Below are positions 1 through 64,000 of a stretch of DNA of 64,000 bases, piece by piece; the stretch's first letter is position 1, and each line of letters opens with the position of its first letter. Source of the stretch: Rhodoferax sp. (GTDB taxonomy: Bacteria; Pseudomonadota; Gammaproteobacteria; Burkholderiales; Burkholderiaceae_C); the NCBI GenBank assembly GCA_031291305.1, contig JARLJH010000032.1, positions 42,292 to 106,291 on the forward strand, in the 5' to 3' direction. Both the position numbers and the translations under genes were made by a program. The notes below the pieces were generated by a model. That model made no database searches and had not been told where the DNA came from. It saw only the letters and a program-made list of their open reading frames with translations.

Positions 1-1
1 C

Positions 2-3000
2 ACAAGCAACGATGGTTTTAGCGGCAACTTTTTGAATTGGGCGTCCAGTTCGGCCATCGACATGCTGCGTCTGTCGTTGACCGGGGGGGATCGAGTCATT
101 GATGCCCCCAACCTCACCGTTTTGCAGCGCGCCGTCATTCCAGATGGCAACCCGATCAGCATGGGAAACAGCTCCAACTTCCCTTCCAAACAGCTCTACC
201 GGTCCGGCACGTCACGTGCAATTACCTCTGCAAATTTTGCATCCGCCTCCTACGCGTCTGGAGTGCCCTACTTTGGCGCCGTACCGACTGCAATGGCAAC
301 TGCTGCGGGCACCAATGATATTTATGTCGCCAACACGCTGAACCGCATTTACTTTGGTACTAGCAAATCCGGCAACAATTCGGGCGGCTTCGGCAGCTAC
401 ACCCTGGGCGTTGCTTCCGGTGGTTCACAAATAGGCCCTGTAACGAATAACCCGTTTGCCACAAGAACAACTGGGATAAGCAGTTTTGGTGGAACAAGTT
501 GCGCAAGCGAGGGAGGAACATGCAGTTTCACCGGGGAAAAAGAGGTACTTTATGGCTCTGGCAATTCGGGGGGCGGCTGGATAACTTTTCTGGCGAGCAA
601 CGGTGCAGGGTGCAACAACACCGTTACAGGAACCACTATTGACCCTGCTCTCGGTGTCAGTAAAGTATGTTACTACCGAAATTACAGTGGAACCAACACT
701 TGGACACCAACTACAACGCCCACCCTCAACAGTGATGGCTATTTTTTCGCGAGGGTACAGGTTTGCGATCGGGACGCCACAACTTACGCATTAAAAGACA
801 ATCGGTACTGGAACCTCTGCACGCAATATTCTGACGGTGCGGCAACTCCACATGCCGCCTTCAAGCCAACAGGCGTCATCCAAAAATACAGCGATCAACT
901 TCGACTGGCGGCCTTCGGTTACCTGATGGACCCAAATACTAGCCGCTACGGCGGTGTGCTGCGGGCACCCATGAAGTACGTGGGCGCAAAGACTTTTGAC
1001 ATCAATGGCGTGGATAACACACCGGCAGGAGGCAATTCATACGCGGAGTGGAATACGATAACCGGAGTTTTCAACACCAATCCGGACAACAACACGACAG
1101 TGCCAACCGCCGATGGCCGTGCGATGTATCTGAGCGGCGTTATCAACTACGTGAACCAATTTGGTCGCACAGGTGCGGTGGCCGGTAGATACAAAACGTA
1201 TGACCCCATTGGAGAGCTGCACTACCAAGCGGTGCGCTATCTGCAGGGACTGCAACCCTCATCTGCAGCCATCAGCAGCATTACTTCGGACATGTACGAC
1301 GGCTACCCGGTCTTCACGACATGGACAGACCCGTACGGAAACGGCCGGTCCAGCACCGCTGATTACTCTTGCTTAAAAAGTAACATTGTGGTGATTGGCG
1401 ACCAAAACACCTGGGATTACAACAACAGACTCCCCACTGCCAGCGCGGCCAACAATATCCCGGATATTGCTGGCTGGCAGACCGTGGCGGGAAAATTCGA
1501 AAGCAATACGTCCGGCACTTACTTGGATGGCGCTGGAACCTCACGAACGATCTCCAATCCGAACACGCCTAATTCTGCAGGCATGCAGAGCGCATCGGGC
1601 GATGTTTCTCTTGTAGGTTCCGCTTACTGGGCGCATACCCATGACATACGAGGCACAAGTTGGACCAACGCAAGCACAGCTTATTCAGCGGGCACAGCCT
1701 TGCAGCGCCCTGGTTTACGGGTCAAGACATTCATCTTTGATGTGAATGAATACGGTGGATCGAACGATGCGAGCACTCGTCGAACTAAAAATCAACTTTT
1801 TAGAGCGGCCAAATATGGGGGGTTTGAATCTGATCCGTCAAACACCGCTAAAAACCCATATAACACCTATGGCAACCCGTTCAAAAATGAGCAGACAACA
1901 CCCAACACAGATAACAATTACGTCTGGGCAGATACCGACACCAGAGCCAGTCGAGTTGGTGAGGCCAATACTTACTTCTTGCAAAGTGATGCGCGCGGTG
2001 TTCTGAGTGCATTCGACGACATTTTCGCCCGTGCCTCAACGGCGGCTCGAAGCATTGCAGGTGGTGCCATCCAGTCGAAGAACCTGACCCAAGCGGGTAG
2101 CACCATCTATCAAGGGACTTTTGACACTTCTGATTGGACTGGTGACCTGCTGGCAATTCCGGTCAGCGTTAGCGCCGGCAACGTGGTCAGCGTCGGCACC
2201 ACAAACACTTGGACGGCTGCAACGAAATTGGCCGCATTGGCTGCGCCAGCCACCTCCCGCAATATCATTGTTGGCAACTCAGGGGCAACCGCAAATCCTG
2301 TCGCAGTTGACTTCACATGGAGCACGATAGAAACGAGCTTGATAACTTCGCTGAACAAGGCCAGCCCCACCGCGACTGCCGACGGTCTAGGACAAGATCG
2401 GCTGAACTACTTGCGCGGTGACAGGAGTAAAGAGGGAAATGGCTTCAGAATTCGCAGCAAGTTGATGGGCGACGTGATCAATTCGGGGGTGGTCTACTCC
2501 GGCGTGCCATCAACTGCCATCAACGACTCTGGGTATTCGAGCTTTTACACGTCCAATAAAGACCGCACGCCTGCCGTGTTTGTGGGTGCCAATGACGGCA
2601 TGCTTCATGCCTTTAATGGCAACGACGGTGAAGAGTTGTTTGCTTACATTCCCAGCTGGCTCGGTCCCAGGCTTTCTGCCTTGACGAGTACGACCTACGC
2701 CAACAACCATCAGAGCTACCTTGACGGCACACCCACCGTGGCCGAAGCGCAAGTGGGCAGTAGCTGGAAGACGGTATTGGTTTCAGGTACCGGTGGCGGT
2801 GGCAAAGGGGTTTTTGCGCTTGACGTGACCAATCCAGCCACATTCACAGCATCGAATGTGATGTGGGAATTCACCAATGCAGACGATGCCGACCTTGGCA
2901 ACGTCACGGGGCGTCCGAAGATACTGAAAATGCGCACGGGTACCAACACTTACAAGTGGTTTGCTGTATTTGGTAGCGGGGTTAACAACTACGTCAGTCA

Positions 3001-4090
3001 AGATGGCATCTACAGCACAACGGGTAATCCAGCGCTTTTTATCTTGGACCTCAGCAAGTCGGCGGGAACCCCATGGACTTTAGGTACCAATTACTACAAG
3101 ATTTCACTCCCTGTCGACAGCACCGTGAGTACTACCATGCCGACTGGGCTGCTTAATTTCAGCGCGGCACTGGGTCTGGATAAGGCGGTCACCTATATTT
3201 TCATGGGTGATTTGCATGGCAACCTCTGGAAGCTGGACTTCACGGCGGCGGCAACGACGGCAAAATGGACGATCAGCGACTTATCCTATTTCAAGCAGGG
3301 GACCTCGGATCTTCCCATACCGATGTTCATTGCCAAAGATACCTCTGGTAACGTGCAACCCATCAGTGCGGCCCCCAACATCGTCTTTGGGCCGGTGTCC
3401 AACAGTTTTTACATTGTTTTCGGTACGGGCAAGTACCTTGAAATAGCCGACAAGTCAACAACGAACGCCCAGTCGGTTTACATGGTCTATGACAACGGTA
3501 CAACAGACCTTGACAGCACGGCAAGTACGGCGACCAGCGCCATCAGTGGCCGACTTCGCCTAAAACTGGGCACCGCGAATGCGTCGACTGGTGTCATTAC
3601 CGTGCCAGCATTTACGGTGGGCAGGGCAACTACCGACACAGATACTGACAATCCCCGCTCCGGGTGGGTGACGGACCTTCCCAGTTCGGGTGAGCGGCAG
3701 ATCAGCAACGGCACAATCTTTGGCGACAAGATTGTGTTTGGAAGTTTAATCCCAGCGACCTCATCAGCAACGGCCTGCTCTGCGTCTGGAGGTGGCGGCA
3801 ATCAGTACACAGTTGATATTTTGACTGGCAACGGCTCATCGGTTGGTTCATCTGTAGGCATTCTGGGTGAACCTTTGGTTGAAGACATATCCAGTGCCAC
3901 AAGCTATACCCCTAGCGACAGCACAGGGCGACGTACCAAGACCATCATCAGCCAAGTCTTCCAACAAGGCTCAAATGGTATTGCCGCAGGAAGCGGCAGT
4001 AGCACTAACACACTTACCAGAACTGTCATCGTTGGACGATTAACGTGGCGACAGATCAACAACTACCAAGACTTGAAGAACGCGCCATGA
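2..4090 (+). CDS. pilY1: Type IV pilus assembly/adhesin protein PilY1 (5' end outside window)
   Basis: This is the C-terminal ~1360 residues of a PilY1/PilC-type protein. The frame is open back to the first base, so the true start lies outside the window. PilY1 sits at the pilus tip or outer membrane and acts in pilus extension, adhesion and surface sensing. The recognisable part is the PilC beta-propeller at about nt 2560-3700, with [25 protein letters not shown] and a Gly-rich [14 protein letters not shown] stretch. Upstream, [16 protein letters not shown] is typical of the conserved N-terminal half. The tail (about nt 3500-4080) is rich in Ser, Thr and Gly, as in exported proteins. The stop overlaps the pilE start (ATGA), so the genes are translationally coupled. 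A G7 tract lies at nt 83-89. Family assignment is firm; whether it acts as adhesin or sensor is not decidable here. Confidence 0.93.
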
Positions 4091-4590
4091 AGAAACATCT
4101 GCATCGTGGTTTTACGCTGATTGAACTCATGATTGTGGTGGCCATTGTTGGCATCCTTGCCGCAATTGCCTACCCTGCCTATACCAGTTCCATCCTGAAG
4201 GGCAGACGCGCGGAAGGAAGGGCTGCATTGGCAGACCTGCTTCAGCAGCAGGAGCGATATATGACCCAGAGAAACTGCTATTTGGGCTTCACTACCAGTT
4301 CAAGTGGTACAGCGACAGCCACTGCACCATCACCCTCGACCGCCTGCGGGGGGGTCACTGCATCAACCGTACCATTCAAAACTTGGTCAGGCGATAACTT
4401 AGCTAACTCTGCGTATCTTTTGTCAGCAGATACTTGTCCAGATGGTTCTGGCGGGACGCTATCGATTGCCGACTGTGTTCGCGTCATCGCAGCGCCTAGA
4501 CAATCTGACCCGCAAGCTGACACACTGCGGATGACTAGCTCAGGCGCCAAGGACTGCACAGGTACCAACCCAGACCTTTGCTGGAAATGA
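4087..4590 (+). CDS. pilE: Type IV minor pilin PilE
   Basis: This 167-residue prepilin has a short basic leader and the class III cleavage motif [19 protein letters not shown]. The Gly before Phe is the PilD cleavage site, the Glu at mature position 5 is present, and the hydrophobic helix inserts in the inner membrane. The body carries Cys pairs (RNCYLGF and CxxxxPDLCWK-like spacing near the end) as in PilE minor pilins. The ATG overlaps the pilY1 stop by 4 bp, which fixes the start; an upstream in-frame codon at 4045 would lie inside pilY1 and spoil the leader. The position directly after pilY1 is usual for a minor pilin of the priming complex. A G7 run lies inside the gene near nt 4348. Confidence 0.9.
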
Positions 4591-5153
4591 AAACACTTTC
4601 ATTACTGGAAAAGGGGTTCACACTCATTGAATTGTTGGTGACGGTTGCACTCGTGGTCATTTTGATGCTCGTTGCTGTGCCAAGCTTTACTACTTTTCAA
4701 CGAAATGCAGAGTTGACCTCATTCATCAATTCAATGGTCGCCGCCATCAATTCTGCAAGAGGGGAAGCGATGAAACGTGGGCGCTATGCAATGGTCGTCC
4801 CAGCAGACAACACCAACTGGAGTTCTGGTTGGAAAGCCTTTGTTGATATGGACCGTTCGCGGGACTATGACGCCACCCAAGACATTCTGGTGCTTTCCCG
4901 TGAAGCGCCTCCAAGCTATCTGTCCATCACGGCAAACGGGACTGCTAACGACTCCCCCCCCTACATCATGTTTGATGCATCTGGCTACGCAACCAGCAAA
5001 ACTTCCGGCTTCGGAAATTTGACCTTTAGCGTTACCAGAGACTCTGGTTTGCCCACCGAAGAAACAAGAAGAGCCGTCATTTCCGTCACCGGCCGAGTGA
5101 GAACGTGCAATCCTTCAACAGATTCAACGTGCACCAGTACAGCAACTCAGTAA
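4587..5153 (+). CDS. fimT: Pseudopilin/minor pilin of the FimT/GspH family
   Basis: This 188-residue protein has a prepilin leader ([19 protein letters not shown]) followed by the FimT/GspH pattern [31 protein letters not shown], where the alternating polar helix and SARGEAxKR are diagnostic. It is expected to be processed by PilD and to join the minor pilin tip complex. The start ATG overlaps the pilE stop (ATGA). The gene carries a C8 homopolymer at nt 4954-4961, the longest G/C run noticed in the window; the frame is intact here. The 25-bp gap to ribD shows no terminator, so read-through into the riboflavin genes is possible. Confidence 0.85.
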
Positions 5154-5178
5154 ATACTATGCCGATGCGCCTAAGTTG

Positions 5179-6306
5179 ATGACCCCGATTGAAAGTGCCA
5201 CTGACTGGTTGAGACACGCGATGACTCTGGCTTGCCAGGCGATCTACCTCACCAATCCAAATCCACGAGTAGGCTGCGTCATCACCACCGCAGGCGGTAA
5301 TGTCGTCGGCCAGGGCCACACCCAACGCGCCGGAGGCCCGCACGCCGAAATCATGGCGCTGCGAGATGCCCAGGAAAAAGGCCATGCGGTCCAAGGTGCC
5401 ACCGCCTACGTCACCCTGGAGCCATGCGCACACCATGGCCGCACCGGCCCGTGTTGCGATGCGCTTATTGCCGCTGGCATCAAAAAGGTTGTCGCCACCA
5501 ACACCGACCCCAATCCTCTGGTAGCAGGCCAGGGCTTTGCGCGTATGCGGGCGGCAGGCATTGAGGTGTATGTGTTGCCGTCCGACGACCCGCTGGCCAT
5601 CCAGTCCCGCGAGCTCAACATCGGCTTTTTTAGCCGCATGGTCCGAAAAAGGCCCTGGGTGCGCATGAAGATCGCCGCTTCGCTGGACGGCAAAACGGCG
5701 CTGCCCAATGGCGTCAGCCAATGGATCACTTCACCCGAAGCGCGCGCGGACGGTCACGCCTGGCGCGCCCGCGCCTGCTCGGTGCTCACCGGCATGGGCA
5801 CGGTGCTCGCCGACAACCCGAGGTTGGACGTGCGGCTAGTGGAAACGCCGCGCCAGCCGTCTGTGGCCGTGGTTGACAGCCGTCTGGAGTTGCCGCTGAA
5901 TGCTAGCCTCTTCGTAGCTGGTCGCCCTTTATATATCTGGGCTACAGGCCAAAATGATCAACAACAATCAGCGCTTGAGGTAAAAGGTGCCAAAGTGTTC
6001 TACCGGTCAGACGCAGACGGCAAGGTGGATTTGGCGGCCATGCTGCAAGACATGGGCAAACTGGAGATCAATGAACTGCATGTGGAGGCGGGCCACCGGC
6101 TCAACGGCGCCATGATTCACGCGGGACTGGTGGACGAGTTTTTAATTTATCTGGCACCCAAGCTGCTGGGTCAAGGGCGCGACATGGCCAGTTTTGGGCC
6201 ATTGACTGAGCTGTCGCAAGCCGTACCGCTGGCATTTCAGTCCACGCAGATGATCGGCCCAGACCTGCGCGTGCTGGCCAGAGTACAGGGAAGCGACCAG
6301 TTTTAG
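5179..6306 (+). CDS. ribD: Bifunctional diaminohydroxyphosphoribosylaminopyrimidine deaminase / 5-amino-6-(5-phosphoribosylamino)uracil reductase
   Basis: RibD carries out the second and third steps of riboflavin synthesis. The N-terminal deaminase domain has the zinc site His55-Ala-Glu57 (GGPHAEIMAL) and Cys83/Cys92 (EPCAHHGRTGPCC). The reductase domain starts near residue 150 (RPWVRMKIAASLDGKTAL, then TGMGTVLADNPRL). Length 375 aa is normal. The ATG at 5179 follows an in-frame TTG; ATG is preferred. Residues about 245-261 are encoded by a copy of the interspersed AT-rich repeat (nt 5911-5960), in frame in a loop of the reductase domain, so this loop is probably not ancestral. It is the first gene of the rib operon. 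Confidence 0.95.
   Translation: MTPIESATDWLRHAMTLACQAIYLTNPNPRVGCVITTAGGNVVGQGHTQRAGGPHAEIMALRDAQEKGHAVQGATAYVTLEPCAHHGRTGPCCDALIAAGIKKVVATNTDPNPLVAGQGFARMRAAGIEVYVLPSDDPLAIQSRELNIGFFSRMVRKRPWVRMKIAASLDGKTALPNGVSQWITSPEARADGHAWRARACSVLTGMGTVLADNPRLDVRLVETPRQPSVAVVDSRLELPLNASLFVAGRPLYIWATGQNDQQQSALEVKGAKVFYRSDADGKVDLAAMLQDMGKLEINELHVEAGHRLNGAMIHAGLVDEFLIYLAPKLLGQGRDMASFGPLTELSQAVPLAFQSTQMIGPDLRVLARVQGSDQF
5911..5960 (+). repeat. Interspersed ~50-bp repeat, copy inside ribD
   Basis: Forward-orientation copy: GTAGCT, then CCCTTTATATAT, then GGGCTACAGGCCAAAAT. It matches the copies at 13083 and 31444 at the GTAGCT, CCCTTTAT, GGGCTA and GGCCA positions. It is read through in frame by ribD and is more AT-rich than the surrounding coding sequence. 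Confidence 0.75.
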
Positions 6307-6364
6307 TCAGGGTTTGAAGGCATGGTGCGCGGGCTTCGGCTCGTTTCCCTGCGAAAATACGGCG

Positions 6365-6997
6365 ATGTTTACAGGAATCATCACTGGCGTAGGCCAAATC
6401 ACCTCTGTTCAACCCTTGGGCGACTCCGCCAGTCACGGCAAGCGGCTCACCATTCAATGCCCACCGGCTTACCTTGACGACGTGGTACTGGGCGACAGCA
6501 TTGCGCTCAACGGTGCCTGCATGACGGTCACCTCGCTGGACGCTGCAGCGCATCAATACACGATTGATATTTCAGCCGAGTCGCTCGACAAAACTGCCGC
6601 TCTGGATGCTGTAGGCAAGGTCAACCTTGAAAAAGCCATGCGCGCCAATGACCGCCTTGGTGGCCACATGGTGTCTGGCCATGTGGATGGCGTAGGCGAG
6701 GTCAAGCGCTTTGAGCCTGTCAGTGAAAGCTGGTTGCTAGAAGTGCTGGCGCCACCGGCGTTGGCCAAATATCTGGCCTACAAGGGCTCAATCACGGTGA
6801 ATGGCGTCAGCCTCACCGTCAACAGCGTGCAAGATTTACCTACGGGTTGCCTGATCAGCATCAACCTGATTCCGCACACCATTGAAAATACAGCACTTGG
6901 TACGCTGAGCAGCGGCTCCAGGGTTAACCTGGAAATTGACCTGATCGCCCGTTATGTGGAACGCATGCTTAGCGCTACAACTCAGCCTTCAGCCTGA
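6365..6997 (+). CDS. ribE: Riboflavin synthase alpha subunit
   Basis: This 210-residue riboflavin synthase dismutates two 6,7-dimethyl-8-ribityllumazine molecules to riboflavin plus the pyrimidinedione. It begins with the family hallmark MFTGIITGVGQI and contains two lumazine-binding repeats, about residues 1-97 and 98-195; LNGACMTVT and VNGVSLTVN are the equivalent segments, and GGHMVSGHVDG links them. The start at MFTGII is chosen because nearly all family members begin there; an upstream in-frame codon at 6314 would add 17 unrelated residues. It lies 58 bp after ribD in the same operon. No FMN riboswitch fold is evident in the gap. Confidence 0.96.
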   Translation: MFTGIITGVGQITSVQPLGDSASHGKRLTIQCPPAYLDDVVLGDSIALNGACMTVTSLDAAAHQYTIDISAESLDKTAALDAVGKVNLEKAMRANDRLGGHMVSGHVDGVGEVKRFEPVSESWLLEVLAPPALAKYLAYKGSITVNGVSLTVNSVQDLPTGCLISINLIPHTIENTALGTLSSGSRVNLEIDLIARYVERMLSATTQPSA

Positions 6998-7048
6998 CTT
7001 TTCGTGTCGCGCGGCACGCCTACTTATTCCGAAAATTCACACCTCTAT

Positions 7049-8164
7049 ATGACAACTCCCCAACCTGTCGCCATCTCCCCCGTCGAAGACATCGTCGCAG
7101 ACATCAAGGCGGGCCGCATGGTGATCCTGGTCGATGAAGAAGACCGCGAGAACGAAGGCGACCTGATCATGGCGGCCGACCATGTCACCGCCGATGCTGT
7201 CAACTTTATGGCCCGTTTCGGCCGTGGCCTGATCTGCCTGACCTTGACCAAAGAGCGCTGCGAACGCCTGCAACTGCCACCCATGACGGCGCGCAATGGC
7301 GACAAAAAAGGCACGGCGTTCACGGTGTCGATTGAAGCCGCCGAAGGCGTCACCACCGGTATTTCTGCCGCAGACCGTGCCCGCACCGTGCAAGCTGCCG
7401 TGGCCCAAGACGCACAGCCTGCCGATTTGGTGCAGCCCGGCCACATCTTTCCGCTGCAAGCGGTGGAAGGCGGGGTGCTGATTCGCGCGGGCCACACCGA
7501 AGCCGGCTGCGACCTGGCAGCCATGGCGGGTTGCACCCCCGCTGCCATGATCTGCGAGATCATGAAAGACGACGGCACCATGGCGCGCTTGCCCGACCTG
7601 CAACTGTTTGCCGCCGAACACGGCCTGAAGATTGGCACCATTGCCGACATGATCCACCACCGCAGCCGGGTGGAGTCGCTGGTGGAGCACATCGGCCAAC
7701 GACCGCTCAACACCGCCTTTGGTGAATTCACCGCCCACGCCTTTAAAGATAAAACTGCCCATGGTGTGCACCTGGCGCTGGTGATGGGCAAATGGACTGC
7801 CGAAGAGGCCGTGCTGGCGCGTGTGCATGAGCCGCTGTCGGTGCTGGACGCCCTTGAGAAAGGCCGAGTGATGCACTCATGGAGTCTGGAAACTGCCCTG
7901 ACACGCGTGGCCTCTGAAGGCAAAGGCGTCGTGGTATTCCTGAACTGTGGCGAAAGCGGCGCGCAGCTGTTGGCACAGTTTGACGGTACGGCCAAGGCCA
8001 GTCACGGCCCCGAACGTGGTCGTCTGGACCTGCGCACTTACGGCGTGGGCGCCCAAATTTTGCGTGAATGCGGTGTGCACAAAATGAAACTGCTGGGCAC
8101 CCCCCGACGCATGCCCAGCATGACCGGCTATGGTCTTGAAATCGTCGGCTACGTCTCACCCTGA
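7049..8164 (+). CDS. ribBA: 3,4-dihydroxy-2-butanone 4-phosphate synthase with degenerate GTP cyclohydrolase II-like domain
   Basis: Residues about 1-205 are a complete RibB domain (VDEEDRENEGDLI metal/substrate loop, then GHTEAGCDLA), which makes the four-carbon precursor of lumazine from ribulose 5-phosphate. Residues about 210-371 are homologous to RibA (GEFTAHAF, YGVGAQILRECG, GYGLEIV) but lack the zinc-binding cysteines: where RibA has a Cys-rich SECLTGD segment this protein reads VHEPLSVLDALEKGRV. The C-terminal half is therefore probably not a GTP cyclohydrolase, and a separate RibA should exist elsewhere. Start ATG 7049 gives the canonical N-terminus; an upstream in-frame codon at 7004 is less likely. 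Confidence 0.93.
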   Translation: MTTPQPVAISPVEDIVADIKAGRMVILVDEEDRENEGDLIMAADHVTADAVNFMARFGRGLICLTLTKERCERLQLPPMTARNGDKKGTAFTVSIEAAEGVTTGISAADRARTVQAAVAQDAQPADLVQPGHIFPLQAVEGGVLIRAGHTEAGCDLAAMAGCTPAAMICEIMKDDGTMARLPDLQLFAAEHGLKIGTIADMIHHRSRVESLVEHIGQRPLNTAFGEFTAHAFKDKTAHGVHLALVMGKWTAEEAVLARVHEPLSVLDALEKGRVMHSWSLETALTRVASEGKGVVVFLNCGESGAQLLAQFDGTAKASHGPERGRLDLRTYGVGAQILRECGVHKMKLLGTPRRMPSMTGYGLEIVGYVSP

Positions 8165-8188
8165 CCCTAAAACACAAAGGCAAATACC

Positions 8189-8662
8189 ATGCTGATCGCC
8201 AACCAGGGTGTGCTTGACGCCACCGACACTCGCCTCAACGGTAAAAAGCTGACCATCGGCATCGTCCAGGCGCGTTTCAACGCCGACATTACCAACGCTC
8301 TGGCCGAGGCCTGCCGTGCAGAACTGCTGGCCTTGGGCGTGGCTGAAAAAAACATCACCTTGGTGCAAGTGCCCGGCGCGCTGGAAGTTCCCATCGCGCT
8401 GCTGGGGCTGGCCGAGCACCTGAAATACGATGCGCTGATTGCTCTGGGCTGCATCATCCGCGGTGAGACCTACCACTTTGAACTGGTCGCCAACGAATCT
8501 GGCGCTGGCGTGAGCCGGGTTGCACTGGACTACAAGCTGCCAATTGCCAACGCCATACTGACCGTCGAAAACATGGCACAAGCCATAGCCCGCCAAACCG
8601 ACAAAGGCCGTGACGCTGCGCGTGCGGCGGTTGAAATGGCTAACCTGCTGGAAGATATTTAA
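8189..8662 (+). CDS. ribH: 6,7-dimethyl-8-ribityllumazine synthase
   Basis: This 157-residue lumazine synthase condenses the RibD product (after dephosphorylation) with the RibB product. Motifs seen are IGIVQARFN (substrate loop), [11 protein letters not shown] (phosphate region), [14 protein letters not shown] (catalytic His) and a C-terminal helix with [18 protein letters not shown]. Length is standard. It lies 24 bp after ribBA and its TAA shares one base with the nusB ATG, so the two are coupled. Icosahedral assembly is usual for the family but cannot be read from sequence. Confidence 0.97.
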
Positions 8663-9195
8663 TGAGTGAATCAAGCCATCCCAGTCCCTCCAAGCGCCCT
8701 CCCCGTCAACCACGCAAGGGTTTGACGAGCACAGGCGTGCGCAAGGCGGCCAGCAAGTCCGACCGTTCCCGCGCCCGTGAATTCGCCCTGCAAGGGCTCT
8801 ACCAGGTGCTGGTTGGCAAGAACCCCCTGGAAGACGTGGATGCCTTCACCCGCGACCTGGCCGGGTTTTCCAAAGCCGACGCGGTGCATTTTGATGCGCT
8901 GCTGCATGGCTGCGCCGATCAGGCGGCGGTTCTGGACGCGCAAATCCAACCCGTGCTGGATCGCCCGTTGAGCGAAATTTCGCCTGTCGAGCACGCCTGC
9001 ATGTGGATCGGTGTGTATGAATTTGCCCACTGCCCGGACGTGCCGTGGCGTGTGGCACTCAATGAATGCATCGAATTGGCGAAGGAGTTTGGCGGCACCG
9101 ATGGTCACAAGTATGTGAATGGTGTGCTCAACGCCTTGGCACGCCAGCTGCGCGAGGCCGAAGTCAACGCTGACCGCAGTTCCGGTCGCGCCTGA
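8662..9195 (+). CDS. nusB: Transcription antitermination protein NusB
   Basis: NusB (177 aa) binds boxA RNA with S10/NusE in rRNA antitermination complexes. After a basic, probably disordered 30-residue N-terminus the protein has [17 protein letters not shown], then [16 protein letters not shown] and the C-terminal [18 protein letters not shown] signature. A ribH-nusB pair is common in Proteobacteria. The start overlaps the ribH stop by one base. There is only a short gap to the aminotransferase gene, so the operon may continue. Confidence 0.96.
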
Positions 9196-9218
9196 ATCTG
9201 AATGCGCCCTTGAACTTG

Positions 9219-10412
9219 ATGTCCAGCATGCAGGTGTCCCAGCGCGCCCAGCGCATTGAACCGTTTTACGTGATGGAAGTCGCCAAGGCCGCGCAGGCCC
9301 TGGCCGCCAGCACAGCGAACTCTGACCAGCCAATGATCTTTTTGAACATGGGCGAACCCGATTTCACCGCGCCGCCCTTGGTGCAGGAAGCAGCCAGCCG
9401 CGCGGTCCGCAGCGGGTTTACCCAATATACCCAGGCGACCGGCCTGCCCGAACTGCGTGAACGCATCGGCCAGTGGTACGCACAGCGCTTTGGCGTGAAT
9501 GTGCCTGCGCGGCGCATTGTGATCACCGCCGGGGCATCGGCAGCTCTGCAACTAGCCTGCCTGGCGCTGGTCAACCCGGGTGACGAGGTGATGATGCCCG
9601 ACCCCAGCTACCCGTGCAACCGGCACTTTGTGTCAGCCGCCGACGGCACGGCGGTGCTAATCCCGACCACGGCGGCCGAGCGCTTTCAGCTCAGCGGCCA
9701 AAAGGTGGCCGCCGCCTGGGGCGACAAGACTCGTGGCGTCTTGCTGGCTTCACCCTCGAACCCCACCGGTACTTCTATATCGCTATCAGAAATGAAGCTA
9801 ATTCATGAAGTGGTACAAGGGCATGGAGGCATTTCCATCATTGATGAAATCTACCTGGGGCTGAGCCATGAGGCCGAGTTTGGCCAAACCGCCCTGGCGC
9901 TGGATGACCAAATCATCAGCATCAACAGCTTTTCCAAATACTTCAACATGACCGGCTGGCGGCTAGGCTGGCTGGTGGTGCCGGAGGACCTGGTGCCGGT
10001 GATTGAACGTTTGGCGCAAAACCTGTTCATCTGCCCCAGCACCATTGCACAACATGCGGCGCTGGCCTGCTTCGAGACCGAAAGCTTGGCCGAGTACGAG
10101 CGCCGCCGCGCCGAATTCAAAGCCCGGCGCGACTTTTTTCTGCCGACGCTCAACGCCATGGGACTGACCGTGCCGGTGATGGCCGACGGTGCCTTTTATG
10201 CCTGGGCTGACTGCACGGCAGCCTGTGAAAAGCTGGGCGTCACAGGCAGTTGGGACCTGGCTTTTGAGCTGATGAACCGCGCTCACGTGGCGGTAACACC
10301 TGGGCGCGACTTTGGCCACGCCGACACTGCCAAGTTCATCCGTTTCTCAACGGCCAGCTCAATGACGCAACTGCGCGAGGCAGCTAGCCGACTGAGCGCC
10401 TTGCTGGCATGA
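9219..10412 (+). CDS. Pyridoxal phosphate-dependent class I/II aminotransferase
   Basis: Fold-type I aminotransferase of about 397 aa. Seen are NMGEPDFTAPP near the N-terminus, ITAGASAALQ (PLP phosphate region), SPSNPTGT, IIDEIYLGL (PLP pyridine/hydroxyl contacts) and NSFSKYFNMTGWRLGW, where the Lys forms the Schiff base; RFSTASSM supplies the carboxylate-binding Arg. The substrate is not determinable; aspartate/alanine-type or a methionine-related role is possible. ATG 9219 and ATG 9228 are both plausible, and a TTG at 9210 is less so. Its stop overlaps the ybgC start (ATGATG). A stretch near nt 9775-9830 is more AT-rich than the rest but encodes conserved family sequence. Confidence 0.9.
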   Translation: MSSMQVSQRAQRIEPFYVMEVAKAAQALAASTANSDQPMIFLNMGEPDFTAPPLVQEAASRAVRSGFTQYTQATGLPELRERIGQWYAQRFGVNVPARRIVITAGASAALQLACLALVNPGDEVMMPDPSYPCNRHFVSAADGTAVLIPTTAAERFQLSGQKVAAAWGDKTRGVLLASPSNPTGTSISLSEMKLIHEVVQGHGGISIIDEIYLGLSHEAEFGQTALALDDQIISINSFSKYFNMTGWRLGWLVVPEDLVPVIERLAQNLFICPSTIAQHAALACFETESLAEYERRRAEFKARRDFFLPTLNAMGLTVPVMADGAFYAWADCTAACEKLGVTGSWDLAFELMNRAHVAVTPGRDFGHADTAKFIRFSTASSMTQLREAASRLSALLA

Positions 10413-10849
10413 TGGCCAACTCGTCAGCCACAACTGGCGCAGGTCTACCCCCTTTTTGTTGGCCGGTTCGCGTCTATTGGGAAGACACCGATGCCGGTGG
10501 CATCGTCTATTACGCCAACTATCTGAAGTTTTTTGAGCGCGCCCGAACAGAATGGCTGCGTGCCAAGGGCATTCATCAGCAAACCCTGCGCGAAGAAACT
10601 GGTGGCATGTTTGTAGTCAGCCAGGCGCAGATCAATTATTTGAAAAGCGCCCGGCTGGATGACGAACTTTTGCTAACAACTTCACTCATTCAAACCGGGC
10701 GGGTTGCGATGACAATTTACCAACAGGCACGACTCAAGCACCCGGATAACCCGGTGTTGCTGTGCGAAGCCACCATTCGGGCCAGTTGGGTCAGCGCGAT
10801 AGGCAAGCCCGCAAGAATTCCTCAAGTTATCCTGGACAAACTGTTATGA
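10409..10849 (+). CDS. ybgC: Acyl-CoA thioesterase YbgC (tol-pal operon thioesterase)
   Basis: Hotdog-fold 4-hydroxybenzoyl-CoA-type thioesterase, 146 aa. The catalytic segment VYWEDTDAGGIVYYANYLKFFERARTEW contains the Asp and the Tyr-Tyr-Ala-Asn pattern of YbgC. It overlaps the previous gene at its start and tolQ at its end (ATGA). Being the first gene of the tol operon is its usual place; YbgC acts on acyl-CoA at the inner membrane and is linked to phospholipid metabolism. Confidence 0.94.
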   Translation: MMANSSATTGAGLPPFCWPVRVYWEDTDAGGIVYYANYLKFFERARTEWLRAKGIHQQTLREETGGMFVVSQAQINYLKSARLDDELLLTTSLIQTGRVAMTIYQQARLKHPDNPVLLCEATIRASWVSAIGKPARIPQVILDKLL

Positions 10850-11538
10850 ATCAAGACCTATCCATCATCACCATGGTGCTCAATGCCAGCCTGGTGGTGC
10901 AACTTGTGATGCTGTTGCTCATGAGCGTCTCCATCGCCAGTTGGGCGGCCATATTTCGCAAGCTGTTCTCTCTGGGCAAAGTCAAAGCGCTCAACGACAG
11001 CTTTGAGCGCGAGTTTTGGTCAGGCAGCAGCCTCAACGACCTGTATGCCAGTGCCGCAAAGAACGCCAAGACTTCGGGCCCGATGGAGCGCATTTTTGCC
11101 AGCGGCATGCGCGAATACCAAAAACTGCGCGAGCGGCGCATCTCCGACCCCGGCACCCTGATGGACGGGGCACGACGCGCCATGCGTGCCAGCTTTCAGC
11201 GTGAAATGGACGTGGTCGAGACGCATCTGTCGTTTCTTGCCTCAGTGGGCTCGGTGTCACCGTATGTGGGTCTGTTTGGTACGGTCTGGGGCATCATGCA
11301 CTCATTCACCGGCTTGGCAGCACTGACACAAGTAACCCTGGCCACTGTGGCACCCGGCATTGCAGAAGCGCTGGTAGCCACCGCCATTGGCCTGTTTGCA
11401 GCCATACCCGCCGTGGTGGCCTACAACCGCTTTGCGCGCGACATTGACCGCATTGCCATCCGGCTGGAAACCTTCATTGAAGAGTTCTCCAACATCCTGC
11501 AGCGCAACGTCGGCGCGCAATCTGCCTCTGGGCACTAA
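10846..11538 (+). CDS. tolQ: Tol-Pal system inner membrane proton channel subunit TolQ
   Basis: MotA/TolQ/ExbB family protein, 230 aa. TolQ with TolR forms the proton-driven motor that energises TolA for outer-membrane constriction during division. Three membrane segments are visible: residues about 15-37 (VVQLVMLLLMSVSIASWAAIF) and a pair near 130-160 and 170-195, with the conserved VGLFGTVWGIMHSF and ATVAPGIAEALVATAIGLFAAIPAVVAYN patterns. The ATG at 10846 overlaps the ybgC stop and gives the standard N-terminus; an in-frame codon 84 bp upstream is inside ybgC and rejected. Confidence 0.96.
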   Translation: MNQDLSIITMVLNASLVVQLVMLLLMSVSIASWAAIFRKLFSLGKVKALNDSFEREFWSGSSLNDLYASAAKNAKTSGPMERIFASGMREYQKLRERRISDPGTLMDGARRAMRASFQREMDVVETHLSFLASVGSVSPYVGLFGTVWGIMHSFTGLAALTQVTLATVAPGIAEALVATAIGLFAAIPAVVAYNRFARDIDRIAIRLETFIEEFSNILQRNVGAQSASGH

Positions 11539-11553
11539 CCAGGAGCTTGCGAC

Positions 11554-11973
11554 ATGCCAGCTACAGTGAGCCGAGGTCGTGGGCGCCGTGCCATCAACGA
11601 CATCAACATGGTGCCCTTCATTGATGTGATGCTGGTGCTGCTGATCATCTTCATGGTGACTGCGCCGCTGATTGCGCCCAGCATGATCAACCTGCCCAGC
11701 GTTGGCAAGGCGACCAAACAGCCTGATCAGGTGTTGCAGATCATCATTGGCAAAGATGAGTCGCTGGAGCTCAAAGCCAAAGACAAAACCAGCTCGGTCA
11801 CGCTCAAGGAAGTGGCGCAAGTGGTCAAACAGGCGCAGGAAGGTGTCATCAACTCTGCGGTGGTCATCAGTGCCGACAAAGACGTCAAGTACGAAGCAGT
11901 GGTGAAAGTCATGGACAAGCTGCAGCGCGAGGGCGTGGCACGCGTTGGGCTGTCGGTAAAACTTGCCAATTGA
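11554..11973 (+). CDS. tolR: Tol-Pal system protein TolR
   Basis: ExbD/TolR family, 139 aa. A short cytoplasmic N-terminus (RGRRAINDINMVPFIDVMLVLLIIFMVTAP) leads into the single membrane helix; the Asp in FIDVMLVLLIIF is the proton-pathway residue. The periplasmic domain ends with VVKVMDKLQREGVARVGLSV. It lies 15 bp after tolQ with an AGGAG ribosome-binding site, and the tolA frame begins at or just after its stop. Confidence 0.96.
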   Translation: MPATVSRGRGRRAINDINMVPFIDVMLVLLIIFMVTAPLIAPSMINLPSVGKATKQPDQVLQIIIGKDESLELKAKDKTSSVTLKEVAQVVKQAQEGVINSAVVISADKDVKYEAVVKVMDKLQREGVARVGLSVKLAN

Positions 11974-11983
11974 TCAACGGGCC

Positions 11984-12970
11984 ATGCACGCTAGCACTGA
12001 CAGACTTGACTTTGCCCCACCGGACACACCCGGGCGACTGCGCGCACTGATTCTGGCGCTGTTGGTTCATGGTTTGCTGTTGGCGGCCCTCGCATGGGGC
12101 GTGCGCTGGAACCGTGACACCCAGGTGTTGAGCGCCGATGCCGAACTCTGGTCCGCCGTGCCGCAGGAAGCGGCACCCAAACTGGCTGAGCCGCCGCCTG
12201 AGCCCGTAGAGCCCACACCACCACCCCAACCCCAGCCCCCAGCTCCGCCACCACAACCTGTGGCCGCACCGCCTGCGCCACCGCCCCCCCAAGTCGATAT
12301 CGCCCTCGAGCAAGAAAAGCTTCGCAAGCAGAAAGAGCTGGCCCGGCTGGAAGCATTGAAACAGGAAAAGCTCCAGCAAAAACTGGAGAAAGACCGTCTG
12401 GAAAAAGCCAAACTGGAAAAGGCGCGGCTTGAAGCGTTGAAACTCGAAAAGCTGCAGCAAGACAAACTGAAGCAGGAAAAACTCAAACAGGAAAAGCTGC
12501 AACAAGACAAGTTGAAGCAGGAGAAGCTGCTGGCAGAGCAGGCCAAACAAGCACAACAAGCGGCCCTGGACAAGAAAATAGCCGCGCAGGAAGCCAAGCA
12601 GCTCGAGGCTCAGCGACAGAAAGTTATGCAACGCATGATGGGAATGGCAGGTGCCAGCGGCACAGCCAATGCCACAGGCACCGCGTTGAAGTCCTCCGGA
12701 CCATCGGCCAGCTACGGCGGGCGCATCCGCGCCAAGATCAAGCCCAACATTGTTTTCACCGAAACGATCCAGGGCAACCCGACGGCCATCGTCGAGGTAC
12801 ACACCTCACCCGACGGCACCATCATCAGCAGAAAACTGACCCAGTCCAGCGGCGTGCCGTCATGGGATGAAGCGGTGATCCGCGCCATCGACAAGACTCA
12901 GGTGCTGCCACGCGACATCGACGGCAGCGTGCCTTCACTTCTCAGCCTGGAATTTCGCCCCAAGGACTAA
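11984..12970 (+). CDS. tolA: Tol-Pal system protein TolA / TonB C-terminal domain protein
   Basis: TolA (328 aa) spans the periplasm and links TolQR to Pal. Domain I is a membrane anchor (ALILALLVHGLLLAALAWGV, residues about 20-40). A Pro-rich segment (PPPEPVEPTPPPQPQPP) follows, then a long Lys/Glu/Gln-rich helical domain II (about residues 107-215) with quasi-repeats of the type KLQQDKLKQEKL. The C-terminal TonB/TolA domain III has VEVHTSPDGTIISRKL and GVPSWDEAVIRAI. ATG 11984 is preferred; a TTG at 11963 would overlap tolR by 11 bp. A C7 run lies in the Pro-rich coding part. tolB and pal do not follow in this window, unlike the usual tolQRAB-pal order. Confidence 0.92.
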   Translation: MHASTDRLDFAPPDTPGRLRALILALLVHGLLLAALAWGVRWNRDTQVLSADAELWSAVPQEAAPKLAEPPPEPVEPTPPPQPQPPAPPPQPVAAPPAPPPPQVDIALEQEKLRKQKELARLEALKQEKLQQKLEKDRLEKAKLEKARLEALKLEKLQQDKLKQEKLKQEKLQQDKLKQEKLLAEQAKQAQQAALDKKIAAQEAKQLEAQRQKVMQRMMGMAGASGTANATGTALKSSGPSASYGGRIRAKIKPNIVFTETIQGNPTAIVEVHTSPDGTIISRKLTQSSGVPSWDEAVIRAIDKTQVLPRDIDGSVPSLLSLEFRPKD

Positions 12971-12975
12971 TTCCA

Positions 12976-13064
12976 TTTCCAAATCATCCGTGTCGTTGTT
13001 GCTTCGCCTTGTCGTGCGTCAGCACTGCCTGCGGTATCAAGCCTAGACACAAATGATTTGGAAA
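12976..13064. terminator. Long inverted repeat between tolA and dnaE (possible bidirectional terminator or structured element)
   Basis: Arms at 12976-12994 and 13046-13064 are complementary over 19 bases with two mismatches (TTTCCAAATCAT..GTGTC on one side, its complement on the other), separated by 51 bases. It lies between convergent genes, where a bidirectional terminator is expected. The wide loop and the absence of a clean U-tract are unusual for a simple rho-independent terminator. Confidence 0.45.
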
Positions 13065-13082
13065 CAGAATAAGCTACAGGAT

Positions 13083-13130
13083 AAGTAGCTATCAACCCTT
13101 TATATACAAGGGCTAGAGGCCAGTTTTATT
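13083..13130 (+). repeat. Interspersed ~50-bp repeat at the 3' end of dnaE
   Basis: The cleanest copy in the window: AAGTAGCTATCAA, then CCCTTTATATACAAGGG (complementary ends CCCTT/AAGGG), then CTAGAGGCCAGTTTTATT. Its AT-rich right end contains the dnaE stop codon (TAA on the minus strand at 13126-13128). Confidence 0.8.
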
Positions 13131-16100
13131 CATAAACGATTTCAGCAATACCGGGGGCTGCCTGGGCCCACCAACTGGCCAGGGCCGCGTTGCTGGGATA
13201 AAACTTGGCACGTTCGCCAAGCTGCAGCTCGACACTGGCAGCACCTTCATCGCCACGGCACGTCAAGGCCATGCGTACCTGCAAACCACGCCACAGATCA
13301 CCCTGCTCGGTGACTTCCTTTTGTGCCGGGAAGTCCCTGATCAGGCGCGCAACGTCCAGTGACCGCCCCTGCGACTGATTGGCCAGCCGGACACGCAAAT
13401 ATTTGCCAAAGCGGCAGCGCGCCTGCTCCAGGTCCCAAACCTGTGTCACCGTGAGCTGCATGCCACCGGAAAAACGATCCGGCTGCTGCTTGCCCATGAC
13501 GATGACCAGTTCATCGTCTTTCAGCAGATTCTTGTGGGCGTTGATCAAGGCTTCGTCGGCGCGCGCCTCGATCACGCCGGACTTGTCATCCAGCTTGAAC
13601 AGCGCCAGCTTGCCGCGCTGCCCGTTGATCACCCTGAAATCAGTGACGATACCGGCCAGCAGCTGCGGCTCACGCGTGTCAATCAAATCGGTTATCGGAC
13701 GCTTAGCGAAGCGGCGTACCTCGTCCACCACCTCGTCAAACAGATGGCCCGACAGATAAAACCCGACCGCGGTTTTCTCATAGACCAGCCGCTCTTTCAC
13801 GCCCCAGGGCGTAGCCTGCACCAGCTCAGGTTCCTGCGTGCTGGAGCCCAGTTCATCACCACCCCCCATGTCGAACAAGCTGCACTGGTTGGCATTGGCA
13901 AGTATGGCGGCACCAAATTCAAACGCCAGGTCCACACTGGCCAACAGGCTGGCACGGTTGAGGTCAATGGCGTCAAACGCGCCGGCCTTGATCAGCGCCT
14001 CGACCGTGCGCTTGTTGATGCGGCTGCGGTCCACCCGAGCGCAAAAGTCGAACAGGCTCTTGAACGGACCTTTCACATCGCCCATCGGCCCCACGCCCCG
14101 GCCTTCGCGCGCGGCGACGATGGCTTCGATGGCCTGTGCGCCACTGCCCTTGACGGCACTGAGGCCGTAGCGGATGACCTTGTCGGACACCGGCTCGAAA
14201 CGGCTTTTGCCGCGGTTCACATCCGGCGGCTCAAAACTCAGGCCCATTTTGATGGCATCTTCCAGCAAGACCTTGAGTTTGTCGGTGTCGTCCATTTCCA
14301 CCGTCATGTTGGCGCAGAAGAACTCAGCGGCGTAATGCACCTTGAGCCAGCCGGTGTGGTAAGCCAGCAGCGAGTAGGCGGCGGCGTGCGACTTGTTGAA
14401 GCCGTAGCCGGCAAACTTTTCCATCAAGTCAAAAACCTCGTCGGCCTTGCTCTCTGAAATATCGTTTTTGGCAGCACCATCACGGAAAATCTGCCGGTGT
14501 TTGGCCATTTCTGCCGCGTCTTTTTTACCCATGGCGCGGCGCAACATATCGGCACCACCGAGCGAGTAACCGCCCAGAATCTGCGCGGTCTGCATCACCT
14601 GTTCCTGGTAAACCATGATGCCGTAGGTCTCAGACAACATGTTGGCCACCAGCGGGTGCGGGTACTCCACCACCTCGCGGCCATGTTTACGCGCCACAAA
14701 GCTCGGGATCAGGTCCATCGGGCCGGGTCGGTACAAAGCGTTCAGCGCAATCAGGTCTTCCAGCCGCGTGGGCTTGGCATCGCGCAACATGCCTTGCATG
14801 CCGCGACTTTCAAACTGGAACACGGCCTCTGTCTTGCCTTCCTGAAAAAGCCGGTACGTGGCCTTATCGTCCAGCGGCAGGTTCTCAAACGCAAAGTTCT
14901 CCTGACCGGGGTGGCGCTTGAAGATGAACTCGCGCGCAATTTCCAGAATCGTCAGCGTGGCCAGGCCCAAGAAGTCGAACTTGACCAGGCCAACGGCTTC
15001 CACGTCACTCTTGTCGTACTGGCTGACCGCCGACTCGCTGCCGGGCTGCTGGTAGAGCGGGCAAAAGTCGGTGAGCTTGCCCGGCGCAATCAACACGCCC
15101 CCGGCGTGCATGCCGATGTTGCGCGTCATGCCCTCCAACTTGCGAGCCAGCTCCAGCAGAGTGCGCACGTCTTCTTCTTTGGCTTCGCGCTCGGCCAGAA
15201 TGGGTTCCGCCTCGGTGGCATAGACCATCTTGTCGTCTTTGGACTTGTCGGGTGGCGGCAGTTGCAGCGTCACCGCGACGCCTGGCTTGTTGGGGATGAG
15301 CTTGCTGATGCCGTCGCAAAAGGTGTAGCTCATATCCAGCACGCGGCCCACGTCGCGAATGGCGGCACGCGCGGCCATGGTGCCGAAGGTGGCAATCTGG
15401 CTCACAGCGTCCTTGCCGTACTTCTCTTTCACATAGTCAATCACCCGGTCGCGGTTGCCCTGGCAAAAGTCAATGTCAAAGTCGGGCATGGAAACCCGCT
15501 CGGGGTTCAAAAATCGCTCAAACAGCAGGTTGTATTGCAGCGGGTCCAGGTCGGTGATCTTCAGCGCATAAGCCACCAGTGAACCGGCCCCGGAACCCCG
15601 CCCCGGCCCGACCGGGCAGCCGTTGTTCTTGGCCCAGTTGATGAAGTCGCCCACGATCAAAAAGTAACCAGGAAAACCCATCTTCAGAATGGTGGTGAGC
15701 TCAAACTCCAGCCGCTCCACATAGCGCGGCATCTCGGCCTCACGTTTGGCGGGGTCTGGGTACAGGTGCGCCATGCGCTCCTTGAGGCCTTCGTGCGAGG
15801 CGTAACGAAAGTATTCGTTGGCCTCCATCACCACGCCGTTGACGGGTGGAATCGGAAAGTCCGGCAGCTGCGGCTTGCCCAGCACCAGACTCAGGCTGCA
15901 GCGTTTGGCAATCTCCACACTGTTGGCCAGGGCGCTGGGCACATCGGCAAACAATTCCGCCATTTGTGCCGTGGTCTTGAAATGCTGCTCGCGAGTAAAG
16001 CGGCGCACCCGACGCGGGTTAGCCAGAATCTCGCCCTCGGCAATGCAGACGCGCGCCTCATGGGCCTCAAAGTCTTCGGGCGCCGCAAACTGGATCGGAT

Positions 16101-16698
16101 GCGTGGCCACCACAGGCAGTTGCAGGCGCTGCGCCAATTGCACGGCGGCGGCCACCTGCGGCTCGTCTTCCGGCCGACCCGCACGCTGCAACTCCAGATA
16201 AAAACGATGCGGAAAAATCTGTGCCAGCTGCATGGCGGCATCCAACGCCCTGGATTCGTCGCCCTGCATCAAAGCCTGCCCAACCGGCCCAGCTTGTGCA
16301 CCTGACAAACAGATCAGGTCGCCGTTGAGTTCGGTCAGCCATGCCATGCTTACACTGGCTTGCGGTTTGCCAGCGTTTTGTGTCCAGGCACGTGCCAAAA
16401 GCTCCGACAGATTCAGGTAACCACGATGGCTTTGCACCAAAAGCAACACCCGCGACAGTTGCGTAGCATCCTTGCCCACACCTTCAAGCCATATTTCAGC
16501 GCCAATGATGGGTTTGACACCGCGCTTGCGCCCTTCTTTGTAAAATTTGATCGCGCCAAACAGGTTGGACAAGTCGGTGATTGCCAATGCAGGCTGGCCG
16601 TTGGAGGCCGCAGACTTGACAATTTCGTCAATTCTGTTGGTGCCATCGATGACGGAGAATTCGGTGTGTAGGCGCAGGTGAACAAACATAGCCTGCAT
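13126..16698 (-). CDS. dnaE: DNA polymerase III alpha subunit
   Basis: Replicative polymerase, 1190 aa. Domains in order: PHP domain (FVHLRLHTEFSVIDG; residues about 5-280), polymerase core with the catalytic PDFDIDF aspartates near residues 403-409 and GPGRGSGAGSLVAYAL, a fingers/helix-hairpin-helix region (GGADMLRRAMGKK, FNKSHAAAYSLLAYHT), a clamp-binding QCSLFD motif near residue 937, an OB fold (LLAGIVTDFRV) and a C-terminal tau-binding region. The start may be at 16698 or 16689 (MFVHLRL). The stop is in the repeat at 13083-13130, so the last codon or two may be repeat-derived. It is divergent from the response regulator gene with a 26-bp gap. Confidence 0.97.
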   Translation of the reverse strand: MQAMFVHLRLHTEFSVIDGTNRIDEIVKSAASNGQPALAITDLSNLFGAIKFYKEGRKRGVKPIIGAEIWLEGVGKDATQLSRVLLLVQSHRGYLNLSELLARAWTQNAGKPQASVSMAWLTELNGDLICLSGAQAGPVGQALMQGDESRALDAAMQLAQIFPHRFYLELQRAGRPEDEPQVAAAVQLAQRLQLPVVATHPIQFAAPEDFEAHEARVCIAEGEILANPRRVRRFTREQHFKTTAQMAELFADVPSALANSVEIAKRCSLSLVLGKPQLPDFPIPPVNGVVMEANEYFRYASHEGLKERMAHLYPDPAKREAEMPRYVERLEFELTTILKMGFPGYFLIVGDFINWAKNNGCPVGPGRGSGAGSLVAYALKITDLDPLQYNLLFERFLNPERVSMPDFDIDFCQGNRDRVIDYVKEKYGKDAVSQIATFGTMAARAAIRDVGRVLDMSYTFCDGISKLIPNKPGVAVTLQLPPPDKSKDDKMVYATEAEPILAEREAKEEDVRTLLELARKLEGMTRNIGMHAGGVLIAPGKLTDFCPLYQQPGSESAVSQYDKSDVEAVGLVKFDFLGLATLTILEIAREFIFKRHPGQENFAFENLPLDDKATYRLFQEGKTEAVFQFESRGMQGMLRDAKPTRLEDLIALNALYRPGPMDLIPSFVARKHGREVVEYPHPLVANMLSETYGIMVYQEQVMQTAQILGGYSLGGADMLRRAMGKKDAAEMAKHRQIFRDGAAKNDISESKADEVFDLMEKFAGYGFNKSHAAAYSLLAYHTGWLKVHYAAEFFCANMTVEMDDTDKLKVLLEDAIKMGLSFEPPDVNRGKSRFEPVSDKVIRYGLSAVKGSGAQAIEAIVAAREGRGVGPMGDVKGPFKSLFDFCARVDRSRINKRTVEALIKAGAFDAIDLNRASLLASVDLAFEFGAAILANANQCSLFDMGGGDELGSSTQEPELVQATPWGVKERLVYEKTAVGFYLSGHLFDEVVDEVRRFAKRPITDLIDTREPQLLAGIVTDFRVINGQRGKLALFKLDDKSGVIEARADEALINAHKNLLKDDELVIVMGKQQPDRFSGGMQLTVTQVWDLEQARCRFGKYLRVRLANQSQGRSLDVARLIRDFPAQKEVTEQGDLWRGLQVRMALTCRGDEGAASVELQLGERAKFYPSNAALASWWAQAAPGIAEIVYE

Positions 16699-16724
16699 TG
16701 TAGGAAAGCAGCAAGGCGGTCAAC

Positions 16725-17375
16725 TTGAAGATTCTGGTGGTAGACGATCATGCGCTGGTGCGCGCAGGCTTGTGCCAGGTGCTGCAGGGATTGGACTCCA
16801 TGGAGACCACGCAAGTCCTTGAAGCTGCCGACTGCACCCACGCCTTTGTTCTGGCTGGTACCCACCCCGACCTTGATCTGGTCCTGCTGGACTACCACCT
16901 GCCCGACATGAATGGACTGGCAGCTTTGGACGTTTTTGGCAAACGGCACCCCGAGCTGCCCGTGGTGATCCTGTCCGGCTCAGCCAATCCGAGCATTGCA
17001 CAACGTGCGCTGGAATGTGGTGCAGCCGGATTTATCACCAAATCGGGCCTGAGTGACGAGCTCCTGCATGCACTCAGACAAATTCTCAACGGCGAGGTTT
17101 ATGCCCCCGCAGAGTTCCTTCCCACCCGTCATACCCAGCAACGGACTGCAGAAGTCAAGGCCCCGGTTTTTACACCTCGCCAGCAGGAAGTGCTCCAATT
17201 GTTGCTGGGGGGGTACAGCAACCGTGACATCAGTGAGCAATTGAGCTTGTCCGACGAAACCGTCAAAAATCACGTGACCAGCATTTTGCGCGGGTTTGGC
17301 GTCAAAACCCGCACCCAGGCTGCCCTGGAGGCCGAACGCTGGGGTTATGGAAGATCAGCAACAGTCGGCCGTTGA
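16725..17375 (+). CDS. NarL/FixJ-type response regulator (REC + LuxR HTH)
   Basis: 216 aa. The receiver domain runs from residue 1 to about 118 (KILVVDDHA acidic pocket, phosphoacceptor Asp56 in LVLLDYHLPDMNG, and the conserved Lys in AGFITKSG). The LuxR-type HTH follows from about residue 148 (FTPRQQEVLQLLLGGYSNRDISEQLSLSDETVKNHV). It starts with TTG at 16725; any later start would remove the receiver. It converges with, and overlaps by 31 bp, the hybrid kinase gene on the other strand, making that kinase the likely partner; the kinase's own receiver suggests branched output. A G7 run lies in the HTH-coding part. Confidence 0.88.
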   Translation: MKILVVDDHALVRAGLCQVLQGLDSMETTQVLEAADCTHAFVLAGTHPDLDLVLLDYHLPDMNGLAALDVFGKRHPELPVVILSGSANPSIAQRALECGAAGFITKSGLSDELLHALRQILNGEVYAPAEFLPTRHTQQRTAEVKAPVFTPRQQEVLQLLLGGYSNRDISEQLSLSDETVKNHVTSILRGFGVKTRTQAALEAERWGYGRSATVGR

Positions 17376-19306
17376 TCACCCTGATCCGTCAATAAGTGGC
17401 GCAGCAAACTGCGCAGTTTTGCCGGGCGAACCGGCTTGTGTAGCAACGTCAACCCGGCCGATTGGGCAGATTGCATCAGACCTGCGTCCGTGTCGCCGCT
17501 AATCAAACAGGCTGGCGTGGCACTCCCGAGACGCTGGCGCAAACACTGCACCAATTCAATGCCGTCGCACCCCTCATGCAAGCGGTAGTCGCTGATGATC
17601 ACCTCAGGTATCAAACCATCTGCTAGACGTTGCAACGCATCCGCTGATCCATACGCCTGCGACACTCGCATACCCCAGCTGTCCAGCAATCCAACCAAAG
17701 CGCTGCCCGCGAGCGCATCGTCCTCCACCACCAGCGCCCATTTGCCACGCAAATCATCCGACACCGCGGTATCTTTGGGCGGACCTTCATTGACACCACA
17801 TTGGCTAGGAGACCCTGGCAGCGTCAGGACAAAACGCGTACCTCGACCAGACTGCGAATTCAACGCCAACGAATGGTCCAGCAAGCGAATGGTGCGCTGA
17901 ACAATATTGAGCCCCAAACCCAAACCCTTGGTGCGATCACGCGCAACATTGGCCACCTGGAAGAACTCGTCAAAGACGACCTGCTGATGCTCCGGCGCTA
18001 TACCGATGCCGCTGTCCCACACCTGCAACTCCACTAACCCCGATGCTCTCTGGCGAGCCACAACCAGCACGCCACCACGCACGGTATAGCTCAAGGCATT
18101 TCCCACCAGATTGAGCAACACCCGGTAAATCAGTGTGGCATCACTCATCACCCACAGGCTGGTTGGTCGCACACGCAGACGCAAGCCCTTCTCTGCAGCC
18201 TGCTCACTCAGGTCCTGCTGCAGCTGCTCAAACAGAACAGACACGGCAAATGGCTGCTTGTTCACCTGAACAGCTCGGGCCTCAAGGCGTGAAATGTCCA
18301 GCAAGCCATCCAGCAAATTTTGCATCGCACGCACCGATGCATCCAGGTTATGAATCAGTTCACCGGTTCGGGCATCGTGCGGCAACTGTGCCAGTCGTGA
18401 CACAAACAGCCCCAGAGCATGCGTGGGCTGGCGCAAATCATGGCTGGCCGCTGCCAAAAACCGTGACTTGGCCAAATTGGCCTGTTCTGCTTCTTCCTTC
18501 TTTTCGCGCAACGCCTGTGTGGCCAGCGCGATCTGTAGCTCAAGCTCAAGTCGAGCCTGCGATAGCCTGTCGGCCATCTGATAAATATTACTTTCAAGCG
18601 CCCGCAGGGGCTCGCGGTCATTGCGTTGATCACGGAGTTTGTTCACTGCAGCGAAATCACCACGGCCAATTCGTTCAACCAGATGGGTAATGCGCGTGAT
18701 AGGGCGAATCACACCCCGGCTCAAATACCATGCCAATACCATACCAAAAAGCAGACTGAAGGCACCGATGACGGCTCCGGTCAACAACATCTCGCGCTTG
18801 CGGGCATCCACCGTCTCCCGAGAGAAAACCATCACCACCTGCCCCAACTGGTTGGGCTGCTGATCAATAACCCCTTCATTTTTCGAATACAGGTCATCAA
18901 TCACAACATCACTCGGATACACCGGTTGGGCCACCCAATCCACCTTCCTTTCACTCACCGCACCCTGTATTTCCTGGGAACTCATGGGTGGTGAAAAAGC
19001 CTGCCCAGGCTGACCTGCACTGGCCAGCAATTGCCCACGGCCGCCAAAAACCCCAACCCATCGCACATCAGCGCCATGCAGCGCACCGGCGGCCAGCGCC
19101 TGCAATTGCGCGTCATTGGCTGAGAACAAGCCGTATTCACTGGCCAGCGCCGTCTGGCGCGCTATCGCGCGATTGCGTTGGTCGTACGCCGTTTGCATGT
19201 CGCCAAAGCGGGCCAGCAAAAAAACCACCGCCAGCAAAGTGCTGATCAAGGCCAGGGGCAACAATGCGGCCAGCAACATGCGAGCGCGGATATCTAGCGT
19301 TTTCAT
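17345..19306 (-). CDS. Hybrid sensor histidine kinase with C-terminal receiver
   Basis: 653 aa. N-terminal membrane helix (residues about 10-32), a periplasmic sensor region, a second helix near 178-200, HAMP (RPITRITHLVERIGRGDF), a coiled region, HisKA with phosphoacceptor His near 288 (AAASHDLRQPTHALGLF), HATPase (NLVGNALSYT, DSGIGIAPEH, GLGLGLNIV) and a receiver with Asp near 572 (VIISDYRL). HDLRQP kinases of this type often pair with LuxR-type regulators. Its ATG overlaps the stop of the binding-protein gene, so it is co-translated with it and plausibly senses the binding protein's state. Confidence 0.9.
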   Translation of the reverse strand: MKTLDIRARMLLAALLPLALISTLLAVVFLLARFGDMQTAYDQRNRAIARQTALASEYGLFSANDAQLQALAAGALHGADVRWVGVFGGRGQLLASAGQPGQAFSPPMSSQEIQGAVSERKVDWVAQPVYPSDVVIDDLYSKNEGVIDQQPNQLGQVVMVFSRETVDARKREMLLTGAVIGAFSLLFGMVLAWYLSRGVIRPITRITHLVERIGRGDFAAVNKLRDQRNDREPLRALESNIYQMADRLSQARLELELQIALATQALREKKEEAEQANLAKSRFLAAASHDLRQPTHALGLFVSRLAQLPHDARTGELIHNLDASVRAMQNLLDGLLDISRLEARAVQVNKQPFAVSVLFEQLQQDLSEQAAEKGLRLRVRPTSLWVMSDATLIYRVLLNLVGNALSYTVRGGVLVVARQRASGLVELQVWDSGIGIAPEHQQVVFDEFFQVANVARDRTKGLGLGLNIVQRTIRLLDHSLALNSQSGRGTRFVLTLPGSPSQCGVNEGPPKDTAVSDDLRGKWALVVEDDALAGSALVGLLDSWGMRVSQAYGSADALQRLADGLIPEVIISDYRLHEGCDGIELVQCLRQRLGSATPACLISGDTDAGLMQSAQSAGLTLLHKPVRPAKLRSLLRHLLTDQGDQRPTVADLP

Positions 19307-20259
19307 GGCTGGTGCTCCTGACGTCTCAGGGCCATTCGCAGTTGCGCGGCATCTGGGGATAGGCCTAGTGCACGGGCCACATTCACATTCACACCCACCT
19401 CAAAATCACTCGGCTCAATCGCATGATCAGGCAACACCTGACCACGAAGCACGCCCAGTACCACGTCAGCCGCCTGATTGCCAGCCTGAAACGGTGTGCT
19501 GTACACAGCCAGCACCGCCCCAGCGCGCACATAAGCCGGAGAAAAAGCCACCAAGGGAACGCGTTCATGAAAACTTGCCAGCAATATGTTTTGAATGGTG
19601 CTGCTGTTGAACACCTTCGGGTCGGCCAAGGCCAGAAGCACATCGATGTCATTGAGCAAGCGAGGCAAGGCGGTGGAGAAATCTTCAGGCTGGGTCACGA
19701 CGGCTTGGTGTAACTCCAGCCCATAGGCAGATACCAAAGTTTTCAGCTCAGTGGCCCTGTCCAACGATTCAGGGCCGCAAAGAACCCCGAGACGCCTGGC
19801 TTGGGGCAGCGCCAGGCGGATCAGCGCCAATTGGCGCGCCAGCGGCTGATCGAGATAAATCACGCTCAGACGGCCCGACATCGTCCGGCCATTGCTACGC
19901 AGGATACTCTCAAAGCTATGCCTGGGTATCAACGCGCTTAGCACTGGTGCCTGTGCGTTACCCTCCACCAGCGCCTGCGTGGCAGCGGAGCCTAACGTCA
20001 CAAAAATAGCTGGGTGCGGTGGTTGACCCGATTTGAGTCGAATCACCAGTTCCGACGCGAAAGATTGCGAGATATCCGAGCGCGAAACACCCTGGCGCAC
20101 CAGACCGTCGGCCAGGGCCTGCGCGGCTTGCGCGTAGACTGCCGCAGTGTCACTGCTGACAATCACTACCCGCGCCGGTGCACCCGGCACCTGCGCCCAC
20201 GCCAGCGTGCCCAGCACGCACAGGGCCAGGCCAAGCAATGATGATCGCCATGTGGCCAT
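19303..20259 (-). CDS. Periplasmic ABC-type substrate-binding protein (PF04392-like)
   Basis: 318 aa with a Sec signal peptide (LLGLALCVLGTLAWAQ, cleavage likely after AWA). The body has the two-lobed pattern of the ABC_sub_bind/TrpX-like family (FVTLGSAATQALVEG, RRLGVLCGPESLDRATEL, VLLALADPKVFN, VPLVAFSPAYVRAGAVLAVYSTP). No permease or ATPase gene is adjacent. It is the middle gene of a three-gene minus-strand operon, between a TonB-dependent receptor 9 bp upstream and a sensor kinase overlapping by 4 bp, which suggests a sensory rather than a transport role. A TTG at 20262 precedes the chosen ATG. Confidence 0.82.
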   Translation of the reverse strand: MATWRSSLLGLALCVLGTLAWAQVPGAPARVVIVSSDTAAVYAQAAQALADGLVRQGVSRSDISQSFASELVIRLKSGQPPHPAIFVTLGSAATQALVEGNAQAPVLSALIPRHSFESILRSNGRTMSGRLSVIYLDQPLARQLALIRLALPQARRLGVLCGPESLDRATELKTLVSAYGLELHQAVVTQPEDFSTALPRLLNDIDVLLALADPKVFNSSTIQNILLASFHERVPLVAFSPAYVRAGAVLAVYSTPFQAGNQAADVVLGVLRGQVLPDHAIEPSDFEVGVNVNVARALGLSPDAAQLRMALRRQEHQP

Positions 20260-20268
20260 CAATTGGAT

Positions 20269-22242
20269 TCAGTCATCGAGGCGAAGCGTGACGAACGCCT
20301 GCCTTTGGAACAGAAAAATGGACCTGTAATCTGCATACGGTGAGCCCAGGTTTTGCACCACCAACGCAATTTCTCCACGATGCGTGCCCCAATGCAAAGC
20401 CTTGGCCAGACGCAGGTCGGTACGCGTCATGGGCACGGTATTCTCCTCAGAAACATAACTGTTGGCGCCACCGACAGCGCCATGAATCAGGGTCAAATCC
20501 ATTTGCCCCGGAAGTTGCTGCATGTAGGCCACTGTCGTCGCCTGCCGTGGGCTAGCCAGGGTTGTGACCAAATGCGGGGCATCGATTCTGGTATACGCCT
20601 GGTTCAGGATCAGTTGCCCGCCTTGCCAAGGCTGCCATTTCAATTGGCACTCGATCCCGTGGATGGCAAAACCTGCATCGTTGACATAGTCGCTTGGAGA
20701 CACACTGTTGACGTGCAAAATGGGCTGATCGACTTGCTCGTGAAAGGCACGCGCGTCCAAGCTTATTCCCGCATGCGGGAACTCACCCAGATAGCCGATT
20801 TCACGGGACAGCACTTTTTCAGGCTGCAGATTACCCGTGGCGTAGGTGGCCCATCCCAGCCTGTTTCCCTGATAGATAAATTGGATATTGGCGAAATTCT
20901 CATAGGTACTGGGTGGCCGAACAGCTTTGGACACACCCACGCGCAAGGTTTGCCCATCCGTCATGTGCCAATTGGCCATCAAACGTGGCGACAAGGTGTC
21001 ACCGCTAACACTGTCTCTCTCGGCCATCGCCCCAGCATTGATCAGCAGGGTCGGTGTGGCGCGCCACTCCACATTGCCAAACAAACGGGTGAAATCAGTC
21101 ACGAACGTCGCATCGGTGTTGTAGAGCCCCGGCGACTGGACACGCTCGCTACGAAATTCACCCCCCAGAACCGTGCGTACTGTCGGGCTGGCACGCCATG
21201 TGTATTGAAGGGACATGGCGTCACTGCTGGCTTTGCCATCAGCGCTTACCGTATAGATGTCATTGGGGCTGAAGTAGCTGCTCAGGTTTTGCAACAAGAA
21301 AGGAAACGAATCCCTGTATGTTTCCTGGCTGTGGGAAAGGGATAACGCCAAGTCGGCGTCCTGCCCCAAAGTGCGCCGCCAATCGACCTGCGCATAGCTG
21401 GAATCGAACGAGAAGTCGCGCCATGGATTGTTGACGTTCCCCAAAAGGCCCTTGCCTGAGTCGATGCTCATCGCACCCAGGCGAACCTGCACCTCATCCA
21501 CGCCATTGGGCCGCAAGTCTGATCGGAAGTTGACCCTCGACACCCGATTTTGACCATCCGCACCTTTCAGTCCATCGTCCGCACGTGTGTCAGCCGTCAA
21601 GCGGAGGGTTTGCCCCAAGCTGCCCCAACCGATGCGCGCCTGGGTGTCCCGAACACCGTTTTCACCCACGGTAACAGCGCCCTGCGGTCCCAGCGTGTCC
21701 GCCGTGTCTCGGGTGACGATGTTGATCACGCCCAAAATGGCGTGAGCCCCGAAGGCTGCGGAGTTGGAGCCGCGCAACACCTCAATGTGGTCAATGTCCT
21801 CCAGCGCCACGGACTCCAGCCCCGGGCCAATGCTGCCGATGAAGTAGGGGGAATAGACGGAGCGTCCGTCAATGCGGACCTCCAGCCGATTTGAATAACT
21901 GTCAAAGGCACCGTGGTAACTCACCAGCGGCGCGACGCTCTCAAATGAGTCGCTGACCTGAAACCCCGGCACCAGTCGCAACAGATCCGCCACGTCGCGC
22001 GCGCCAGAGTGACGAATCATGTCGTGATCCAGAATGGTCACCGCGCCAGGTGTCTCATCAAGCCGCTGCGGTAGCCGCGACACGCTCAGTACGATCGGCA
22101 TGTCACTCAAAAAATCTTTTTCAGACACCACCGATTCAGTCTGTGCCCGTACCTGCGTGCAAGTCAGCAAGGCACCAGTTGCCAACGCTGCCGGGAAAAA
22201 ACGCGGAACCACGCGAAAAGAGCGATAGGAAAGAAATTGCAT
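20269..22242 (-). CDS. TonB-dependent outer membrane receptor
   Basis: 657 aa. Signal peptide in the first ~33 residues (AALATGALLTCTQVRAQ), then the plug domain (RLPQRLDETPGAVTILDHDMIRHSGARDVADLLRLVPGF; IEVLRGSNSAAFGAHAILGVINIVTR) and a 22-strand-type barrel (RVGVSKAVRPPSTYENFAN) ending in an aromatic-poor strand (FVTLRLDD). The plug resembles BtuB/CirA-type receptors, but the ligand is unknown. ATG 22242 gives the signal peptide at the N-terminus; an earlier in-frame codon at 22290 adds 16 residues that do not fit. It is the first gene of the operon with the binding protein and hybrid kinase, with an inverted repeat just upstream. Confidence 0.88.
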   Translation of the reverse strand: MQFLSYRSFRVVPRFFPAALATGALLTCTQVRAQTESVVSEKDFLSDMPIVLSVSRLPQRLDETPGAVTILDHDMIRHSGARDVADLLRLVPGFQVSDSFESVAPLVSYHGAFDSYSNRLEVRIDGRSVYSPYFIGSIGPGLESVALEDIDHIEVLRGSNSAAFGAHAILGVINIVTRDTADTLGPQGAVTVGENGVRDTQARIGWGSLGQTLRLTADTRADDGLKGADGQNRVSRVNFRSDLRPNGVDEVQVRLGAMSIDSGKGLLGNVNNPWRDFSFDSSYAQVDWRRTLGQDADLALSLSHSQETYRDSFPFLLQNLSSYFSPNDIYTVSADGKASSDAMSLQYTWRASPTVRTVLGGEFRSERVQSPGLYNTDATFVTDFTRLFGNVEWRATPTLLINAGAMAERDSVSGDTLSPRLMANWHMTDGQTLRVGVSKAVRPPSTYENFANIQFIYQGNRLGWATYATGNLQPEKVLSREIGYLGEFPHAGISLDARAFHEQVDQPILHVNSVSPSDYVNDAGFAIHGIECQLKWQPWQGGQLILNQAYTRIDAPHLVTTLASPRQATTVAYMQQLPGQMDLTLIHGAVGGANSYVSEENTVPMTRTDLRLAKALHWGTHRGEIALVVQNLGSPYADYRSIFLFQRQAFVTLRLDD

Positions 22243-22265
22243 GGTGTGCGAATCGTTGTAGCTGT

Positions 22266-22291
22266 TTTGCACAGATTTTGCCCTGTGCAAA
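22266..22291 (-). promoter_or_regulatory. Perfect 9-bp inverted repeat upstream of the TonB receptor gene
   Basis: TTTGCACAG and CTGTGCAAA are perfect complements separated by 8 bases, ending 24 bp before the receptor start codon. It could be an operator, for example for the LuxR-type regulator at 16725, or a leader-RNA hairpin that controls translation. The symmetry is directly seen; the function is inferred. Confidence 0.5.
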
Positions 22292-22360
22292 CCTCAACAA
22301 ACTGACCCGCACCAGCCAATGCGCAATTTGCATATTGGTCTGCTTTAAATGCTACCTAAT

Positions 22361-22406
22361 AGATAGCTTCATATTCTTTATCTACGCGGGCTAATGCCAC
22401 AAAATG
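22361..22406 (+). repeat. Degenerate interspersed repeat between the flavodoxin and TonB receptor genes
   Basis: GATAGCT, then TTCTTTATCTACGCGGGCTAATGCCACAAAAT, aligning with the family at GATAGCT, TTTAT, GGGCTA, GCC and AAAA. It is weaker than the copies at 13083 and 48111. The rest of the 22292-22476 gap shows nothing else recognisable. Confidence 0.5.
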
Positions 22407-22476
22407 CCTATACTCCAAACCAAACTGGGCCCTGAACCAGGCAGCAGACCATTGCCGAGAGCCAGCGAAGAAATGG

Positions 22477-23031
22477 TCAAGCCTTGAACTTGGCAGCCAC
22501 CTGCGCCACCCGCAGGCCAAACAAGCGCGCGGTTTCCAGGTCACCCGTCGACATTTCGGCTGGCGACGCATCAGAAGGCGACTGCGTCATGGCTCCGGCA
22601 AACGAGCCCACATAGTTGACATCATTGCGCTGAGCCGCCTTGGTGTTGCTGGGCATCATGCCGGTGCCGACCCAGACGCCGCTGTGCTGCATGGCCAGGG
22701 TGAACAGGTAATGCAGCGTGGAGTGCTTGTCGCCGTTCATCGTGGCGCTGTTGGTAAAGCCGGCAAACACCTTGTCTTTCCAGGCCTGACCAAACCACTG
22801 CTTGCTAGATGCATCAGCAAATTTCTTGAACTGCCAGCTCACCGAACCCATGTAAGTGGGGCTGCCAAAGATGATCGCGTCAGCGGCGTTCAAGGTGGCC
22901 CATCCGGCATCTGACAGATTGCCATCGGCGTCAATCGGCACCAATTCGGCCGCCGCGCCTTCAGCCACAGACTGCGCCACGCGCAGGGTATGGCCGTAGC
23001 CGGAATGGAAAACAACTGCAACTTTGGTCAT
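22477..23031 (-). CDS. Flavodoxin-like NAD(P)H:quinone oxidoreductase-type protein (WrbA-like)
   Basis: 184 aa flavodoxin-fold protein. The FMN phosphate loop is FHSGYGHTLRVAQSV near residue 10; IIFGSPTYMGSVSWQFKKFAD and FTNSATMNGDKHSTLHYLF are the other FMN contacts seen in NAD(P)H-dependent oxidoreductases of the WrbA/flavodoxin_2 type. It probably reduces quinones by two electrons. It lies 82 bp downstream of the pirin gene on the same strand, and both may respond to the divergent LysR regulator. Confidence 0.85.
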   Translation of the reverse strand: MTKVAVVFHSGYGHTLRVAQSVAEGAAAELVPIDADGNLSDAGWATLNAADAIIFGSPTYMGSVSWQFKKFADASSKQWFGQAWKDKVFAGFTNSATMNGDKHSTLHYLFTLAMQHSGVWVGTGMMPSNTKAAQRNDVNYVGSFAGAMTQSPSDASPAEMSTGDLETARLFGLRVAQVAAKFKA

Positions 23032-23113
23032 AGTGAAAACTCCTTGGTTAGATCAAATAAAAAACAACTGACAATGCAATTCGCGAAACCAGGGCACAGC
23101 CCAGGGGCATATT

Positions 23114-23812
23114 TCAGGCAGACAAATCAAAGACCAGCACTTCGGCGGCCACACCAGCGCTCAGTTTGACGACGGGTTCGCCGTCCAGCAGGGCGGCATC
23201 ACCAGCATGCAGCGTGATGCCATTGACCGCCAGTTCGCCACGAACCAAAAACACATAGGCCTTGCGACTCGCCGCCAACGGTAGATCGGCAATCTGCCCG
23301 ACATCGAATAGGCCAGCGTACATCCGTGCATCCGCGTGGATGGTGACGGAGCCGTCAGCACCATCTGGCGACGCAACCAGGCGCAAGCGACCCTGCTTGT
23401 CAGCATCACTGAACGTCTTTTGTTCGTACCCAGGCTCAAGTCCCTGCACTTCGGGCAGTATCCATATTTGCAAAAAGTGGGTGTCCGTGGTGGCATGGTT
23501 GTACTCACTGTGCTGGACGCCGGTGCCGGCGCTCATGCGTTGCACCTCCCCAGGCTGGATGGTCTGGACATGACCCATGCTGTCCTTGTGCGCCAAGGCG
23601 CCAGATAACACGTAGGAGACGATCTCCATGTCGCGGTGACCATGGGTGCCAAAGCCTTTGCCAGGGGCGATGCGGTCTTCATTGATGACCCGCAAGTTAC
23701 CCCAGCCCATGTGCTCGGGGTCAAAGTAACCTGCAAACGAAAAGCTGTGAAACGACTTGAGCCAACCGTGGTCGGCATAGCCGCGTTCCTGCGAGGGTCT
23801 GACAGTGATCAT
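23114..23812 (-). CDS. Pirin family protein (bicupin)
   Basis: 232 aa. Diagnostic pirin segments are HGWLKSFHSFSFAGYFDPEHMGWGNLRVINEDRIAPGKGFGTHGHRDMEI (metal-binding His residues and the GTHxHxxMEI motif) and MSAGTGVQHSEYNHA. Bacterial pirins of this class (YhhW-like) can have quercetinase activity or act as redox sensors; which applies here is not shown. Its start faces the LysR gene across a ~110-bp gap, the usual target-regulator arrangement. Confidence 0.93.
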   Translation of the reverse strand: MITVRPSQERGYADHGWLKSFHSFSFAGYFDPEHMGWGNLRVINEDRIAPGKGFGTHGHRDMEIVSYVLSGALAHKDSMGHVQTIQPGEVQRMSAGTGVQHSEYNHATTDTHFLQIWILPEVQGLEPGYEQKTFSDADKQGRLRLVASPDGADGSVTIHADARMYAGLFDVGQIADLPLAASRKAYVFLVRGELAVNGITLHAGDAALLDGEPVVKLSAGVAAEVLVFDLSA

Positions 23813-23924
23813 GAGGTTCTGCTCCAGTGGATGGGAGAATGCAACTTTAGCCGGGAACTTGCGCTGCGTGTGCCAAGCGTTTTGATGGCATCATTCAAAC
23901 ATTTAGAGCTTAAAAGTGCCAATC

Positions 23925-24860
23925 ATGCAAACTGCGCGCAGAGTTTTGACACCTGATGCGTTCGCCATGTTGCAAACCATTGCCGACACCGGCAGTTTTG
24001 CCGCCGCTGCACGCGCTCTGGGCATGGTGCCCAGCGCCCTCACCTACCGCGTGCGCCAGTTGGAAGACGCGCTGGACGTGCTGCTGTTTGATCGTAGCGC
24101 GCGCCAGGCCGTAGCCACCCCCGCCGGGCTGGAACTCTTGCGCGAGGGAGAACGCCTGCTGCAAGACATCGACACCGTGGCAAACCGCGTCAAGCGCGTG
24201 GCCACCGGCTGGGAACCGCAGTTCACCATTGCCGTGGACAGCATCATCGCCAAAACCACGGTGATGGAGCTGTGCGAACGCTTTCTGGAAGGCGCGCCAC
24301 CCACGCAAATGCGGCTGCGCGACGAAACCTTGTCGGGCACGCTGGAGGCCCTCACCAGTGGTCAGGCCGATCTGGCACTGGGCGTGGCCGATCTGATGCA
24401 AAACACCGGCCTGCACAGCCAGCCCTTGGGCGACGTACGCTTTATTTTTGCGGTGGCACCCCACCACCCGCTGGCAGATACCCCCGAACCACTCACCGAC
24501 GAGCTGCTGCGCGCGCACCGCGCCGTTGCCGTGGCCGACACCGTCAGCCGTGGTCGCGGCCTGACCATCGGGTTGCTGGGCGGCCAGGACGTGCTGACCG
24601 TGGCCACCATGCAGGACAAGCTGGATGCGCACATCCGCGGTCTGGGCTGCGGCTTTTTGCCGGAATCCATGGCCATGGCAGAAATCAGCGTTGGGCGACT
24701 GGTGGTCAAGGCCACGGCACGCACCACCCGCGTGGTGCGGGTCAATTACGCCTGGCGCGCCAGCAGCCGCACACCCGGACGTGCGCTGCAATGGTGGTTG
24801 GACGCGCTGAGCAGCCAAAACACCCGCGCGGCTTTGCTACAACGCTGCCGGGGCGTGTAA
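23925..24860 (+). CDS. LysR-family transcriptional regulator
   Basis: About 311 aa. The N-terminal winged HTH is TPDAFAMLQTIADTGSFAAAARALGMVPSALTYRVRQLEDALDVLLFDRS, followed by the substrate-binding domain (FTIAVDSII, ALTSGQADLALGV, GCGFLPESMA). The close match to regulators sitting opposite pirin/quinone reductase genes suggests control of the minus-strand pair 23812-22477. A GTG at 23916 is an alternative start. I do not see a clear T-N11-A box in the divergent gap. Confidence 0.9.
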   Translation: MQTARRVLTPDAFAMLQTIADTGSFAAAARALGMVPSALTYRVRQLEDALDVLLFDRSARQAVATPAGLELLREGERLLQDIDTVANRVKRVATGWEPQFTIAVDSIIAKTTVMELCERFLEGAPPTQMRLRDETLSGTLEALTSGQADLALGVADLMQNTGLHSQPLGDVRFIFAVAPHHPLADTPEPLTDELLRAHRAVAVADTVSRGRGLTIGLLGGQDVLTVATMQDKLDAHIRGLGCGFLPESMAMAEISVGRLVVKATARTTRVVRVNYAWRASSRTPGRALQWWLDALSSQNTRAALLQRCRGV

Positions 24861-24941
24861 AGTCGGTCACAACGGCGTGAAACACCTCGCACCTATAAAT
24901 CAAGACCACGCCCGCCATCTTTTACCTCTGGAGAAAACAAC

Positions 24942-26000
24942 ATGAACAAATCCCCCCGCACACGCCAAAACATCGCCATCATTGGCGCAGGCATGGCGGG
25001 TGTCACCTGCGCGCGCACCCTGATGCAAGCGGGCCACACCATCACCTTGTTCGAGAAAAGCGCTGATCTGGGCGGGCGCATGGCTACCCGCGACAGCGCC
25101 TTCGGATCGTTCGACCACGGCACTCAGTACTTCACAGCACGCGACCCGCGCTTTGTCATGGCGCTGGAAACCTCACCCACGCTGGTCAAACGCTGGAGTG
25201 CCAACGCCGTGCAGGTGATTGACGAAGCCGGCCTGGTCAGCACGCCACCCGGCGCGCCTGTCAGCGAGGCACATTGGGTCGGTGTGCCAGACATGAGGTC
25301 GTTGGTGGCTGGCTGGGCGCAAGACCTGAAAGCTCCGAGCCAGATCGAACTGCAAACCCGCGTGACCCTGATTGAGCCCGATGCACTCAAACCTGGTCAC
25401 TGGCAACTGCGTACAGAAGGCCCCGACGATGCACGTCATGTATTCTCTGGTTTCAATGCTGTTTTGATCGCTATCCCCAGTGGTCAAGCGCAGAGTTTGC
25501 TACAAAATTCAAAGTTGGCGGAGCCTTGGATTACCTCTCTGGACGCAGTGCAGACCGCGCCGTGCTGGACGTTGATGCTGGCCTTTCCCCAAGCCATGCA
25601 ACCCGATTTGTCCATTCTGGGCCCGCAGTGGAGCGCCGCACGCAGCAAGCATCACCGCATTGCCTGGCTGGCGCGTGAATCCAGCAAGCCTGGTCGCAGC
25701 CCGATTGAGCGCTGGACGGTGCAGGCCAGTGCCGAGTGGTCACAGGAACACCTGCAGGATGACCCCGCACGGGTTGAAGCCAAACTTCTCAAGGCGTTTG
25801 CTGAGGTGACCGGCATCCACGCCGAACCATCGCATGTGGACAGCCACCGCTGGCTGTACGCCAAGACCTTCAAGCCGCTGGGCCAAAGTTATCTGTTCAA
25901 CGTCGATCAGGGACTGGGGCTGTGCGGCGACTGGTGTCTGGGCTACCGGGTGGAAGACGCCTATATCTCGGGGCTGGATCTGGCGCTGGCGGTGCTGTAA
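24942..26000 (+). CDS. FAD-dependent oxidoreductase (renalase/amine oxidase-like)
   Basis: 352 aa. The N-terminal Rossmann dinucleotide fold is IAIIGAGMAGVTCARTLMQAGH, followed by FEKSADLGGRMATR (FAD-binding GGRxxT) and FDHGTQYFTARDPRF, typical of bacterial renalase-like proteins; the C-terminal GLCGDWCLGYRVEDAYISGLDLA closes the FAD site. The substrate is unknown. Codons at nt 25461-25514 look like a worn reverse-orientation copy of the interspersed repeat (GATCGCTATCCCCAG ... GCTACAAAATT), in frame within a loop. It probably has its own promoter, since the 81-bp gap to the LysR gene holds a poorly conserved leader with a GGAG site. Confidence 0.85.
   Translation: MNKSPRTRQNIAIIGAGMAGVTCARTLMQAGHTITLFEKSADLGGRMATRDSAFGSFDHGTQYFTARDPRFVMALETSPTLVKRWSANAVQVIDEAGLVSTPPGAPVSEAHWVGVPDMRSLVAGWAQDLKAPSQIELQTRVTLIEPDALKPGHWQLRTEGPDDARHVFSGFNAVLIAIPSGQAQSLLQNSKLAEPWITSLDAVQTAPCWTLMLAFPQAMQPDLSILGPQWSAARSKHHRIAWLARESSKPGRSPIERWTVQASAEWSQEHLQDDPARVEAKLLKAFAEVTGIHAEPSHVDSHRWLYAKTFKPLGQSYLFNVDQGLGLCGDWCLGYRVEDAYISGLDLALAVL
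25461..25514 (-). repeat. Degenerate interspersed repeat inside the FAD oxidoreductase gene
   Basis: Reverse-orientation match to the family at TTTTGATCGCTATCCCC and TTTGCTACAAAATTCAAAG, compared with GACCTCTAGCCC and TAGCTACAAAAAAGATAG in the copy at 42531. The centre is not conserved. Support is moderate to low. Confidence 0.4.
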
Positions 26001-26090
26001 CGGGCTTGCCCCACAGCACGTGGTTGGTTGGTCTGTGCGGCTGAATTGATGATTTGGCGGCATGAGTTCGGCGGTTGCGTTGGTACGCCC

Positions 26091-26168
26091 CGCATCACAG
26101 CCGGTGGGGGTGCCCGCCTCATACTGGGGTACCAGAAATCGGCGGTCACCCCCACCGGCTGCGACGCG
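26091..26168 (+). repeat. Hairpin element A (conserved loop, long GC-rich stem)
   Basis: Arms 26098-26118 and 26141-26161 are complementary over 21 bases with one mismatch and weaken outward for about 7 more. They enclose a 22-base loop containing CTGGGGTACCAG. The loop reappears on the opposite strand in element B at 26264-26325, with different stem sequence. The 378-bp gap 26001-26376 holds this pair and no gene that I recognise. Confidence 0.7.
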
Positions 26169-26263
26169 AATGTCCTGGATGGCTTGGCTTTTTGAATACC
26201 CGATCCCTATGGTGAAGCTGCTTGCTGCATCGCTCTTCTTGTTCCTGCGACCGCCAGCGAGGC

Positions 26264-26325
26264 GGCTCCTTTGGGCGGCTGACGATTTCTGGTACTCCAG
26301 TATGAGGAAGCCGCCCCAAGGAGCC
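26264..26325 (-). repeat. Hairpin element B (same loop, inverted, different stem)
   Basis: Arms 26264-26280 and 26309-26325 pair over 17 bases with one mismatch (GGCTCCTTTGGGCGGCT and its complement). The enclosed 28 bases, read on the minus strand, match the loop of element A at 21 of 22 positions (centre CTGGAGTACCAG). The stem sequence is unrelated to that of element A. The inverted pairing about 95 bp apart resembles a BIME-like or MITE-like arrangement. Confidence 0.7.
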
Positions 26326-26376
26326 AACTTGCGGGTTTGAGCAACCATCGTCGGAATTTGTCTGGATTTATCAGCC

Positions 26377-27390
26377 ATGAGTCTGTACATCGGCCGCTTC
26401 GCCCCATCACCCACCGGGCCGCTGCACGCGGGCTCGCTGGTGGCGGCGCTGGCCAGCTGGCTCGACGCCCGCGCCCACGACGGCACCTGGCTGGTGCGCA
26501 TGGAAGACGTGGACACCACCCGCTGCCTGCCCGGCATGGATCAGATCATCCTGCAGCAACTCAGCCAATGCGGCCTGCACAGCGACCAGCCACCGCTGTA
26601 CCAGTCACAGCGCAACGACGCTTACCAACAGGCGCTGGACACCCTGGTGCTACGCCAGCTGGCATACCCATGTGGCTGCACCCGCAAACAGATTGAAGCC
26701 GCACTGGTGCAACAAGGCGCAGGCAAGGCGCGACACGGCGAGCTGATTTACCCTGGAACCTGCCGCAACGGGCTGCATGGTGCTGCGGCACGGGCGTGGC
26801 GTCTACACACCGATGTCCATATAAAAATTAGTCCTTTAGCCCTTATAAATAAAGGGTATACAGCTACGGATTCAATAGTTTTTCCTACATCAAATAGCAG
26901 CGACGTAGCTCCCTTGACCAGCCCGACTGTCTGGTGTGACCGCCGCCTGGGCCCGCAGCAGCAAGACGTGGCCGCAGAGGTGGGCGACTTTGTGCTCAAA
27001 CGCGCCGACGGCTGCTTTGCCTACCAGTTGGCCGTGGTGGTGGACGACGCTGCACAGGGCATCACCGACGTGGTGCGTGGCGAAGACCTGGCGGACAACA
27101 CGGCACGGCAAATCCTGCTGCAACGCGCGCTGGGACTGCCTACACCGCGTTACCTGCACACGCCGCTGGTGCTGGGTGACAACGGTGAAAAACTTTCCAA
27201 ACAAAACGGCGCCCAGGCGATCAACACCAATGCACCCCTTGCCACGCTAAATGCCGCGGCACAGGCGCTCGGTTTGAACGCATGCACCGGCACAGTACCG
27301 CAAGCCCTGCTGGCCTGGACCACCCAATGGAAAACCCTGTGGCTAGACACGGCGCTGGCGCCTTCTCAAAACTCTGGTCACCCCCCATAA
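26377..27390 (+). CDS. gluQ: Glutamyl-Q tRNA(Asp) synthetase
   Basis: 337 aa GluRS catalytic-core paralogue that attaches glutamate to queuosine at tRNA-Asp position 34. Seen are [15 protein letters not shown] (HIGH-like loop), the Asp/Glu-rich RMEDVDTTR, the zinc site CGCTRKQI ... [23 protein letters not shown] and [10 protein letters not shown] (KMSKS-like). It lacks the anticodon-binding domain of GltX, as expected. Residues about 149-168 are encoded by a reverse copy of the interspersed repeat (nt 26821-26879), inserted in frame in the loop before [19 protein letters not shown]. No dksA gene is adjacent, although that is a frequent neighbour. Confidence 0.93.
26821..26879 (-). repeat. Interspersed repeat, in-frame copy inside gluQ
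   Basis: Minus-strand reading: CCGTAGCTGTATACCCTTTATTTATAAGGGCTAAAGGACTAATTTTTAT in pieces; CCCTTTAT/ATAAGGG is a near-perfect inverted repeat. It is strongly AT-rich against its G+C-rich surroundings and adds about 20 residues that most GluQ proteins lack. Confidence 0.8.
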
Positions 27391-27466
27391 TTTGCTGAGG
27401 GGAATGCCAACATGACGCACCCGGCGGAAATCACCATCAGCTTCACCCACCAGGCCACACGCCGCG

Positions 27467-27931
27467 TTGTGTCAGCCAGTGAATCCATGCACCCACCCGA
27501 AGGTGACGCGCGGCCATCTGGAACTTGAAGTGCTTGAAACCACCGCACTGGACGAACTCGACTCGGTGGCTAAGGTGATCCGCGAATGCGCCGCGATGGG
27601 TGTCGGCTTTGCGTTGGATGATTTCGGCACCGGCTATTCCAGCCTCACCTACCTGAGGCGTCTGCCCGCACAGGTCCTGAAAGTCGACCCATCTTTCGTA
27701 CGCGACATGCTGGACGACTCCGAAAACCGTGCAATTGTCGAAGGCGTACTGGGTCTGGCCCGTGCATTCAGCCGTCGTGCGATCGCCGAAGGTGCCGAAA
27801 CCCCCTCGCATTGCAAGCTGCTGCTTCAGATCAACTGCGACCTGGCCCAGGGCTATGACATTGCCCGACCCATGCCAGCTGACCAGATGCCTGCCTGGGT
27901 GGCTGCGTGGCAGGCTGGTAGCCCAATCTGA
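27467..27931 (+). pseudogene. C-terminal remnant of an EAL-domain (cyclic-di-GMP phosphodiesterase) gene
   Basis: Only the last ~150 residues of an EAL domain are present: GHLELEVLETTALDEL, FALDDFGTGYSSLTYLRRLPAQVLKVDPSFVRDML, AIAEGAETPSHCKLL, LAQGYDIARPMPADQMPAWV. The EAL motif itself and all upstream sensor/GGDEF parts are missing, and the sequence before about nt 27500 does not continue the domain in any frame. The retained part also departs from consensus (KVDPSF for KIDQSF, GAET for GVET). It lies tail to tail with an intact GGDEF-EAL gene. No catalytic activity is expected. Confidence 0.8.
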
Positions 27932-28015
27932 ACCCAAGACCATCTACACGCCCCGACAGCATTTCCTAATCAGCTCTGTGGTGAACCCTGGCGAACCAAC
28001 ACTTCCAAAGCCGAC

Positions 28016-31000
28016 TCACATCAATGGCATCCAGATTTCGGTACGCAGAAGTTCCGGTGGCGTTGTCTGTGGGTCATTGAGCATCAGCTCCAGGAGTGGT
28101 GCGCGCCTCAAGCTCTCACCTGATGCAGGCAGCCAAGTGCTGTGGATCGTGGCCCAGCTCTGAAACAAGGTGTCATAAGGTCCAATATGGGTAAACACTG
28201 CATATCGGCCAGATGCAATAACCTGCCACGCCAACGTACCGCTCAGGCGCATGTCAGGCTTGCCGCATGCACCCGATAGACCGGCCAGTGAATAACCAAA
28301 CAGCACCGCTGCAACATAGCGGCAGTCTGGATCATCCGGGGCATGCGCATTGTCGGGAAGCATGCTCATAAAACTTCCCACCTGTGCAAGCACACCCGCT
28401 AGGCTAATGGCGGACATCAACTCACCAAAGGCTTGCTGCGCCGCCCGCACCATCGTGTTACCAACCAAGCCATGCGCTGTAGCCGTAAGCGCCACCAAAC
28501 CTTCTGGCAATGATGAATAACGCGTGAGCTGAGTGGCTAAAACGCCAGCAGGCCGGACTTTGACAGGCATCTCACGCACAAACACCTCAAACCGATCTGC
28601 CGGCAGTGGCTTGCTAAAGTAATACCCCTGCACCTCCGTGCAGCCCTGCAATCGCAAAAACGCCAGTTGGCTAGCGGTCTCCACGCCCTCGGCAATGGTC
28701 TGCATGCCCATACTGCTGGCCAGGTTGATGATGGCCGTGACGATCGCCTTGTCGTCCGGGTCCTCACCAATGTCACGAACAAAAGACTGGTCTATTTTGA
28801 GCCTGTAGATCTTGAATTTCTTGAGGTAACTCAGTGACGAGTAGCCTGTCCCAAAGTCATCAATCGACATGCGGATTCCGCGCGCGTGCAGCTGATTCAT
28901 CACCTCCACCGCGGCTTGTGGGTCGTCCATGGCGGTGGCCTCAGTCAGCTCCAGTTCCAGGTATTGGGGTGGCAAGCCCACTTCATCCAGAATCTGCGTC
29001 ACCATGGTCACCAGGTCGGGATGACGAAACTGCACGGCCGACACGTTTACCGCCACCACCATCGGATTCAAGCCGGCATCCATCCAGCGCCTGAGCTGGG
29101 TTACGGCGGTGCGCAGCACCCATTCGCCAATCGCCAGAATCTGTCCGCTGTCCTCGGCGATCGGAATGAATTCGGCCGGTGACAGCGCACCCAGCTCCGG
29201 ATGTTGCCAGCGCAAGAGCGCCTCGGCACCCACAATGCGGCCGTCCTGCAAAGACACTTGCGGTTGGTAATGCAGACTGAATTCTTGACGCTTCAGCGCA
29301 TGGTGCATGGCGTTGACCAGATGCAATGATCGCGCCGAATGCGCCTGCATCTCCTGGGTGAAGAAACAAAAGCTATTGCGGCTGTCCTGCTTGACGCGGT
29401 ACATGGCGGTGTCAGCATTCTTGGACAAGGTTTCGAAATCTTCCCCGTCCTGCGGATACAGCGCGATGCCGATAGAGATGGTGCTGACCAACTCGTACTG
29501 CTCAATCTGGCAGGGCCTGGCTACCGCTTCAATGAGCTTTTTCGCCACCTGTTGCGCGCCTTCGACACCAATAGCGGGCAGCATCAGAATGAACTCGTCG
29601 CCACCCAGGCGCGACAAGGTATCCTCGGCGCGCAAGACACCGGTCATCCGTCGCGCTACCTCAATCAGCAACAGATCACCCACGCTGTGGCCCAGAGTGT
29701 CATTGATGTTCTTGAAGTGATCCAGATCCAGAAACATCACGGCCATGCATTCGCCTTTGCGGTGCGCCAGGCCCAGCGCAAACTGAAAGCGCTCCTGAAT
29801 CTGGCTGCGATTTGGCAAACCGGTGAGCTGGTCAAAATGCGCCAACCGCTCTATCTGCGCTTCAGCACGTTTCTTCTCTGTGACGTCACGTGTGACAGTC
29901 AAAAGGCAATCCACGTTATCAAACTGAACTGACTCCGCTGAGATCAGGCCGTGAATGATGTCACCGTTCTTCTTGACAAAGTCCACCTCAAGATTGGAAC
30001 AGTGACCGTCCTTTTGCAGTGCATCAACCATTCTTTGGCGGTCTATTGGATCGGCCCACAAATTCAAATCCAGAGATGTCTTGCCCACCACCTCTTCACG
30101 CCGCCAGCCGGTGAGACGTTCAAAGCCGATGTTCACATCCAGATAAAGCCCGTCCGACCGCCGCGTAATATTGACGGCATCGGGGCTGGTTTCAAACGCT
30201 TTGCGATAGCGCTCCTCACTCTCACGCAGCTTTGTCTGTACCTGCTGGCGACTTAGCTCGTCGGCAAACCGATCCAGCGCGTAGCTGATATCCATGGCCA
30301 TTTCCAACAGCAGATTTTGCGCAGCCTCGTCAAAAGCGTGGGGCTCGCCTGAATACACTGTAAACAGGCCCACCACTTTGCCGTTACAGTGCAACGGCAA
30401 AGCCGCCGAAGAGCCCCAACCATATTGGCTGGCACGCTCATGCCAAACAGCTGTCGTAGGGTCGTGAAGAAAATCCTGGCACCAGTACGGCCGACCTTCA
30501 CGCACGGCCCCGCCAGAGGGCCCCTGACCAGAAGGGGAGGTAGCGTCGAGCGTGACTACCAACCCGTGCAGGTAGTCCGTGCCCTCGCCAGCAGAGGCCA
30601 CCGGTACCAGTTGCTGACGGACCGTGTCAATGGACGCAATCCATGCCATCTTCATGCCACCAAAATGCACCGCGTCGCGACAGATGCTGGGATACAGCTC
30701 TGCCTCAGTCTTGCAACGCACGATGGCTTGGTTGCACTGGCTCAAAGCCGCATACAACTGGGTCATGCGCTGTAACTTGCGCTCGGTGACGACACGCTCT
30801 GTGACATCACGCGAGAGAACAATAAAACTGACGGGTTGGCCCGGGCCGTTGTCCTTGCGCGAAGCCGATAACTCGAACCAGCGGACGCTACCAGGCAACG
30901 TCTTTTGAATACGCCGACCTTGCGAAAACCCTTGCACATTCGCCTCGTGCAACACGGCCATGGATTCCTCAGCAGCGGCCGCTGACAAGACCTCATGCAG

Positions 31001-31219
31001 CGTCTTACCGAGAAAAACTTCGGCAGGCATGGCCAGCAAGTCGGAGCGTGGCAAGTGGTAATCGAGGTAACGCCCCTCCAGATCCAACTCAAACAACAAA
31101 TCCGGCAAGGCGTCCAGAACGGCCAGCCAACGACTTTCAAAACCCGCTTCATGGGCAGACGCACCGACTGGCTGAGCCGTCGTCGTTGCCTGAGTGGTGG
31201 GGTAGATGGCTTGCTTCAT
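28016..31219 (-). CDS. GGDEF-EAL cyclic-di-GMP enzyme with PAS/GAF sensors and a C-terminal GyrI-like domain
   Basis: 1067 aa with no membrane helix. Approximate order: PAS (30-150), GAF (170-325; LYPSICRDAVHFGGMKMAWIA), PAS (335-455), GGDEF (465-625; RLGGDEFILMLPA, intact), EAL (640-885; GAEALLRWQHP, DDFGTGYSSLSYLKKF, AEGVET, intact), then about 905-1065 a GyrI/AraC effector-binding-like domain (SGRYAVFTHIGPYDTLFQSWATIHSTWLP and LLRTEIWMPL). Both cyclase and phosphodiesterase motifs are complete, so either activity is possible. The added C-terminal domain suggests small-molecule control of c-di-GMP turnover. The start is 69 bp from the divergent trmB gene. Confidence 0.9.
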   Translation of the reverse strand: MKQAIYPTTQATTTAQPVGASAHEAGFESRWLAVLDALPDLLFELDLEGRYLDYHLPRSDLLAMPAEVFLGKTLHEVLSAAAAEESMAVLHEANVQGFSQGRRIQKTLPGSVRWFELSASRKDNGPGQPVSFIVLSRDVTERVVTERKLQRMTQLYAALSQCNQAIVRCKTEAELYPSICRDAVHFGGMKMAWIASIDTVRQQLVPVASAGEGTDYLHGLVVTLDATSPSGQGPSGGAVREGRPYWCQDFLHDPTTAVWHERASQYGWGSSAALPLHCNGKVVGLFTVYSGEPHAFDEAAQNLLLEMAMDISYALDRFADELSRQQVQTKLRESEERYRKAFETSPDAVNITRRSDGLYLDVNIGFERLTGWRREEVVGKTSLDLNLWADPIDRQRMVDALQKDGHCSNLEVDFVKKNGDIIHGLISAESVQFDNVDCLLTVTRDVTEKKRAEAQIERLAHFDQLTGLPNRSQIQERFQFALGLAHRKGECMAVMFLDLDHFKNINDTLGHSVGDLLLIEVARRMTGVLRAEDTLSRLGGDEFILMLPAIGVEGAQQVAKKLIEAVARPCQIEQYELVSTISIGIALYPQDGEDFETLSKNADTAMYRVKQDSRNSFCFFTQEMQAHSARSLHLVNAMHHALKRQEFSLHYQPQVSLQDGRIVGAEALLRWQHPELGALSPAEFIPIAEDSGQILAIGEWVLRTAVTQLRRWMDAGLNPMVVAVNVSAVQFRHPDLVTMVTQILDEVGLPPQYLELELTEATAMDDPQAAVEVMNQLHARGIRMSIDDFGTGYSSLSYLKKFKIYRLKIDQSFVRDIGEDPDDKAIVTAIINLASSMGMQTIAEGVETASQLAFLRLQGCTEVQGYYFSKPLPADRFEVFVREMPVKVRPAGVLATQLTRYSSLPEGLVALTATAHGLVGNTMVRAAQQAFGELMSAISLAGVLAQVGSFMSMLPDNAHAPDDPDCRYVAAVLFGYSLAGLSGACGKPDMRLSGTLAWQVIASGRYAVFTHIGPYDTLFQSWATIHSTWLPASGESLRRAPLLELMLNDPQTTPPELLRTEIWMPLM

Positions 31220-31287
31220 GGTTGTCTAGATATTTTCACCCTTTTTGACGCAAACCTACAATCCAGCGCATTCTGACAGCACACACC

Positions 31288-32043
31288 ATGACCCAAGAAA
31301 CCCTCCAAGCCAACGAACCCGTTGAACGGCGCGCCATCCGCAGTTTTGTCAAGCGCACTGGCCGCACGACGGCCGGGCAGACCAAGGCTCTGAGCGAGCT
31401 GGGCCCCAAGTTCATCCTCCCGTATCAGGAAGGAACTCTTGATTTTGTAGCTACTTATGCAGATAGGACGGGGGCTACAGGCCAAAACAATCTACAAAGT
31501 AAACCCCTGGTGCTGGAGATCGGTTTTGGCATGGGCGAGGCGACCGCCCAGATTGCCGCACTGCTGCCTGACACCAACTTCCTGTGCTGCGAGGTGCATG
31601 ACCCCGGCGTGGGTGCGCTGCTCAAACGCATTGGTGAGCAGGACCTGCGCAACATCCGCATCTGCGCGCATGACGCTGTGGAAGTCATTGACCACATGCT
31701 GCCCCTGCAATGCCTGGACGGCGTGCACATCTTCTTCCCCGACCCGTGGCACAAGGCGCGCCACAACAAGCGCCGCCTCATCCAAGCGCCGCTGGTGGCC
31801 AAACTGGCAGCACGCCTGAAAGTGGGCGGTTACATCCACTGCGCTACCGACTGGCAGGCCTATGCCGAACAGATTCTGGAAGTATTGAGCGCCGAGCCAT
31901 TGCTAAAGAACACCGCTCTGCTCTCGAACCCGGAACTACACGGCTACGCCCCCAAGCCGCATTACCGACCGCTGACCAAGTTTGAAAACCGTGGCCTCAA
32001 ACTCGGCCACGGCGTCTGGGACGTGGTGTTTGAGCGGGTATAA
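31288..32043 (+). CDS. trmB: tRNA (guanine-N7-)-methyltransferase
   Basis: 251 aa SAM-dependent enzyme that makes m7G46 in tRNA. Seen are the N-terminal [15 protein letters not shown], the SAM loop [28 protein letters not shown] (signature), [12 protein letters not shown] and the C-terminal [24 protein letters not shown]. Residues about 53-69, between the N-terminal segment and the SAM loop, are encoded by a copy of the interspersed repeat (nt 31444-31493) and lengthen a surface linker. The downstream pseudouridine synthase begins just after the stop. Confidence 0.96.
31444..31493 (+). repeat. Interspersed repeat, in-frame copy inside trmB
   Basis: TTTGTAGCTACTTATGC, then a diverged centre, then GGGGCTACAGGCCAAAACAATCT. 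The two ends match the copy in ribD almost base for base (GGGCTACAGGCCAAAA). The centre has lost the ATAAGGG complement. Confidence 0.75.
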
Positions 32044-32062
32044 GCCGCCCTCTCGCCAGGGT

Positions 32063-32935
32063 GTGGGCCCCAGTTGCGTGGGTCTGCCCGCTGGCCCCTG
32101 GCCAACGTTAATCGACTTTCTGGCGGCGCGCTTTCCCAACGTCACACCCGCCATCTGGCTACAGCGCATGGCACGCGGCGATGTGCTGGACGAAGTCGGT
32201 ACGCCCATCACGCCCGAGCTCGCCAGCCTACCGCCCTACCCGGCCCACACTCGCCTGTACTACTACCGCGACGTGCCATACGAGCCGCCCATCCCGTTCG
32301 ATGAAGTGGTGCTGTATCAGGACGAGCACCTGCTGGTGGTCGACAAGCCGCACTTTTTGCCGGTAGTGCCCTCGGGCGGATATCTGGCCGAGACCGTGCT
32401 GGTGCGGCTCAAACGCAAGCTCGGACTGGACGAACTGGTGCCGATTCACCGCATTGACCGAGATACCGCCGGGCTGGTGCTGTTCTCCAAACAGCCCGCC
32501 AGCCGCGCCGCCTACGCCGCGCTATTTCGCGAGCACCAGGTGCACAAAACCTACCACGCCATTGCCCCCTGGCGCGCCGATGTGCCCATGCCACAGGTGC
32601 GCCAAAGCCGCATCATGGAGGCAGGACATTTCATGCTGCAACAGGAAGTACCTGGACAGCCCAACGCGCTCACCCATATCGACGTGCTGGAGGTACGCGG
32701 CAACCTGGCACGCTATGAACTCAAACCCGTCACCGGCCAGCGCCACCAGCTGCGCGTGCACATGCTCGGACTTGGCCTGCCGATCCTGAACGATGGTTTG
32801 TATCCTGATCTCACGCCCGAAGGCCAGATGGACTATGCCCGGCCGCTGCAACTGCTGGCCAGGGAACTGCGGTTTACCGACCCGGTCAGTGGGCTTGCAC
32901 GGCATTTCGTCAGCCAGCGGCAGCTGATGTTTTAG
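32063..32935 (+). CDS. RluA-family pseudouridine synthase
   Basis: About 290 aa. The catalytic motif is IHRIDRDTAGLVLFSK with the essential Asp; VVDKPHFLPVVPSGGY precedes it and ELKPVTGQRHQLRVHM follows. There is no clear S4 domain; the N-terminal segment (LIDFLAARFPNVTPAIWLQRMARGDVL) is S4-like but shortened. It resembles the RluA/TruC-type enzymes acting on 23S rRNA or tRNA; the exact target base is unknown. The start is uncertain: GTG 32063 gives a product just after trmB, while an upstream codon at 31982 would overlap trmB by 60 bp. Confidence 0.85.
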   Translation: MGPSCVGLPAGPWPTLIDFLAARFPNVTPAIWLQRMARGDVLDEVGTPITPELASLPPYPAHTRLYYYRDVPYEPPIPFDEVVLYQDEHLLVVDKPHFLPVVPSGGYLAETVLVRLKRKLGLDELVPIHRIDRDTAGLVLFSKQPASRAAYAALFREHQVHKTYHAIAPWRADVPMPQVRQSRIMEAGHFMLQQEVPGQPNALTHIDVLEVRGNLARYELKPVTGQRHQLRVHMLGLGLPILNDGLYPDLTPEGQMDYARPLQLLARELRFTDPVSGLARHFVSQRQLMF

Positions 32936-32999
32936 CGCATCAAGTCCATACGCGCTGGACAAGGCTGAGCCTTGATCACGGCCAGAAAATGGGCACATA

Positions 33000-34313
33000 A
33001 TGACCCCTATGCTGCTGCGGTTACTCAAAAATTCTGTTGCACTTCTGTTTCTGGCGATGGTCGCGGGAATGCCATTCCCAGCCGACCTGATCACCGGGGC
33101 ATCCCATGCTGGCCTTATCAGCGTGGCATTTGGTGCCCAGCCAACAACTCCGATCGTCATTGCCCATGTAGCCCCCACGACTGGCCGTTTCTCGCTGCAT
33201 TCCGAGGCTGATCGACGCGGTGTCGAGATGGCGATTGACGAGTTCAATGCACGCGGCGGCGTGCTGGGCCGAGAGATCGTGCTGATCTCGCGCGACCCGA
33301 CGCTGGACCCAGGAAACGCCGCCACGGTGGCAAACGAACTCATCACCAAGACCAGAATTGGCTTCATGGTGGGCGCCATCAGTTCCGGCGTAGCGGCGAG
33401 CATGTCGGCGGTTTGCCAGAAGTACGGTGTGATCTTCATCAACACCAATTCATCGGCACCTTCGGAGGCGGTGGAGAACGCCCACCGCACGAAATTCGTT
33501 TTCGACGCCAATGCGGCGAACTACAACCGTACTCTGCTGAAGTACGCGCTGAGCAGTCACACATCAAAGCGCGTGGTGCTGCTGACTGAAGACGACGAGT
33601 GGGGCCGCAGCAGCGCTGCGGCCTCCAATCCCTACATCGCCGAGTATGGCGGCGCAGTGGTCGGTGAAGTGATGGCGCCTGAGACGCTGCCCGATCCGAC
33701 TGGCATCATCAAACAGGTTTCCGCACTGAAGCCAGATGTGGTGGCAGTCAATATCAGCGGCGACAACCAGATCAAGTTGTTTGCTCAAGTAGCACCCGAG
33801 ATGCTGAAAAAGCAATCCTGGGTCGTCGGCGAAGTCGACTGGGAAGATCTCTATCCGGCGCCCGGCACGCCACGGCCGCTGTTCGGCATGACCTGGGCGT
33901 GGACGCTGAAGACGCCTGGGACGGCAGAGTTTGTGGCGCGCTACCGCAAACGCTACGGGCACACCAGGCTCGATTTTCCGGGGCACGTCACGCATGCCGC
34001 CTATCTGGCGACGAAGGCACTGTTGAACGCTATCGAGCGCGTCGGCACTACAGACAATCATGCCGTCATCGAGGAACTGGAACGCTACAAGGCGTCGGCC
34101 GCCGAGCGGATGCAGGATTCAGCCGCCTTCATGGACCCCATCAGCCATCACCTCCAGCAAAGTACCTATATCGCCACCTGGCATCCCCGCAGCGATCATC
34201 CGGAACTCGGGCTGGAAATACTTGGACAACTTTCTCCTGATCAGGTGAGATACACAAAAGAGCGCTCTACACGCCTTGAATCTTTAGCCGACACACCACA
34301 CTATGCCCCGTGA
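33000..34313 (+). CDS. Periplasmic ligand-binding protein, branched-chain amino acid ABC type (Peripla_BP_6)
   Basis: 437 aa with an N-terminal signal sequence (LLKNSVALLFLAMVAGMPFP). The Leu/Ile/Val-binding-like fold is shown by APTTGRFSLHSEADRRGVEMAIDEFNARGGVLG, TKTRIGFMVGAISSGVAASM, KRVVLLTEDDEWGRS, VSALKPDVVAVNISGDN and FPGHVTHAAYLATKALLNAIE. No permease or ATPase genes follow; instead its stop overlaps the GTG start of a histidine kinase (GTGA). This suggests it presents a ligand to the kinase rather than to a transporter. The ligand is unknown. Confidence 0.85.
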   Translation: MTPMLLRLLKNSVALLFLAMVAGMPFPADLITGASHAGLISVAFGAQPTTPIVIAHVAPTTGRFSLHSEADRRGVEMAIDEFNARGGVLGREIVLISRDPTLDPGNAATVANELITKTRIGFMVGAISSGVAASMSAVCQKYGVIFINTNSSAPSEAVENAHRTKFVFDANAANYNRTLLKYALSSHTSKRVVLLTEDDEWGRSSAAASNPYIAEYGGAVVGEVMAPETLPDPTGIIKQVSALKPDVVAVNISGDNQIKLFAQVAPEMLKKQSWVVGEVDWEDLYPAPGTPRPLFGMTWAWTLKTPGTAEFVARYRKRYGHTRLDFPGHVTHAAYLATKALLNAIERVGTTDNHAVIEELERYKASAAERMQDSAAFMDPISHHLQQSTYIATWHPRSDHPELGLEILGQLSPDQVRYTKERSTRLESLADTPHYAP

Positions 34314-36211
34314 AACCCATCCGCTACGGTCTCATTTCGAAAATTGCGCTGCTGGTTATTTGTATTGAGGTCGCCGCCTTTGGTGCACTCGGTTGGTTTT
34401 ACATCCATAAGTACAGCGCGGCGGTGGATGAACATGTCAGCTCACGCCTACACCTCGTTGCAAGCATGGTTGCCAATGATGAGTTGCCGGTCAGCGTCAT
34501 CTCGCGAAAGAGTCTTATCGGCGATTTGGTAGGTGCACCCTACCTTGGAGGCATGGTGGTGGGAGGTAACGGACGTGTGATCGTCGCAACTGATCCTGAC
34601 AACCTGGGGCGGCTGGCCAAGAGTATCCCTGGGGTCAATGCCAAGTGGTTCAGCGACGCTGCTCCTGGCGAAAATATCGTTGCAGGTGTGAATACATTGA
34701 CCAGCATTTCTCGCGTTTCGGGTGGCGCGGGTTCGTCGTCCATCTATTACACCGTGATCACGATCAGTTCGACCGAAATGGACGCACAAAAGCGATCCAT
34801 TGCCTTTTGGGGCGAGGTCGGATCGGTGCTATTCATCCTGCTCAGTTCTGCTGGCATCGTCATTGTTGCTCAGCGTCTGATTACCCGGCGTGTGGTCACC
34901 TCCCTGTCGGTATTGAAGAGCGTCGAGGAAGGCGCACTGGATGCACGGATCCCGGTAACCTCCGACGATGAACTTGGCGAACTTCAACACGGCATCAACT
35001 CGATGACGGAAAAACTCGGCGCGCTGTTGGTGCAACAACGGCAGATCGCCAACGATCTTCAGAACCAGAAGGACCTGCTCCAATCCGTCCTTGAACACGC
35101 GCCGATCCGGGTGTTCTGGAAGGACACTGAGTTGCGCTACCTGGGCTGCAACAGTCTGTTTGCGCGCGACTCTGGCCTATCCCGGCCGGGTGAGCTGATT
35201 GGCAAAACCGATTTCGACATGAGCTGGCACGACCAGGCCACGCTTTATCAAGCAGACGACCGGGCCGTCATGAAGACGGGAACACCAAAGCTTGATTTTG
35301 AAGAACCGCAGACGACACCGAATGGCAACACCCTCTGGTTGAGCACCTCCAAGGTTCCCCTGCTGGGAACGGACCAGCAGGTGATCGGCATCCTCGGTAT
35401 CTATGCCGACATCACCCAACGCAAGTTGGCAGAAGAGAAAATCAACGTGCTGAACCGGGAACTGGAGCGGCGGGTGGTCATGCGCACAGCCGATCTGGAA
35501 GCCGCCAACAAGGAGCTGGAAGCCTTTTCCTATTCCGTCTCGCATGACCTGCGCGCGCCACTGCGCCACATCGACGGCTTTCTTGGCCTGCTCAAGGAGA
35601 GAATCGGCACAACGCTCGATGAAAAAAGCATCCATTACATGGACACCATCTCAGATGCCATCAGGCGCATGGGGACACTGATCGACGACCTGCTTGCCTT
35701 TTCGCGTATGGGACGAAGCGAAATCGCCGCAATGAACGTGGACCTGGGCGCCTTGGTTCGCCAGGTCATCCACGACTTCGAGCCGGAAACGCCAGGCCGG
35801 GAAATCGATTGGCGTATTGGGGAGCTGCCCGTCGTTGTCGGCGATTTCGCCATGCTGCGAATTGTTCTGGGAAATCTGATCGCGAATGCTTTGAAGTTCA
35901 CCCAGAAACGTCCGCATGTGGAAATCGAAATTGGCTGCCTGCCCGACGACAACAAAGAGATTGTCGTTTTTATACGCGACAACGGCGTCGGCTTTGACAT
36001 GAAATACGCCCACAAGCTGTTCGGCGTCTTCCAACGCTTGCACGATGCCAATGAATTTGAAGGCACAGGGATCGGCCTTGCCAACGTGCGCCGCATCATC
36101 AGCCGCCACGGTGGCAGAACCTGGGCCGACGGACAGGTAGGCGGCGGCGCAACGTTCTATTTTTCGCTGCCGAAAGCGGCGGCACCTGGCGCTTCTTCTG
36201 TCATTTGTTGA
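34310..36211 (+). CDS. Membrane sensor histidine kinase (HAMP-PAS-HisKA-HATPase)
   Basis: 633 aa. First membrane helix at residues 10-30, a periplasmic domain of ~130 residues, a second helix about 163-185 (VGSVLFILLSSAGIVIVAQRL), HAMP with SVEEGALDARIPVTSDDELGELQ, a PAS domain (SVLEHAPIRVFWKDTELRYLGCN), HisKA (FSYSVSHDLRAPLRHIDGF with the phospho-His) and HATPase (LGNLIANALKFT, RDNGVGFDM, GTGIGLANVRRII). Start GTG at 34310, coupled to the binding protein by 4 bp. No response regulator gene is adjacent. The next gene 132 bp downstream encodes a FecR-domain protein. Confidence 0.92.
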   Translation: MKPIRYGLISKIALLVICIEVAAFGALGWFYIHKYSAAVDEHVSSRLHLVASMVANDELPVSVISRKSLIGDLVGAPYLGGMVVGGNGRVIVATDPDNLGRLAKSIPGVNAKWFSDAAPGENIVAGVNTLTSISRVSGGAGSSSIYYTVITISSTEMDAQKRSIAFWGEVGSVLFILLSSAGIVIVAQRLITRRVVTSLSVLKSVEEGALDARIPVTSDDELGELQHGINSMTEKLGALLVQQRQIANDLQNQKDLLQSVLEHAPIRVFWKDTELRYLGCNSLFARDSGLSRPGELIGKTDFDMSWHDQATLYQADDRAVMKTGTPKLDFEEPQTTPNGNTLWLSTSKVPLLGTDQQVIGILGIYADITQRKLAEEKINVLNRELERRVVMRTADLEAANKELEAFSYSVSHDLRAPLRHIDGFLGLLKERIGTTLDEKSIHYMDTISDAIRRMGTLIDDLLAFSRMGRSEIAAMNVDLGALVRQVIHDFEPETPGREIDWRIGELPVVVGDFAMLRIVLGNLIANALKFTQKRPHVEIEIGCLPDDNKEIVVFIRDNGVGFDMKYAHKLFGVFQRLHDANEFEGTGIGLANVRRIISRHGGRTWADGQVGGGATFYFSLPKAAAPGASSVIC

Positions 36212-36342
36212 TCCGTTTTTTTGTTATTTCGGGTCGCACCATCACTTGGCCTTATGGCATAGTTCTTGATGACGGTGAGAATGAAGGCTACAAACCTTGC
36301 GCTTGTGTGCTGTCACCGAGCAACCTAATCTGGAAACACACC

Positions 36343-36795
36343 ATGAAACTCACCCCCCTGATCCATGTCAGCGCGCTGGCGCTGGTACTGGCATCTTCAA
36401 TTTGTCTGGCTGACGAACCCGTCGTCGGCTATGTCAAAACCGTGCAAGGCGCGGCCGTGGTGGTCACCGCTGGCGACACGATCAAGGCCGAACCGGGTAC
36501 CCCGGTCAGGCAGTCATCGACACTCAAAACAGGTCTACAGGCCAGTATGGGCATCACACTGCAGGACAACACCCGCCTGTCGATCGGACCGGATACCGTG
36601 ATGGCTGTAGATGAGTTTCTCTATGAACCCACACAGAACGCCGTGAAGCTGCTTGTCAATCTGACGCGGGGCACGCTGAACTATGTTTCTGGCTTGATTG
36701 CCAAGATCAAGCCAGATGCTGTCTCCATCAAAACCCCCACCGGCAATATCGGTGTGCGCGGTACCCACTTTGTTGCCAAAGTCGTTGCGGATTAA
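36343..36795 (+). CDS. Periplasmic FecR-domain protein
   Basis: 150 aa. A signal peptide (LIHVSALALVLASSICLADE) is followed by a stand-alone FecR domain: GYVKTVQGAAVVVTAGDTIKAEPGTPV, STLKTGLQASMGITLQDNTRLSIGP and VSIKTPTGNIGVRGTHFVAKV. It lacks the membrane anti-sigma part of classic FecR, so it is a periplasmic binding or scaffold module. The ATG at 36343 is chosen because it places the signal peptide first; an in-frame codon at 36205 overlaps the kinase gene. The OmpA-like gene starts 3 bp after the stop. FecR, OmpA and CHASE2-cyclase genes occur together in many proteobacteria. Confidence 0.88.
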   Translation: MKLTPLIHVSALALVLASSICLADEPVVGYVKTVQGAAVVVTAGDTIKAEPGTPVRQSSTLKTGLQASMGITLQDNTRLSIGPDTVMAVDEFLYEPTQNAVKLLVNLTRGTLNYVSGLIAKIKPDAVSIKTPTGNIGVRGTHFVAKVVAD

Positions 36796-36798
36796 TTC

Positions 36799-37413
36799 AT
36801 GACAAACCATCAAAAGCTACCGTCTAACAAACGCCCCGCCAAGTTCCTGGCGATGGCTCTTTTACTGGCACTGGCCGGATGTGCCAAAAACTATGTGGTA
36901 CTGCTACCGGATGACGATGGCACAGTGGGCAAAGTTCAGCTCACCAGCCGTCTAGGCACCACTGTGTTGGACAAGAGCCATCAAGGCAGCTTCATTCGCG
37001 CCATCGAGGGGCGCACCTTTACGGTTGATGATGACACCTTGAAAACAGATTTTGGTGCCGCGCTGGCGGCCAGTCCCACTCAGGCCGCCCGCTACATCCT
37101 CTATTTCGACACGGGCCAATCAACCCTGACGACAGCATCGCAAGCTGACCTGGAGAAAATCAAACTTGATCTTCAAGGCCGCCAGGGTGCTGATATTTCG
37201 GTCATCGGTCACACCGACACCGTGGGCGACCCACAGGCCAATGCAGCGCTCGGACTGACGCGCGCCAAACAGGTTGCGGCCATGATCGACACCGCCGTGA
37301 TCAACGCTGAACGCGTATCGATCTTGTCCTATGGTGAGAAAAACCTGCTGGTGCCCACGCCCGACGATACTGATGAGCCACGCAACCGTGGTGTTGAGGT
37401 GATTGTTCGCTAA
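36799..37413 (+). CDS. OmpA-family lipoprotein
   Basis: 204 aa. The N-terminus carries a lipobox (LLLALAGC), so it is an acylated outer-membrane lipoprotein. The C-terminal OmpA peptidoglycan-binding domain is LYFDTGQSTLTTASQADLEKI, VIGHTDTVGDPQANAALGLTRAKQV, SYGEKNLLVPTPDDTDEPRNRGVEVIV, including the Asp and Arg that bind diaminopimelate. It follows the FecR gene by 3 bp (same operon) and faces the cyclase gene tail to tail with a 13-bp gap that shows no terminator. Confidence 0.92.
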   Translation: MTNHQKLPSNKRPAKFLAMALLLALAGCAKNYVVLLPDDDGTVGKVQLTSRLGTTVLDKSHQGSFIRAIEGRTFTVDDDTLKTDFGAALAASPTQAARYILYFDTGQSTLTTASQADLEKIKLDLQGRQGADISVIGHTDTVGDPQANAALGLTRAKQVAAMIDTAVINAERVSILSYGEKNLLVPTPDDTDEPRNRGVEVIVR

Positions 37414-37426
37414 CGCTGACCAGGGT

Positions 37427-39559
37427 CTATTTGGTGCTCAGCACCATCCGTTCACCCGTCTGACCTGCCTGCAGCCGGGTCAGATGCATCGCAACCAATG
37501 GGTCTTCAGGTCGTTGTTCCGCCAGTTGGACAAAAGCTGCCAGCGCCTGGCTTGACTGCTGGCGTAGCAGCTCAAAAGCTGCGGCATAGGCCGAGTCGCC
37601 GGGTTGCTGCGGGTCCAGCGGCTGATACACCGCAATGGGCTGCGTCTTGCCTTTGAACACCACCTGACCAATGGGCCGCACGGGCCATTCCGGACAGGCT
37701 CTAAGCGTGACCCCGGAAACACAAATCAGCGTACCGAATTGTTTGTTGGCACTCTCCAGACGCGCTGCCGTGTTGATCGGGTCACCCAGGGCGCGGTAGT
37801 CAAAAATCATGCGGCCGCCAAAATTACCCACAATCACCTCACCACTGTGCACGCCAATACGCGTCAGGCCAAATGGCACCCCACGTGCCGCCAGTCTAGT
37901 CACATACTGGTTGGAGAATTGATGCATCTCCCACGCACAAGTCAAAGCACGACGCGGGTGATCCACCTGGACCACTGGCGCAGAAAACATCAGCACCAAG
38001 GCATCACCCACGATGCGATCCAGCGTGGCTTGGTGCTTAAAGGCGATGGCAATCATGCCGTCCAGATAATCGTTGAGCAGGGTCACCGCAGCGGCAGGGT
38101 CCATGCGCTCCAGCCAAGTCGTGAAGCCCGCTAGGTCGGTAAACACAAAACTACAGTCCTGGCGCCGACCACCAAGCTCCAACGCACCCGGCTGTTTGAT
38201 CAGGTAATTCACCAGATTGGGCGACACATAGCGCGAGAACGCCTGGCGTATCCAACGCTGGCGCTTCTCACTGACCGCATGGTGCACAATGCTAGAAAAA
38301 ACGTAGCTAAAGCTCACCGTCAAACTTGGGGCTACGGCATCTATCAGCACACCCTGGCGACTGAAAAAGTACGCCACAAACAACCACAGCACCGTCAGGA
38401 CCCCGACCAATGCCGCCAGGGAAAACACCGCGCCATACGACAGCGCAATAAAGCCCACTACCAACCCGCCCACCAATGCCACCAACAGTTGGAAAGCCGT
38501 GCCCCAAGCGGGGCGCGCCAGACCACCGCCGGTCAGCAATTGCTCCAGCGCCTGCGCATGCACTTCGACACCTGGCAGAGCTACGCCTAGAGGGCTGAAA
38601 CGCAAGTCCATCAAACCCTGAGCCGAGGTGCCCACCAGCAGGATGTTGCCAGCCAGTTCAGACTCAGGCACCGCACCCGCCAGAACTTTCCACGCCGCAA
38701 TCGTGCGCTGCGCCACGGGCTTCGAATAATGCACCCACACCTCACCCTGCGGCGTGCAGGGCACACGCGTTGGACCAACGTCGACCTCCGCCAGGCCAAC
38801 GCCAGTCTGCGGCACAGTGCGGGTGGTGAAGTTCTTGGCACCCTGTGCCACGCGCAAGGCTTCAGCCGTCAGCGAGGGCACCAGCGTGTCCCCGACACGT
38901 ACCAGCAAAGGCACGCGCCGCACCACACCGTCGGAATCGGGCAAAAAGGCGATGGCACCCAAGCCGCTGGCGGCTGCTTCCAGGCGCGGCAAAGGTCGAA
39001 TGGCGCCGGAAAACGCATGCACATACGCCTGAGCTGGCTCACCCAACGTCACATAACGCGCCTTGCGCTCTGGCAGCACACCGGGTTGGTCGCTGCGCTC
39101 CACCGCAAAGCCCAGCACCACCGGCCCCGCGCCCACGGCTTGTGCCAGGACAGCATCGTGATCGGGCAGGGCCTGCAGTTGTTGGCGCACGGCGGGAGAT
39201 GCCTGCCAGACATCCAGCATGGCTTGCGGCGAGGTACGGTCGGGTTCAGTGAACAGAACATCAAAAACAACCGCCGCAGGCTGGGCCGCTTGCAGCCGCC
39301 TGGTGAGTTCAGCCATGCGGGTACGCGGCCAGGGCCATTGACCCAGACGCCGTAGGCTCTCGTCATCGATATCAATGATGCGCACCGGCGCCACTCGGTA
39401 AGGGCGTGGCTGCCAGCGTTGAAACTGGTCGAACTGGCCGTTGCGCAGCATCTGCAGGGGCAACGGGTCCCAGATGGATACCAGCAGGCTGACGGCCACC
39501 ACCAGCACCGGCACCAGCCCTTTCACCGACCAGCGGATTTGTTTGATCCTTGCCAACAT
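37427..39559 (-). CDS. CHASE2-domain class III adenylate/guanylate cyclase
   Basis: About 710 aa. An N-terminal membrane helix (LVPVLVVAVSLLVSIW), a periplasmic CHASE2 sensor (VRIIDIDDESLRRLGQWPWPR, FDVLFTEPDR), three membrane helices near residues 360-435 and a class III cyclase domain (CSFVFTDLAGFTTWLE with the first metal Asp; LDRIVGDALVLMFSAP with the second; VGNFGGRMIFDYRALGDPINTAARLE). The residue before the GDA motif that is normally the adenine-specifying Lys appears as Arg. Start ATG 39559 is used; a GTG at 39598 is also possible. The 39560-39774 gap shows no gene. Confidence 0.9.
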   Translation of the reverse strand: MLARIKQIRWSVKGLVPVLVVAVSLLVSIWDPLPLQMLRNGQFDQFQRWQPRPYRVAPVRIIDIDDESLRRLGQWPWPRTRMAELTRRLQAAQPAAVVFDVLFTEPDRTSPQAMLDVWQASPAVRQQLQALPDHDAVLAQAVGAGPVVLGFAVERSDQPGVLPERKARYVTLGEPAQAYVHAFSGAIRPLPRLEAAASGLGAIAFLPDSDGVVRRVPLLVRVGDTLVPSLTAEALRVAQGAKNFTTRTVPQTGVGLAEVDVGPTRVPCTPQGEVWVHYSKPVAQRTIAAWKVLAGAVPESELAGNILLVGTSAQGLMDLRFSPLGVALPGVEVHAQALEQLLTGGGLARPAWGTAFQLLVALVGGLVVGFIALSYGAVFSLAALVGVLTVLWLFVAYFFSRQGVLIDAVAPSLTVSFSYVFSSIVHHAVSEKRQRWIRQAFSRYVSPNLVNYLIKQPGALELGGRRQDCSFVFTDLAGFTTWLERMDPAAAVTLLNDYLDGMIAIAFKHQATLDRIVGDALVLMFSAPVVQVDHPRRALTCAWEMHQFSNQYVTRLAARGVPFGLTRIGVHSGEVIVGNFGGRMIFDYRALGDPINTAARLESANKQFGTLICVSGVTLRACPEWPVRPIGQVVFKGKTQPIAVYQPLDPQQPGDSAYAAAFELLRQQSSQALAAFVQLAEQRPEDPLVAMHLTRLQAGQTGERMVLSTK

Positions 39560-39774
39560 CTTCACACCGCGCCTAGCCACCGCGCCAAGCGCCAGCACAA
39601 GACAGACTGCGGTGCTGACGTCATTGATCTGGTAGGTTCCCTTGTATTCAGGAAGCCGCTGATTACCGGCATTTTGTTCACTCTCATCTTTATCTGGACA
39701 CTTCGGGGGCGCAACTTGACAAGACCCTGGGCAGGGCTTGTTGCATCAACGCGCCAGACCTTGCCTGGGACATG

Positions 39775-43405
<3,631 letters not shown>

Positions 43406-43573
43406 ATCAGCTCATCGGATATTGATGACCTGGGACGAGTCCGAGTAATTTGGGGCTTCGTGGGTGGCAGTGTGCATGAGTTCGCTGGCATTCAATATCC
43501 CCTTGACTTCGACAAGAAGACGGTGACTCCAACACGCTAAATCCATTGCTTGCAGCAAGGGGTAAACAGCCTA

Positions 43574-43602
43574 TTGACCCTGTCCACCCACAGGTCCATA
43601 CT
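43574..43602 (+). promoter_or_regulatory. Candidate sigma70 promoter for ppdK
   Basis: TTGACC and CATACT are separated by 17 bases, about 108 bp before the ppdK ATG. The -35 box is 5/6 and the -10 box 4/6 to consensus. The rest of the 305-bp gap 43406-43709 holds no gene that I can support. Confidence 0.4.
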
Positions 43603-43709
43603 GCGGTGTGACGAGGCCCGCTGCCCTTTGTGTGCCCTGACCCAACTCTGCACCGCCCGGTGTCGCCCCGTTGGTTGAACCCATTTGTTCACAACACAGG
43701 AGTTGCGTC

Positions 43710-46436
43710 ATGAACGCCCCACAAAAATACGTCTACCTCTTTGGCAGCAGCCGCACCGAAGGCTCTGCCGACATGAAAAACCTGCTCGGTGGCAAAGGCG
43801 CCAATCTGGCCGAAATGTGCCGACTGGGCATCACCGTGCCCTCCGGCTTCACCATCAGCACCGAGGCCTGCACCGCTTTCACCGAACTTGGCCGCGAGAC
43901 CGTTCTGGGCATGATCCGGGACGAGGTGCTGCAGGGCGTCAAGTTTGTCGAAACCGAGATGGGCCGCCGCTTTGGCAACGCCAGCGATCCGCTGCTGTTG
44001 TCGGTGCGTTCGGGCGCACGCGCCTCCATGCCCGGCATGATGGACACCATCCTGAACCTGGGCCTCAATGATGAAGCCGTGCTGGGCCTGGCCGCCAAGT
44101 CCGGCAATGCCCGCTTTGCCTGGGATTCTTACCGGCGCTTCATCCAGATGTACGGCGACGTGGTGATGGGGCTCAAACCGTTGTCCAAGGAAGAGCACGA
44201 CCCGTTCGAAATCATCATCGACACCCTGAAAGAAAAGCGCCAGGTCAAGCTCGACACCGATCTGGACGCGCAGGATTTGAAAGAACTGGTGCAGCGCTTC
44301 AAGGCGCTGATCCGCGCGCGCACCGGCCACGACTTTCCCACCGACCCGTGGGAACAGCTCTGGGGCTCGATCTGGGCGGTGTTTGAGAGCTGGAACAATG
44401 ACCGCGCCAAGGTCTATCGCGAACTCAACGACATTCCGCAGTCCTGGGGCACGGCGGTCAACGTGCAGGCCATGGTGTTTGGCAACTTGGGCGAGCACAG
44501 CGCCACCGGCGTGGCGTTTTCGCGCGATGCCGGCACCGGTGAAGACCTGTTCAACGGTGAGTTTCTGGTCAACGCCCAGGGTGAAGACGTGGTGGCAGGC
44601 ATCCGCACGCCGCAACAGGTGTCGCTGATCGGCTCGCGGCGTTGGGCCGAATTGGCGTTGGTCAGCGAAGCCGATCGCGCCAGCAAGTACCCATCGCTCG
44701 AAGAGCTGATGCCGCACATCTACGCGCAGCTACTGCACTTTGAAACCACGTTGGAAAACCATTTCAAGGACATGCAGGACATCGAGTTCACCATCCAGGA
44801 AGGCAAGCTGTGGATGCTGCAAACGCGCAACGGCAAACGCACTGGCTCGGCCATGGTGCGCATCGCCATGGAGATGCTGCAGCAAGGCATGATTGACGAG
44901 AAAACCGCCATCATGCGCGTCGCACCCGACCGGCTCAATGAACTGCTGCATCCGGTGTTTGACCACCAGGCCCTGGCAGACGCCACGCCGATTGCACGCG
45001 GCCTGCCAGCCTCGCCTGGCGCGGCCACCGGGCAGATCGTGTTTTTTGCCGACGATGCGGAAAGCTGGGCCAAACAGGGCAAAGCGGTGATTCTGGTGCG
45101 CCAGGAAACCTCCCCTGAAGACCTGCGCGGCATGAGCGTCGCCAAAGGCATCCTGACGGCACGTGGCGGCATGACCTCGCACGCTGCCGTGGTGGCCCGT
45201 GGCATGGGCAAGTGCTGCGTGTCTGGCGCGGGCGCGGTGCATGTGGACATGAAGGCGCGCAGCATGCGCATCGGCGATACCGACTACTTTGAAGGCGACT
45301 GGATATCGCTCAACGGCACCACCGGTGAAGTTTATTTGGGCAAGATCGCCACGCGGGACGCCGAACTCAGTGGCGACTTTGGCAAGCTGATGGCGCTGGC
45401 CGACATACACAAACACATGGAAGTACGCACCAATGCCGACACGCCCGACGAAGCCCGCATGGCGCGCAGCTTTGGCGCCACCGGCATCGGCCTGTGCCGC
45501 ACCGAACACATGTTTTTTGAAGGCGAACGCATCACCGCCGTGCGTGAAATGATCCTCGCCGACAACGAAGCCCAGCGACGCAAGGCGCTGACCAAGCTGC
45601 TGCCGATCCAGCGCGACGACTTTGAAGGCCTGTTTGCGGCGATGGATGGCTTGCCGGTGACCATCCGCCTGCTGGACCCGCCGCTGCACGAGTTTTTGCC
45701 GCACGACGACGCCAACCAGCGCCTGATGGCGGCTGACATGCATGTGTCGCTGGGCAAGATCAAGATGCGCGTCGAGGAGTTGCACGAGTTCAACCCGATG
45801 ATGGGCCACCGTGGCTGCCGACTGGGCATCAGCTACCCCGAAATCACCGAGATGCAAGCCCGTGCCGTGTTCGAGGCCGGTCTCAACATGCGCGCCAAAG
45901 GCATCGACGTGAAAGCCGAAATCATGGTGCCGCTGGTCGGCACGCTGCGCGAATTCAACCTGCAGGCCGAGGTCATCCGCCGCACCGCTGCGGCAGTGTT
46001 TGCCGAGCGTGGCGAAACTCTGCCCTACCTGCTGGGGACGATGATCGAAACGCCGCGCGCCTCATTGGTGGCCGACAGCATCGCGACGCAAGCCGAGTTC
46101 TTCTCGTTTGGCACCAACGACCTGACGCAGATGACGCTCGGTTTCTCGCGCGACGATGCGGGCAAGTTTTTGCCCGACTACCTCAAGCAGGGCGTCTATG
46201 AGCACGATCCGTTTCGCAGCATCGACCAGATCGGTGTCGGCGCGCTGGTACAAATGGCGGTACAGAAAGGCCGCAGCGTGCGCCCGGATATCGAGGTGGG
46301 CGTGTGTGGCGAACACGGCGGCGACCCGGCCTCAGTGGCGTTTTTCCACCGTGCCGGGCTGAATTACGTGAGCTGCTCACCCTACCGCGTACCGATCGCG
46401 CGGCTGGCGGCAGCGCAAGCGGCCATCAGCGGTTAA
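43710..46436 (+). CDS. ppdK: Pyruvate, phosphate dikinase
   Basis: 908 aa. PPDK interconverts pyruvate, ATP and phosphate with phosphoenolpyruvate, AMP and pyrophosphate. The ATP-grasp part is N-terminal (LLGGKGANLAEMCRLG, SVRSGARASMPGMMDTILNLG); the swivelling phospho-His domain has GGMTSHAAVVARGMGKCCV near residue 490; the PEP/pyruvate barrel has GIGLCRTEHMFF, MGHRGCRLGI, SFGTNDLTQMTLGFSRDD and GVCGEHGGDP with the catalytic Cys. The ATG is 8 bp after an AGGAG site. No PDRP-type regulatory gene is adjacent. It supports gluconeogenesis together with fbp further down. Confidence 0.97.
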   Translation: MNAPQKYVYLFGSSRTEGSADMKNLLGGKGANLAEMCRLGITVPSGFTISTEACTAFTELGRETVLGMIRDEVLQGVKFVETEMGRRFGNASDPLLLSVRSGARASMPGMMDTILNLGLNDEAVLGLAAKSGNARFAWDSYRRFIQMYGDVVMGLKPLSKEEHDPFEIIIDTLKEKRQVKLDTDLDAQDLKELVQRFKALIRARTGHDFPTDPWEQLWGSIWAVFESWNNDRAKVYRELNDIPQSWGTAVNVQAMVFGNLGEHSATGVAFSRDAGTGEDLFNGEFLVNAQGEDVVAGIRTPQQVSLIGSRRWAELALVSEADRASKYPSLEELMPHIYAQLLHFETTLENHFKDMQDIEFTIQEGKLWMLQTRNGKRTGSAMVRIAMEMLQQGMIDEKTAIMRVAPDRLNELLHPVFDHQALADATPIARGLPASPGAATGQIVFFADDAESWAKQGKAVILVRQETSPEDLRGMSVAKGILTARGGMTSHAAVVARGMGKCCVSGAGAVHVDMKARSMRIGDTDYFEGDWISLNGTTGEVYLGKIATRDAELSGDFGKLMALADIHKHMEVRTNADTPDEARMARSFGATGIGLCRTEHMFFEGERITAVREMILADNEAQRRKALTKLLPIQRDDFEGLFAAMDGLPVTIRLLDPPLHEFLPHDDANQRLMAADMHVSLGKIKMRVEELHEFNPMMGHRGCRLGISYPEITEMQARAVFEAGLNMRAKGIDVKAEIMVPLVGTLREFNLQAEVIRRTAAAVFAERGETLPYLLGTMIETPRASLVADSIATQAEFFSFGTNDLTQMTLGFSRDDAGKFLPDYLKQGVYEHDPFRSIDQIGVGALVQMAVQKGRSVRPDIEVGVCGEHGGDPASVAFFHRAGLNYVSCSPYRVPIARLAAAQAAISG

Positions 46437-46519
46437 TGGCTTTGTGTGCGTGTTGTGCAGTGCTGCCGTCGGGGGCTGGATAATTATCAGGATTCCAACC
46501 TGAACTCCAACTCCCGAAC

Positions 46520-47131
46520 ATGAAGCCCATGACACTCACCAAGCTGTTTTTTCCTGCTGTTGCCGCGCTGACCCTGACGGTTGCAGGTTGTTCCAAACCG
46601 GGCGAGGCACCCGCCACATCCGCAGCCACACCCGAAGCAGCGGCTCCTGCAGCGCTCAGCGCGTCGTCCTACGACACGGTGACGAAGACCGGCAAGGGGT
46701 TTACTGTGGGTTCAATGATGAGCGCGCAGCCTGTGTATGTGCTGTTTGAACCCCAATGCCCCCATTGCGGCCACCTGTGGCAAGCCTCCATGCCGCTGCA
46801 GGACAAGGTGAAGTTTGTCTGGATCCCGGTCGCCTTCAACGACGGCAAGAACCTGGCGCAAGCCGTCACGCTGATGTCGTCCAGCACCCCGCTGGAAACC
46901 ATGACCGAGCATGAAAAATCCCTGTTGACCGGCAACGGCGGCATCACCGCCATGGGCGGCATCACCGCTGAGCAGCAACAAGCCATCAAAACCAATTCTC
47001 AGCTCCTGACCACGCTGGGTCAGGATTCCGTGCCGTTCATTCTGGCCAAAAACCGCACGACCGGCGAGATCGTCAGCCACAGCGGTGCCATGGAAACCGC
47101 TGACTTGGCCAAGCTCATTGGCGTGAACTGA
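46520..47131 (+). CDS. Thioredoxin-fold lipoprotein (DsbC/DsbG-like)
   Basis: 203 aa. The signal peptide ends in a lipobox (LTLTVAGC), then an Ala/Pro-rich linker, then a thioredoxin fold with the redox motif FEPQCPHCGHLW and a cis-Pro loop DSVPFILAKN. CPHC and the fold insert (LMSSSTPLETMTEHEKSLL) resemble the catalytic half of DsbG/DsbC without their dimerisation domain. It is probably a periplasmic thiol oxidoreductase anchored to a membrane; its redox partner is unknown. It stands alone between ppdK and a convergent gene. Confidence 0.85.
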   Translation: MKPMTLTKLFFPAVAALTLTVAGCSKPGEAPATSAATPEAAAPAALSASSYDTVTKTGKGFTVGSMMSAQPVYVLFEPQCPHCGHLWQASMPLQDKVKFVWIPVAFNDGKNLAQAVTLMSSSTPLETMTEHEKSLLTGNGGITAMGGITAEQQQAIKTNSQLLTTLGQDSVPFILAKNRTTGEIVSHSGAMETADLAKLIGVN

Positions 47132-47159
47132 GGGTTTGCAGAGCGAAAATCGCTGCTCG

Positions 47160-48062
47160 TCAGGCCGTGAAATGGCCGCCCAGCAGTTCCAGCAGCCGCT
47201 CACGCGGCATCTTGAAACCACAGGCCTGGGCGTGTCCACCGCCGTGCATGCTCTCTGCCAGCGGGATGCAGTTGAAGCCTGAGCGTGACCGCAACCCGCA
47301 CTTGATCACACCGGTTTTATCCACCGCCCACATCAGCGCAAAGGTGCCCGACTTTTCGCAAAGAATGTCACCCACCAGGCTGTGAAAGGCACTGGGAACG
47401 TTGACCATCATGCCAGCGACACCGTTGAAAGTGAGTGCCTGGGCAGATTCGGCCATGTTGTGCGCCAACTTGACAAACTTCTCGTCCATGGCGCGGCCAC
47501 GCTCAATGTAGGCCGCCAGAGGCGCGCCCTCAAGGCTGGCAATCGTCTGCCAGCGCGCAAAGTCAAATGCCTCCATGTCCAGCGCCGACAGGAAACCGGC
47601 GCTCTCGGGGTACTGCCAGACCCAAATGTCACGGTCTTCCACATATTTCACCAAATCCGGCAGTGGTTGCGCAGGATGGAAGAACTCCCAGGCCAAGTGC
47701 GAACCCGACTTCTTCATGTCAAAGTGAACCACACCGCACTTGCACTGAAAGCCGACCAGCTTTTCTGCCGCGCTCAGATGATGATCCAGCACCACCAGCT
47801 TGGCAGCAACGGCCTCAATGTCGCGCAACAGCGGTTCAGCGAAAGAAAAATCCAGAATATAGACAGCGCGCCCGGCCACCGGTGGCAGATCGGCCAACGT
47901 TTTCACGTCACCATGGTCCAGCGCCAAGAACTCGGCATGCCCGTCGTAATACAGCCAGGCCGCCAGCGCGGCGGCAAAACCGTCCGGACAACTGCGCCCG
48001 TGGTAGATCACCAAGGGATTAGGGTCATTTTTGTCAGGGAAAACCGATAGATTCAAACTCAT
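47160..48062 (-). CDS. DHH/DHHA1-family phosphoesterase
   Basis: 300 aa. The metal-binding motifs are HGRSCPDGFAAALAAW, an Asp in YILDFSF and LVVLDHHLSAAE (DHH), with the DHHA1 substrate domain at the C-terminus (GGGHAQACGFKMPRERL). Members include nanoRNases and cyclic dinucleotide-linked phosphodiesterases, but this short form without a RecJ core has no assigned substrate. It diverges from the ferredoxin gene across a 114-bp gap that contains one interspersed repeat. Confidence 0.87.
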   Translation of the reverse strand: MSLNLSVFPDKNDPNPLVIYHGRSCPDGFAAALAAWLYYDGHAEFLALDHGDVKTLADLPPVAGRAVYILDFSFAEPLLRDIEAVAAKLVVLDHHLSAAEKLVGFQCKCGVVHFDMKKSGSHLAWEFFHPAQPLPDLVKYVEDRDIWVWQYPESAGFLSALDMEAFDFARWQTIASLEGAPLAAYIERGRAMDEKFVKLAHNMAESAQALTFNGVAGMMVNVPSAFHSLVGDILCEKSGTFALMWAVDKTGVIKCGLRSRSGFNCIPLAESMHGGGHAQACGFKMPRERLLELLGGHFTA

Positions 48063-48110
48063 TTTTTTACACTTTTAAAAACATCCAACGAAAGACAATC
48101 GCTATTATAT

Positions 48111-48158
48111 AAGTAGCTTCTTACCTATGTAAGATAAGGGCTGGAGGCCATTTTTACT
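48111..48158 (+). repeat. Interspersed repeat between the DHH and ferredoxin genes
   Basis: AAGTAGCTTCTTACC, then TATGTAAGATAAGGGCTGGAGGCCATTTTTACT. It matches the copy at 13083 at both ends (AAGTAGCT, AAGGGCT-GAGGCCA). It lies in the shared upstream region of divergent genes, so it may affect either promoter. Confidence 0.8.
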
Positions 48159-48176
48159 CACAATACAATCAAATAC

Positions 48177-48470
48177 ATGACCCTGCACCCTGCCATACCA
48201 TTTTTTACCGGGCAAGCCCTACCCGATGGTCAGACCTTTGACGCCTGGGCGCAACAACCCTTGCTGATGTCGCTCGAATCGGGTGGCATCGACTGGCCCA
48301 GCTCATGCCGCAATGGAACCTGCCGCACCTGCATTTGCAAGCTCGAAAGCGGCCAGGTGCGCTACGACATCGCCTGGCCGGGTTTGAGTTTGGAAGAAAA
48401 AGCCGAAAACTATGTGCTGCCGTGCGTTGCCTACCCGTGCTCGGATGTCACGTTGACCCGGCTTGAATAA
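48177..48470 (+). CDS. 2Fe-2S plant-type ferredoxin
   Basis: 97 aa. The cluster ligands are seen as CRNGTCRTCICKLESG (C-x4-C-x2-C) and VLPCVAYPC, giving the fourth Cys. The fold is that of YfaE-like/vertebrate-type small ferredoxins, 90-100 residues long. It probably carries electrons to an oxygenase or reductase encoded elsewhere. It ends 5 bp before the convergent GTPase gene. Confidence 0.9.
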   Translation: MTLHPAIPFFTGQALPDGQTFDAWAQQPLLMSLESGGIDWPSSCRNGTCRTCICKLESGQVRYDIAWPGLSLEEKAENYVLPCVAYPCSDVTLTRLE

Positions 48471-48475
48471 GTCAG

Positions 48476-49429
48476 TCATCGTGACGCTGGTCTGGGGATT
48501 TGCTTGAAGCGAATCTTGCGATCCAGTTCAATCGCGTCTTTTTTGAGCTGCCGTTGCGCATCCAGCGTTTGTCCGGCGGCCAACCACTTCGCAAACTCTT
48601 CGGGGCTTTCCAGGGTGATGCGCCCCATGACTGCCGCACGGAAATCATAAATCGCGATCTCGGCCGCCTTTTGCCAGTTGACCGACTTGCCACTTTGCAG
48701 CGCGCCGCGTGCACGGCCGATGGCTTCGAGCACCTGCTCATCAGTCATCTGCGCTACGCCCTGGATCTTGAAACGTGCCTCCACCAGGCTCGGATAATGG
48801 GTTTTCAGGGTGTCCAGCAGCTCCAACGCGACTTCCTGTTCATCAAACGCGTTGCGCCCCACTGCGCCGCTGGCGGCCAGGTTGTAGCCGCTTTTCGCGA
48901 CGATGATGCGCGGCCACAGCATGCCGGGCGTGTCGTACAGGTAAAAGTCCGGGGCCAAGGCAATGCGCTGTTCCAGCTTGGTGACACCGGCTTCGTCGCC
49001 AGTCTTGGTGGCACGCTTGCCCGCCAGGGTGTTGATCAGCGTCGATTTGCCAACGTTGGGAATGCCGCAAATCAGCACCCGCATGGGTTTGACCATGCTG
49101 CCACGGTTGGGCGCCAGCTCGTGGCAAGCCGCAATCAGGGCCTTGGCAGGTGCCGAAATGCTGGCATCCAGCGCAATGGCACGCATGCCGGGCTGGGCGT
49201 TGTAATGCGCCAGCCACAGCGCGGTGCGGTCCGGGTCGGCTAGGTCCTGTTTGTTGAGCACCTTGAGCGCCGGTTTGCCTTGGGTCAGCGTGGCCAGCAT
49301 CGGGTTGGCACTTGAGCCCGGCAGGCGTGCGTCCAGCAACTCGATGACCACATCAATATTTTTGATGCGCTCGGCAATCGCCTTTTGCGTCAAGTGCATG
49401 TGACCGGGAAACCATTGAATCATGGCCAT
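48476..49429 (-). CDS. Circularly permuted ribosome biogenesis GTPase (YlqF/RbgA family)
   Basis: 317 aa. The GTPase motifs occur in permuted order: NKQD (G4) at residues about 59-62 comes before GIPNVGKS (G1) near 121-128 and DTPG (G3) near 165. The N-terminal WFPGHMHLTQKAI is the YlqF/YawG signature. Family members bind the 50S subunit late in assembly. It starts 2 bp after the Pip-like gene stop. The start could be 49429 or 49423. Confidence 0.93.
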   Translation of the reverse strand: MAMIQWFPGHMHLTQKAIAERIKNIDVVIELLDARLPGSSANPMLATLTQGKPALKVLNKQDLADPDRTALWLAHYNAQPGMRAIALDASISAPAKALIAACHELAPNRGSMVKPMRVLICGIPNVGKSTLINTLAGKRATKTGDEAGVTKLEQRIALAPDFYLYDTPGMLWPRIIVAKSGYNLAASGAVGRNAFDEQEVALELLDTLKTHYPSLVEARFKIQGVAQMTDEQVLEAIGRARGALQSGKSVNWQKAAEIAIYDFRAAVMGRITLESPEEFAKWLAAGQTLDAQRQLKKDAIELDRKIRFKQIPRPASR

Positions 49430-49431
49430 GT

Positions 49432-51372
49432 TTAGATATCCAGAGTAGGCCGCAAGGCCGAAGGTTCAACAAAACGCCAGCGCCCGACAAAGCACGCCGA
49501 CAGCGCCGCCAAAGCGCCAGCAACGGCGATCCATTGAAGCGGATGCTGCCAGTTGCCGTCAAACGCGCCGAACAAGCTGGCTTTGAGGGCCTTGACGACC
49601 CAGGTGATCGGCAAGTAGGGGCTGATCTGGGCAAACAGGCCACCGCTAAGTTCCACGGGCAAGACGCCACCGGAGGCTGACAACTGCACCGCCAACAACA
49701 CCAGTGCCAGCGCTTTGCCGCCATCTCCCAGCGCACGTATGAAGGCAAAGACGATCAGCAGGAAGGTCAGCGATGTCACCCCCAAAATCACACCCAGAGC
49801 CATCGCATCGTGCGCCTTGATAGTCAATATCCATAGCATTGCTAGTAATATCAGAAAGGCCTGCGGCAAGACAATCATTGCCGGAACCAGTATTTTCCCG
49901 AGCAAACGCGCAGGCGGTGACAGCTGTGCAGCAAACAGTGGTAAGCCACGCAAATGGATCATGAACACCGCCAGACTGGCGCCCAGCCACAAGGCACCAG
50001 GAACAATGTTGGGGGCAAAGCCGCTACCGTTGTTTTCAACCTCCGCAGCAATCTCAACCTCCGGCTGCACCGAATTGGCAAGCCCCTGCGCATTGCCATC
50101 CATGGTTTTGACCGCTGCAGGCAGCGACGATTCCAGAAAATCCAGCGCGCCTGACAGGTTCTGTGCGGCCTGCGCCAGCTTATGCGCACCAGTCTTGAGC
50201 GCCACGGAACCATCCCGCAAACTGGTGCTGCCACGCGACAGGTCATCAAGCTGACTGTCTTCGGGCAACTGTGTGACCATGCTGCGCAAGCCGCCGTTCA
50301 AGCTACGCATCCCGTTGGTCAGCGCCCCGACGCCGGTGTTGAGCTGCGTGGCACCGTCGCGCAACTTTTGCTGCCCGGCGATGGCAGCGTCCAGGCCGGA
50401 CGCCAGACCATTGACACCTTCTCCAAGTTGGTCCAGCCCCTCCTTGACCCGGGTGGCGACAAAGACGCTGTCGTTCGCCTCGTTGCGAAAAGCCTGAATG
50501 CCGACCTGCAAACGCTGGGCTCCTTGTTGCAGTTGCAGCAGGCCCTGGCTGAGCTCGGCGTGGCCGTCCACCAAGGCGTGACCACCGTCCTCCAGACGAC
50601 GCAGCTCGGAATTGTGCGCACGCTGGGCAAACATGCTGCGCAACCCAGCCCCTAGTTCCCGCGCGCCGCGCGTCAACTGATTGACGCCTTGATCGAGCCG
50701 ACTGGCACCACCGGACAAACCATCCGCACCATGGGACACCTGTTGCGCGCCAACTGCCAGTTCCTGGGCGCCCAAACGCAGCTGCTGCACCGCTTGATGC
50801 AGCGACTCCAGGCTGCGCTGCGATCCGGCAGCATTGTTAAGCACCAGCGCCCAGCGCTGTTCGTTCAAGCTCTGATTGACCTCGCGACCCAGGTCTTCGG
50901 CGAACCGCCTGGCCAGGGCCGCGCCGGGGTAACTATTGCCCTCGGAAGCAAATACCACCAGTTTTCCGGCGCCCGCTTTGGCGCCAGGAATGGCATTGGA
51001 GCTGAAATCCGCAGGTACCACCAGCGCAAAAGCCAGCGTACCCTGACGCACCATGCGCCGGGCTTCCTGCTCGGTGGCCACATCGATGTAACCAAACTTG
51101 GGCCTGACCCGCAGACGCGCCACGACGTCGCGCCCCACATTGAAGGCCTGATCGCGGTACTCCAGACCACGGTCCAGATTGACAACCCCAACGGCCAGCG
51201 CCACGGTTCTGGCGGCTGGGTCCCAGACACTGGACAGGTAAATGATCACGTACAGGGCCGGAATCAGCACCACCACCACGGCGGCCAGCAACAGCCGGGG
51301 ATAGCGCAGGAAGAAGCCCGCATCTACGCAGGCGATGCTCAAAAACGAAGGTTGTGCAACAGCTTTAGCCAT
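49432..51372 (-). CDS. YhgE/Pip-type membrane protein (ABC-2 permease fold)
   Basis: 646 aa. The N-terminal membrane helix (LLLAAVVVVLIPALYVIIYLSSVWDP) is followed by the YhgE/Pip N-terminal domain (AVGVVNLDRGLEY, FALVVPADFSSN, VVFASEGNSYPGAALARRF). A long helical region (about residues 200-420) is rich in heptad-like repeats (GAQQVSHGADGLSGGASRL, DGATQLNTGVGALTNGM). Five to six C-terminal helices resemble ABC-2 permeases. Gram-positive relatives are phage receptors or secretion proteins; the function here is unknown. The ATG at 51372 overlaps arfB by 8 bp; the open frame extends further but through arfB. Confidence 0.85.
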   Translation of the reverse strand: MAKAVAQPSFLSIACVDAGFFLRYPRLLLAAVVVVLIPALYVIIYLSSVWDPAARTVALAVGVVNLDRGLEYRDQAFNVGRDVVARLRVRPKFGYIDVATEQEARRMVRQGTLAFALVVPADFSSNAIPGAKAGAGKLVVFASEGNSYPGAALARRFAEDLGREVNQSLNEQRWALVLNNAAGSQRSLESLHQAVQQLRLGAQELAVGAQQVSHGADGLSGGASRLDQGVNQLTRGARELGAGLRSMFAQRAHNSELRRLEDGGHALVDGHAELSQGLLQLQQGAQRLQVGIQAFRNEANDSVFVATRVKEGLDQLGEGVNGLASGLDAAIAGQQKLRDGATQLNTGVGALTNGMRSLNGGLRSMVTQLPEDSQLDDLSRGSTSLRDGSVALKTGAHKLAQAAQNLSGALDFLESSLPAAVKTMDGNAQGLANSVQPEVEIAAEVENNGSGFAPNIVPGALWLGASLAVFMIHLRGLPLFAAQLSPPARLLGKILVPAMIVLPQAFLILLAMLWILTIKAHDAMALGVILGVTSLTFLLIVFAFIRALGDGGKALALVLLAVQLSASGGVLPVELSGGLFAQISPYLPITWVVKALKASLFGAFDGNWQHPLQWIAVAGALAALSACFVGRWRFVEPSALRPTLDI

Positions 51373-51772
51373 CTTGCTGCACTTTGATGCGCTGGGCTTT
51401 GAGGCCTGAGCGCCGCGCCTTGTCCTCACGCAAACGCCTGCGCGACGCTTTGGTCGGCTGGGTGGCCTTGCGTGCTTTGGGCGGATGCGCCACGCTGTTG
51501 ACCAGCTCATTGAGGCGCACCATGGCGTCAAACTTGTTGGACTCCTGCGTGCGGTGCTGCTGCGCCTTGATGACCAGCACGCCGTCTTGCGTGATGCGGC
51601 TGTCACGCAGGGCCAGCAGGCGCGCTTTCACACCGTCTGGCAGGCTGCTGGCAGCAATGTCAAAGCGCAAATGGATGGCGCTGGAGACCTTGTTGACGTT
51701 TTGCCCCCCCGCGCCCTGGGCACGGATAGCACTCAGGGCGATCTCTTCGGTGGGGATTCTCAAAGCTTCCAT
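51365..51772 (-). CDS. arfB: Peptidyl-tRNA hydrolase ArfB (ribosome rescue factor)
   Basis: 135 aa. The catalytic GGQ loop is IRAQGAGGQNVNKVSSAIHL, and the C-terminal basic tail (KARKATQPTKASRRRLREDKARRSGLKAQ) is the ArfB/YaeJ tail that enters the empty mRNA channel of stalled ribosomes. Length and tail separate it from RF1/RF2. It is first in the arfB-pip-ylqF operon. A degenerate interspersed repeat (51773-51820) abuts the start codon and supplies the leader, including an AAGGTG stretch that may serve as the ribosome-binding site. Confidence 0.93.
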   Translation of the reverse strand: MEALRIPTEEIALSAIRAQGAGGQNVNKVSSAIHLRFDIAASSLPDGVKARLLALRDSRITQDGVLVIKAQQHRTQESNKFDAMVRLNELVNSVAHPPKARKATQPTKASRRRLREDKARRSGLKAQRIKVQQDG

Positions 51773-51820
51773 TTCAATAGCACCTTACGATTTGTTTATA
51801 TGGGCTGGATGACAAAATCA
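51773..51820 (+). repeat. Degenerate interspersed repeat just upstream of arfB
   Basis: CAATAGCACCTTACG, then TTTATATGGGCTGGATGACAAAATC. It matches the family at ATAGC, TTTATAT, GGGCTGGA and AAAAT. It joins the reverse transcriptase remnant directly, as if inserted in or beside it. Confidence 0.5.
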
Positions 51821-51959
51821 GGGCCAGACCGATCTCTTCTACCCATACTTTGACGTCTTCCAGTGCCACTTGCGCTTGTGCCGCACTTTGACACAGGATG
51901 ACGAAGTCGTCAGCGTAGCGCACCCTACGCAAGCCCAACTCTGACTTATCGTCCAGGGC
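51819..51959 (-). pseudogene. Fragment of a group II intron reverse transcriptase/maturase
   Basis: Minus-strand translation gives about 47 residues, LGLRRVRYADDFVILCQS followed by AAQAQVALEDVKVWVEEIGLAL, which is the catalytic YADD block of bacterial group II intron-encoded reverse transcriptases plus the following helix. Sequence on either side does not continue the protein: one flank is the interspersed repeat and arfB, the other is the end of ybaK. No intron RNA domains were recognised nearby. This is a relic of an intron insertion. Confidence 0.8.
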
Positions 51960-51980
51960 GCCTCTTGGGTTTCATGGAAG

Positions 51981-52481
51981 TTAACCCAGCACCTCGGCCA
52001 ACGCACATTGAACCGGTTTGGCGCCCAACAAGTCAACACAGACCTGCGGCTCCAGCCCCACCAGATAGCCACGCCTGCCGCCATTGATCAAAATTTTGGG
52101 CAATTCAAGAATGGTGGATTCAATGTACACGGGCATGGTTTTGCGCGTGCCAAAGGGCGAGGTGCCACCCACCAGATAGCCGCTGTGCCGGTTCGCCACC
52201 TCGGGCGTGCACGGCTCCACCGACTTGGCACCGATCTGGCGTGCCAGATTTTTGGTGGACACCTTGCGGTTGCCATGCATCAGCACCACCAGCGGCCGGG
52301 CATCCTGGTCTTGCATGATCAAGGTCTTGACCACATGAAAAGGGTCCCAGCCCAGTTCGGAGGCGCTGTGCAGCGCACCACCATGCTCCAGATACTCATA
52401 GGGGTGCTCGGTAAACGCCACCTTGCTGGCTTTCAGCAGTTGGGTGGCTGGGGTCAGGCTGACGTGATCTTTCTTGGCCAT
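51981..52481 (-). CDS. ybaK: Cys-tRNA(Pro)/Cys-tRNA(Cys) deacylase YbaK-type
   Basis: 166 aa aminoacyl-tRNA editing protein that removes cysteine mischarged on tRNA-Pro. Seen are TPATQLLKASKVAFTEHPYEY, VVKTLIMQDQDARPLVVLMHGNRKVSTKNLA, and GYLVGGTSPFGTRKTMPVYIE with the conserved GGTSPFGxRK loop. The ATG at 52481 gives the usual start; a frame extension to 52502 overlaps the upstream gene. It follows the aldo/keto reductase gene by 17 bp. Confidence 0.95.
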   Translation of the reverse strand: MAKKDHVSLTPATQLLKASKVAFTEHPYEYLEHGGALHSASELGWDPFHVVKTLIMQDQDARPLVVLMHGNRKVSTKNLARQIGAKSVEPCTPEVANRHSGYLVGGTSPFGTRKTMPVYIESTILELPKILINGGRRGYLVGLEPQVCVDLLGAKPVQCALAEVLG

Positions 52482-52498
52482 GAACGACGCCTTTCCTC

Positions 52499-53560
52499 TC
52501 ACATGGCCGGGTCGCGCATTTCCCAGCGAATCTTGTCAATTTTCTGCAGCAATTCAGCCGACAAGGTCGTGCCCCAGATGGCCAGGTTCTCATCCAGCTG
52601 AGCCACCGACGTCACGCCAATGATGGTGCTGGTGACACGCCATTGGGTATAGCAAAAGGCCAGCGCCAACTGCGTGGGTGTCAGCCCGTGCTCACGCGCC
52701 AGCGCGTGGTAGCGCTTGGCAGCTGCCAGCGCCTCTGGACGTCCCCAGCGCTGTTTGCGGCTGGCCTCGAACTTGGTCAGCCGTGCCTGCGCCGGGGCAC
52801 CCGGGCCAGTCAGTCCGGTCTGGTCGTATTTGCCAGTCAGCAGGCCGAATGACAACGGTGAATAGGCCAGCAGCGACACGTTCAGGCGATACAAAGTCTC
52901 GTCCAGCGCGTTCTCGACACTGCGGTTGAGCAGGTTGTAGCCGTTTTGCACCGTCGCCACACGCGGCAAACCGTATTGCTCAGCCAGCCGCACAAACTCA
53001 TGCACGCCGTACGGTGTCTCATTGGACACGCCCACCGCGCGCACCTTGCCCGCCTTCACCAGCGTGCCCAGGGCTTGCAGCTGGGCGTGGATGGAGGTGC
53101 CTTCAACCTCGCTGGGCTGGAAATACTGGCCGCCGAACATTGGCACACTGCGCACCGGCCAATGAATCTGGTACAAATCGATCACATCGGTTTGCAGACG
53201 CTGCAGGCTGCCGTCACAGGCGGCGATGATGTCGGCACCGGTAAGGTCCGCGCTGCCATTGCGAATCCACGGCATGGAGCGGCTAGGCCCGGCCACCTTG
53301 GTCGCCAGCACCAGCTTTTGCCGTGCGCCGGGGCGCTGGCTGAGCCAGTTACCAATGATCTTTTCGGTGGCATTAAAGGTTGCGGCTTTTGGCGGCACGG
53401 CGTACATCTCGGCCGTATCCACAAAAATGACCCCGCGCTCCAGCGAGCGATCCAGAATTTCGAAGGCGGTGGCTTGGTCCACCTGTTCACCAAAGGTCAT
53501 GGTGCCCAGACAGATGGGAGTGACAAACAGGTCGCTTTGACCGAGTTGGACGGTTTTCAT
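52499..53560 (-). CDS. Aldo/keto reductase (Tas-like)
   Basis: 353 aa. The AKR barrel is clear from LGTMTFGEQVDQATAFEILDRSLERGVIFVDTAEMYA (catalytic Asp and Tyr), LVLATKVAG (Lys) and DLYQIHWPVRSVP (His), with the NADPH-binding tail VTSTIIGVTSVAQLDENL. The insertion between Asp/Tyr and Lys plus the FGGQYF segment fit the Tas/NADP(H)-dependent group. The physiological substrate is unknown. It probably leads the ybaK transcript. Confidence 0.93.
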   Translation of the reverse strand: MKTVQLGQSDLFVTPICLGTMTFGEQVDQATAFEILDRSLERGVIFVDTAEMYAVPPKAATFNATEKIIGNWLSQRPGARQKLVLATKVAGPSRSMPWIRNGSADLTGADIIAACDGSLQRLQTDVIDLYQIHWPVRSVPMFGGQYFQPSEVEGTSIHAQLQALGTLVKAGKVRAVGVSNETPYGVHEFVRLAEQYGLPRVATVQNGYNLLNRSVENALDETLYRLNVSLLAYSPLSFGLLTGKYDQTGLTGPGAPAQARLTKFEASRKQRWGRPEALAAAKRYHALAREHGLTPTQLALAFCYTQWRVTSTIIGVTSVAQLDENLAIWGTTLSAELLQKIDKIRWEMRDPAM

Positions 53561-53632
53561 AAATCAGTCAGGCTTTAATTTTTAAAAAAGTGTACGGCGA
53601 AGCCGCCACTGTAGCGCTCATGCGCCATGTGC

Positions 53633-54640
53633 TCAGTGGGTCAATGCCAGTGACTCGCCCTGCGTTCGTGTGCCACACACCTGGTTGCGGCCCGCGTTCT
53701 TGGCACTGTAAAGCGCATGGTCTGCCTGGTCGAGCAAGGCCTCTGGGGTCAAAAGGTGCCCTGGCTCCGACACGGCCACCCCAGCGCTCAGGGTCAGCAC
53801 GTCGGCCACCGCACTGCCTGCGTGGGCAATGCCCAGCTTACGAACACGGCGCAACACCTCACCGGCCAGCTGCAGGGCTCCTGCACGATCAGTCTCGGGC
53901 AGGATGGCCACCATTTCTTCGCCGCCAAAGCGGGCTACCAGGTCATGCGGACGCTTGCAAATGTCACGTAGTATGGTCGCCACCTTGCGCAAACACTCAT
54001 CACCACTCAGGTGACCATAGAGATCGTTGAACTGCTTGAAATAATCGAGATCGAACATGATTGCAGCCACACTTGTGCCCAACCGACTTGCCGCGCGCAA
54101 CTCCACGAGCAGCTTGTCATCAAGCAGTCGGCGGTTGCCCAAGCCTGTAAGCGAGTCCAAGTTGGCCATGTCCTGCAATTTGCTGGCTTGGGCCTTAAGC
54201 AGCCGCTCGCGCAACACCGAGTTGGTGACATCACTGATCTGGATCAGCGTGTAGCGCTGTTCGGCTGCGCTGGCGGCCTGATAACCCATGGGAATAATAC
54301 GGATCGACTGACGCAACTGCTTGTCCTGGCTGCGTTGTGACGCAGGCATATACAGCGGAAAAGGTGCCGGGTGCAGGGTTTGCGACAGCAGCGCGGGAAA
54401 GCCGCTCGCCAGCGCGTGTTCGAGAAACAGTGTGAAATGGCTGGTCTCAAGTTGCGGAAAAACTTCTGGCAGGCTTTTATGCAGGACCTGTGTTGACGAC
54501 AGGCGGGCGTGTCGCAAAAACCATTGGTTGGCAAAAACAACCCGGTTTTGCCCGTCCAGCACCAGCAGACCCACTTCAAGATAGTCAAGTGCCCAGGCCG
54601 CCCAGGGCTGCAAGGCGGAATTTTCCAAAGACTGCATCAC
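53633..54640 (-). CDS. Diguanylate cyclase with N-terminal PAS domain
   Basis: 335 aa, soluble. A PAS-like domain (LDYLEVGLLVLDGQNRVVFANQWFLRHA) occupies residues about 15-145; a GGDEF domain follows (DSLTGLGNRRLLDDKL, FDLDYFKQFNDLYGHLSGDECLRKVA) with the active loop RFGGEEMVAILP. The last residue of the signature is Met instead of Phe; the residues that bind metal and substrate are kept, so activity is expected. No RxxD inhibitory site is obvious. The start overlaps the cheC stop (ATGA), making it the third gene of the receiver-cheC-cyclase operon. Confidence 0.9.
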   Translation of the reverse strand: MMQSLENSALQPWAAWALDYLEVGLLVLDGQNRVVFANQWFLRHARLSSTQVLHKSLPEVFPQLETSHFTLFLEHALASGFPALLSQTLHPAPFPLYMPASQRSQDKQLRQSIRIIPMGYQAASAAEQRYTLIQISDVTNSVLRERLLKAQASKLQDMANLDSLTGLGNRRLLDDKLLVELRAASRLGTSVAAIMFDLDYFKQFNDLYGHLSGDECLRKVATILRDICKRPHDLVARFGGEEMVAILPETDRAGALQLAGEVLRRVRKLGIAHAGSAVADVLTLSAGVAVSEPGHLLTPEALLDQADHALYSAKNAGRNQVCGTRTQGESLALTH

Positions 54641-55242
54641 AGCAACGACTCCAAAAACGCGCTCACCGTCGATTTGAGCGAAGCGACGGATTCCACGTCC
54701 AGCAAAAACACCAGATAACCTTGGATGTCCTGCGCATCAATGGCAAAGTCAATCTGCAAGCTCAAGACCAGTTCATCGATGGGCCCACCAGCACACAGAA
54801 CATCCCTGACAGGTCCCATTTCAACCTGAGGCAAAGAGCCCTCAAAGCGCAACCGCAGTACATCTGCAATGCCCGACACCACCGAATTGAGCAAAATATT
54901 GCCAATTTCGGCCATGGCTTCCTGCTCCATCTCGCCGAGTTGTTCCAGCGGCACGTCGCCACCCACCATCATTTGGACCAGCTGCAGGCTTTGTTGCACA
55001 GGGAACATCAGCACCGCCTCGGTGTTGAGCACGCCAGAAAAGTTCTGACGCACGGCACAGATGCGCTCGGTGCCCTTGGCCTGCAGGTCGTCGCTGATGT
55101 TCTGTTTGGAGATCATGGCCACCAACGGCACTTTCAACTGCACCGGCGACCCGGCCAACTGACTCAAGGCACCCGCCGCCTGACCTACCCCAACGTTGAA
55201 AACCTCGGTCAGCGCATCAAGCTCAATATCGGTAAGGTTCAT
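54637..55242 (-). CDS. cheC: CheC-family CheY-phosphatase
   Basis: 201 aa CheC/CheX/FliY-type protein. Both phosphatase helices are preserved: DALTEVFN in the first pseudo-repeat and AMAEIGN in the second, each with Glu-x2-Asn and a Pro 23 positions after the Asn. The first site also has the upstream Asp; the second has Glu there. CheC dephosphorylates CheY-like receivers. The gene overlaps the upstream receiver gene and the downstream diguanylate cyclase gene by 4 bp each. No cheD, cheA or receptor genes are nearby, so it probably acts on the adjacent receiver. Confidence 0.88.
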   Translation of the reverse strand: MNLTDIELDALTEVFNVGVGQAAGALSQLAGSPVQLKVPLVAMISKQNISDDLQAKGTERICAVRQNFSGVLNTEAVLMFPVQQSLQLVQMMVGGDVPLEQLGEMEQEAMAEIGNILLNSVVSGIADVLRLRFEGSLPQVEMGPVRDVLCAGGPIDELVLSLQIDFAIDAQDIQGYLVFLLDVESVASLKSTVSAFLESLL

Positions 55243-55607
55243 GGGGTCGCCACAAAGTAGTCCAGCGCCTCGCGGATGGCCGACTCAGTGGCGGGTTTTC
55301 TGACAAAGGTGACTTTGAGTTCACCTGCACGCTCGCGGCTGGCCTCCTGGATATTCGCCGTCAGCATGGCGATACGGGCTGAGGTGTTGAAAGCGCGTAT
55401 CTGCTGCACCGCTTCAAACCCATCAATACCGGGCATATTGACATCCATGGTGATGAAATCTGGTGCACTGACACGCGCCATGGTCACGGCCTCTTCGCCA
55501 TTGGCCGCCTCTTGGATGATCCAGTCGGGCTGTAGCTGCAACACCCTGGCCCGGATCATCATCCGGGACACTTTGCTGTCATCCACGATCAATAAGGTGT
55601 GAGCCAT
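55239..55607 (-). CDS. Single-domain CheY-like response regulator
   Basis: 122 aa stand-alone receiver. LLIVDDSKVSRMMIR gives the acidic pocket, ITMDVNMPGIDGFEAV the phosphoacceptor Asp (residue about 55), IAMLTANIQ the conserved Thr, and VTFVRKPATESAI the Lys-Pro. The ATG at 55607 is chosen because the receiver starts there; the longer open frame to 55760 adds unrelated residues. The first gene of the operon with cheC and the diguanylate cyclase. The cognate kinase is not in the neighbourhood. Confidence 0.9.
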   Translation of the reverse strand: MAHTLLIVDDSKVSRMMIRARVLQLQPDWIIQEAANGEEAVTMARVSAPDFITMDVNMPGIDGFEAVQQIRAFNTSARIAMLTANIQEASRERAGELKVTFVRKPATESAIREALDYFVATP

Positions 55608-55760
55608 TCCTATGCCCTCTATTTCATATCCGAGGGAGGAATTATGCCGCTGGGCACGCTGCCGACACGGAATCGGCTCACCCGAGGTCAGATCGAGCCC
55701 GCTTTTCTTCTCGTAAACGCACACCCTGGCGCTGATGATGGACTCCCGAGTCCGTCTCAA

Positions 55761-55808
55761 AATAAGAGCATATTTCCCTTACTGCATAGGGGCTACAGCC
55801 TCTTTTCC
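55761..55808 (+). repeat. Degenerate interspersed repeat upstream of the alpha/beta hydrolase gene
   Basis: AAGAGCATATTTCCCTTACTGCATAGGGGCTACAGCCTCTTTTCC; CCCTTA and TAGGGG pair across a short centre and GGGCTACAG-CC matches the ribD and trmB copies. The rest of the 279-bp divergent gap 55608-55886 shows no gene. Confidence 0.55.
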
Positions 55809-55886
55809 CTAAAATTAGAACCAATTCTGGCTGCACAAGAAGCCGGTCAGCACGCGGTACAGAATTAGTTTCTTATGATCTGACGC

Positions 55887-56804
55887 ATGTACTCCATCAA
55901 AAACAATTCGCGTAGCGTGTTTATCCCTATCCGTGGCCTGCAATACCACGTCAGACTCTGGGGCCAGCCCAAGCCCGGGCAAACCCCACTGGTGCTTGTC
56001 CATGGCTGGATGGATGTGGCGGCCAGTTACCAGTTCATGGTGGATGCGCTCAGCTCTAACCACTTCATCATCGCGCCGGACTGGCGCGGTTTTGGTCTTA
56101 CCGCCTCCGGCGGCACCGACAGCTTCTGGTACCCCGACTATCTGGCTGACCTGGACGCGTTGCTGGACCATTTTTCGCCAGATGCCCCCGTCAACCTGGT
56201 GGGCCACAGCATGGGCGGCAACGTTGCCATGCTGTACGCGGGGTTGCGCCCACAGCGGGTGCAGCGGCTGATCAATCTGGAAGGTTTTGGCCTGCCTGAC
56301 ACGCAACCCGATCAGGCCCCAGCCCGCCTGACGCGCTGGCTCGACGAGGTCAGCCAGTTGCGCAGCGGCGCGATGGCTCTGAAAACCTACCCCTCGCTGG
56401 AGGCAGTGGCGCAGCGCCTGATGAAAAACAACCCGCATCTGTCGGCCGACAAGGCCGACTGGCTGGCGGCCCACTGGTCCGCCGAAACTTCGCCGGGGCA
56501 GAGGACGATTTTGGGCGAAGCTGCACACAAGGTCATCAACCCGCAGCTCTACCGGGTGGACGAGGTGCTGGCGACCTTTCGCAGCATCCAGGCTCCGGTA
56601 CTCATGGTCGAGGCCAGCGACGACAGCATGACCCGCTGGTGGCGCGGCAGTTTTACCCTGGCGCAGCACCACGAACGGCTGCAGCACGTCGCACAGGTCA
56701 AAATCGTCACCCTGCCCGACTGCGGCCACATGCTGCACCACGACCAGCCCGAGCTGCTGGCACAGCTGATTGAACGCTTCATAGACCCGGCAACCAGCTC
56801 GTGA
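55887..56804 (+). CDS. Alpha/beta fold hydrolase
   Basis: 305 aa. Seen are the oxyanion-hole segment LVLVHGWMDVAASYQF, DWRGFGLT, the nucleophile elbow VGHSMGGNVAML (Ser), the acid in LMVEASDDSMTRWW and the catalytic His in LPDCGHMLHHDQPELLAQL. It resembles small-molecule esterases or epoxide hydrolase-like enzymes; the substrate is not evident. No signal peptide. It precedes prfB by 51 bp on the same strand. Confidence 0.9.
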   Translation: MYSIKNNSRSVFIPIRGLQYHVRLWGQPKPGQTPLVLVHGWMDVAASYQFMVDALSSNHFIIAPDWRGFGLTASGGTDSFWYPDYLADLDALLDHFSPDAPVNLVGHSMGGNVAMLYAGLRPQRVQRLINLEGFGLPDTQPDQAPARLTRWLDEVSQLRSGAMALKTYPSLEAVAQRLMKNNPHLSADKADWLAAHWSAETSPGQRTILGEAAHKVINPQLYRVDEVLATFRSIQAPVLMVEASDDSMTRWWRGSFTLAQHHERLQHVAQVKIVTLPDCGHMLHHDQPELLAQLIERFIDPATSS

Positions 56805-56855
56805 GAAAATCCCATCTTTGCCGAACCAACGATTCAAAAGAACAGGAAACCCCTC

Positions 56856-57960
56856 ATGGAAGCAGAACGCATCAACGCCATTGGCAACCTCCTCGCTGAT
56901 CTAAGCGCCCGTACCCTCGATTTACGGGGGTATCTTTGACTTCGATGCCAAATTCGAACGTCTGAGAACCGTCAACGCCAGCCTGGAAGACCCCACGGTC
57001 TGGAATGACCCCAAGCGCGCCCAAGAACTGGGCAGAGAAAAAAAGCTGCTTGACGGCGTGGTGGTCACCCTCACCGACCTGCAAAGCCATCTATCCGACA
57101 ACACCGAACTCTTCGAGATGAGCCGCGACGACGGCGACGAGGCCGGTCTGATCACCATTGAAGAAGACGCCGCACGCCTCGAAGAAATCGTCAAAGGCCT
57201 CGAATTCCGCCGCATGTTCAACAACCCGGCCGACCCGCTGAACTGTTTTGTCGACATCCAGTCTGGCGCTGGTGGCACAGAGGCCTGCGACTGGGCCAGC
57301 ATGCTGCTGCGCCAATACCTACGCTACTGCGAGCGCAAGGGCTTCAAGACCGAGATCGAAGACGAAACCGCAGGCGATACCGCAGGTATCAAAGGTGCAT
57401 CGTTCAAGGTGGAGGGTGAATACGCCTTTGGCCTGCTCAGGACGGAGACCGGCGTGCACCGCCTGGTGCGCAAAAGCCCGTTTGACTCGTCTGGTGGCCG
57501 CCACACCAGCTTTGCCAGCGTGTTTGTCTACCCCGAGATTGACGACTCGATCGAGATCGACATCAACCCCAGCGACGTGCGGGTGGACACCTTCCGCGCC
57601 AGCGGCGCCGGTGGTCAGCACATCAACAAGACCGACTCGGCGGTGCGCCTGACGCACATTCCCACGGGCATCGTGGTGCAGTGCCAGGACGGCCGCAGCC
57701 AGCACAGCAACCGCGACGTGGCGTGGAAACGCCTGCGCAGCCGCCTGTACGACTTCGAGCTGCGCAAACAGCAGGAAGCCCAGCAAAAACTCGAAGACAC
57801 CAAGACCGACGTCGGCTGGGGCCACCAGATTCGCTCTTATGTGCTGGACAACAGCCGCATCAAGGACTTGCGCACCAACTATGAAACCTCGGCCACGCAA
57901 AAGGTGCTGGACGGCGATCTGGACGCTTTCATTGAAGCGTCTTTGAAGCAAGGCGTGTAA
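56856..57960 (+). CDS. prfB: Peptide chain release factor 2 with programmed +1 frameshift
   Basis: RF2 recognises UGA/UAA stop codons. Translation starts at 56856 and reaches an in-frame TGA at 56937-56939 after 27 codons; the surrounding GGGGGTATCTTTGAC is the classic RF2 slip site, where the ribosome shifts +1 at CTT and reads GAC onwards. The joined protein is 367 aa. Codon recognition tripeptide SPF is in [12 protein letters not shown] and the catalytic GGQ in [17 protein letters not shown]. Calling only the distal frame (from 57058) would miss the N-terminal quarter. The mechanism autoregulates RF2 levels. Confidence 0.96.
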
Positions 57961-57989
57961 AGACGCGCCTGCCCCGAAGGAGTCCAACC

Positions 57990-59219
57990 ATGTACCTCAA
58001 AAGTCTCCAAGTCCAGCACTACAAAAGTCTGGATGACGTGTCGGTTGACTTCGCCCCTGATGTCACCGTGGTGGTTGGTCCCAACGGGGTAGGCAAAAGC
58101 AATTTTGTGGATGTGTTGCGGTTTTTGCGGGATGCAGTTGTTGATGACCTAGAGCATGCGGTGACCAAGCGGGAAGGCATTCAGCGACTGCTGCAAACCT
58201 ATAAGACAAAGCCATACAAAATCGGAATACAGTTAAATTTCTCGGCATACGAGCGCGACCAAGTAGCTGATACAGCGAGTTACTCTATCCAATTGAAGTC
58301 GGTTGGTAGTAGCGGTTACACCGTAGAAAGTGAAAAAGCAGTCAGCGCAATTGATGAGTTGGAACTTGGCATATTGACTAGCCATGAATCGGTTGCTCGC
58401 GACGCTCGTGGAATTGTGACCATCGATGACAATCCTCCCGGTAGTCAAAAGCATTCTCTTTTAGAGCACACCATCATTGCTTATCCCCCGGAAACGTTGG
58501 TACTGGGGTCTAAGCTCCTGGGTGTCGAACCACGCACGATCGCTAGTGCTATCACTGACCAGATTGCAGCTTGGAACTTCTGCACCATCTACCCCAACAC
58601 CCTGAAAAAGCCCGCCCTGCCCGACCGCGACTCCAAGCTCATGGAATCCGGCGACAACTGGGCCTCAGTGATCAAAGCCCTCAAGCGCTCACCCAAAGGC
58701 CGCGAAGCCCTGGAGCGCATTTACGATGCCATGCGCGCCGTGTTACCCACTTTTGAAGAAGTGAGCATTCAAACCGTGGGCAGCTACCTGGTGCCGTTGT
58801 TCAAGTTCCGCGTAGAAGGTGAAGCCACACTGGCGAGCTTTGACCCGGTGCAACTCTCCGACGGCACCTTGCGCTTGTTTGGCATTTTGTTGGCGGCCTA
58901 CCAACTGCCACGTCCCAAGCTGCTGGTGATTGAGGAGCCTGAGCAAACCATTTACCCGGCGGCCTTGGCCGTCTTGGCCGACATGTTCAAGGAAATTGGC
59001 CGAAGCACCCAAGTCCTGATCACCACGCACAGCCCGCACTTGGTGCAGTTCTTTGCGCCCTCACAAATTCGCGTGGCGGTCATGCACAACGGCATGACAC
59101 ACATCCGCCCGATTCACCCGCACCAGATGGAAGCGGTCAACGAAGGCTTGTTGAGCTTGGAAGAGTTCATGACCACCGAAGGTCTGCGCCCTGACGATAC
59201 TGAAAACACCTCCTCATGA
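57990..59219 (+). CDS. AAA ATPase (RecF/OLD/AAA_21-type), partner of DUF4276 protein
   Basis: 409 aa. The Walker A is GPNGVGKS at residues 30-37, preceded by the SMC/RecF-like start YLKSLQVQHYKSLDDVSVDF; the signature loop is QLSDGTLRLFGI near 288, Walker B LLVIEEPEQTIYPAAL near 315 and the switch His in ITTHSPHLVQFF near 349. Such ATPases without a long coiled coil pair with TOPRIM-type effectors in OLD-like systems. It has a good GAAGGAG site and overlaps the DUF4276 gene by 4 bp (ATGA). The part around nt 58190-58560 is visibly more AT-rich than the flanking genes, suggesting acquisition. Confidence 0.9.
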   Translation: MYLKSLQVQHYKSLDDVSVDFAPDVTVVVGPNGVGKSNFVDVLRFLRDAVVDDLEHAVTKREGIQRLLQTYKTKPYKIGIQLNFSAYERDQVADTASYSIQLKSVGSSGYTVESEKAVSAIDELELGILTSHESVARDARGIVTIDDNPPGSQKHSLLEHTIIAYPPETLVLGSKLLGVEPRTIASAITDQIAAWNFCTIYPNTLKKPALPDRDSKLMESGDNWASVIKALKRSPKGREALERIYDAMRAVLPTFEEVSIQTVGSYLVPLFKFRVEGEATLASFDPVQLSDGTLRLFGILLAAYQLPRPKLLVIEEPEQTIYPAALAVLADMFKEIGRSTQVLITTHSPHLVQFFAPSQIRVAVMHNGMTHIRPIHPHQMEAVNEGLLSLEEFMTTEGLRPDDTENTSS

Positions 59220-59818
59220 GCAAGTTGCATTTGATCGTGGAGGGCGAAGGTGATGCGCAAGCCGTGCCGGTTTTGGTGCGAAAAATCCTGGAGGCCCATG
59301 CGCTGCACGATGTTCAGCTCACGGGGCGACCACAAATCAGCGGCGACATCCACAAGGTCTCAAAACGTCTGGGGGACTTCTTGGGATACGGCCTCAAGAA
59401 CGCGTGTCCGATTTTGTGGGTGCTGGACTGTGATGACAAAGCCGATGGCACGGTTGGCTGCCCGGTGCGTCACGTGACCAACCTGCGTTCCTCCATGAGA
59501 CAACTGCCTATCAACCTCAACCAAGCCGTGGACTTCTCCTTTTTCACCAAGGAGTTTGAATCGCTGTTCTTGGCTGAACAACAAGCCTTGAAAGATTTTT
59601 ATCGCCTGCCAGCCGACTTGGAAATTGACCCCGGCGCAGCCCTTCGTCGAAATGCCAAAGGTGAAATAGGCAAACTGCTTGGCAAAGACCGGGGGTACAA
59701 AGAATCCATCGACCAGGCCAAGCTTGCCGCCCGGCTAGACTTGGGCACTTGCCGTGCAGTTTCGCGCGACTACCGACATTTTGAAGACGCTGTCCTGCGT
59801 CTATGCAAACCCCAATGA
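59216..59818 (+). CDS. DUF4276 family protein (TOPRIM-like), partner of AAA ATPase
   Basis: 200 aa. The N-terminal LHLIVEGEGDAQAVPVLVRKIL has the Glu of a TOPRIM-like fold at residue 9, and ILWVLDCDDKADG (Asp71, Asp73, Asp74) gives the acidic DxD motif; both are typical of DUF4276. It has no other recognisable domain. The tight coupling to the ATPase gene resembles the ATPase/TOPRIM pairs of OLD-like anti-phage modules such as PARIS (AriA/AriB) and Gabija, but those use different effector families. A nuclease or toxin activity is an inference. Confidence 0.85.
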   Translation: MSKLHLIVEGEGDAQAVPVLVRKILEAHALHDVQLTGRPQISGDIHKVSKRLGDFLGYGLKNACPILWVLDCDDKADGTVGCPVRHVTNLRSSMRQLPINLNQAVDFSFFTKEFESLFLAEQQALKDFYRLPADLEIDPGAALRRNAKGEIGKLLGKDRGYKESIDQAKLAARLDLGTCRAVSRDYRHFEDAVLRLCKPQ

Positions 59819-59928
59819 CATTACAAACACGGATCTTCGACATGGATCGCACCATGATCGATGCGGCCAGCCATGGCCTTGAACTCATGGAATTTATTTT
59901 TTTTGGAGACATGACATGTTGCAACTGA
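59815..59928 (+). pseudogene. 37-codon ORF, possible HAD-hydrolase N-terminal remnant
   Basis: The ORF starts on the last bases of the DUF4276 gene (ATGA) and runs into pepN in another frame. Its RIFDMDRTMID resembles HAD motif I (FDMDGTMID), with Gly changed to Arg, and nothing downstream continues the fold. It could be a remnant of a HAD gene cut by insertion of the ATPase pair, or chance. No function is expected. Confidence 0.3.
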
Positions 59929-62618
59929 ATGAATCATCAGGGACGGCCACGATAGTTCGCCGCTCTGACTACACGCCCCCCGCGTTCTGGATTGATACCG
60001 TAGCCCTGACCTTTGACCTGGACCCGGCTAAAACCCGCGTGCTCAACAAAATGTCCCTGCGCCGCAACCCGGACGTACCGGCGCAGGCGCTCAAACTTGA
60101 CGGCGACGAGCTCAACCTGGCCCGTGTGCTGGTCAACGGTGCAGGCTGCTCGTTCAAGATGGATGGCAGCCAGCTGGTGTTGGAGAACCTGCCCGCCGAG
60201 GGCAGCTTTGAGCTGGAAATCTTCACCACCTGCGCGCCCGCCAAGAACACCAAGCTCATGGGCCTGTATGTCAGCAATGACTCGTTCTTCACCCAGTGCG
60301 AGGCCGAGGGCTTCCGGCGCATCACCTATTTCATGGACCGTCCGGATGTCATGGCCAGCTACACCGTCACGCTGCGCGCCGACAAGGCTAGATACCCGGT
60401 GCTGCTCTCCAACGGCAATCTGGTGGAACAGGGCACCCTGGAAGATGGCCGTCACTTTGCCACCTGGGTCGATCCGCACAAAAAACCCAGCTACTTGTTC
60501 GCCCTGGTGGCCGGCAAACTGGTGGCGCGCGAGCAACGCATCACCGCACGCAACGGCAAAGACCACCTGTTGCAAATCTACGTGCGCCCCGGCGACATGG
60601 ACAAGACCGAACACGCCATGAACTCGCTGATCAATTCGGTGATCTGGGACGAAGCCCGCTTTGGCCTGCCGCTGGATCTGGAGCGCTTCATGATCGTCGC
60701 CACCAGCGACTTCAACATGGGCGCCATGGAAAACAAGGGCCTGAACGTCTTCAACACAAAATACGTGCTGGCCAACCAAGCCACCGCCACCGACGTTGAC
60801 TTTGCCAACATTGAGAGTGTGGTCGGTCACGAATACTTCCATAACTGGACCGGCAACCGCGTCACCTGCCGCGACTGGTTCCAGCTGAGCCTGAAAGAAG
60901 GCCTGACGGTGTTTCGCGACCAGGAATTCAGCATGGACCTGTGCGCCGATGCATCGGCACGCGCCGTCAAACGCATTGAAGACGTGCGCGTGCTGCGCAC
61001 CGCCCAGTTCCCCGAAGACTCCGGCCCCATGGCCCACCCGGTGCGGCCCGACAGCTACATCGAGATCAACAACTTCTACACCGTCACCATCTACGAAAAA
61101 GGTGCCGAGGTCGTGCGCATGATGCAAACGCTGGTGGGCCGTAGCGGCTTTGCCAAAGGCATGACACTGTACTTTGCCCGCCATGACGGCTGCGCCGTGA
61201 CCTGCGACGACTTTGCCCAAGCCATTGCGGATGCCAACCCGGATTCCGCTTTGTCCAAGCTGCTGCCACAATTCAAACGCTGGTACAGCCAGGCCGGAAC
61301 GCCGCGCCTGCAGGCTCGCGGCGAATTCAACGCCGACGCGCACACCTACACGCTGACCTTCACGCAGAGCTGCCCCGCCACACCGGGCCAGAACAGCAAG
61401 GAACCGTTTGTCATCCCGATCAGCCTGGGTCTGGTGGGTGCCAGCGGCGCCGCCCTGCCCCTGCACATCCAGAACGATCTGGCCAGCGTGGGCGACAGCC
61501 ACCTGTTTGTCATGACGCAGGCCACCGAGTCGATCACCTTCGAGAACGTTGCTGAGGAGCCCGTACCGTCGGTGCTACGCGGTTTCAGCGCGCCGGTGAT
61601 TCTGGATCTGGACTACACCGATGAACAGCTGCTGACCCTGCTGGCACACGACCCAGACCCGTTCAACCGCTGGGAAGCCGGGCAGCGCCTGGCCTTACGG
61701 AGTGCTATTCAGTCAATAGCTAGTAGCCCAGATGAAATAAGGGCTAGCAGCCTAAATGACTCATATGTTTCAGCCATGCGCCTGGTACTGCGCCACCCCA
61801 CGCTGGATGCAGCCTTCAAGGAACTGGTGCTGACCCTGCCGTCTGAGGCCTACCTGTCCGAACAGCTCGACGTGGTCGACCCGCAGCGCGTGCACGCCAC
61901 GCGTGAAGCCATGCGTGAGCAACTGGCCCGCGAACTGGCTGACGACTGGCAGTGGGCGTTTGCGGAGCACAGCGCCAACGGCAGCTACCGCCCTGACACC
62001 CTGTCCAGCGGTCGCCGTGCGCTGGCTGGTCTGGCCCTGAACTATCTGTGCCTGGCTGCTCGCAACTCGGGTGACACGGTCTGGCCCGGCAAAGCCTACC
62101 AGAGCTTCAAGGATGCCGACAACATGACCGACCGCTTCAACGCGCTGGCCGCCTTGGTGCATAGCGGACATGAACTTGCCAAGCCCGCGCTGGCGCGCTT
62201 TCACAGCTTGTTCAAGGCCGAGGAACTGGTGCTGGACAAATGGTTTGCCCTGCAAGCCGGTTGCAGCGACCGTGGCGGCCAAGTGCTGCCCGCAGTGCGC
62301 GCCCTCATGAAACACCCCGACTTCAACCTGAAGAATCCGAATCGCGCCCGCAGCGTGATCTTCAGCTATTGCAGTGCCAACCCCGGCGCGTTTCACCGCA
62401 CAGATGCGGCTGGCTACCTATTCTGGAGCGAGCAGGTTCTGGCACTGGACACCATCAACCCGCAAGTTGCAGCCCGTCTGGCGCGAGCGCTGGACCGCTG
62501 GAAAAAACTGGCCGAGCCGTACAAAAATGCCGCCCATGAAGCCATCAAACGCGTCGCCGCCAAGGCAGACCTGAGCAACGACGTGCGCGAGGTAGTCACC
62601 CGCGCGCTGGCCGACTGA
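59916..62618 (+). CDS. pepN: Aminopeptidase N (M1 family)
   Basis: 900 aa zinc aminopeptidase. The substrate-binding GAMENKGLN lies near residue 268 and the zinc site HEYFHNWTGNRVTCRDWFQLSLKEGLT near 305 (HExxH-x18-E). The C-terminal helical domain follows (AGQRLAL, VLRHPTLDAAFKELVLTLPSE, NPNRARSVIFSYCSANPGAFH). Residues about 600-615 are encoded by a copy of the interspersed repeat (61713-61760) in a variable loop between helical segments. The start has a GGAG site; an ATG at 59911 is out of frame. It acts in cytosolic peptide turnover. Confidence 0.97.
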   Translation: MLQLNESSGTATIVRRSDYTPPAFWIDTVALTFDLDPAKTRVLNKMSLRRNPDVPAQALKLDGDELNLARVLVNGAGCSFKMDGSQLVLENLPAEGSFELEIFTTCAPAKNTKLMGLYVSNDSFFTQCEAEGFRRITYFMDRPDVMASYTVTLRADKARYPVLLSNGNLVEQGTLEDGRHFATWVDPHKKPSYLFALVAGKLVAREQRITARNGKDHLLQIYVRPGDMDKTEHAMNSLINSVIWDEARFGLPLDLERFMIVATSDFNMGAMENKGLNVFNTKYVLANQATATDVDFANIESVVGHEYFHNWTGNRVTCRDWFQLSLKEGLTVFRDQEFSMDLCADASARAVKRIEDVRVLRTAQFPEDSGPMAHPVRPDSYIEINNFYTVTIYEKGAEVVRMMQTLVGRSGFAKGMTLYFARHDGCAVTCDDFAQAIADANPDSALSKLLPQFKRWYSQAGTPRLQARGEFNADAHTYTLTFTQSCPATPGQNSKEPFVIPISLGLVGASGAALPLHIQNDLASVGDSHLFVMTQATESITFENVAEEPVPSVLRGFSAPVILDLDYTDEQLLTLLAHDPDPFNRWEAGQRLALRSAIQSIASSPDEIRASSLNDSYVSAMRLVLRHPTLDAAFKELVLTLPSEAYLSEQLDVVDPQRVHATREAMREQLARELADDWQWAFAEHSANGSYRPDTLSSGRRALAGLALNYLCLAARNSGDTVWPGKAYQSFKDADNMTDRFNALAALVHSGHELAKPALARFHSLFKAEELVLDKWFALQAGCSDRGGQVLPAVRALMKHPDFNLKNPNRARSVIFSYCSANPGAFHRTDAAGYLFWSEQVLALDTINPQVAARLARALDRWKKLAEPYKNAAHEAIKRVAAKADLSNDVREVVTRALAD
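61713..61760 (+). repeat. Interspersed repeat, in-frame copy inside pepN
   Basis: TCAATAGCTAGTAGCCC, then AGATGAAATAAGGGCTAGCAGCCTAAATGAC. GGGCTAGCAGCC matches GGGCTAGAGGCC of the family, and TAGCTAGTAGCCC pairs partly with it. It is AT-rich against its surroundings and encodes a Ser-rich loop. Confidence 0.72.
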
Positions 62619-62637
62619 TTTATCCAAGTGATCCAAG

Positions 62638-63654
62638 ATGTACAAAAAAACTTACCTCACCCGTTACCTGGTCGAGAAACAACGCATCAACGGCCACATT
62701 CCCCCCGAGTTGCGCCTGTTGCTCGAAGTGGTTGCCCGCGCCTGCAAACGCATCAGTCAGGCTGTCAATAAAGGCCCTTTGGGTGAAGTGATGGGCAGCG
62801 CCGACAGCGAAAACGTGCAAGGCGAGATCCAGAAGAAGCTCGACATCATCGCCAACGAAGTGCTGATTGAAGCCAACGAATGGGGTGGCCACCTGGCGGC
62901 CATGGCCAGCGAGGAAATGGAAGGCATCCACGTGGTGCCCAACCGCTATCCGCAAGGCGAATACCTGCTGCTGTTTGACCCGCTGGACGGCTCCAGCAAC
63001 ATCGACGTGAACGTGAGTATCGGCACCATCTTCAGCGTGCTGGTCAAGCCCGAAGGCGCTAACGTCTCGGAGCAGGACTTTTTGCAAGCCGGCGTCAAAC
63101 AGGCAGCAGCGGGGTACTGCGTCTATGGGCCACAAACGACACTGGTGCTCACCGTGGGCGACGGCGTGGCTGTGTTCACGCTGGACCGTGAGCAAGGCTC
63201 TTTCGTTCTGACCCAGGAGGACCTCAAAATCCCGGAAGATACCAAGGAATTTGCCGTGAACATGAGCAACCAGCGCCACTGGGACGCCCCGGTTACCCGC
63301 TACATCAACGAATGCATCGCAGGCAGTGACGGCGCACGCGGCAAGGACTTCAATATGCGCTGGGTCGGCAGCATGGTGGCCGATGTGCACCGCATTCTGA
63401 CCCGCGGCGGCATTTTCTTGTACCCATGGGACAAGCGCGAACCAGAAAAGCCCGGCAAGCTGCGCCTGACGTATGAGGCCAACCCGATGAGCTGGCTGGT
63501 GGAGCAGGCTGGCGGCGTGGCCACCGATGGCAAACACCGCATCATGGACATCCAGCCCGCCCAACTGCACGAGCGCGTGAGCGTTTTCATGGGCTCAAAA
63601 AACGAAGTGGATCGCGTCTCCAGCTACTACGCTGAAGCCACAAGCCAAGCCTGA
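62638..63654 (+). CDS. fbp: Fructose-1,6-bisphosphatase class 1
   Basis: 338 aa. Metal-binding motifs are [27 protein letters not shown] and [15 protein letters not shown] (Glu ligand), with the substrate region KFNMR-like [19 protein letters not shown]. It hydrolyses fructose 1,6-bisphosphate in gluconeogenesis or a Calvin-type cycle; no cbb genes are in the window, so the former is the default reading. It starts 19 bp after pepN, likely in the same transcript. Confidence 0.97.
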
Positions 63655-63663
63655 TCACCCCGC

Positions 63664-63669
63664 TATAAT
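63664..63669 (+). promoter_or_regulatory. -10 element of the tRNA-Thr promoter
   Basis: A perfect TATAAT lies 14 bases before the tRNA 5' end, overlapping the end region of fbp. A convincing -35 box is not seen at 17 +/- 1 bases upstream. Confidence 0.6.
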
Positions 63670-63683
63670 CTCGCCTCTACCAA

Positions 63684-63759
63684 GCCGGTGTAGCTCAGTC
63701 GGTAGAGCAGCTCATTCGTAATGAGAAGGTCGGGTGTTCGATTCATCTCTCCGGCACCA
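63684..63759 (+). tRNA. tRNA-Thr (anticodon CGT)
   Basis: 76 nt cloverleaf with encoded CCA. The acceptor stem GCCGGTG pairs with CTCCGGC with one T-T mismatch, the D-arm has AGCTCAGTCGGTAGAGC, the anticodon arm CTCATTCGTAATGAG has CGT in the loop, and the T-arm GGGTGTTCGATTCATCT has two G-T pairs. It reads ACG codons. Confidence 0.95.
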
Positions 63760-63764
63760 TTCTT

Positions 63765-63798
63765 AAAACCCGTTGATCGCAAGGTCAGCGGGTTTTTT
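63765..63798 (+). terminator. Rho-independent terminator after tRNA-Thr
   Basis: AAACCCGTTGATC and GGTCAGCGGGTTT pair around a GCAA loop and are followed by a T-tract (GGGTTTTTT). Confidence 0.85.
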
Positions 63799-63966
63799 AA
63801 TGTGCTCAGAATGTGCCCGATAAGACATTGTTGCACGACTAAGCGCGACTCTCAATCTCTAGCCTTGTCCAATGAGGTATGAGCCTGAACGGTTTGCGTA
63901 TTTCCACCCAGGAGTGAGCCTGAGTCGACGAATTTACGGTTGAACTGGTTGCTTGATCATCCAAGG

Positions 63967-64000
63967 ATGGTGATCAATATGGACGAGGCCAAACTGCGCA
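63967..64000 (+). CDS. Possible start of a transposase/integrase (3' end outside window)
   Basis: The frame ATG GTG ATC AAT ATG GAC GAG GCC AAA CTG CGC gives MVINMDEAKLR, which resembles the N-terminus of DDE transposase/integrase proteins that begin with MDEAxLRT. Only 11 residues are visible. The 63800-63966 stretch before it contains no gene, but has a repeated TGAGCCTGA (63889 and 63916 region) that may belong to an element end. Support is weak. Confidence 0.3.
   Translation, partial: MVINMDEAKLR

Follow-up and report, generated by a model that had tools for sequence, protein, structure and literature searches.

Known uptake signals of natural transformation are about 30 bp long including their AT-tracts. 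The DUS of Neisseriaceae are about 10–12 bp and are read by ComP. Rickettsia palindromic elements (RPE) are short palindromic repeats that are read through in frame in protein genes; they are insertions that add peptide. Species in which a strong uptake preference has been described belong to the Pasteurellaceae or the Neisseriaceae (PMC7811141), and the cores of their signals measure 9–12 bp (PMC7811141, PMC3630211). Point mutations at the site, not insertions, give rise to the USS of Pasteurellaceae (PMC7811141). Natural transformation has been reported for Acidovorax temperans, A. facilis and Verminephrobacter eiseniae, and it is selective in V. eiseniae (PMC4212676). The interspersed repeats called BRE occur in Comamonadaceae too, some wholly inside coding sequences; they are about 90 bp long with 69% G+C in Bordetella, are often tandem and number 1–29 per genome by that paper's criteria (PMC3110155). 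The titles and abstract openings of the literature matches listed, with few subscription papers among them, describe neither the motif presented here nor a Comamonadaceae uptake sequence.

A 70-bp motif scattered through the genome

In the window (the whole 64,000-nucleotide stretch analysed here), a first-pass annotation had proposed interspersed, AT-rich repeats of about 50 bp in both orientations, with seven strong copies. These seven are confirmed at 39–49 bits by an nhmmer model that was itself built from them, against a top score of 8.7 bits among 30 dinucleotide shuffles of the window (Table 1). Of four weaker candidates, those at 22361, 51773 and 55761 were recovered, and the one at 25461 is absent from both scans. 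The refined model was trained on 464 kb from the window's genome; the maximum on reversed sequence, obtained with the model one iteration earlier, was 7.1 bits. Both orientations are indeed present, and the G+C content is 39% in the copies of at least 24 bits of the window's genome versus 58.5% for the window. The proposed unit was too short. Counted from the first base of GGGCTAGAGGCC, conservation reaches about 41 bases to the left and 28 to the right, which gives a unit of about 70 bp. It consists of a dyad, GCTAY-N7-RTAGC, overlapping a larger one, ...GCSCTT-N7-AAGSGC..., with arms of about 13 bp and a 7-bp spacer, and of flanking A- or T-tracts.

Table 1. Copies of the motif in the window, with the overlapping genes
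Copy	Position	Strand	Location and origin	Score (bits)
ribD	5897..5967	+	in frame within ribD (5176-6306 +); formed in place and adds no residues versus motif-free congeners	
dnaE	13068..13138	+	over 3' end of dnaE (13126-16698 -) and adjoining intergenic DNA	
weaker	22346..22416	+	between ORFs	20.6
gluQRS	26814..26884	-	in frame within gluQRS (26377-27390 +); part of a true insertion of about 100 bp	
trmB	31430..31500	+	inside trmB (31288-32043 +), in frame	
FadH/OYE-crotonase	42521..42591	-	in linker of fusion protein (40301-43405 +), in frame	
intergenic	48096..48166	+	strong copy	
weaker	51760..51830	+	over start of arfB (51365-51772 -)	19.8
weakest	55748..55818	+	between two ORFs	15.9
pepN	61699..61769	+	in frame within pepN (59916-62618 +); formed in place and adds no residues	

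The suggested profile scan gave a clear excess over chance: sampled carriers hold 8–31 copies per 100 kb versus none in the reversed-sequence control, and the window's genome holds roughly 800. The family is genome-wide and lies partly inside reading frames, as the annotation had supposed, and it extends to relatives, with matches in 47 of the 126 Comamonadaceae genera sampled. Within the window's genus, seven genomes carry massive numbers and six have 0–5 matches. In the tree, the non-carrier G003 stands beside the carriers G008 and G010 with support 86, and these two group together with support 64. No clear motif relics were found in G003. Outside chromosomes, one copy used as query matched 6 of 72,556 plasmid records. 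An HMM scan confined to plasmid sequence, with 50 kb from each of three Comamonadaceae plasmids and the third chosen for its match, gave 0, 0 and 2 copies. A strict 37-base pattern had no exact match in IMG/VR and one copy had no BLAST match in 50,697 phages, both being searches that are insensitive at about 54% shared identity and that had no positive control.

Almost every copy is old and divergent. They share only about 54% of positions, and no pair of copies of at least 24 bits in the window's genome exceeds 74% identity. In 100 kb from each of four other genera, pairs above 75% were confined to one tandem array in genome G033, where they reach 97%. The length is fixed all the same: 207 of 212 copies have no net indel, although copy pairs differ by about 46%.

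Evidence for a motif of duplex DNA

The motif has no preferred orientation to genes. Among 169 copies, 43 run with the neighbouring genes, 54 run against them, 31 lie in convergent and 19 in divergent surroundings, and 22 are undecided; random non-coding windows behave alike. A-runs and T-runs are both over-represented and are interchangeable, with discrete dinucleotide states. The lineages differ in palindromic dialects, GCCC..GGGC in the window's genome and G004 and GCGC..GCGC in G010, G033 and G134. The absence of orientation bias, the interchangeable tracts and the palindromic dialects together point to a protein that reads duplex DNA. We consider it very probable that this is a maintained motif of duplex DNA; its putative reader is a dimeric protein.

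An element acting in transcripts, as a hairpin, terminator or UTR element, is a rival reading, and folding had been proposed as a check. The two inverted repeats speak for it, and 73.3% of cells pair versus 71.0% in shuffled alignments, a share that 4 of 500 shuffles also attained. Covariation across the two dyads, 0.147 versus 0.112, lies above all 500 shuffles, but most of it comes from the position at which the two dialects pooled in the alignment differ; 16 of the 30 double changes fall there. The pairing statistics are mixed. An RNA element was rejected mainly on the unbiased orientation and on Rfam, which has no match at the copies and only a tRNA in the window, and we regard it as highly improbable.

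Origin of the copies, gene by gene

The annotation read at least four copies as extra loops, added to proteins by a mobile or formerly mobile small element. We compared copies with orthologues found by single-gene searches; in the relatives' stretches only pepN of the window is present, besides weak gltX-type matches. Motif-free congeners have the segment in five genes: ribD, pepN, folC, aroE and an rlmI-like gene. The length difference is zero except in pepN of G003 (−6) and G009 (−3) and in aroE of G009 (−12). Position-matrix scores in these genes are −70 to +4 in motif-free congeners versus 13 to 68 in carriers. Orthologues from other families within 3 bp of equal length score −86 to −43, with a background of about −75 (sd 16). 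Since the motif-free congeners have the same segment at nearly the same length, the motif arose here in place by substitutions. The share of such genes is biased, because folC, the rlmI-like gene and aroE were picked after the segment had looked native. Non-carrier scores for aroE and the rlmI-like gene lie above background (−40 to +4), which could reflect near-matches, common ancestry or remnants of lost copies.

For ribD and pepN, the aligned orthologues of other families are at most 9 bp shorter over the segment, and solved homologues fit pepN without an insertion and ribD without extra residues. By the refuting condition that the annotation itself had set, the insertion claim fails for these two genes, small differences aside, and the other three genes follow the same pattern. 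Broad family models can be aligned from end to end with no net insertion (384 residues to 386 positions for the rlmI-like gene, 398 to 398 for folC, 273 to 274 for aroE). Against an origin in place, five of seven other families have a folC shorter by 12 bp, and five of seven have an aroE shorter by 9–18 bp.

Other copies did come with added DNA. The insertion in gluQ, of about 100 bp, is common to the window's genome, G002, G004, G005, G008 and G010 and is absent from five congeners and the six other families aligned, so for this gene the extra loop stands. A HAD hydrolase has a true insertion at its N-terminus. In proA, 30 residues are unaligned to the solved homologue versus 5, and the copy is probably an insertion. 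Solved homologues indicate a net 11 extra residues in dapF and about six in cca; for the sulfite/nitrite reductase of G010, the alignment falls outside the motif copy. The trmB case is mixed, with the left half of the motif on conserved sequence and the right part in a loop 30–33 bp longer than in other families. The FadH-crotonase linker is comparable in one relative, G004, which has a strong copy at the same place. Copies thus arise in place by substitutions in several genes and by insertion in others.

A formerly mobile element (a MITE, RPE-like, or mobilised as in REP/RAYT) whose old insertions are now decaying would explain gluQ, the HAD hydrolase and proA, along with the high copy number, both orientations and the tandem array in G033. 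As a general mechanism, mobile insertion is refuted by the genes in which the motif arose in place, and it was retained for those three. The low pairwise identity and the rarity of indels also oppose it, and a palindromic switch of dialect is not expected of transposed copies. REP/RAYT mobilisation was rejected, since Y1 transposases show no association with the motif: they occur in 35 of 39 carriers (seven of the genus and 32 others with 31–33 matches) and 21 of 26 non-carriers (six of the genus and 20 of the 95 without a match). We consider a mobile origin for the family improbable; a mobile element could be a minor route of gain.

Once present, the copies are conserved between carrying species beyond the needs of the protein. 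The ratio of segment to flank divergence is 1.31 between carriers versus 1.78 between non-carriers; carriers have the smaller value in each of 6 genes, the pairs not being independent. Between G010 and G003, codon changes are 12 synonymous and 5 non-synonymous in the rlmI-like gene and 12 and 7 in folC; recoding can thus keep the protein. Between the window's genome and G003 they are mostly non-synonymous, with 6 synonymous and 14 non-synonymous in pepN and 5 and 14 in ribD.

Uptake signal or chromosomal binding site

The explanation we favour is that the motif is a DNA uptake signal of natural transformation in Comamonadaceae, a reading by analogy that we hold to be evenly poised between right and wrong. 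Type IV pili would take in motif-bearing DNA in preference to other DNA, recombination would follow, and molecular drive would thereby raise the number of copies across the genome, as it does for the USS of Pasteurellaceae and the DUS of Neisseriaceae. Like known uptake signals, it is over-represented chromosome-wide, evolves in place by point mutation (in five genes, with insertions elsewhere) and has lineage dialects. Also in its favour, A. temperans and A. facilis, both naturally transformable, contain exact matches to the core. It departs from them in size, with a conserved span of about 70 bp in place of a core of 9–12 bp and at most about 30 bp overall. Several results count against uptake. 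The mostly non-synonymous changes in pepN and ribD do, and so does the score distribution, which dips at 10–20 and forms no smooth continuum. The real insertions in gluQ, the HAD hydrolase and proA are not predicted by point-mutation drive alone. Donor DNA from A. facilis, A. defluvii or A. delafieldii did not transform A. temperans (PMC4212676), although the motif core is present in A. temperans itself and in the donors A. facilis and A. defluvii. ComEC is needed for the uptake reading and is not discriminating. It was found in 65 of the 65 genomes of the transposase sample, 62 above the cut-off, and is as common among non-carriers; in one carrier, G023, it appears only as two pieces below the cut-off, which speaks against uptake.

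The main rival is a binding site for a chromosomal protein of nucleoid organisation, replication or repair, kept by ordinary selection at hundreds of sites and unrelated to uptake. All the evidence for a dimer that binds duplex DNA fits this equally well, and the all-or-none presence among congeners fits gain or loss of one protein. Per-site selection, however, would have to be strong at about 800 sites that alter amino acids of housekeeping enzymes. On the closed G010 chromosome, the 76 matches listed, of 150 scored (30 on the plus and 46 on the minus strand), show no strand switch and no empty region. Comparable families of protein sites (matS, SlmA, KOPS) are fewer, shorter, and polar or regional, which also argues against this reading. 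We judge it unlikely, if still a serious contender.

If the uptake reading holds, Comamonadaceae would possess a third system of self-DNA recognition of their own: a 70-bp bipartite, dialect-bearing uptake signal with a putative dimeric, duplex-reading receptor, driven to several hundred sites per genome and rewriting segments of housekeeping proteins in place. We put this fuller proposal forward tentatively, with doubt slightly the stronger. A third uptake preference, of a different build and shared by many genera, would allow an independent test of the ways in which such signals arise and spread, and it would explain the selective transformation reported for Verminephrobacter (PMC4212676). 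Even with another function, several hundred putative long DNA-binding sites rewrite protein segments in some congeners only, so that the conflict between selection on DNA and on protein becomes directly measurable. The findings also caution that 'interspersed repeats' within genes are not necessarily insertions.

Comparison with described systems

Identity with BRE was rejected on length, base composition and arrangement, as judged from the published description of BRE; the present motif is about 70 bp long, has 39% G+C in the copies of the window's genome and was seen in one tandem array. Unlike RPE, it is held by five genes without an added segment of motif length. REP/RAYT systems likewise comprise many small palindromes, and a Y1 transposase is present in most genomes tested; however, it is about equally common without the motif, and the motif arises in place. 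The likeness to DUS lies in the lineage dialects, in stop codons limiting the presence in coding DNA and in the dyad arrangements of some species (PMC3630211), whereas the Comamonadaceae motif is 70 bp long. With USS it shares hundreds to thousands of scattered copies, including copies in coding DNA, AT-tracts and a rigid, shape-dependent motif (PMC7811141). USS consist of a 9-bp core with AT-tracts; the motif found here spans about 70 bp with two dyads, is less dense and also arrives by insertion.

Detection and distribution of the motif

The seven strong copies that the first-pass annotation had taken for mobile or formerly mobile ~50-bp AT-rich repeats are real. Each scores 39–49 bits with a model built from themselves; 30 dinucleotide-shuffled versions of the window gave 8.7 bits at best. 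A refined model was trained on 464 kb of the organism's own genome (the window and 400 kb picked by position, not by matches), where it detects 68 copies scoring 13 bits or higher. With the model of the preceding iteration, reversed sequence reached a maximum of 7.1 bits. Three of the four weaker copies proposed were recovered, and the fourth was not. Conservation covers approximately 70 bp: measured from the first base of GGGCTAGAGGCC, it reaches 41 bases to the left and 28 to the right.

Coordinates of weak motif copies and of associated features
Sequence	Position	Feature	Detail
Window	22361	Weak copy	15.9–20.6 bits (range of three copies)
Window	51773	Weak copy	15.9–20.6 bits (range of three copies)
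Window	55761	Weak copy	15.9–20.6 bits (range of three copies)
Window	25461	Proposed weak copy	Absent from refined-model scan
Window	12334-12528	15-nt tandem repeat	Within ORF 11963-12970
Window	40301-43405	FadH/OYE-type oxidoreductase fused to crotonase domain	Linker contains motif
L184 (fetched stretch, G033)	18045-18613	Three near-identical motif copies ~165 bp apart	Adjoining fourth, less alike
L379 (fetched stretch, NZ_KJ541071.1)	1501-1554 (15625-15678 in accession)	54-bp stretch resembling the motif	81.5% identical to one copy

The own genome has at least 150 matches at E 7.2e-6 or better (the best 150 of 1478 first-look candidates). At a threshold of 12 bits, pieces of carrier genomes contain 8–31 copies per 100 kb; for G002, G004, G005, and G010, part of this sequence had been chosen for containing orthologues. 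The own genome has 15.9, which extrapolates to roughly 800 copies. A reversed control of 1.53 Mb gave none at this threshold.

At least one match was found in 55 of the 150 family genomes sampled (47 of 126 genera), with at least 33 matches in 32 of these genomes, 11–32 in 8, and just 1–6 in 15. The distribution within the genus is all-or-none: six congeners (G002, G004, G005, G008, G010, G011) have 140 to at least 150 matches each, and six (G001, G003, G006, G007, G009, G012) have 0–5. The exact core pattern occurs in at least 120 stretches of named genomes. Among the 80 core matches listed are Acidovorax, Rhodoferax, Giesbergeria, Comamonas, Simplicispira, Ottowia, Diaphorobacter, Extensimonas, and Paenacidovorax; the others are records named at family or higher level only, one being a MAG labelled Gammaproteobacteria. 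In insensitive searches, viral contigs and phage records gave no motif match and plasmids few.

The motif-like stretch in NZ_KJ541071.1, an E. coli plasmid, lies upstream of blaOXA-2 inside a frame annotated DUF1010, in resistance-gene surroundings (aadB, aadA5, and qacEdelta1 nearby). The sequence hints at an origin of this cassette in a Comamonadaceae genome.

Origin of the intragenic copies

At least four copies had been proposed to be translated as extra loops, and four genes were named for comparison with orthologues. Codon alignment bears the proposal out for gluQ; ribD and pepN carry the motif in place, and trmB is mixed. In pepN and ribD, motif-free congeners have the segment without a comparable gap. 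The same pattern is seen in folC, noticed because its flanking DNA on either side has matches at unchanged spacing in motif-free G003 and G006, and in an rlmI-like gene and aroE, which were selected among translated copies for the native look of the segment. NCBIfam names these three (the RlmI match is below its cut-off), and its full-length alignments show no net insertion (rlmI-like 384 residues over 386 positions, folC 398 over 398, aroE 273 over 274). Against solved homologues, the pepN segment shows a gap of one residue. Congeners have segments of equal length except in five cases (pepN, −6 in G003 and −3 in G009; aroE, −12 in G009; ribD, +18 in G005; folC, +3 in G010), with an incomplete pepN match in G007. 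In other families the segment is shorter by 18 bp at most (pepN −6 to +39 bp, ribD −9 to +18, rlmI-like −3 to +6, folC −12 to 0, aroE −18 to 0).

Position-matrix scores in the five genes are 13 to 68 in carriers and −70 to +4 in motif-free congeners, with a genome background of approximately −75 (sd 16). Other-family orthologues within 3 bp of the length have scores of −86 to −43; the scores of gapped orthologues are inflated, since each gap column contributes zero. Non-carrier congeners exceed the background, and the excess is largest for the rlmI-like gene (−28 to +4) and aroE (−40 to +4); it may reflect near-matches favouring gain, shared ancestry, or relics of loss. The conserved segment is recoded in the rlmI-like gene and folC: carrier G010 and motif-free G003 differ by 12 synonymous codons in each, and by 5 and 7 non-synonymous ones. 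The differences in aroE are 10 synonymous and 11 non-synonymous. Between the own genome and G003, non-synonymous differences prevail in pepN (14 vs. 6 synonymous) and ribD (14 vs. 5).

The copies in gluQ and at the N-terminus of a HAD-family hydrolase are true insertions. The former adds ~100 bp in six carriers and is absent from five non-carriers and six other families; the flanks of the latter are spaced 71–107 bp in four carriers, whereas two non-carriers have spacings of 20 and 44 bp. The proA copy is probably a true insertion (30 residues between two aligned parts versus 5 in the nearest solved homologue). Net excess is 11 residues in dapF and approximately six in cca. The mixed trmB segment is 30–33 bp shorter in other families.

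Maintenance and probable reading of the motif

Segments diverge at 1.78 times the flank rate in non-carrier pairs and are therefore permissive. The ratio is 1.31 in carrier pairs and lies below the non-carrier ratio in all six genes compared; these pairs lack independence, and for trmB the non-carrier value comes from three pairs only. Among the own genome's copies scoring 24 bits or more, mean identity is 54% (maximum 74%); copies from four other genera average 52–54% (maximum 75%, one tandem array aside). Of 212 copies, 207 show no net gain or loss of bases over their aligned part. This rigid net length despite divergence fits a recognition-held site better than decaying transposon copies. 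Scores in carriers extend from 0 to >70 with a dip at 10–20, and non-carrier pieces yield no score above 0.

The array in G033, a motif-rich genome of another genus, holds the only recent motif duplicates seen. The same genome has eighteen Y1 transposase matches, several with identical scores, and these look like an active IS200/IS605-like family. Most of 65 family genomes have one weakly matching Y1_Tnp protein (frames of ~230–300 aa) irrespective of the motif; we take this protein to resemble RAYT, with no evident REP partner.

The genes flanking 169 copies outside clear reading frames run with the motif in 43 cases and against it in 54, with 31 convergent, 19 divergent, and 22 undecided; 165 random non-coding windows gave 38, 43, 22, and 19 for the first four classes. 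Clearly intragenic copies number 41 (23 sense, 18 antisense), of which 34 use the two frames left open by the consensus and 7 do not. Right of the core, 171 copies have 15 A-runs versus 1.0 expected and 36 T-runs versus 17.2. Adjacent bases in these pooled copies fall into discrete states (AA/CT/GG; TT/AG; TT/AA), and intermediates are few. The 22 strongest links include none between the two arm positions. Complementary alternatives are allowed on the two arms. At the dialect position (arms GCCC..GGGC or GCGC..GCGC), 68 of the 171 have C..G, 64 G..C, and 33 G..G; both arms change together. Dyad pairing in 53 copies is 73.3% versus 71.0% in shuffled copies, and the covariation score is above 500 of 500 shuffles, although 16 of 30 double changes fall on the dialect pair. 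From these sequence patterns we infer that a dimer reads the motif as duplex DNA, rather than as RNA or a cruciform.

Comparison with known repeats and uptake signals

No description of this motif was found in the literature searched. The nearest described betaproteobacterial repeat, the Bordetella repeat BRE, has a published length, G+C, and arrangement that differ from those of the motif.

The motif occupies hundreds of dispersed sites, can evolve in place, has dialects, and includes AT-tracts, a combination of properties that is that of DNA uptake signals. Natural transformation has been demonstrated in Acidovorax temperans, A. facilis, and Verminephrobacter eiseniae, the last showing evidence that uptake is selective; the available part of PMC4212676 names no uptake sequence. 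Exact core matches occur in A. temperans and A. facilis. The same part reports that A. temperans does not accept DNA from sister species. Two of these, A. facilis and A. defluvii, share the motif core with it, so something besides the motif must contribute to the barrier. ComEC is matched in all 65 genomes examined (above the cut-off in 62; in two pieces in carrier G023), carriers and non-carriers alike; the necessary gene is therefore present but not discriminating.

As far as tested, the motif would work like a candidate uptake signal, with a length that fails one defining feature. Strong uptake preferences are described for species of two families in the available part of PMC7811141. Like the USS of Pasteurellaceae, which is reported to evolve through point mutations rather than insertions (same part), the motif has evolved in place by point mutation in five genes here, and like the DUS of Neisseriaceae (PMC3630211, in the part available), it has dialects.
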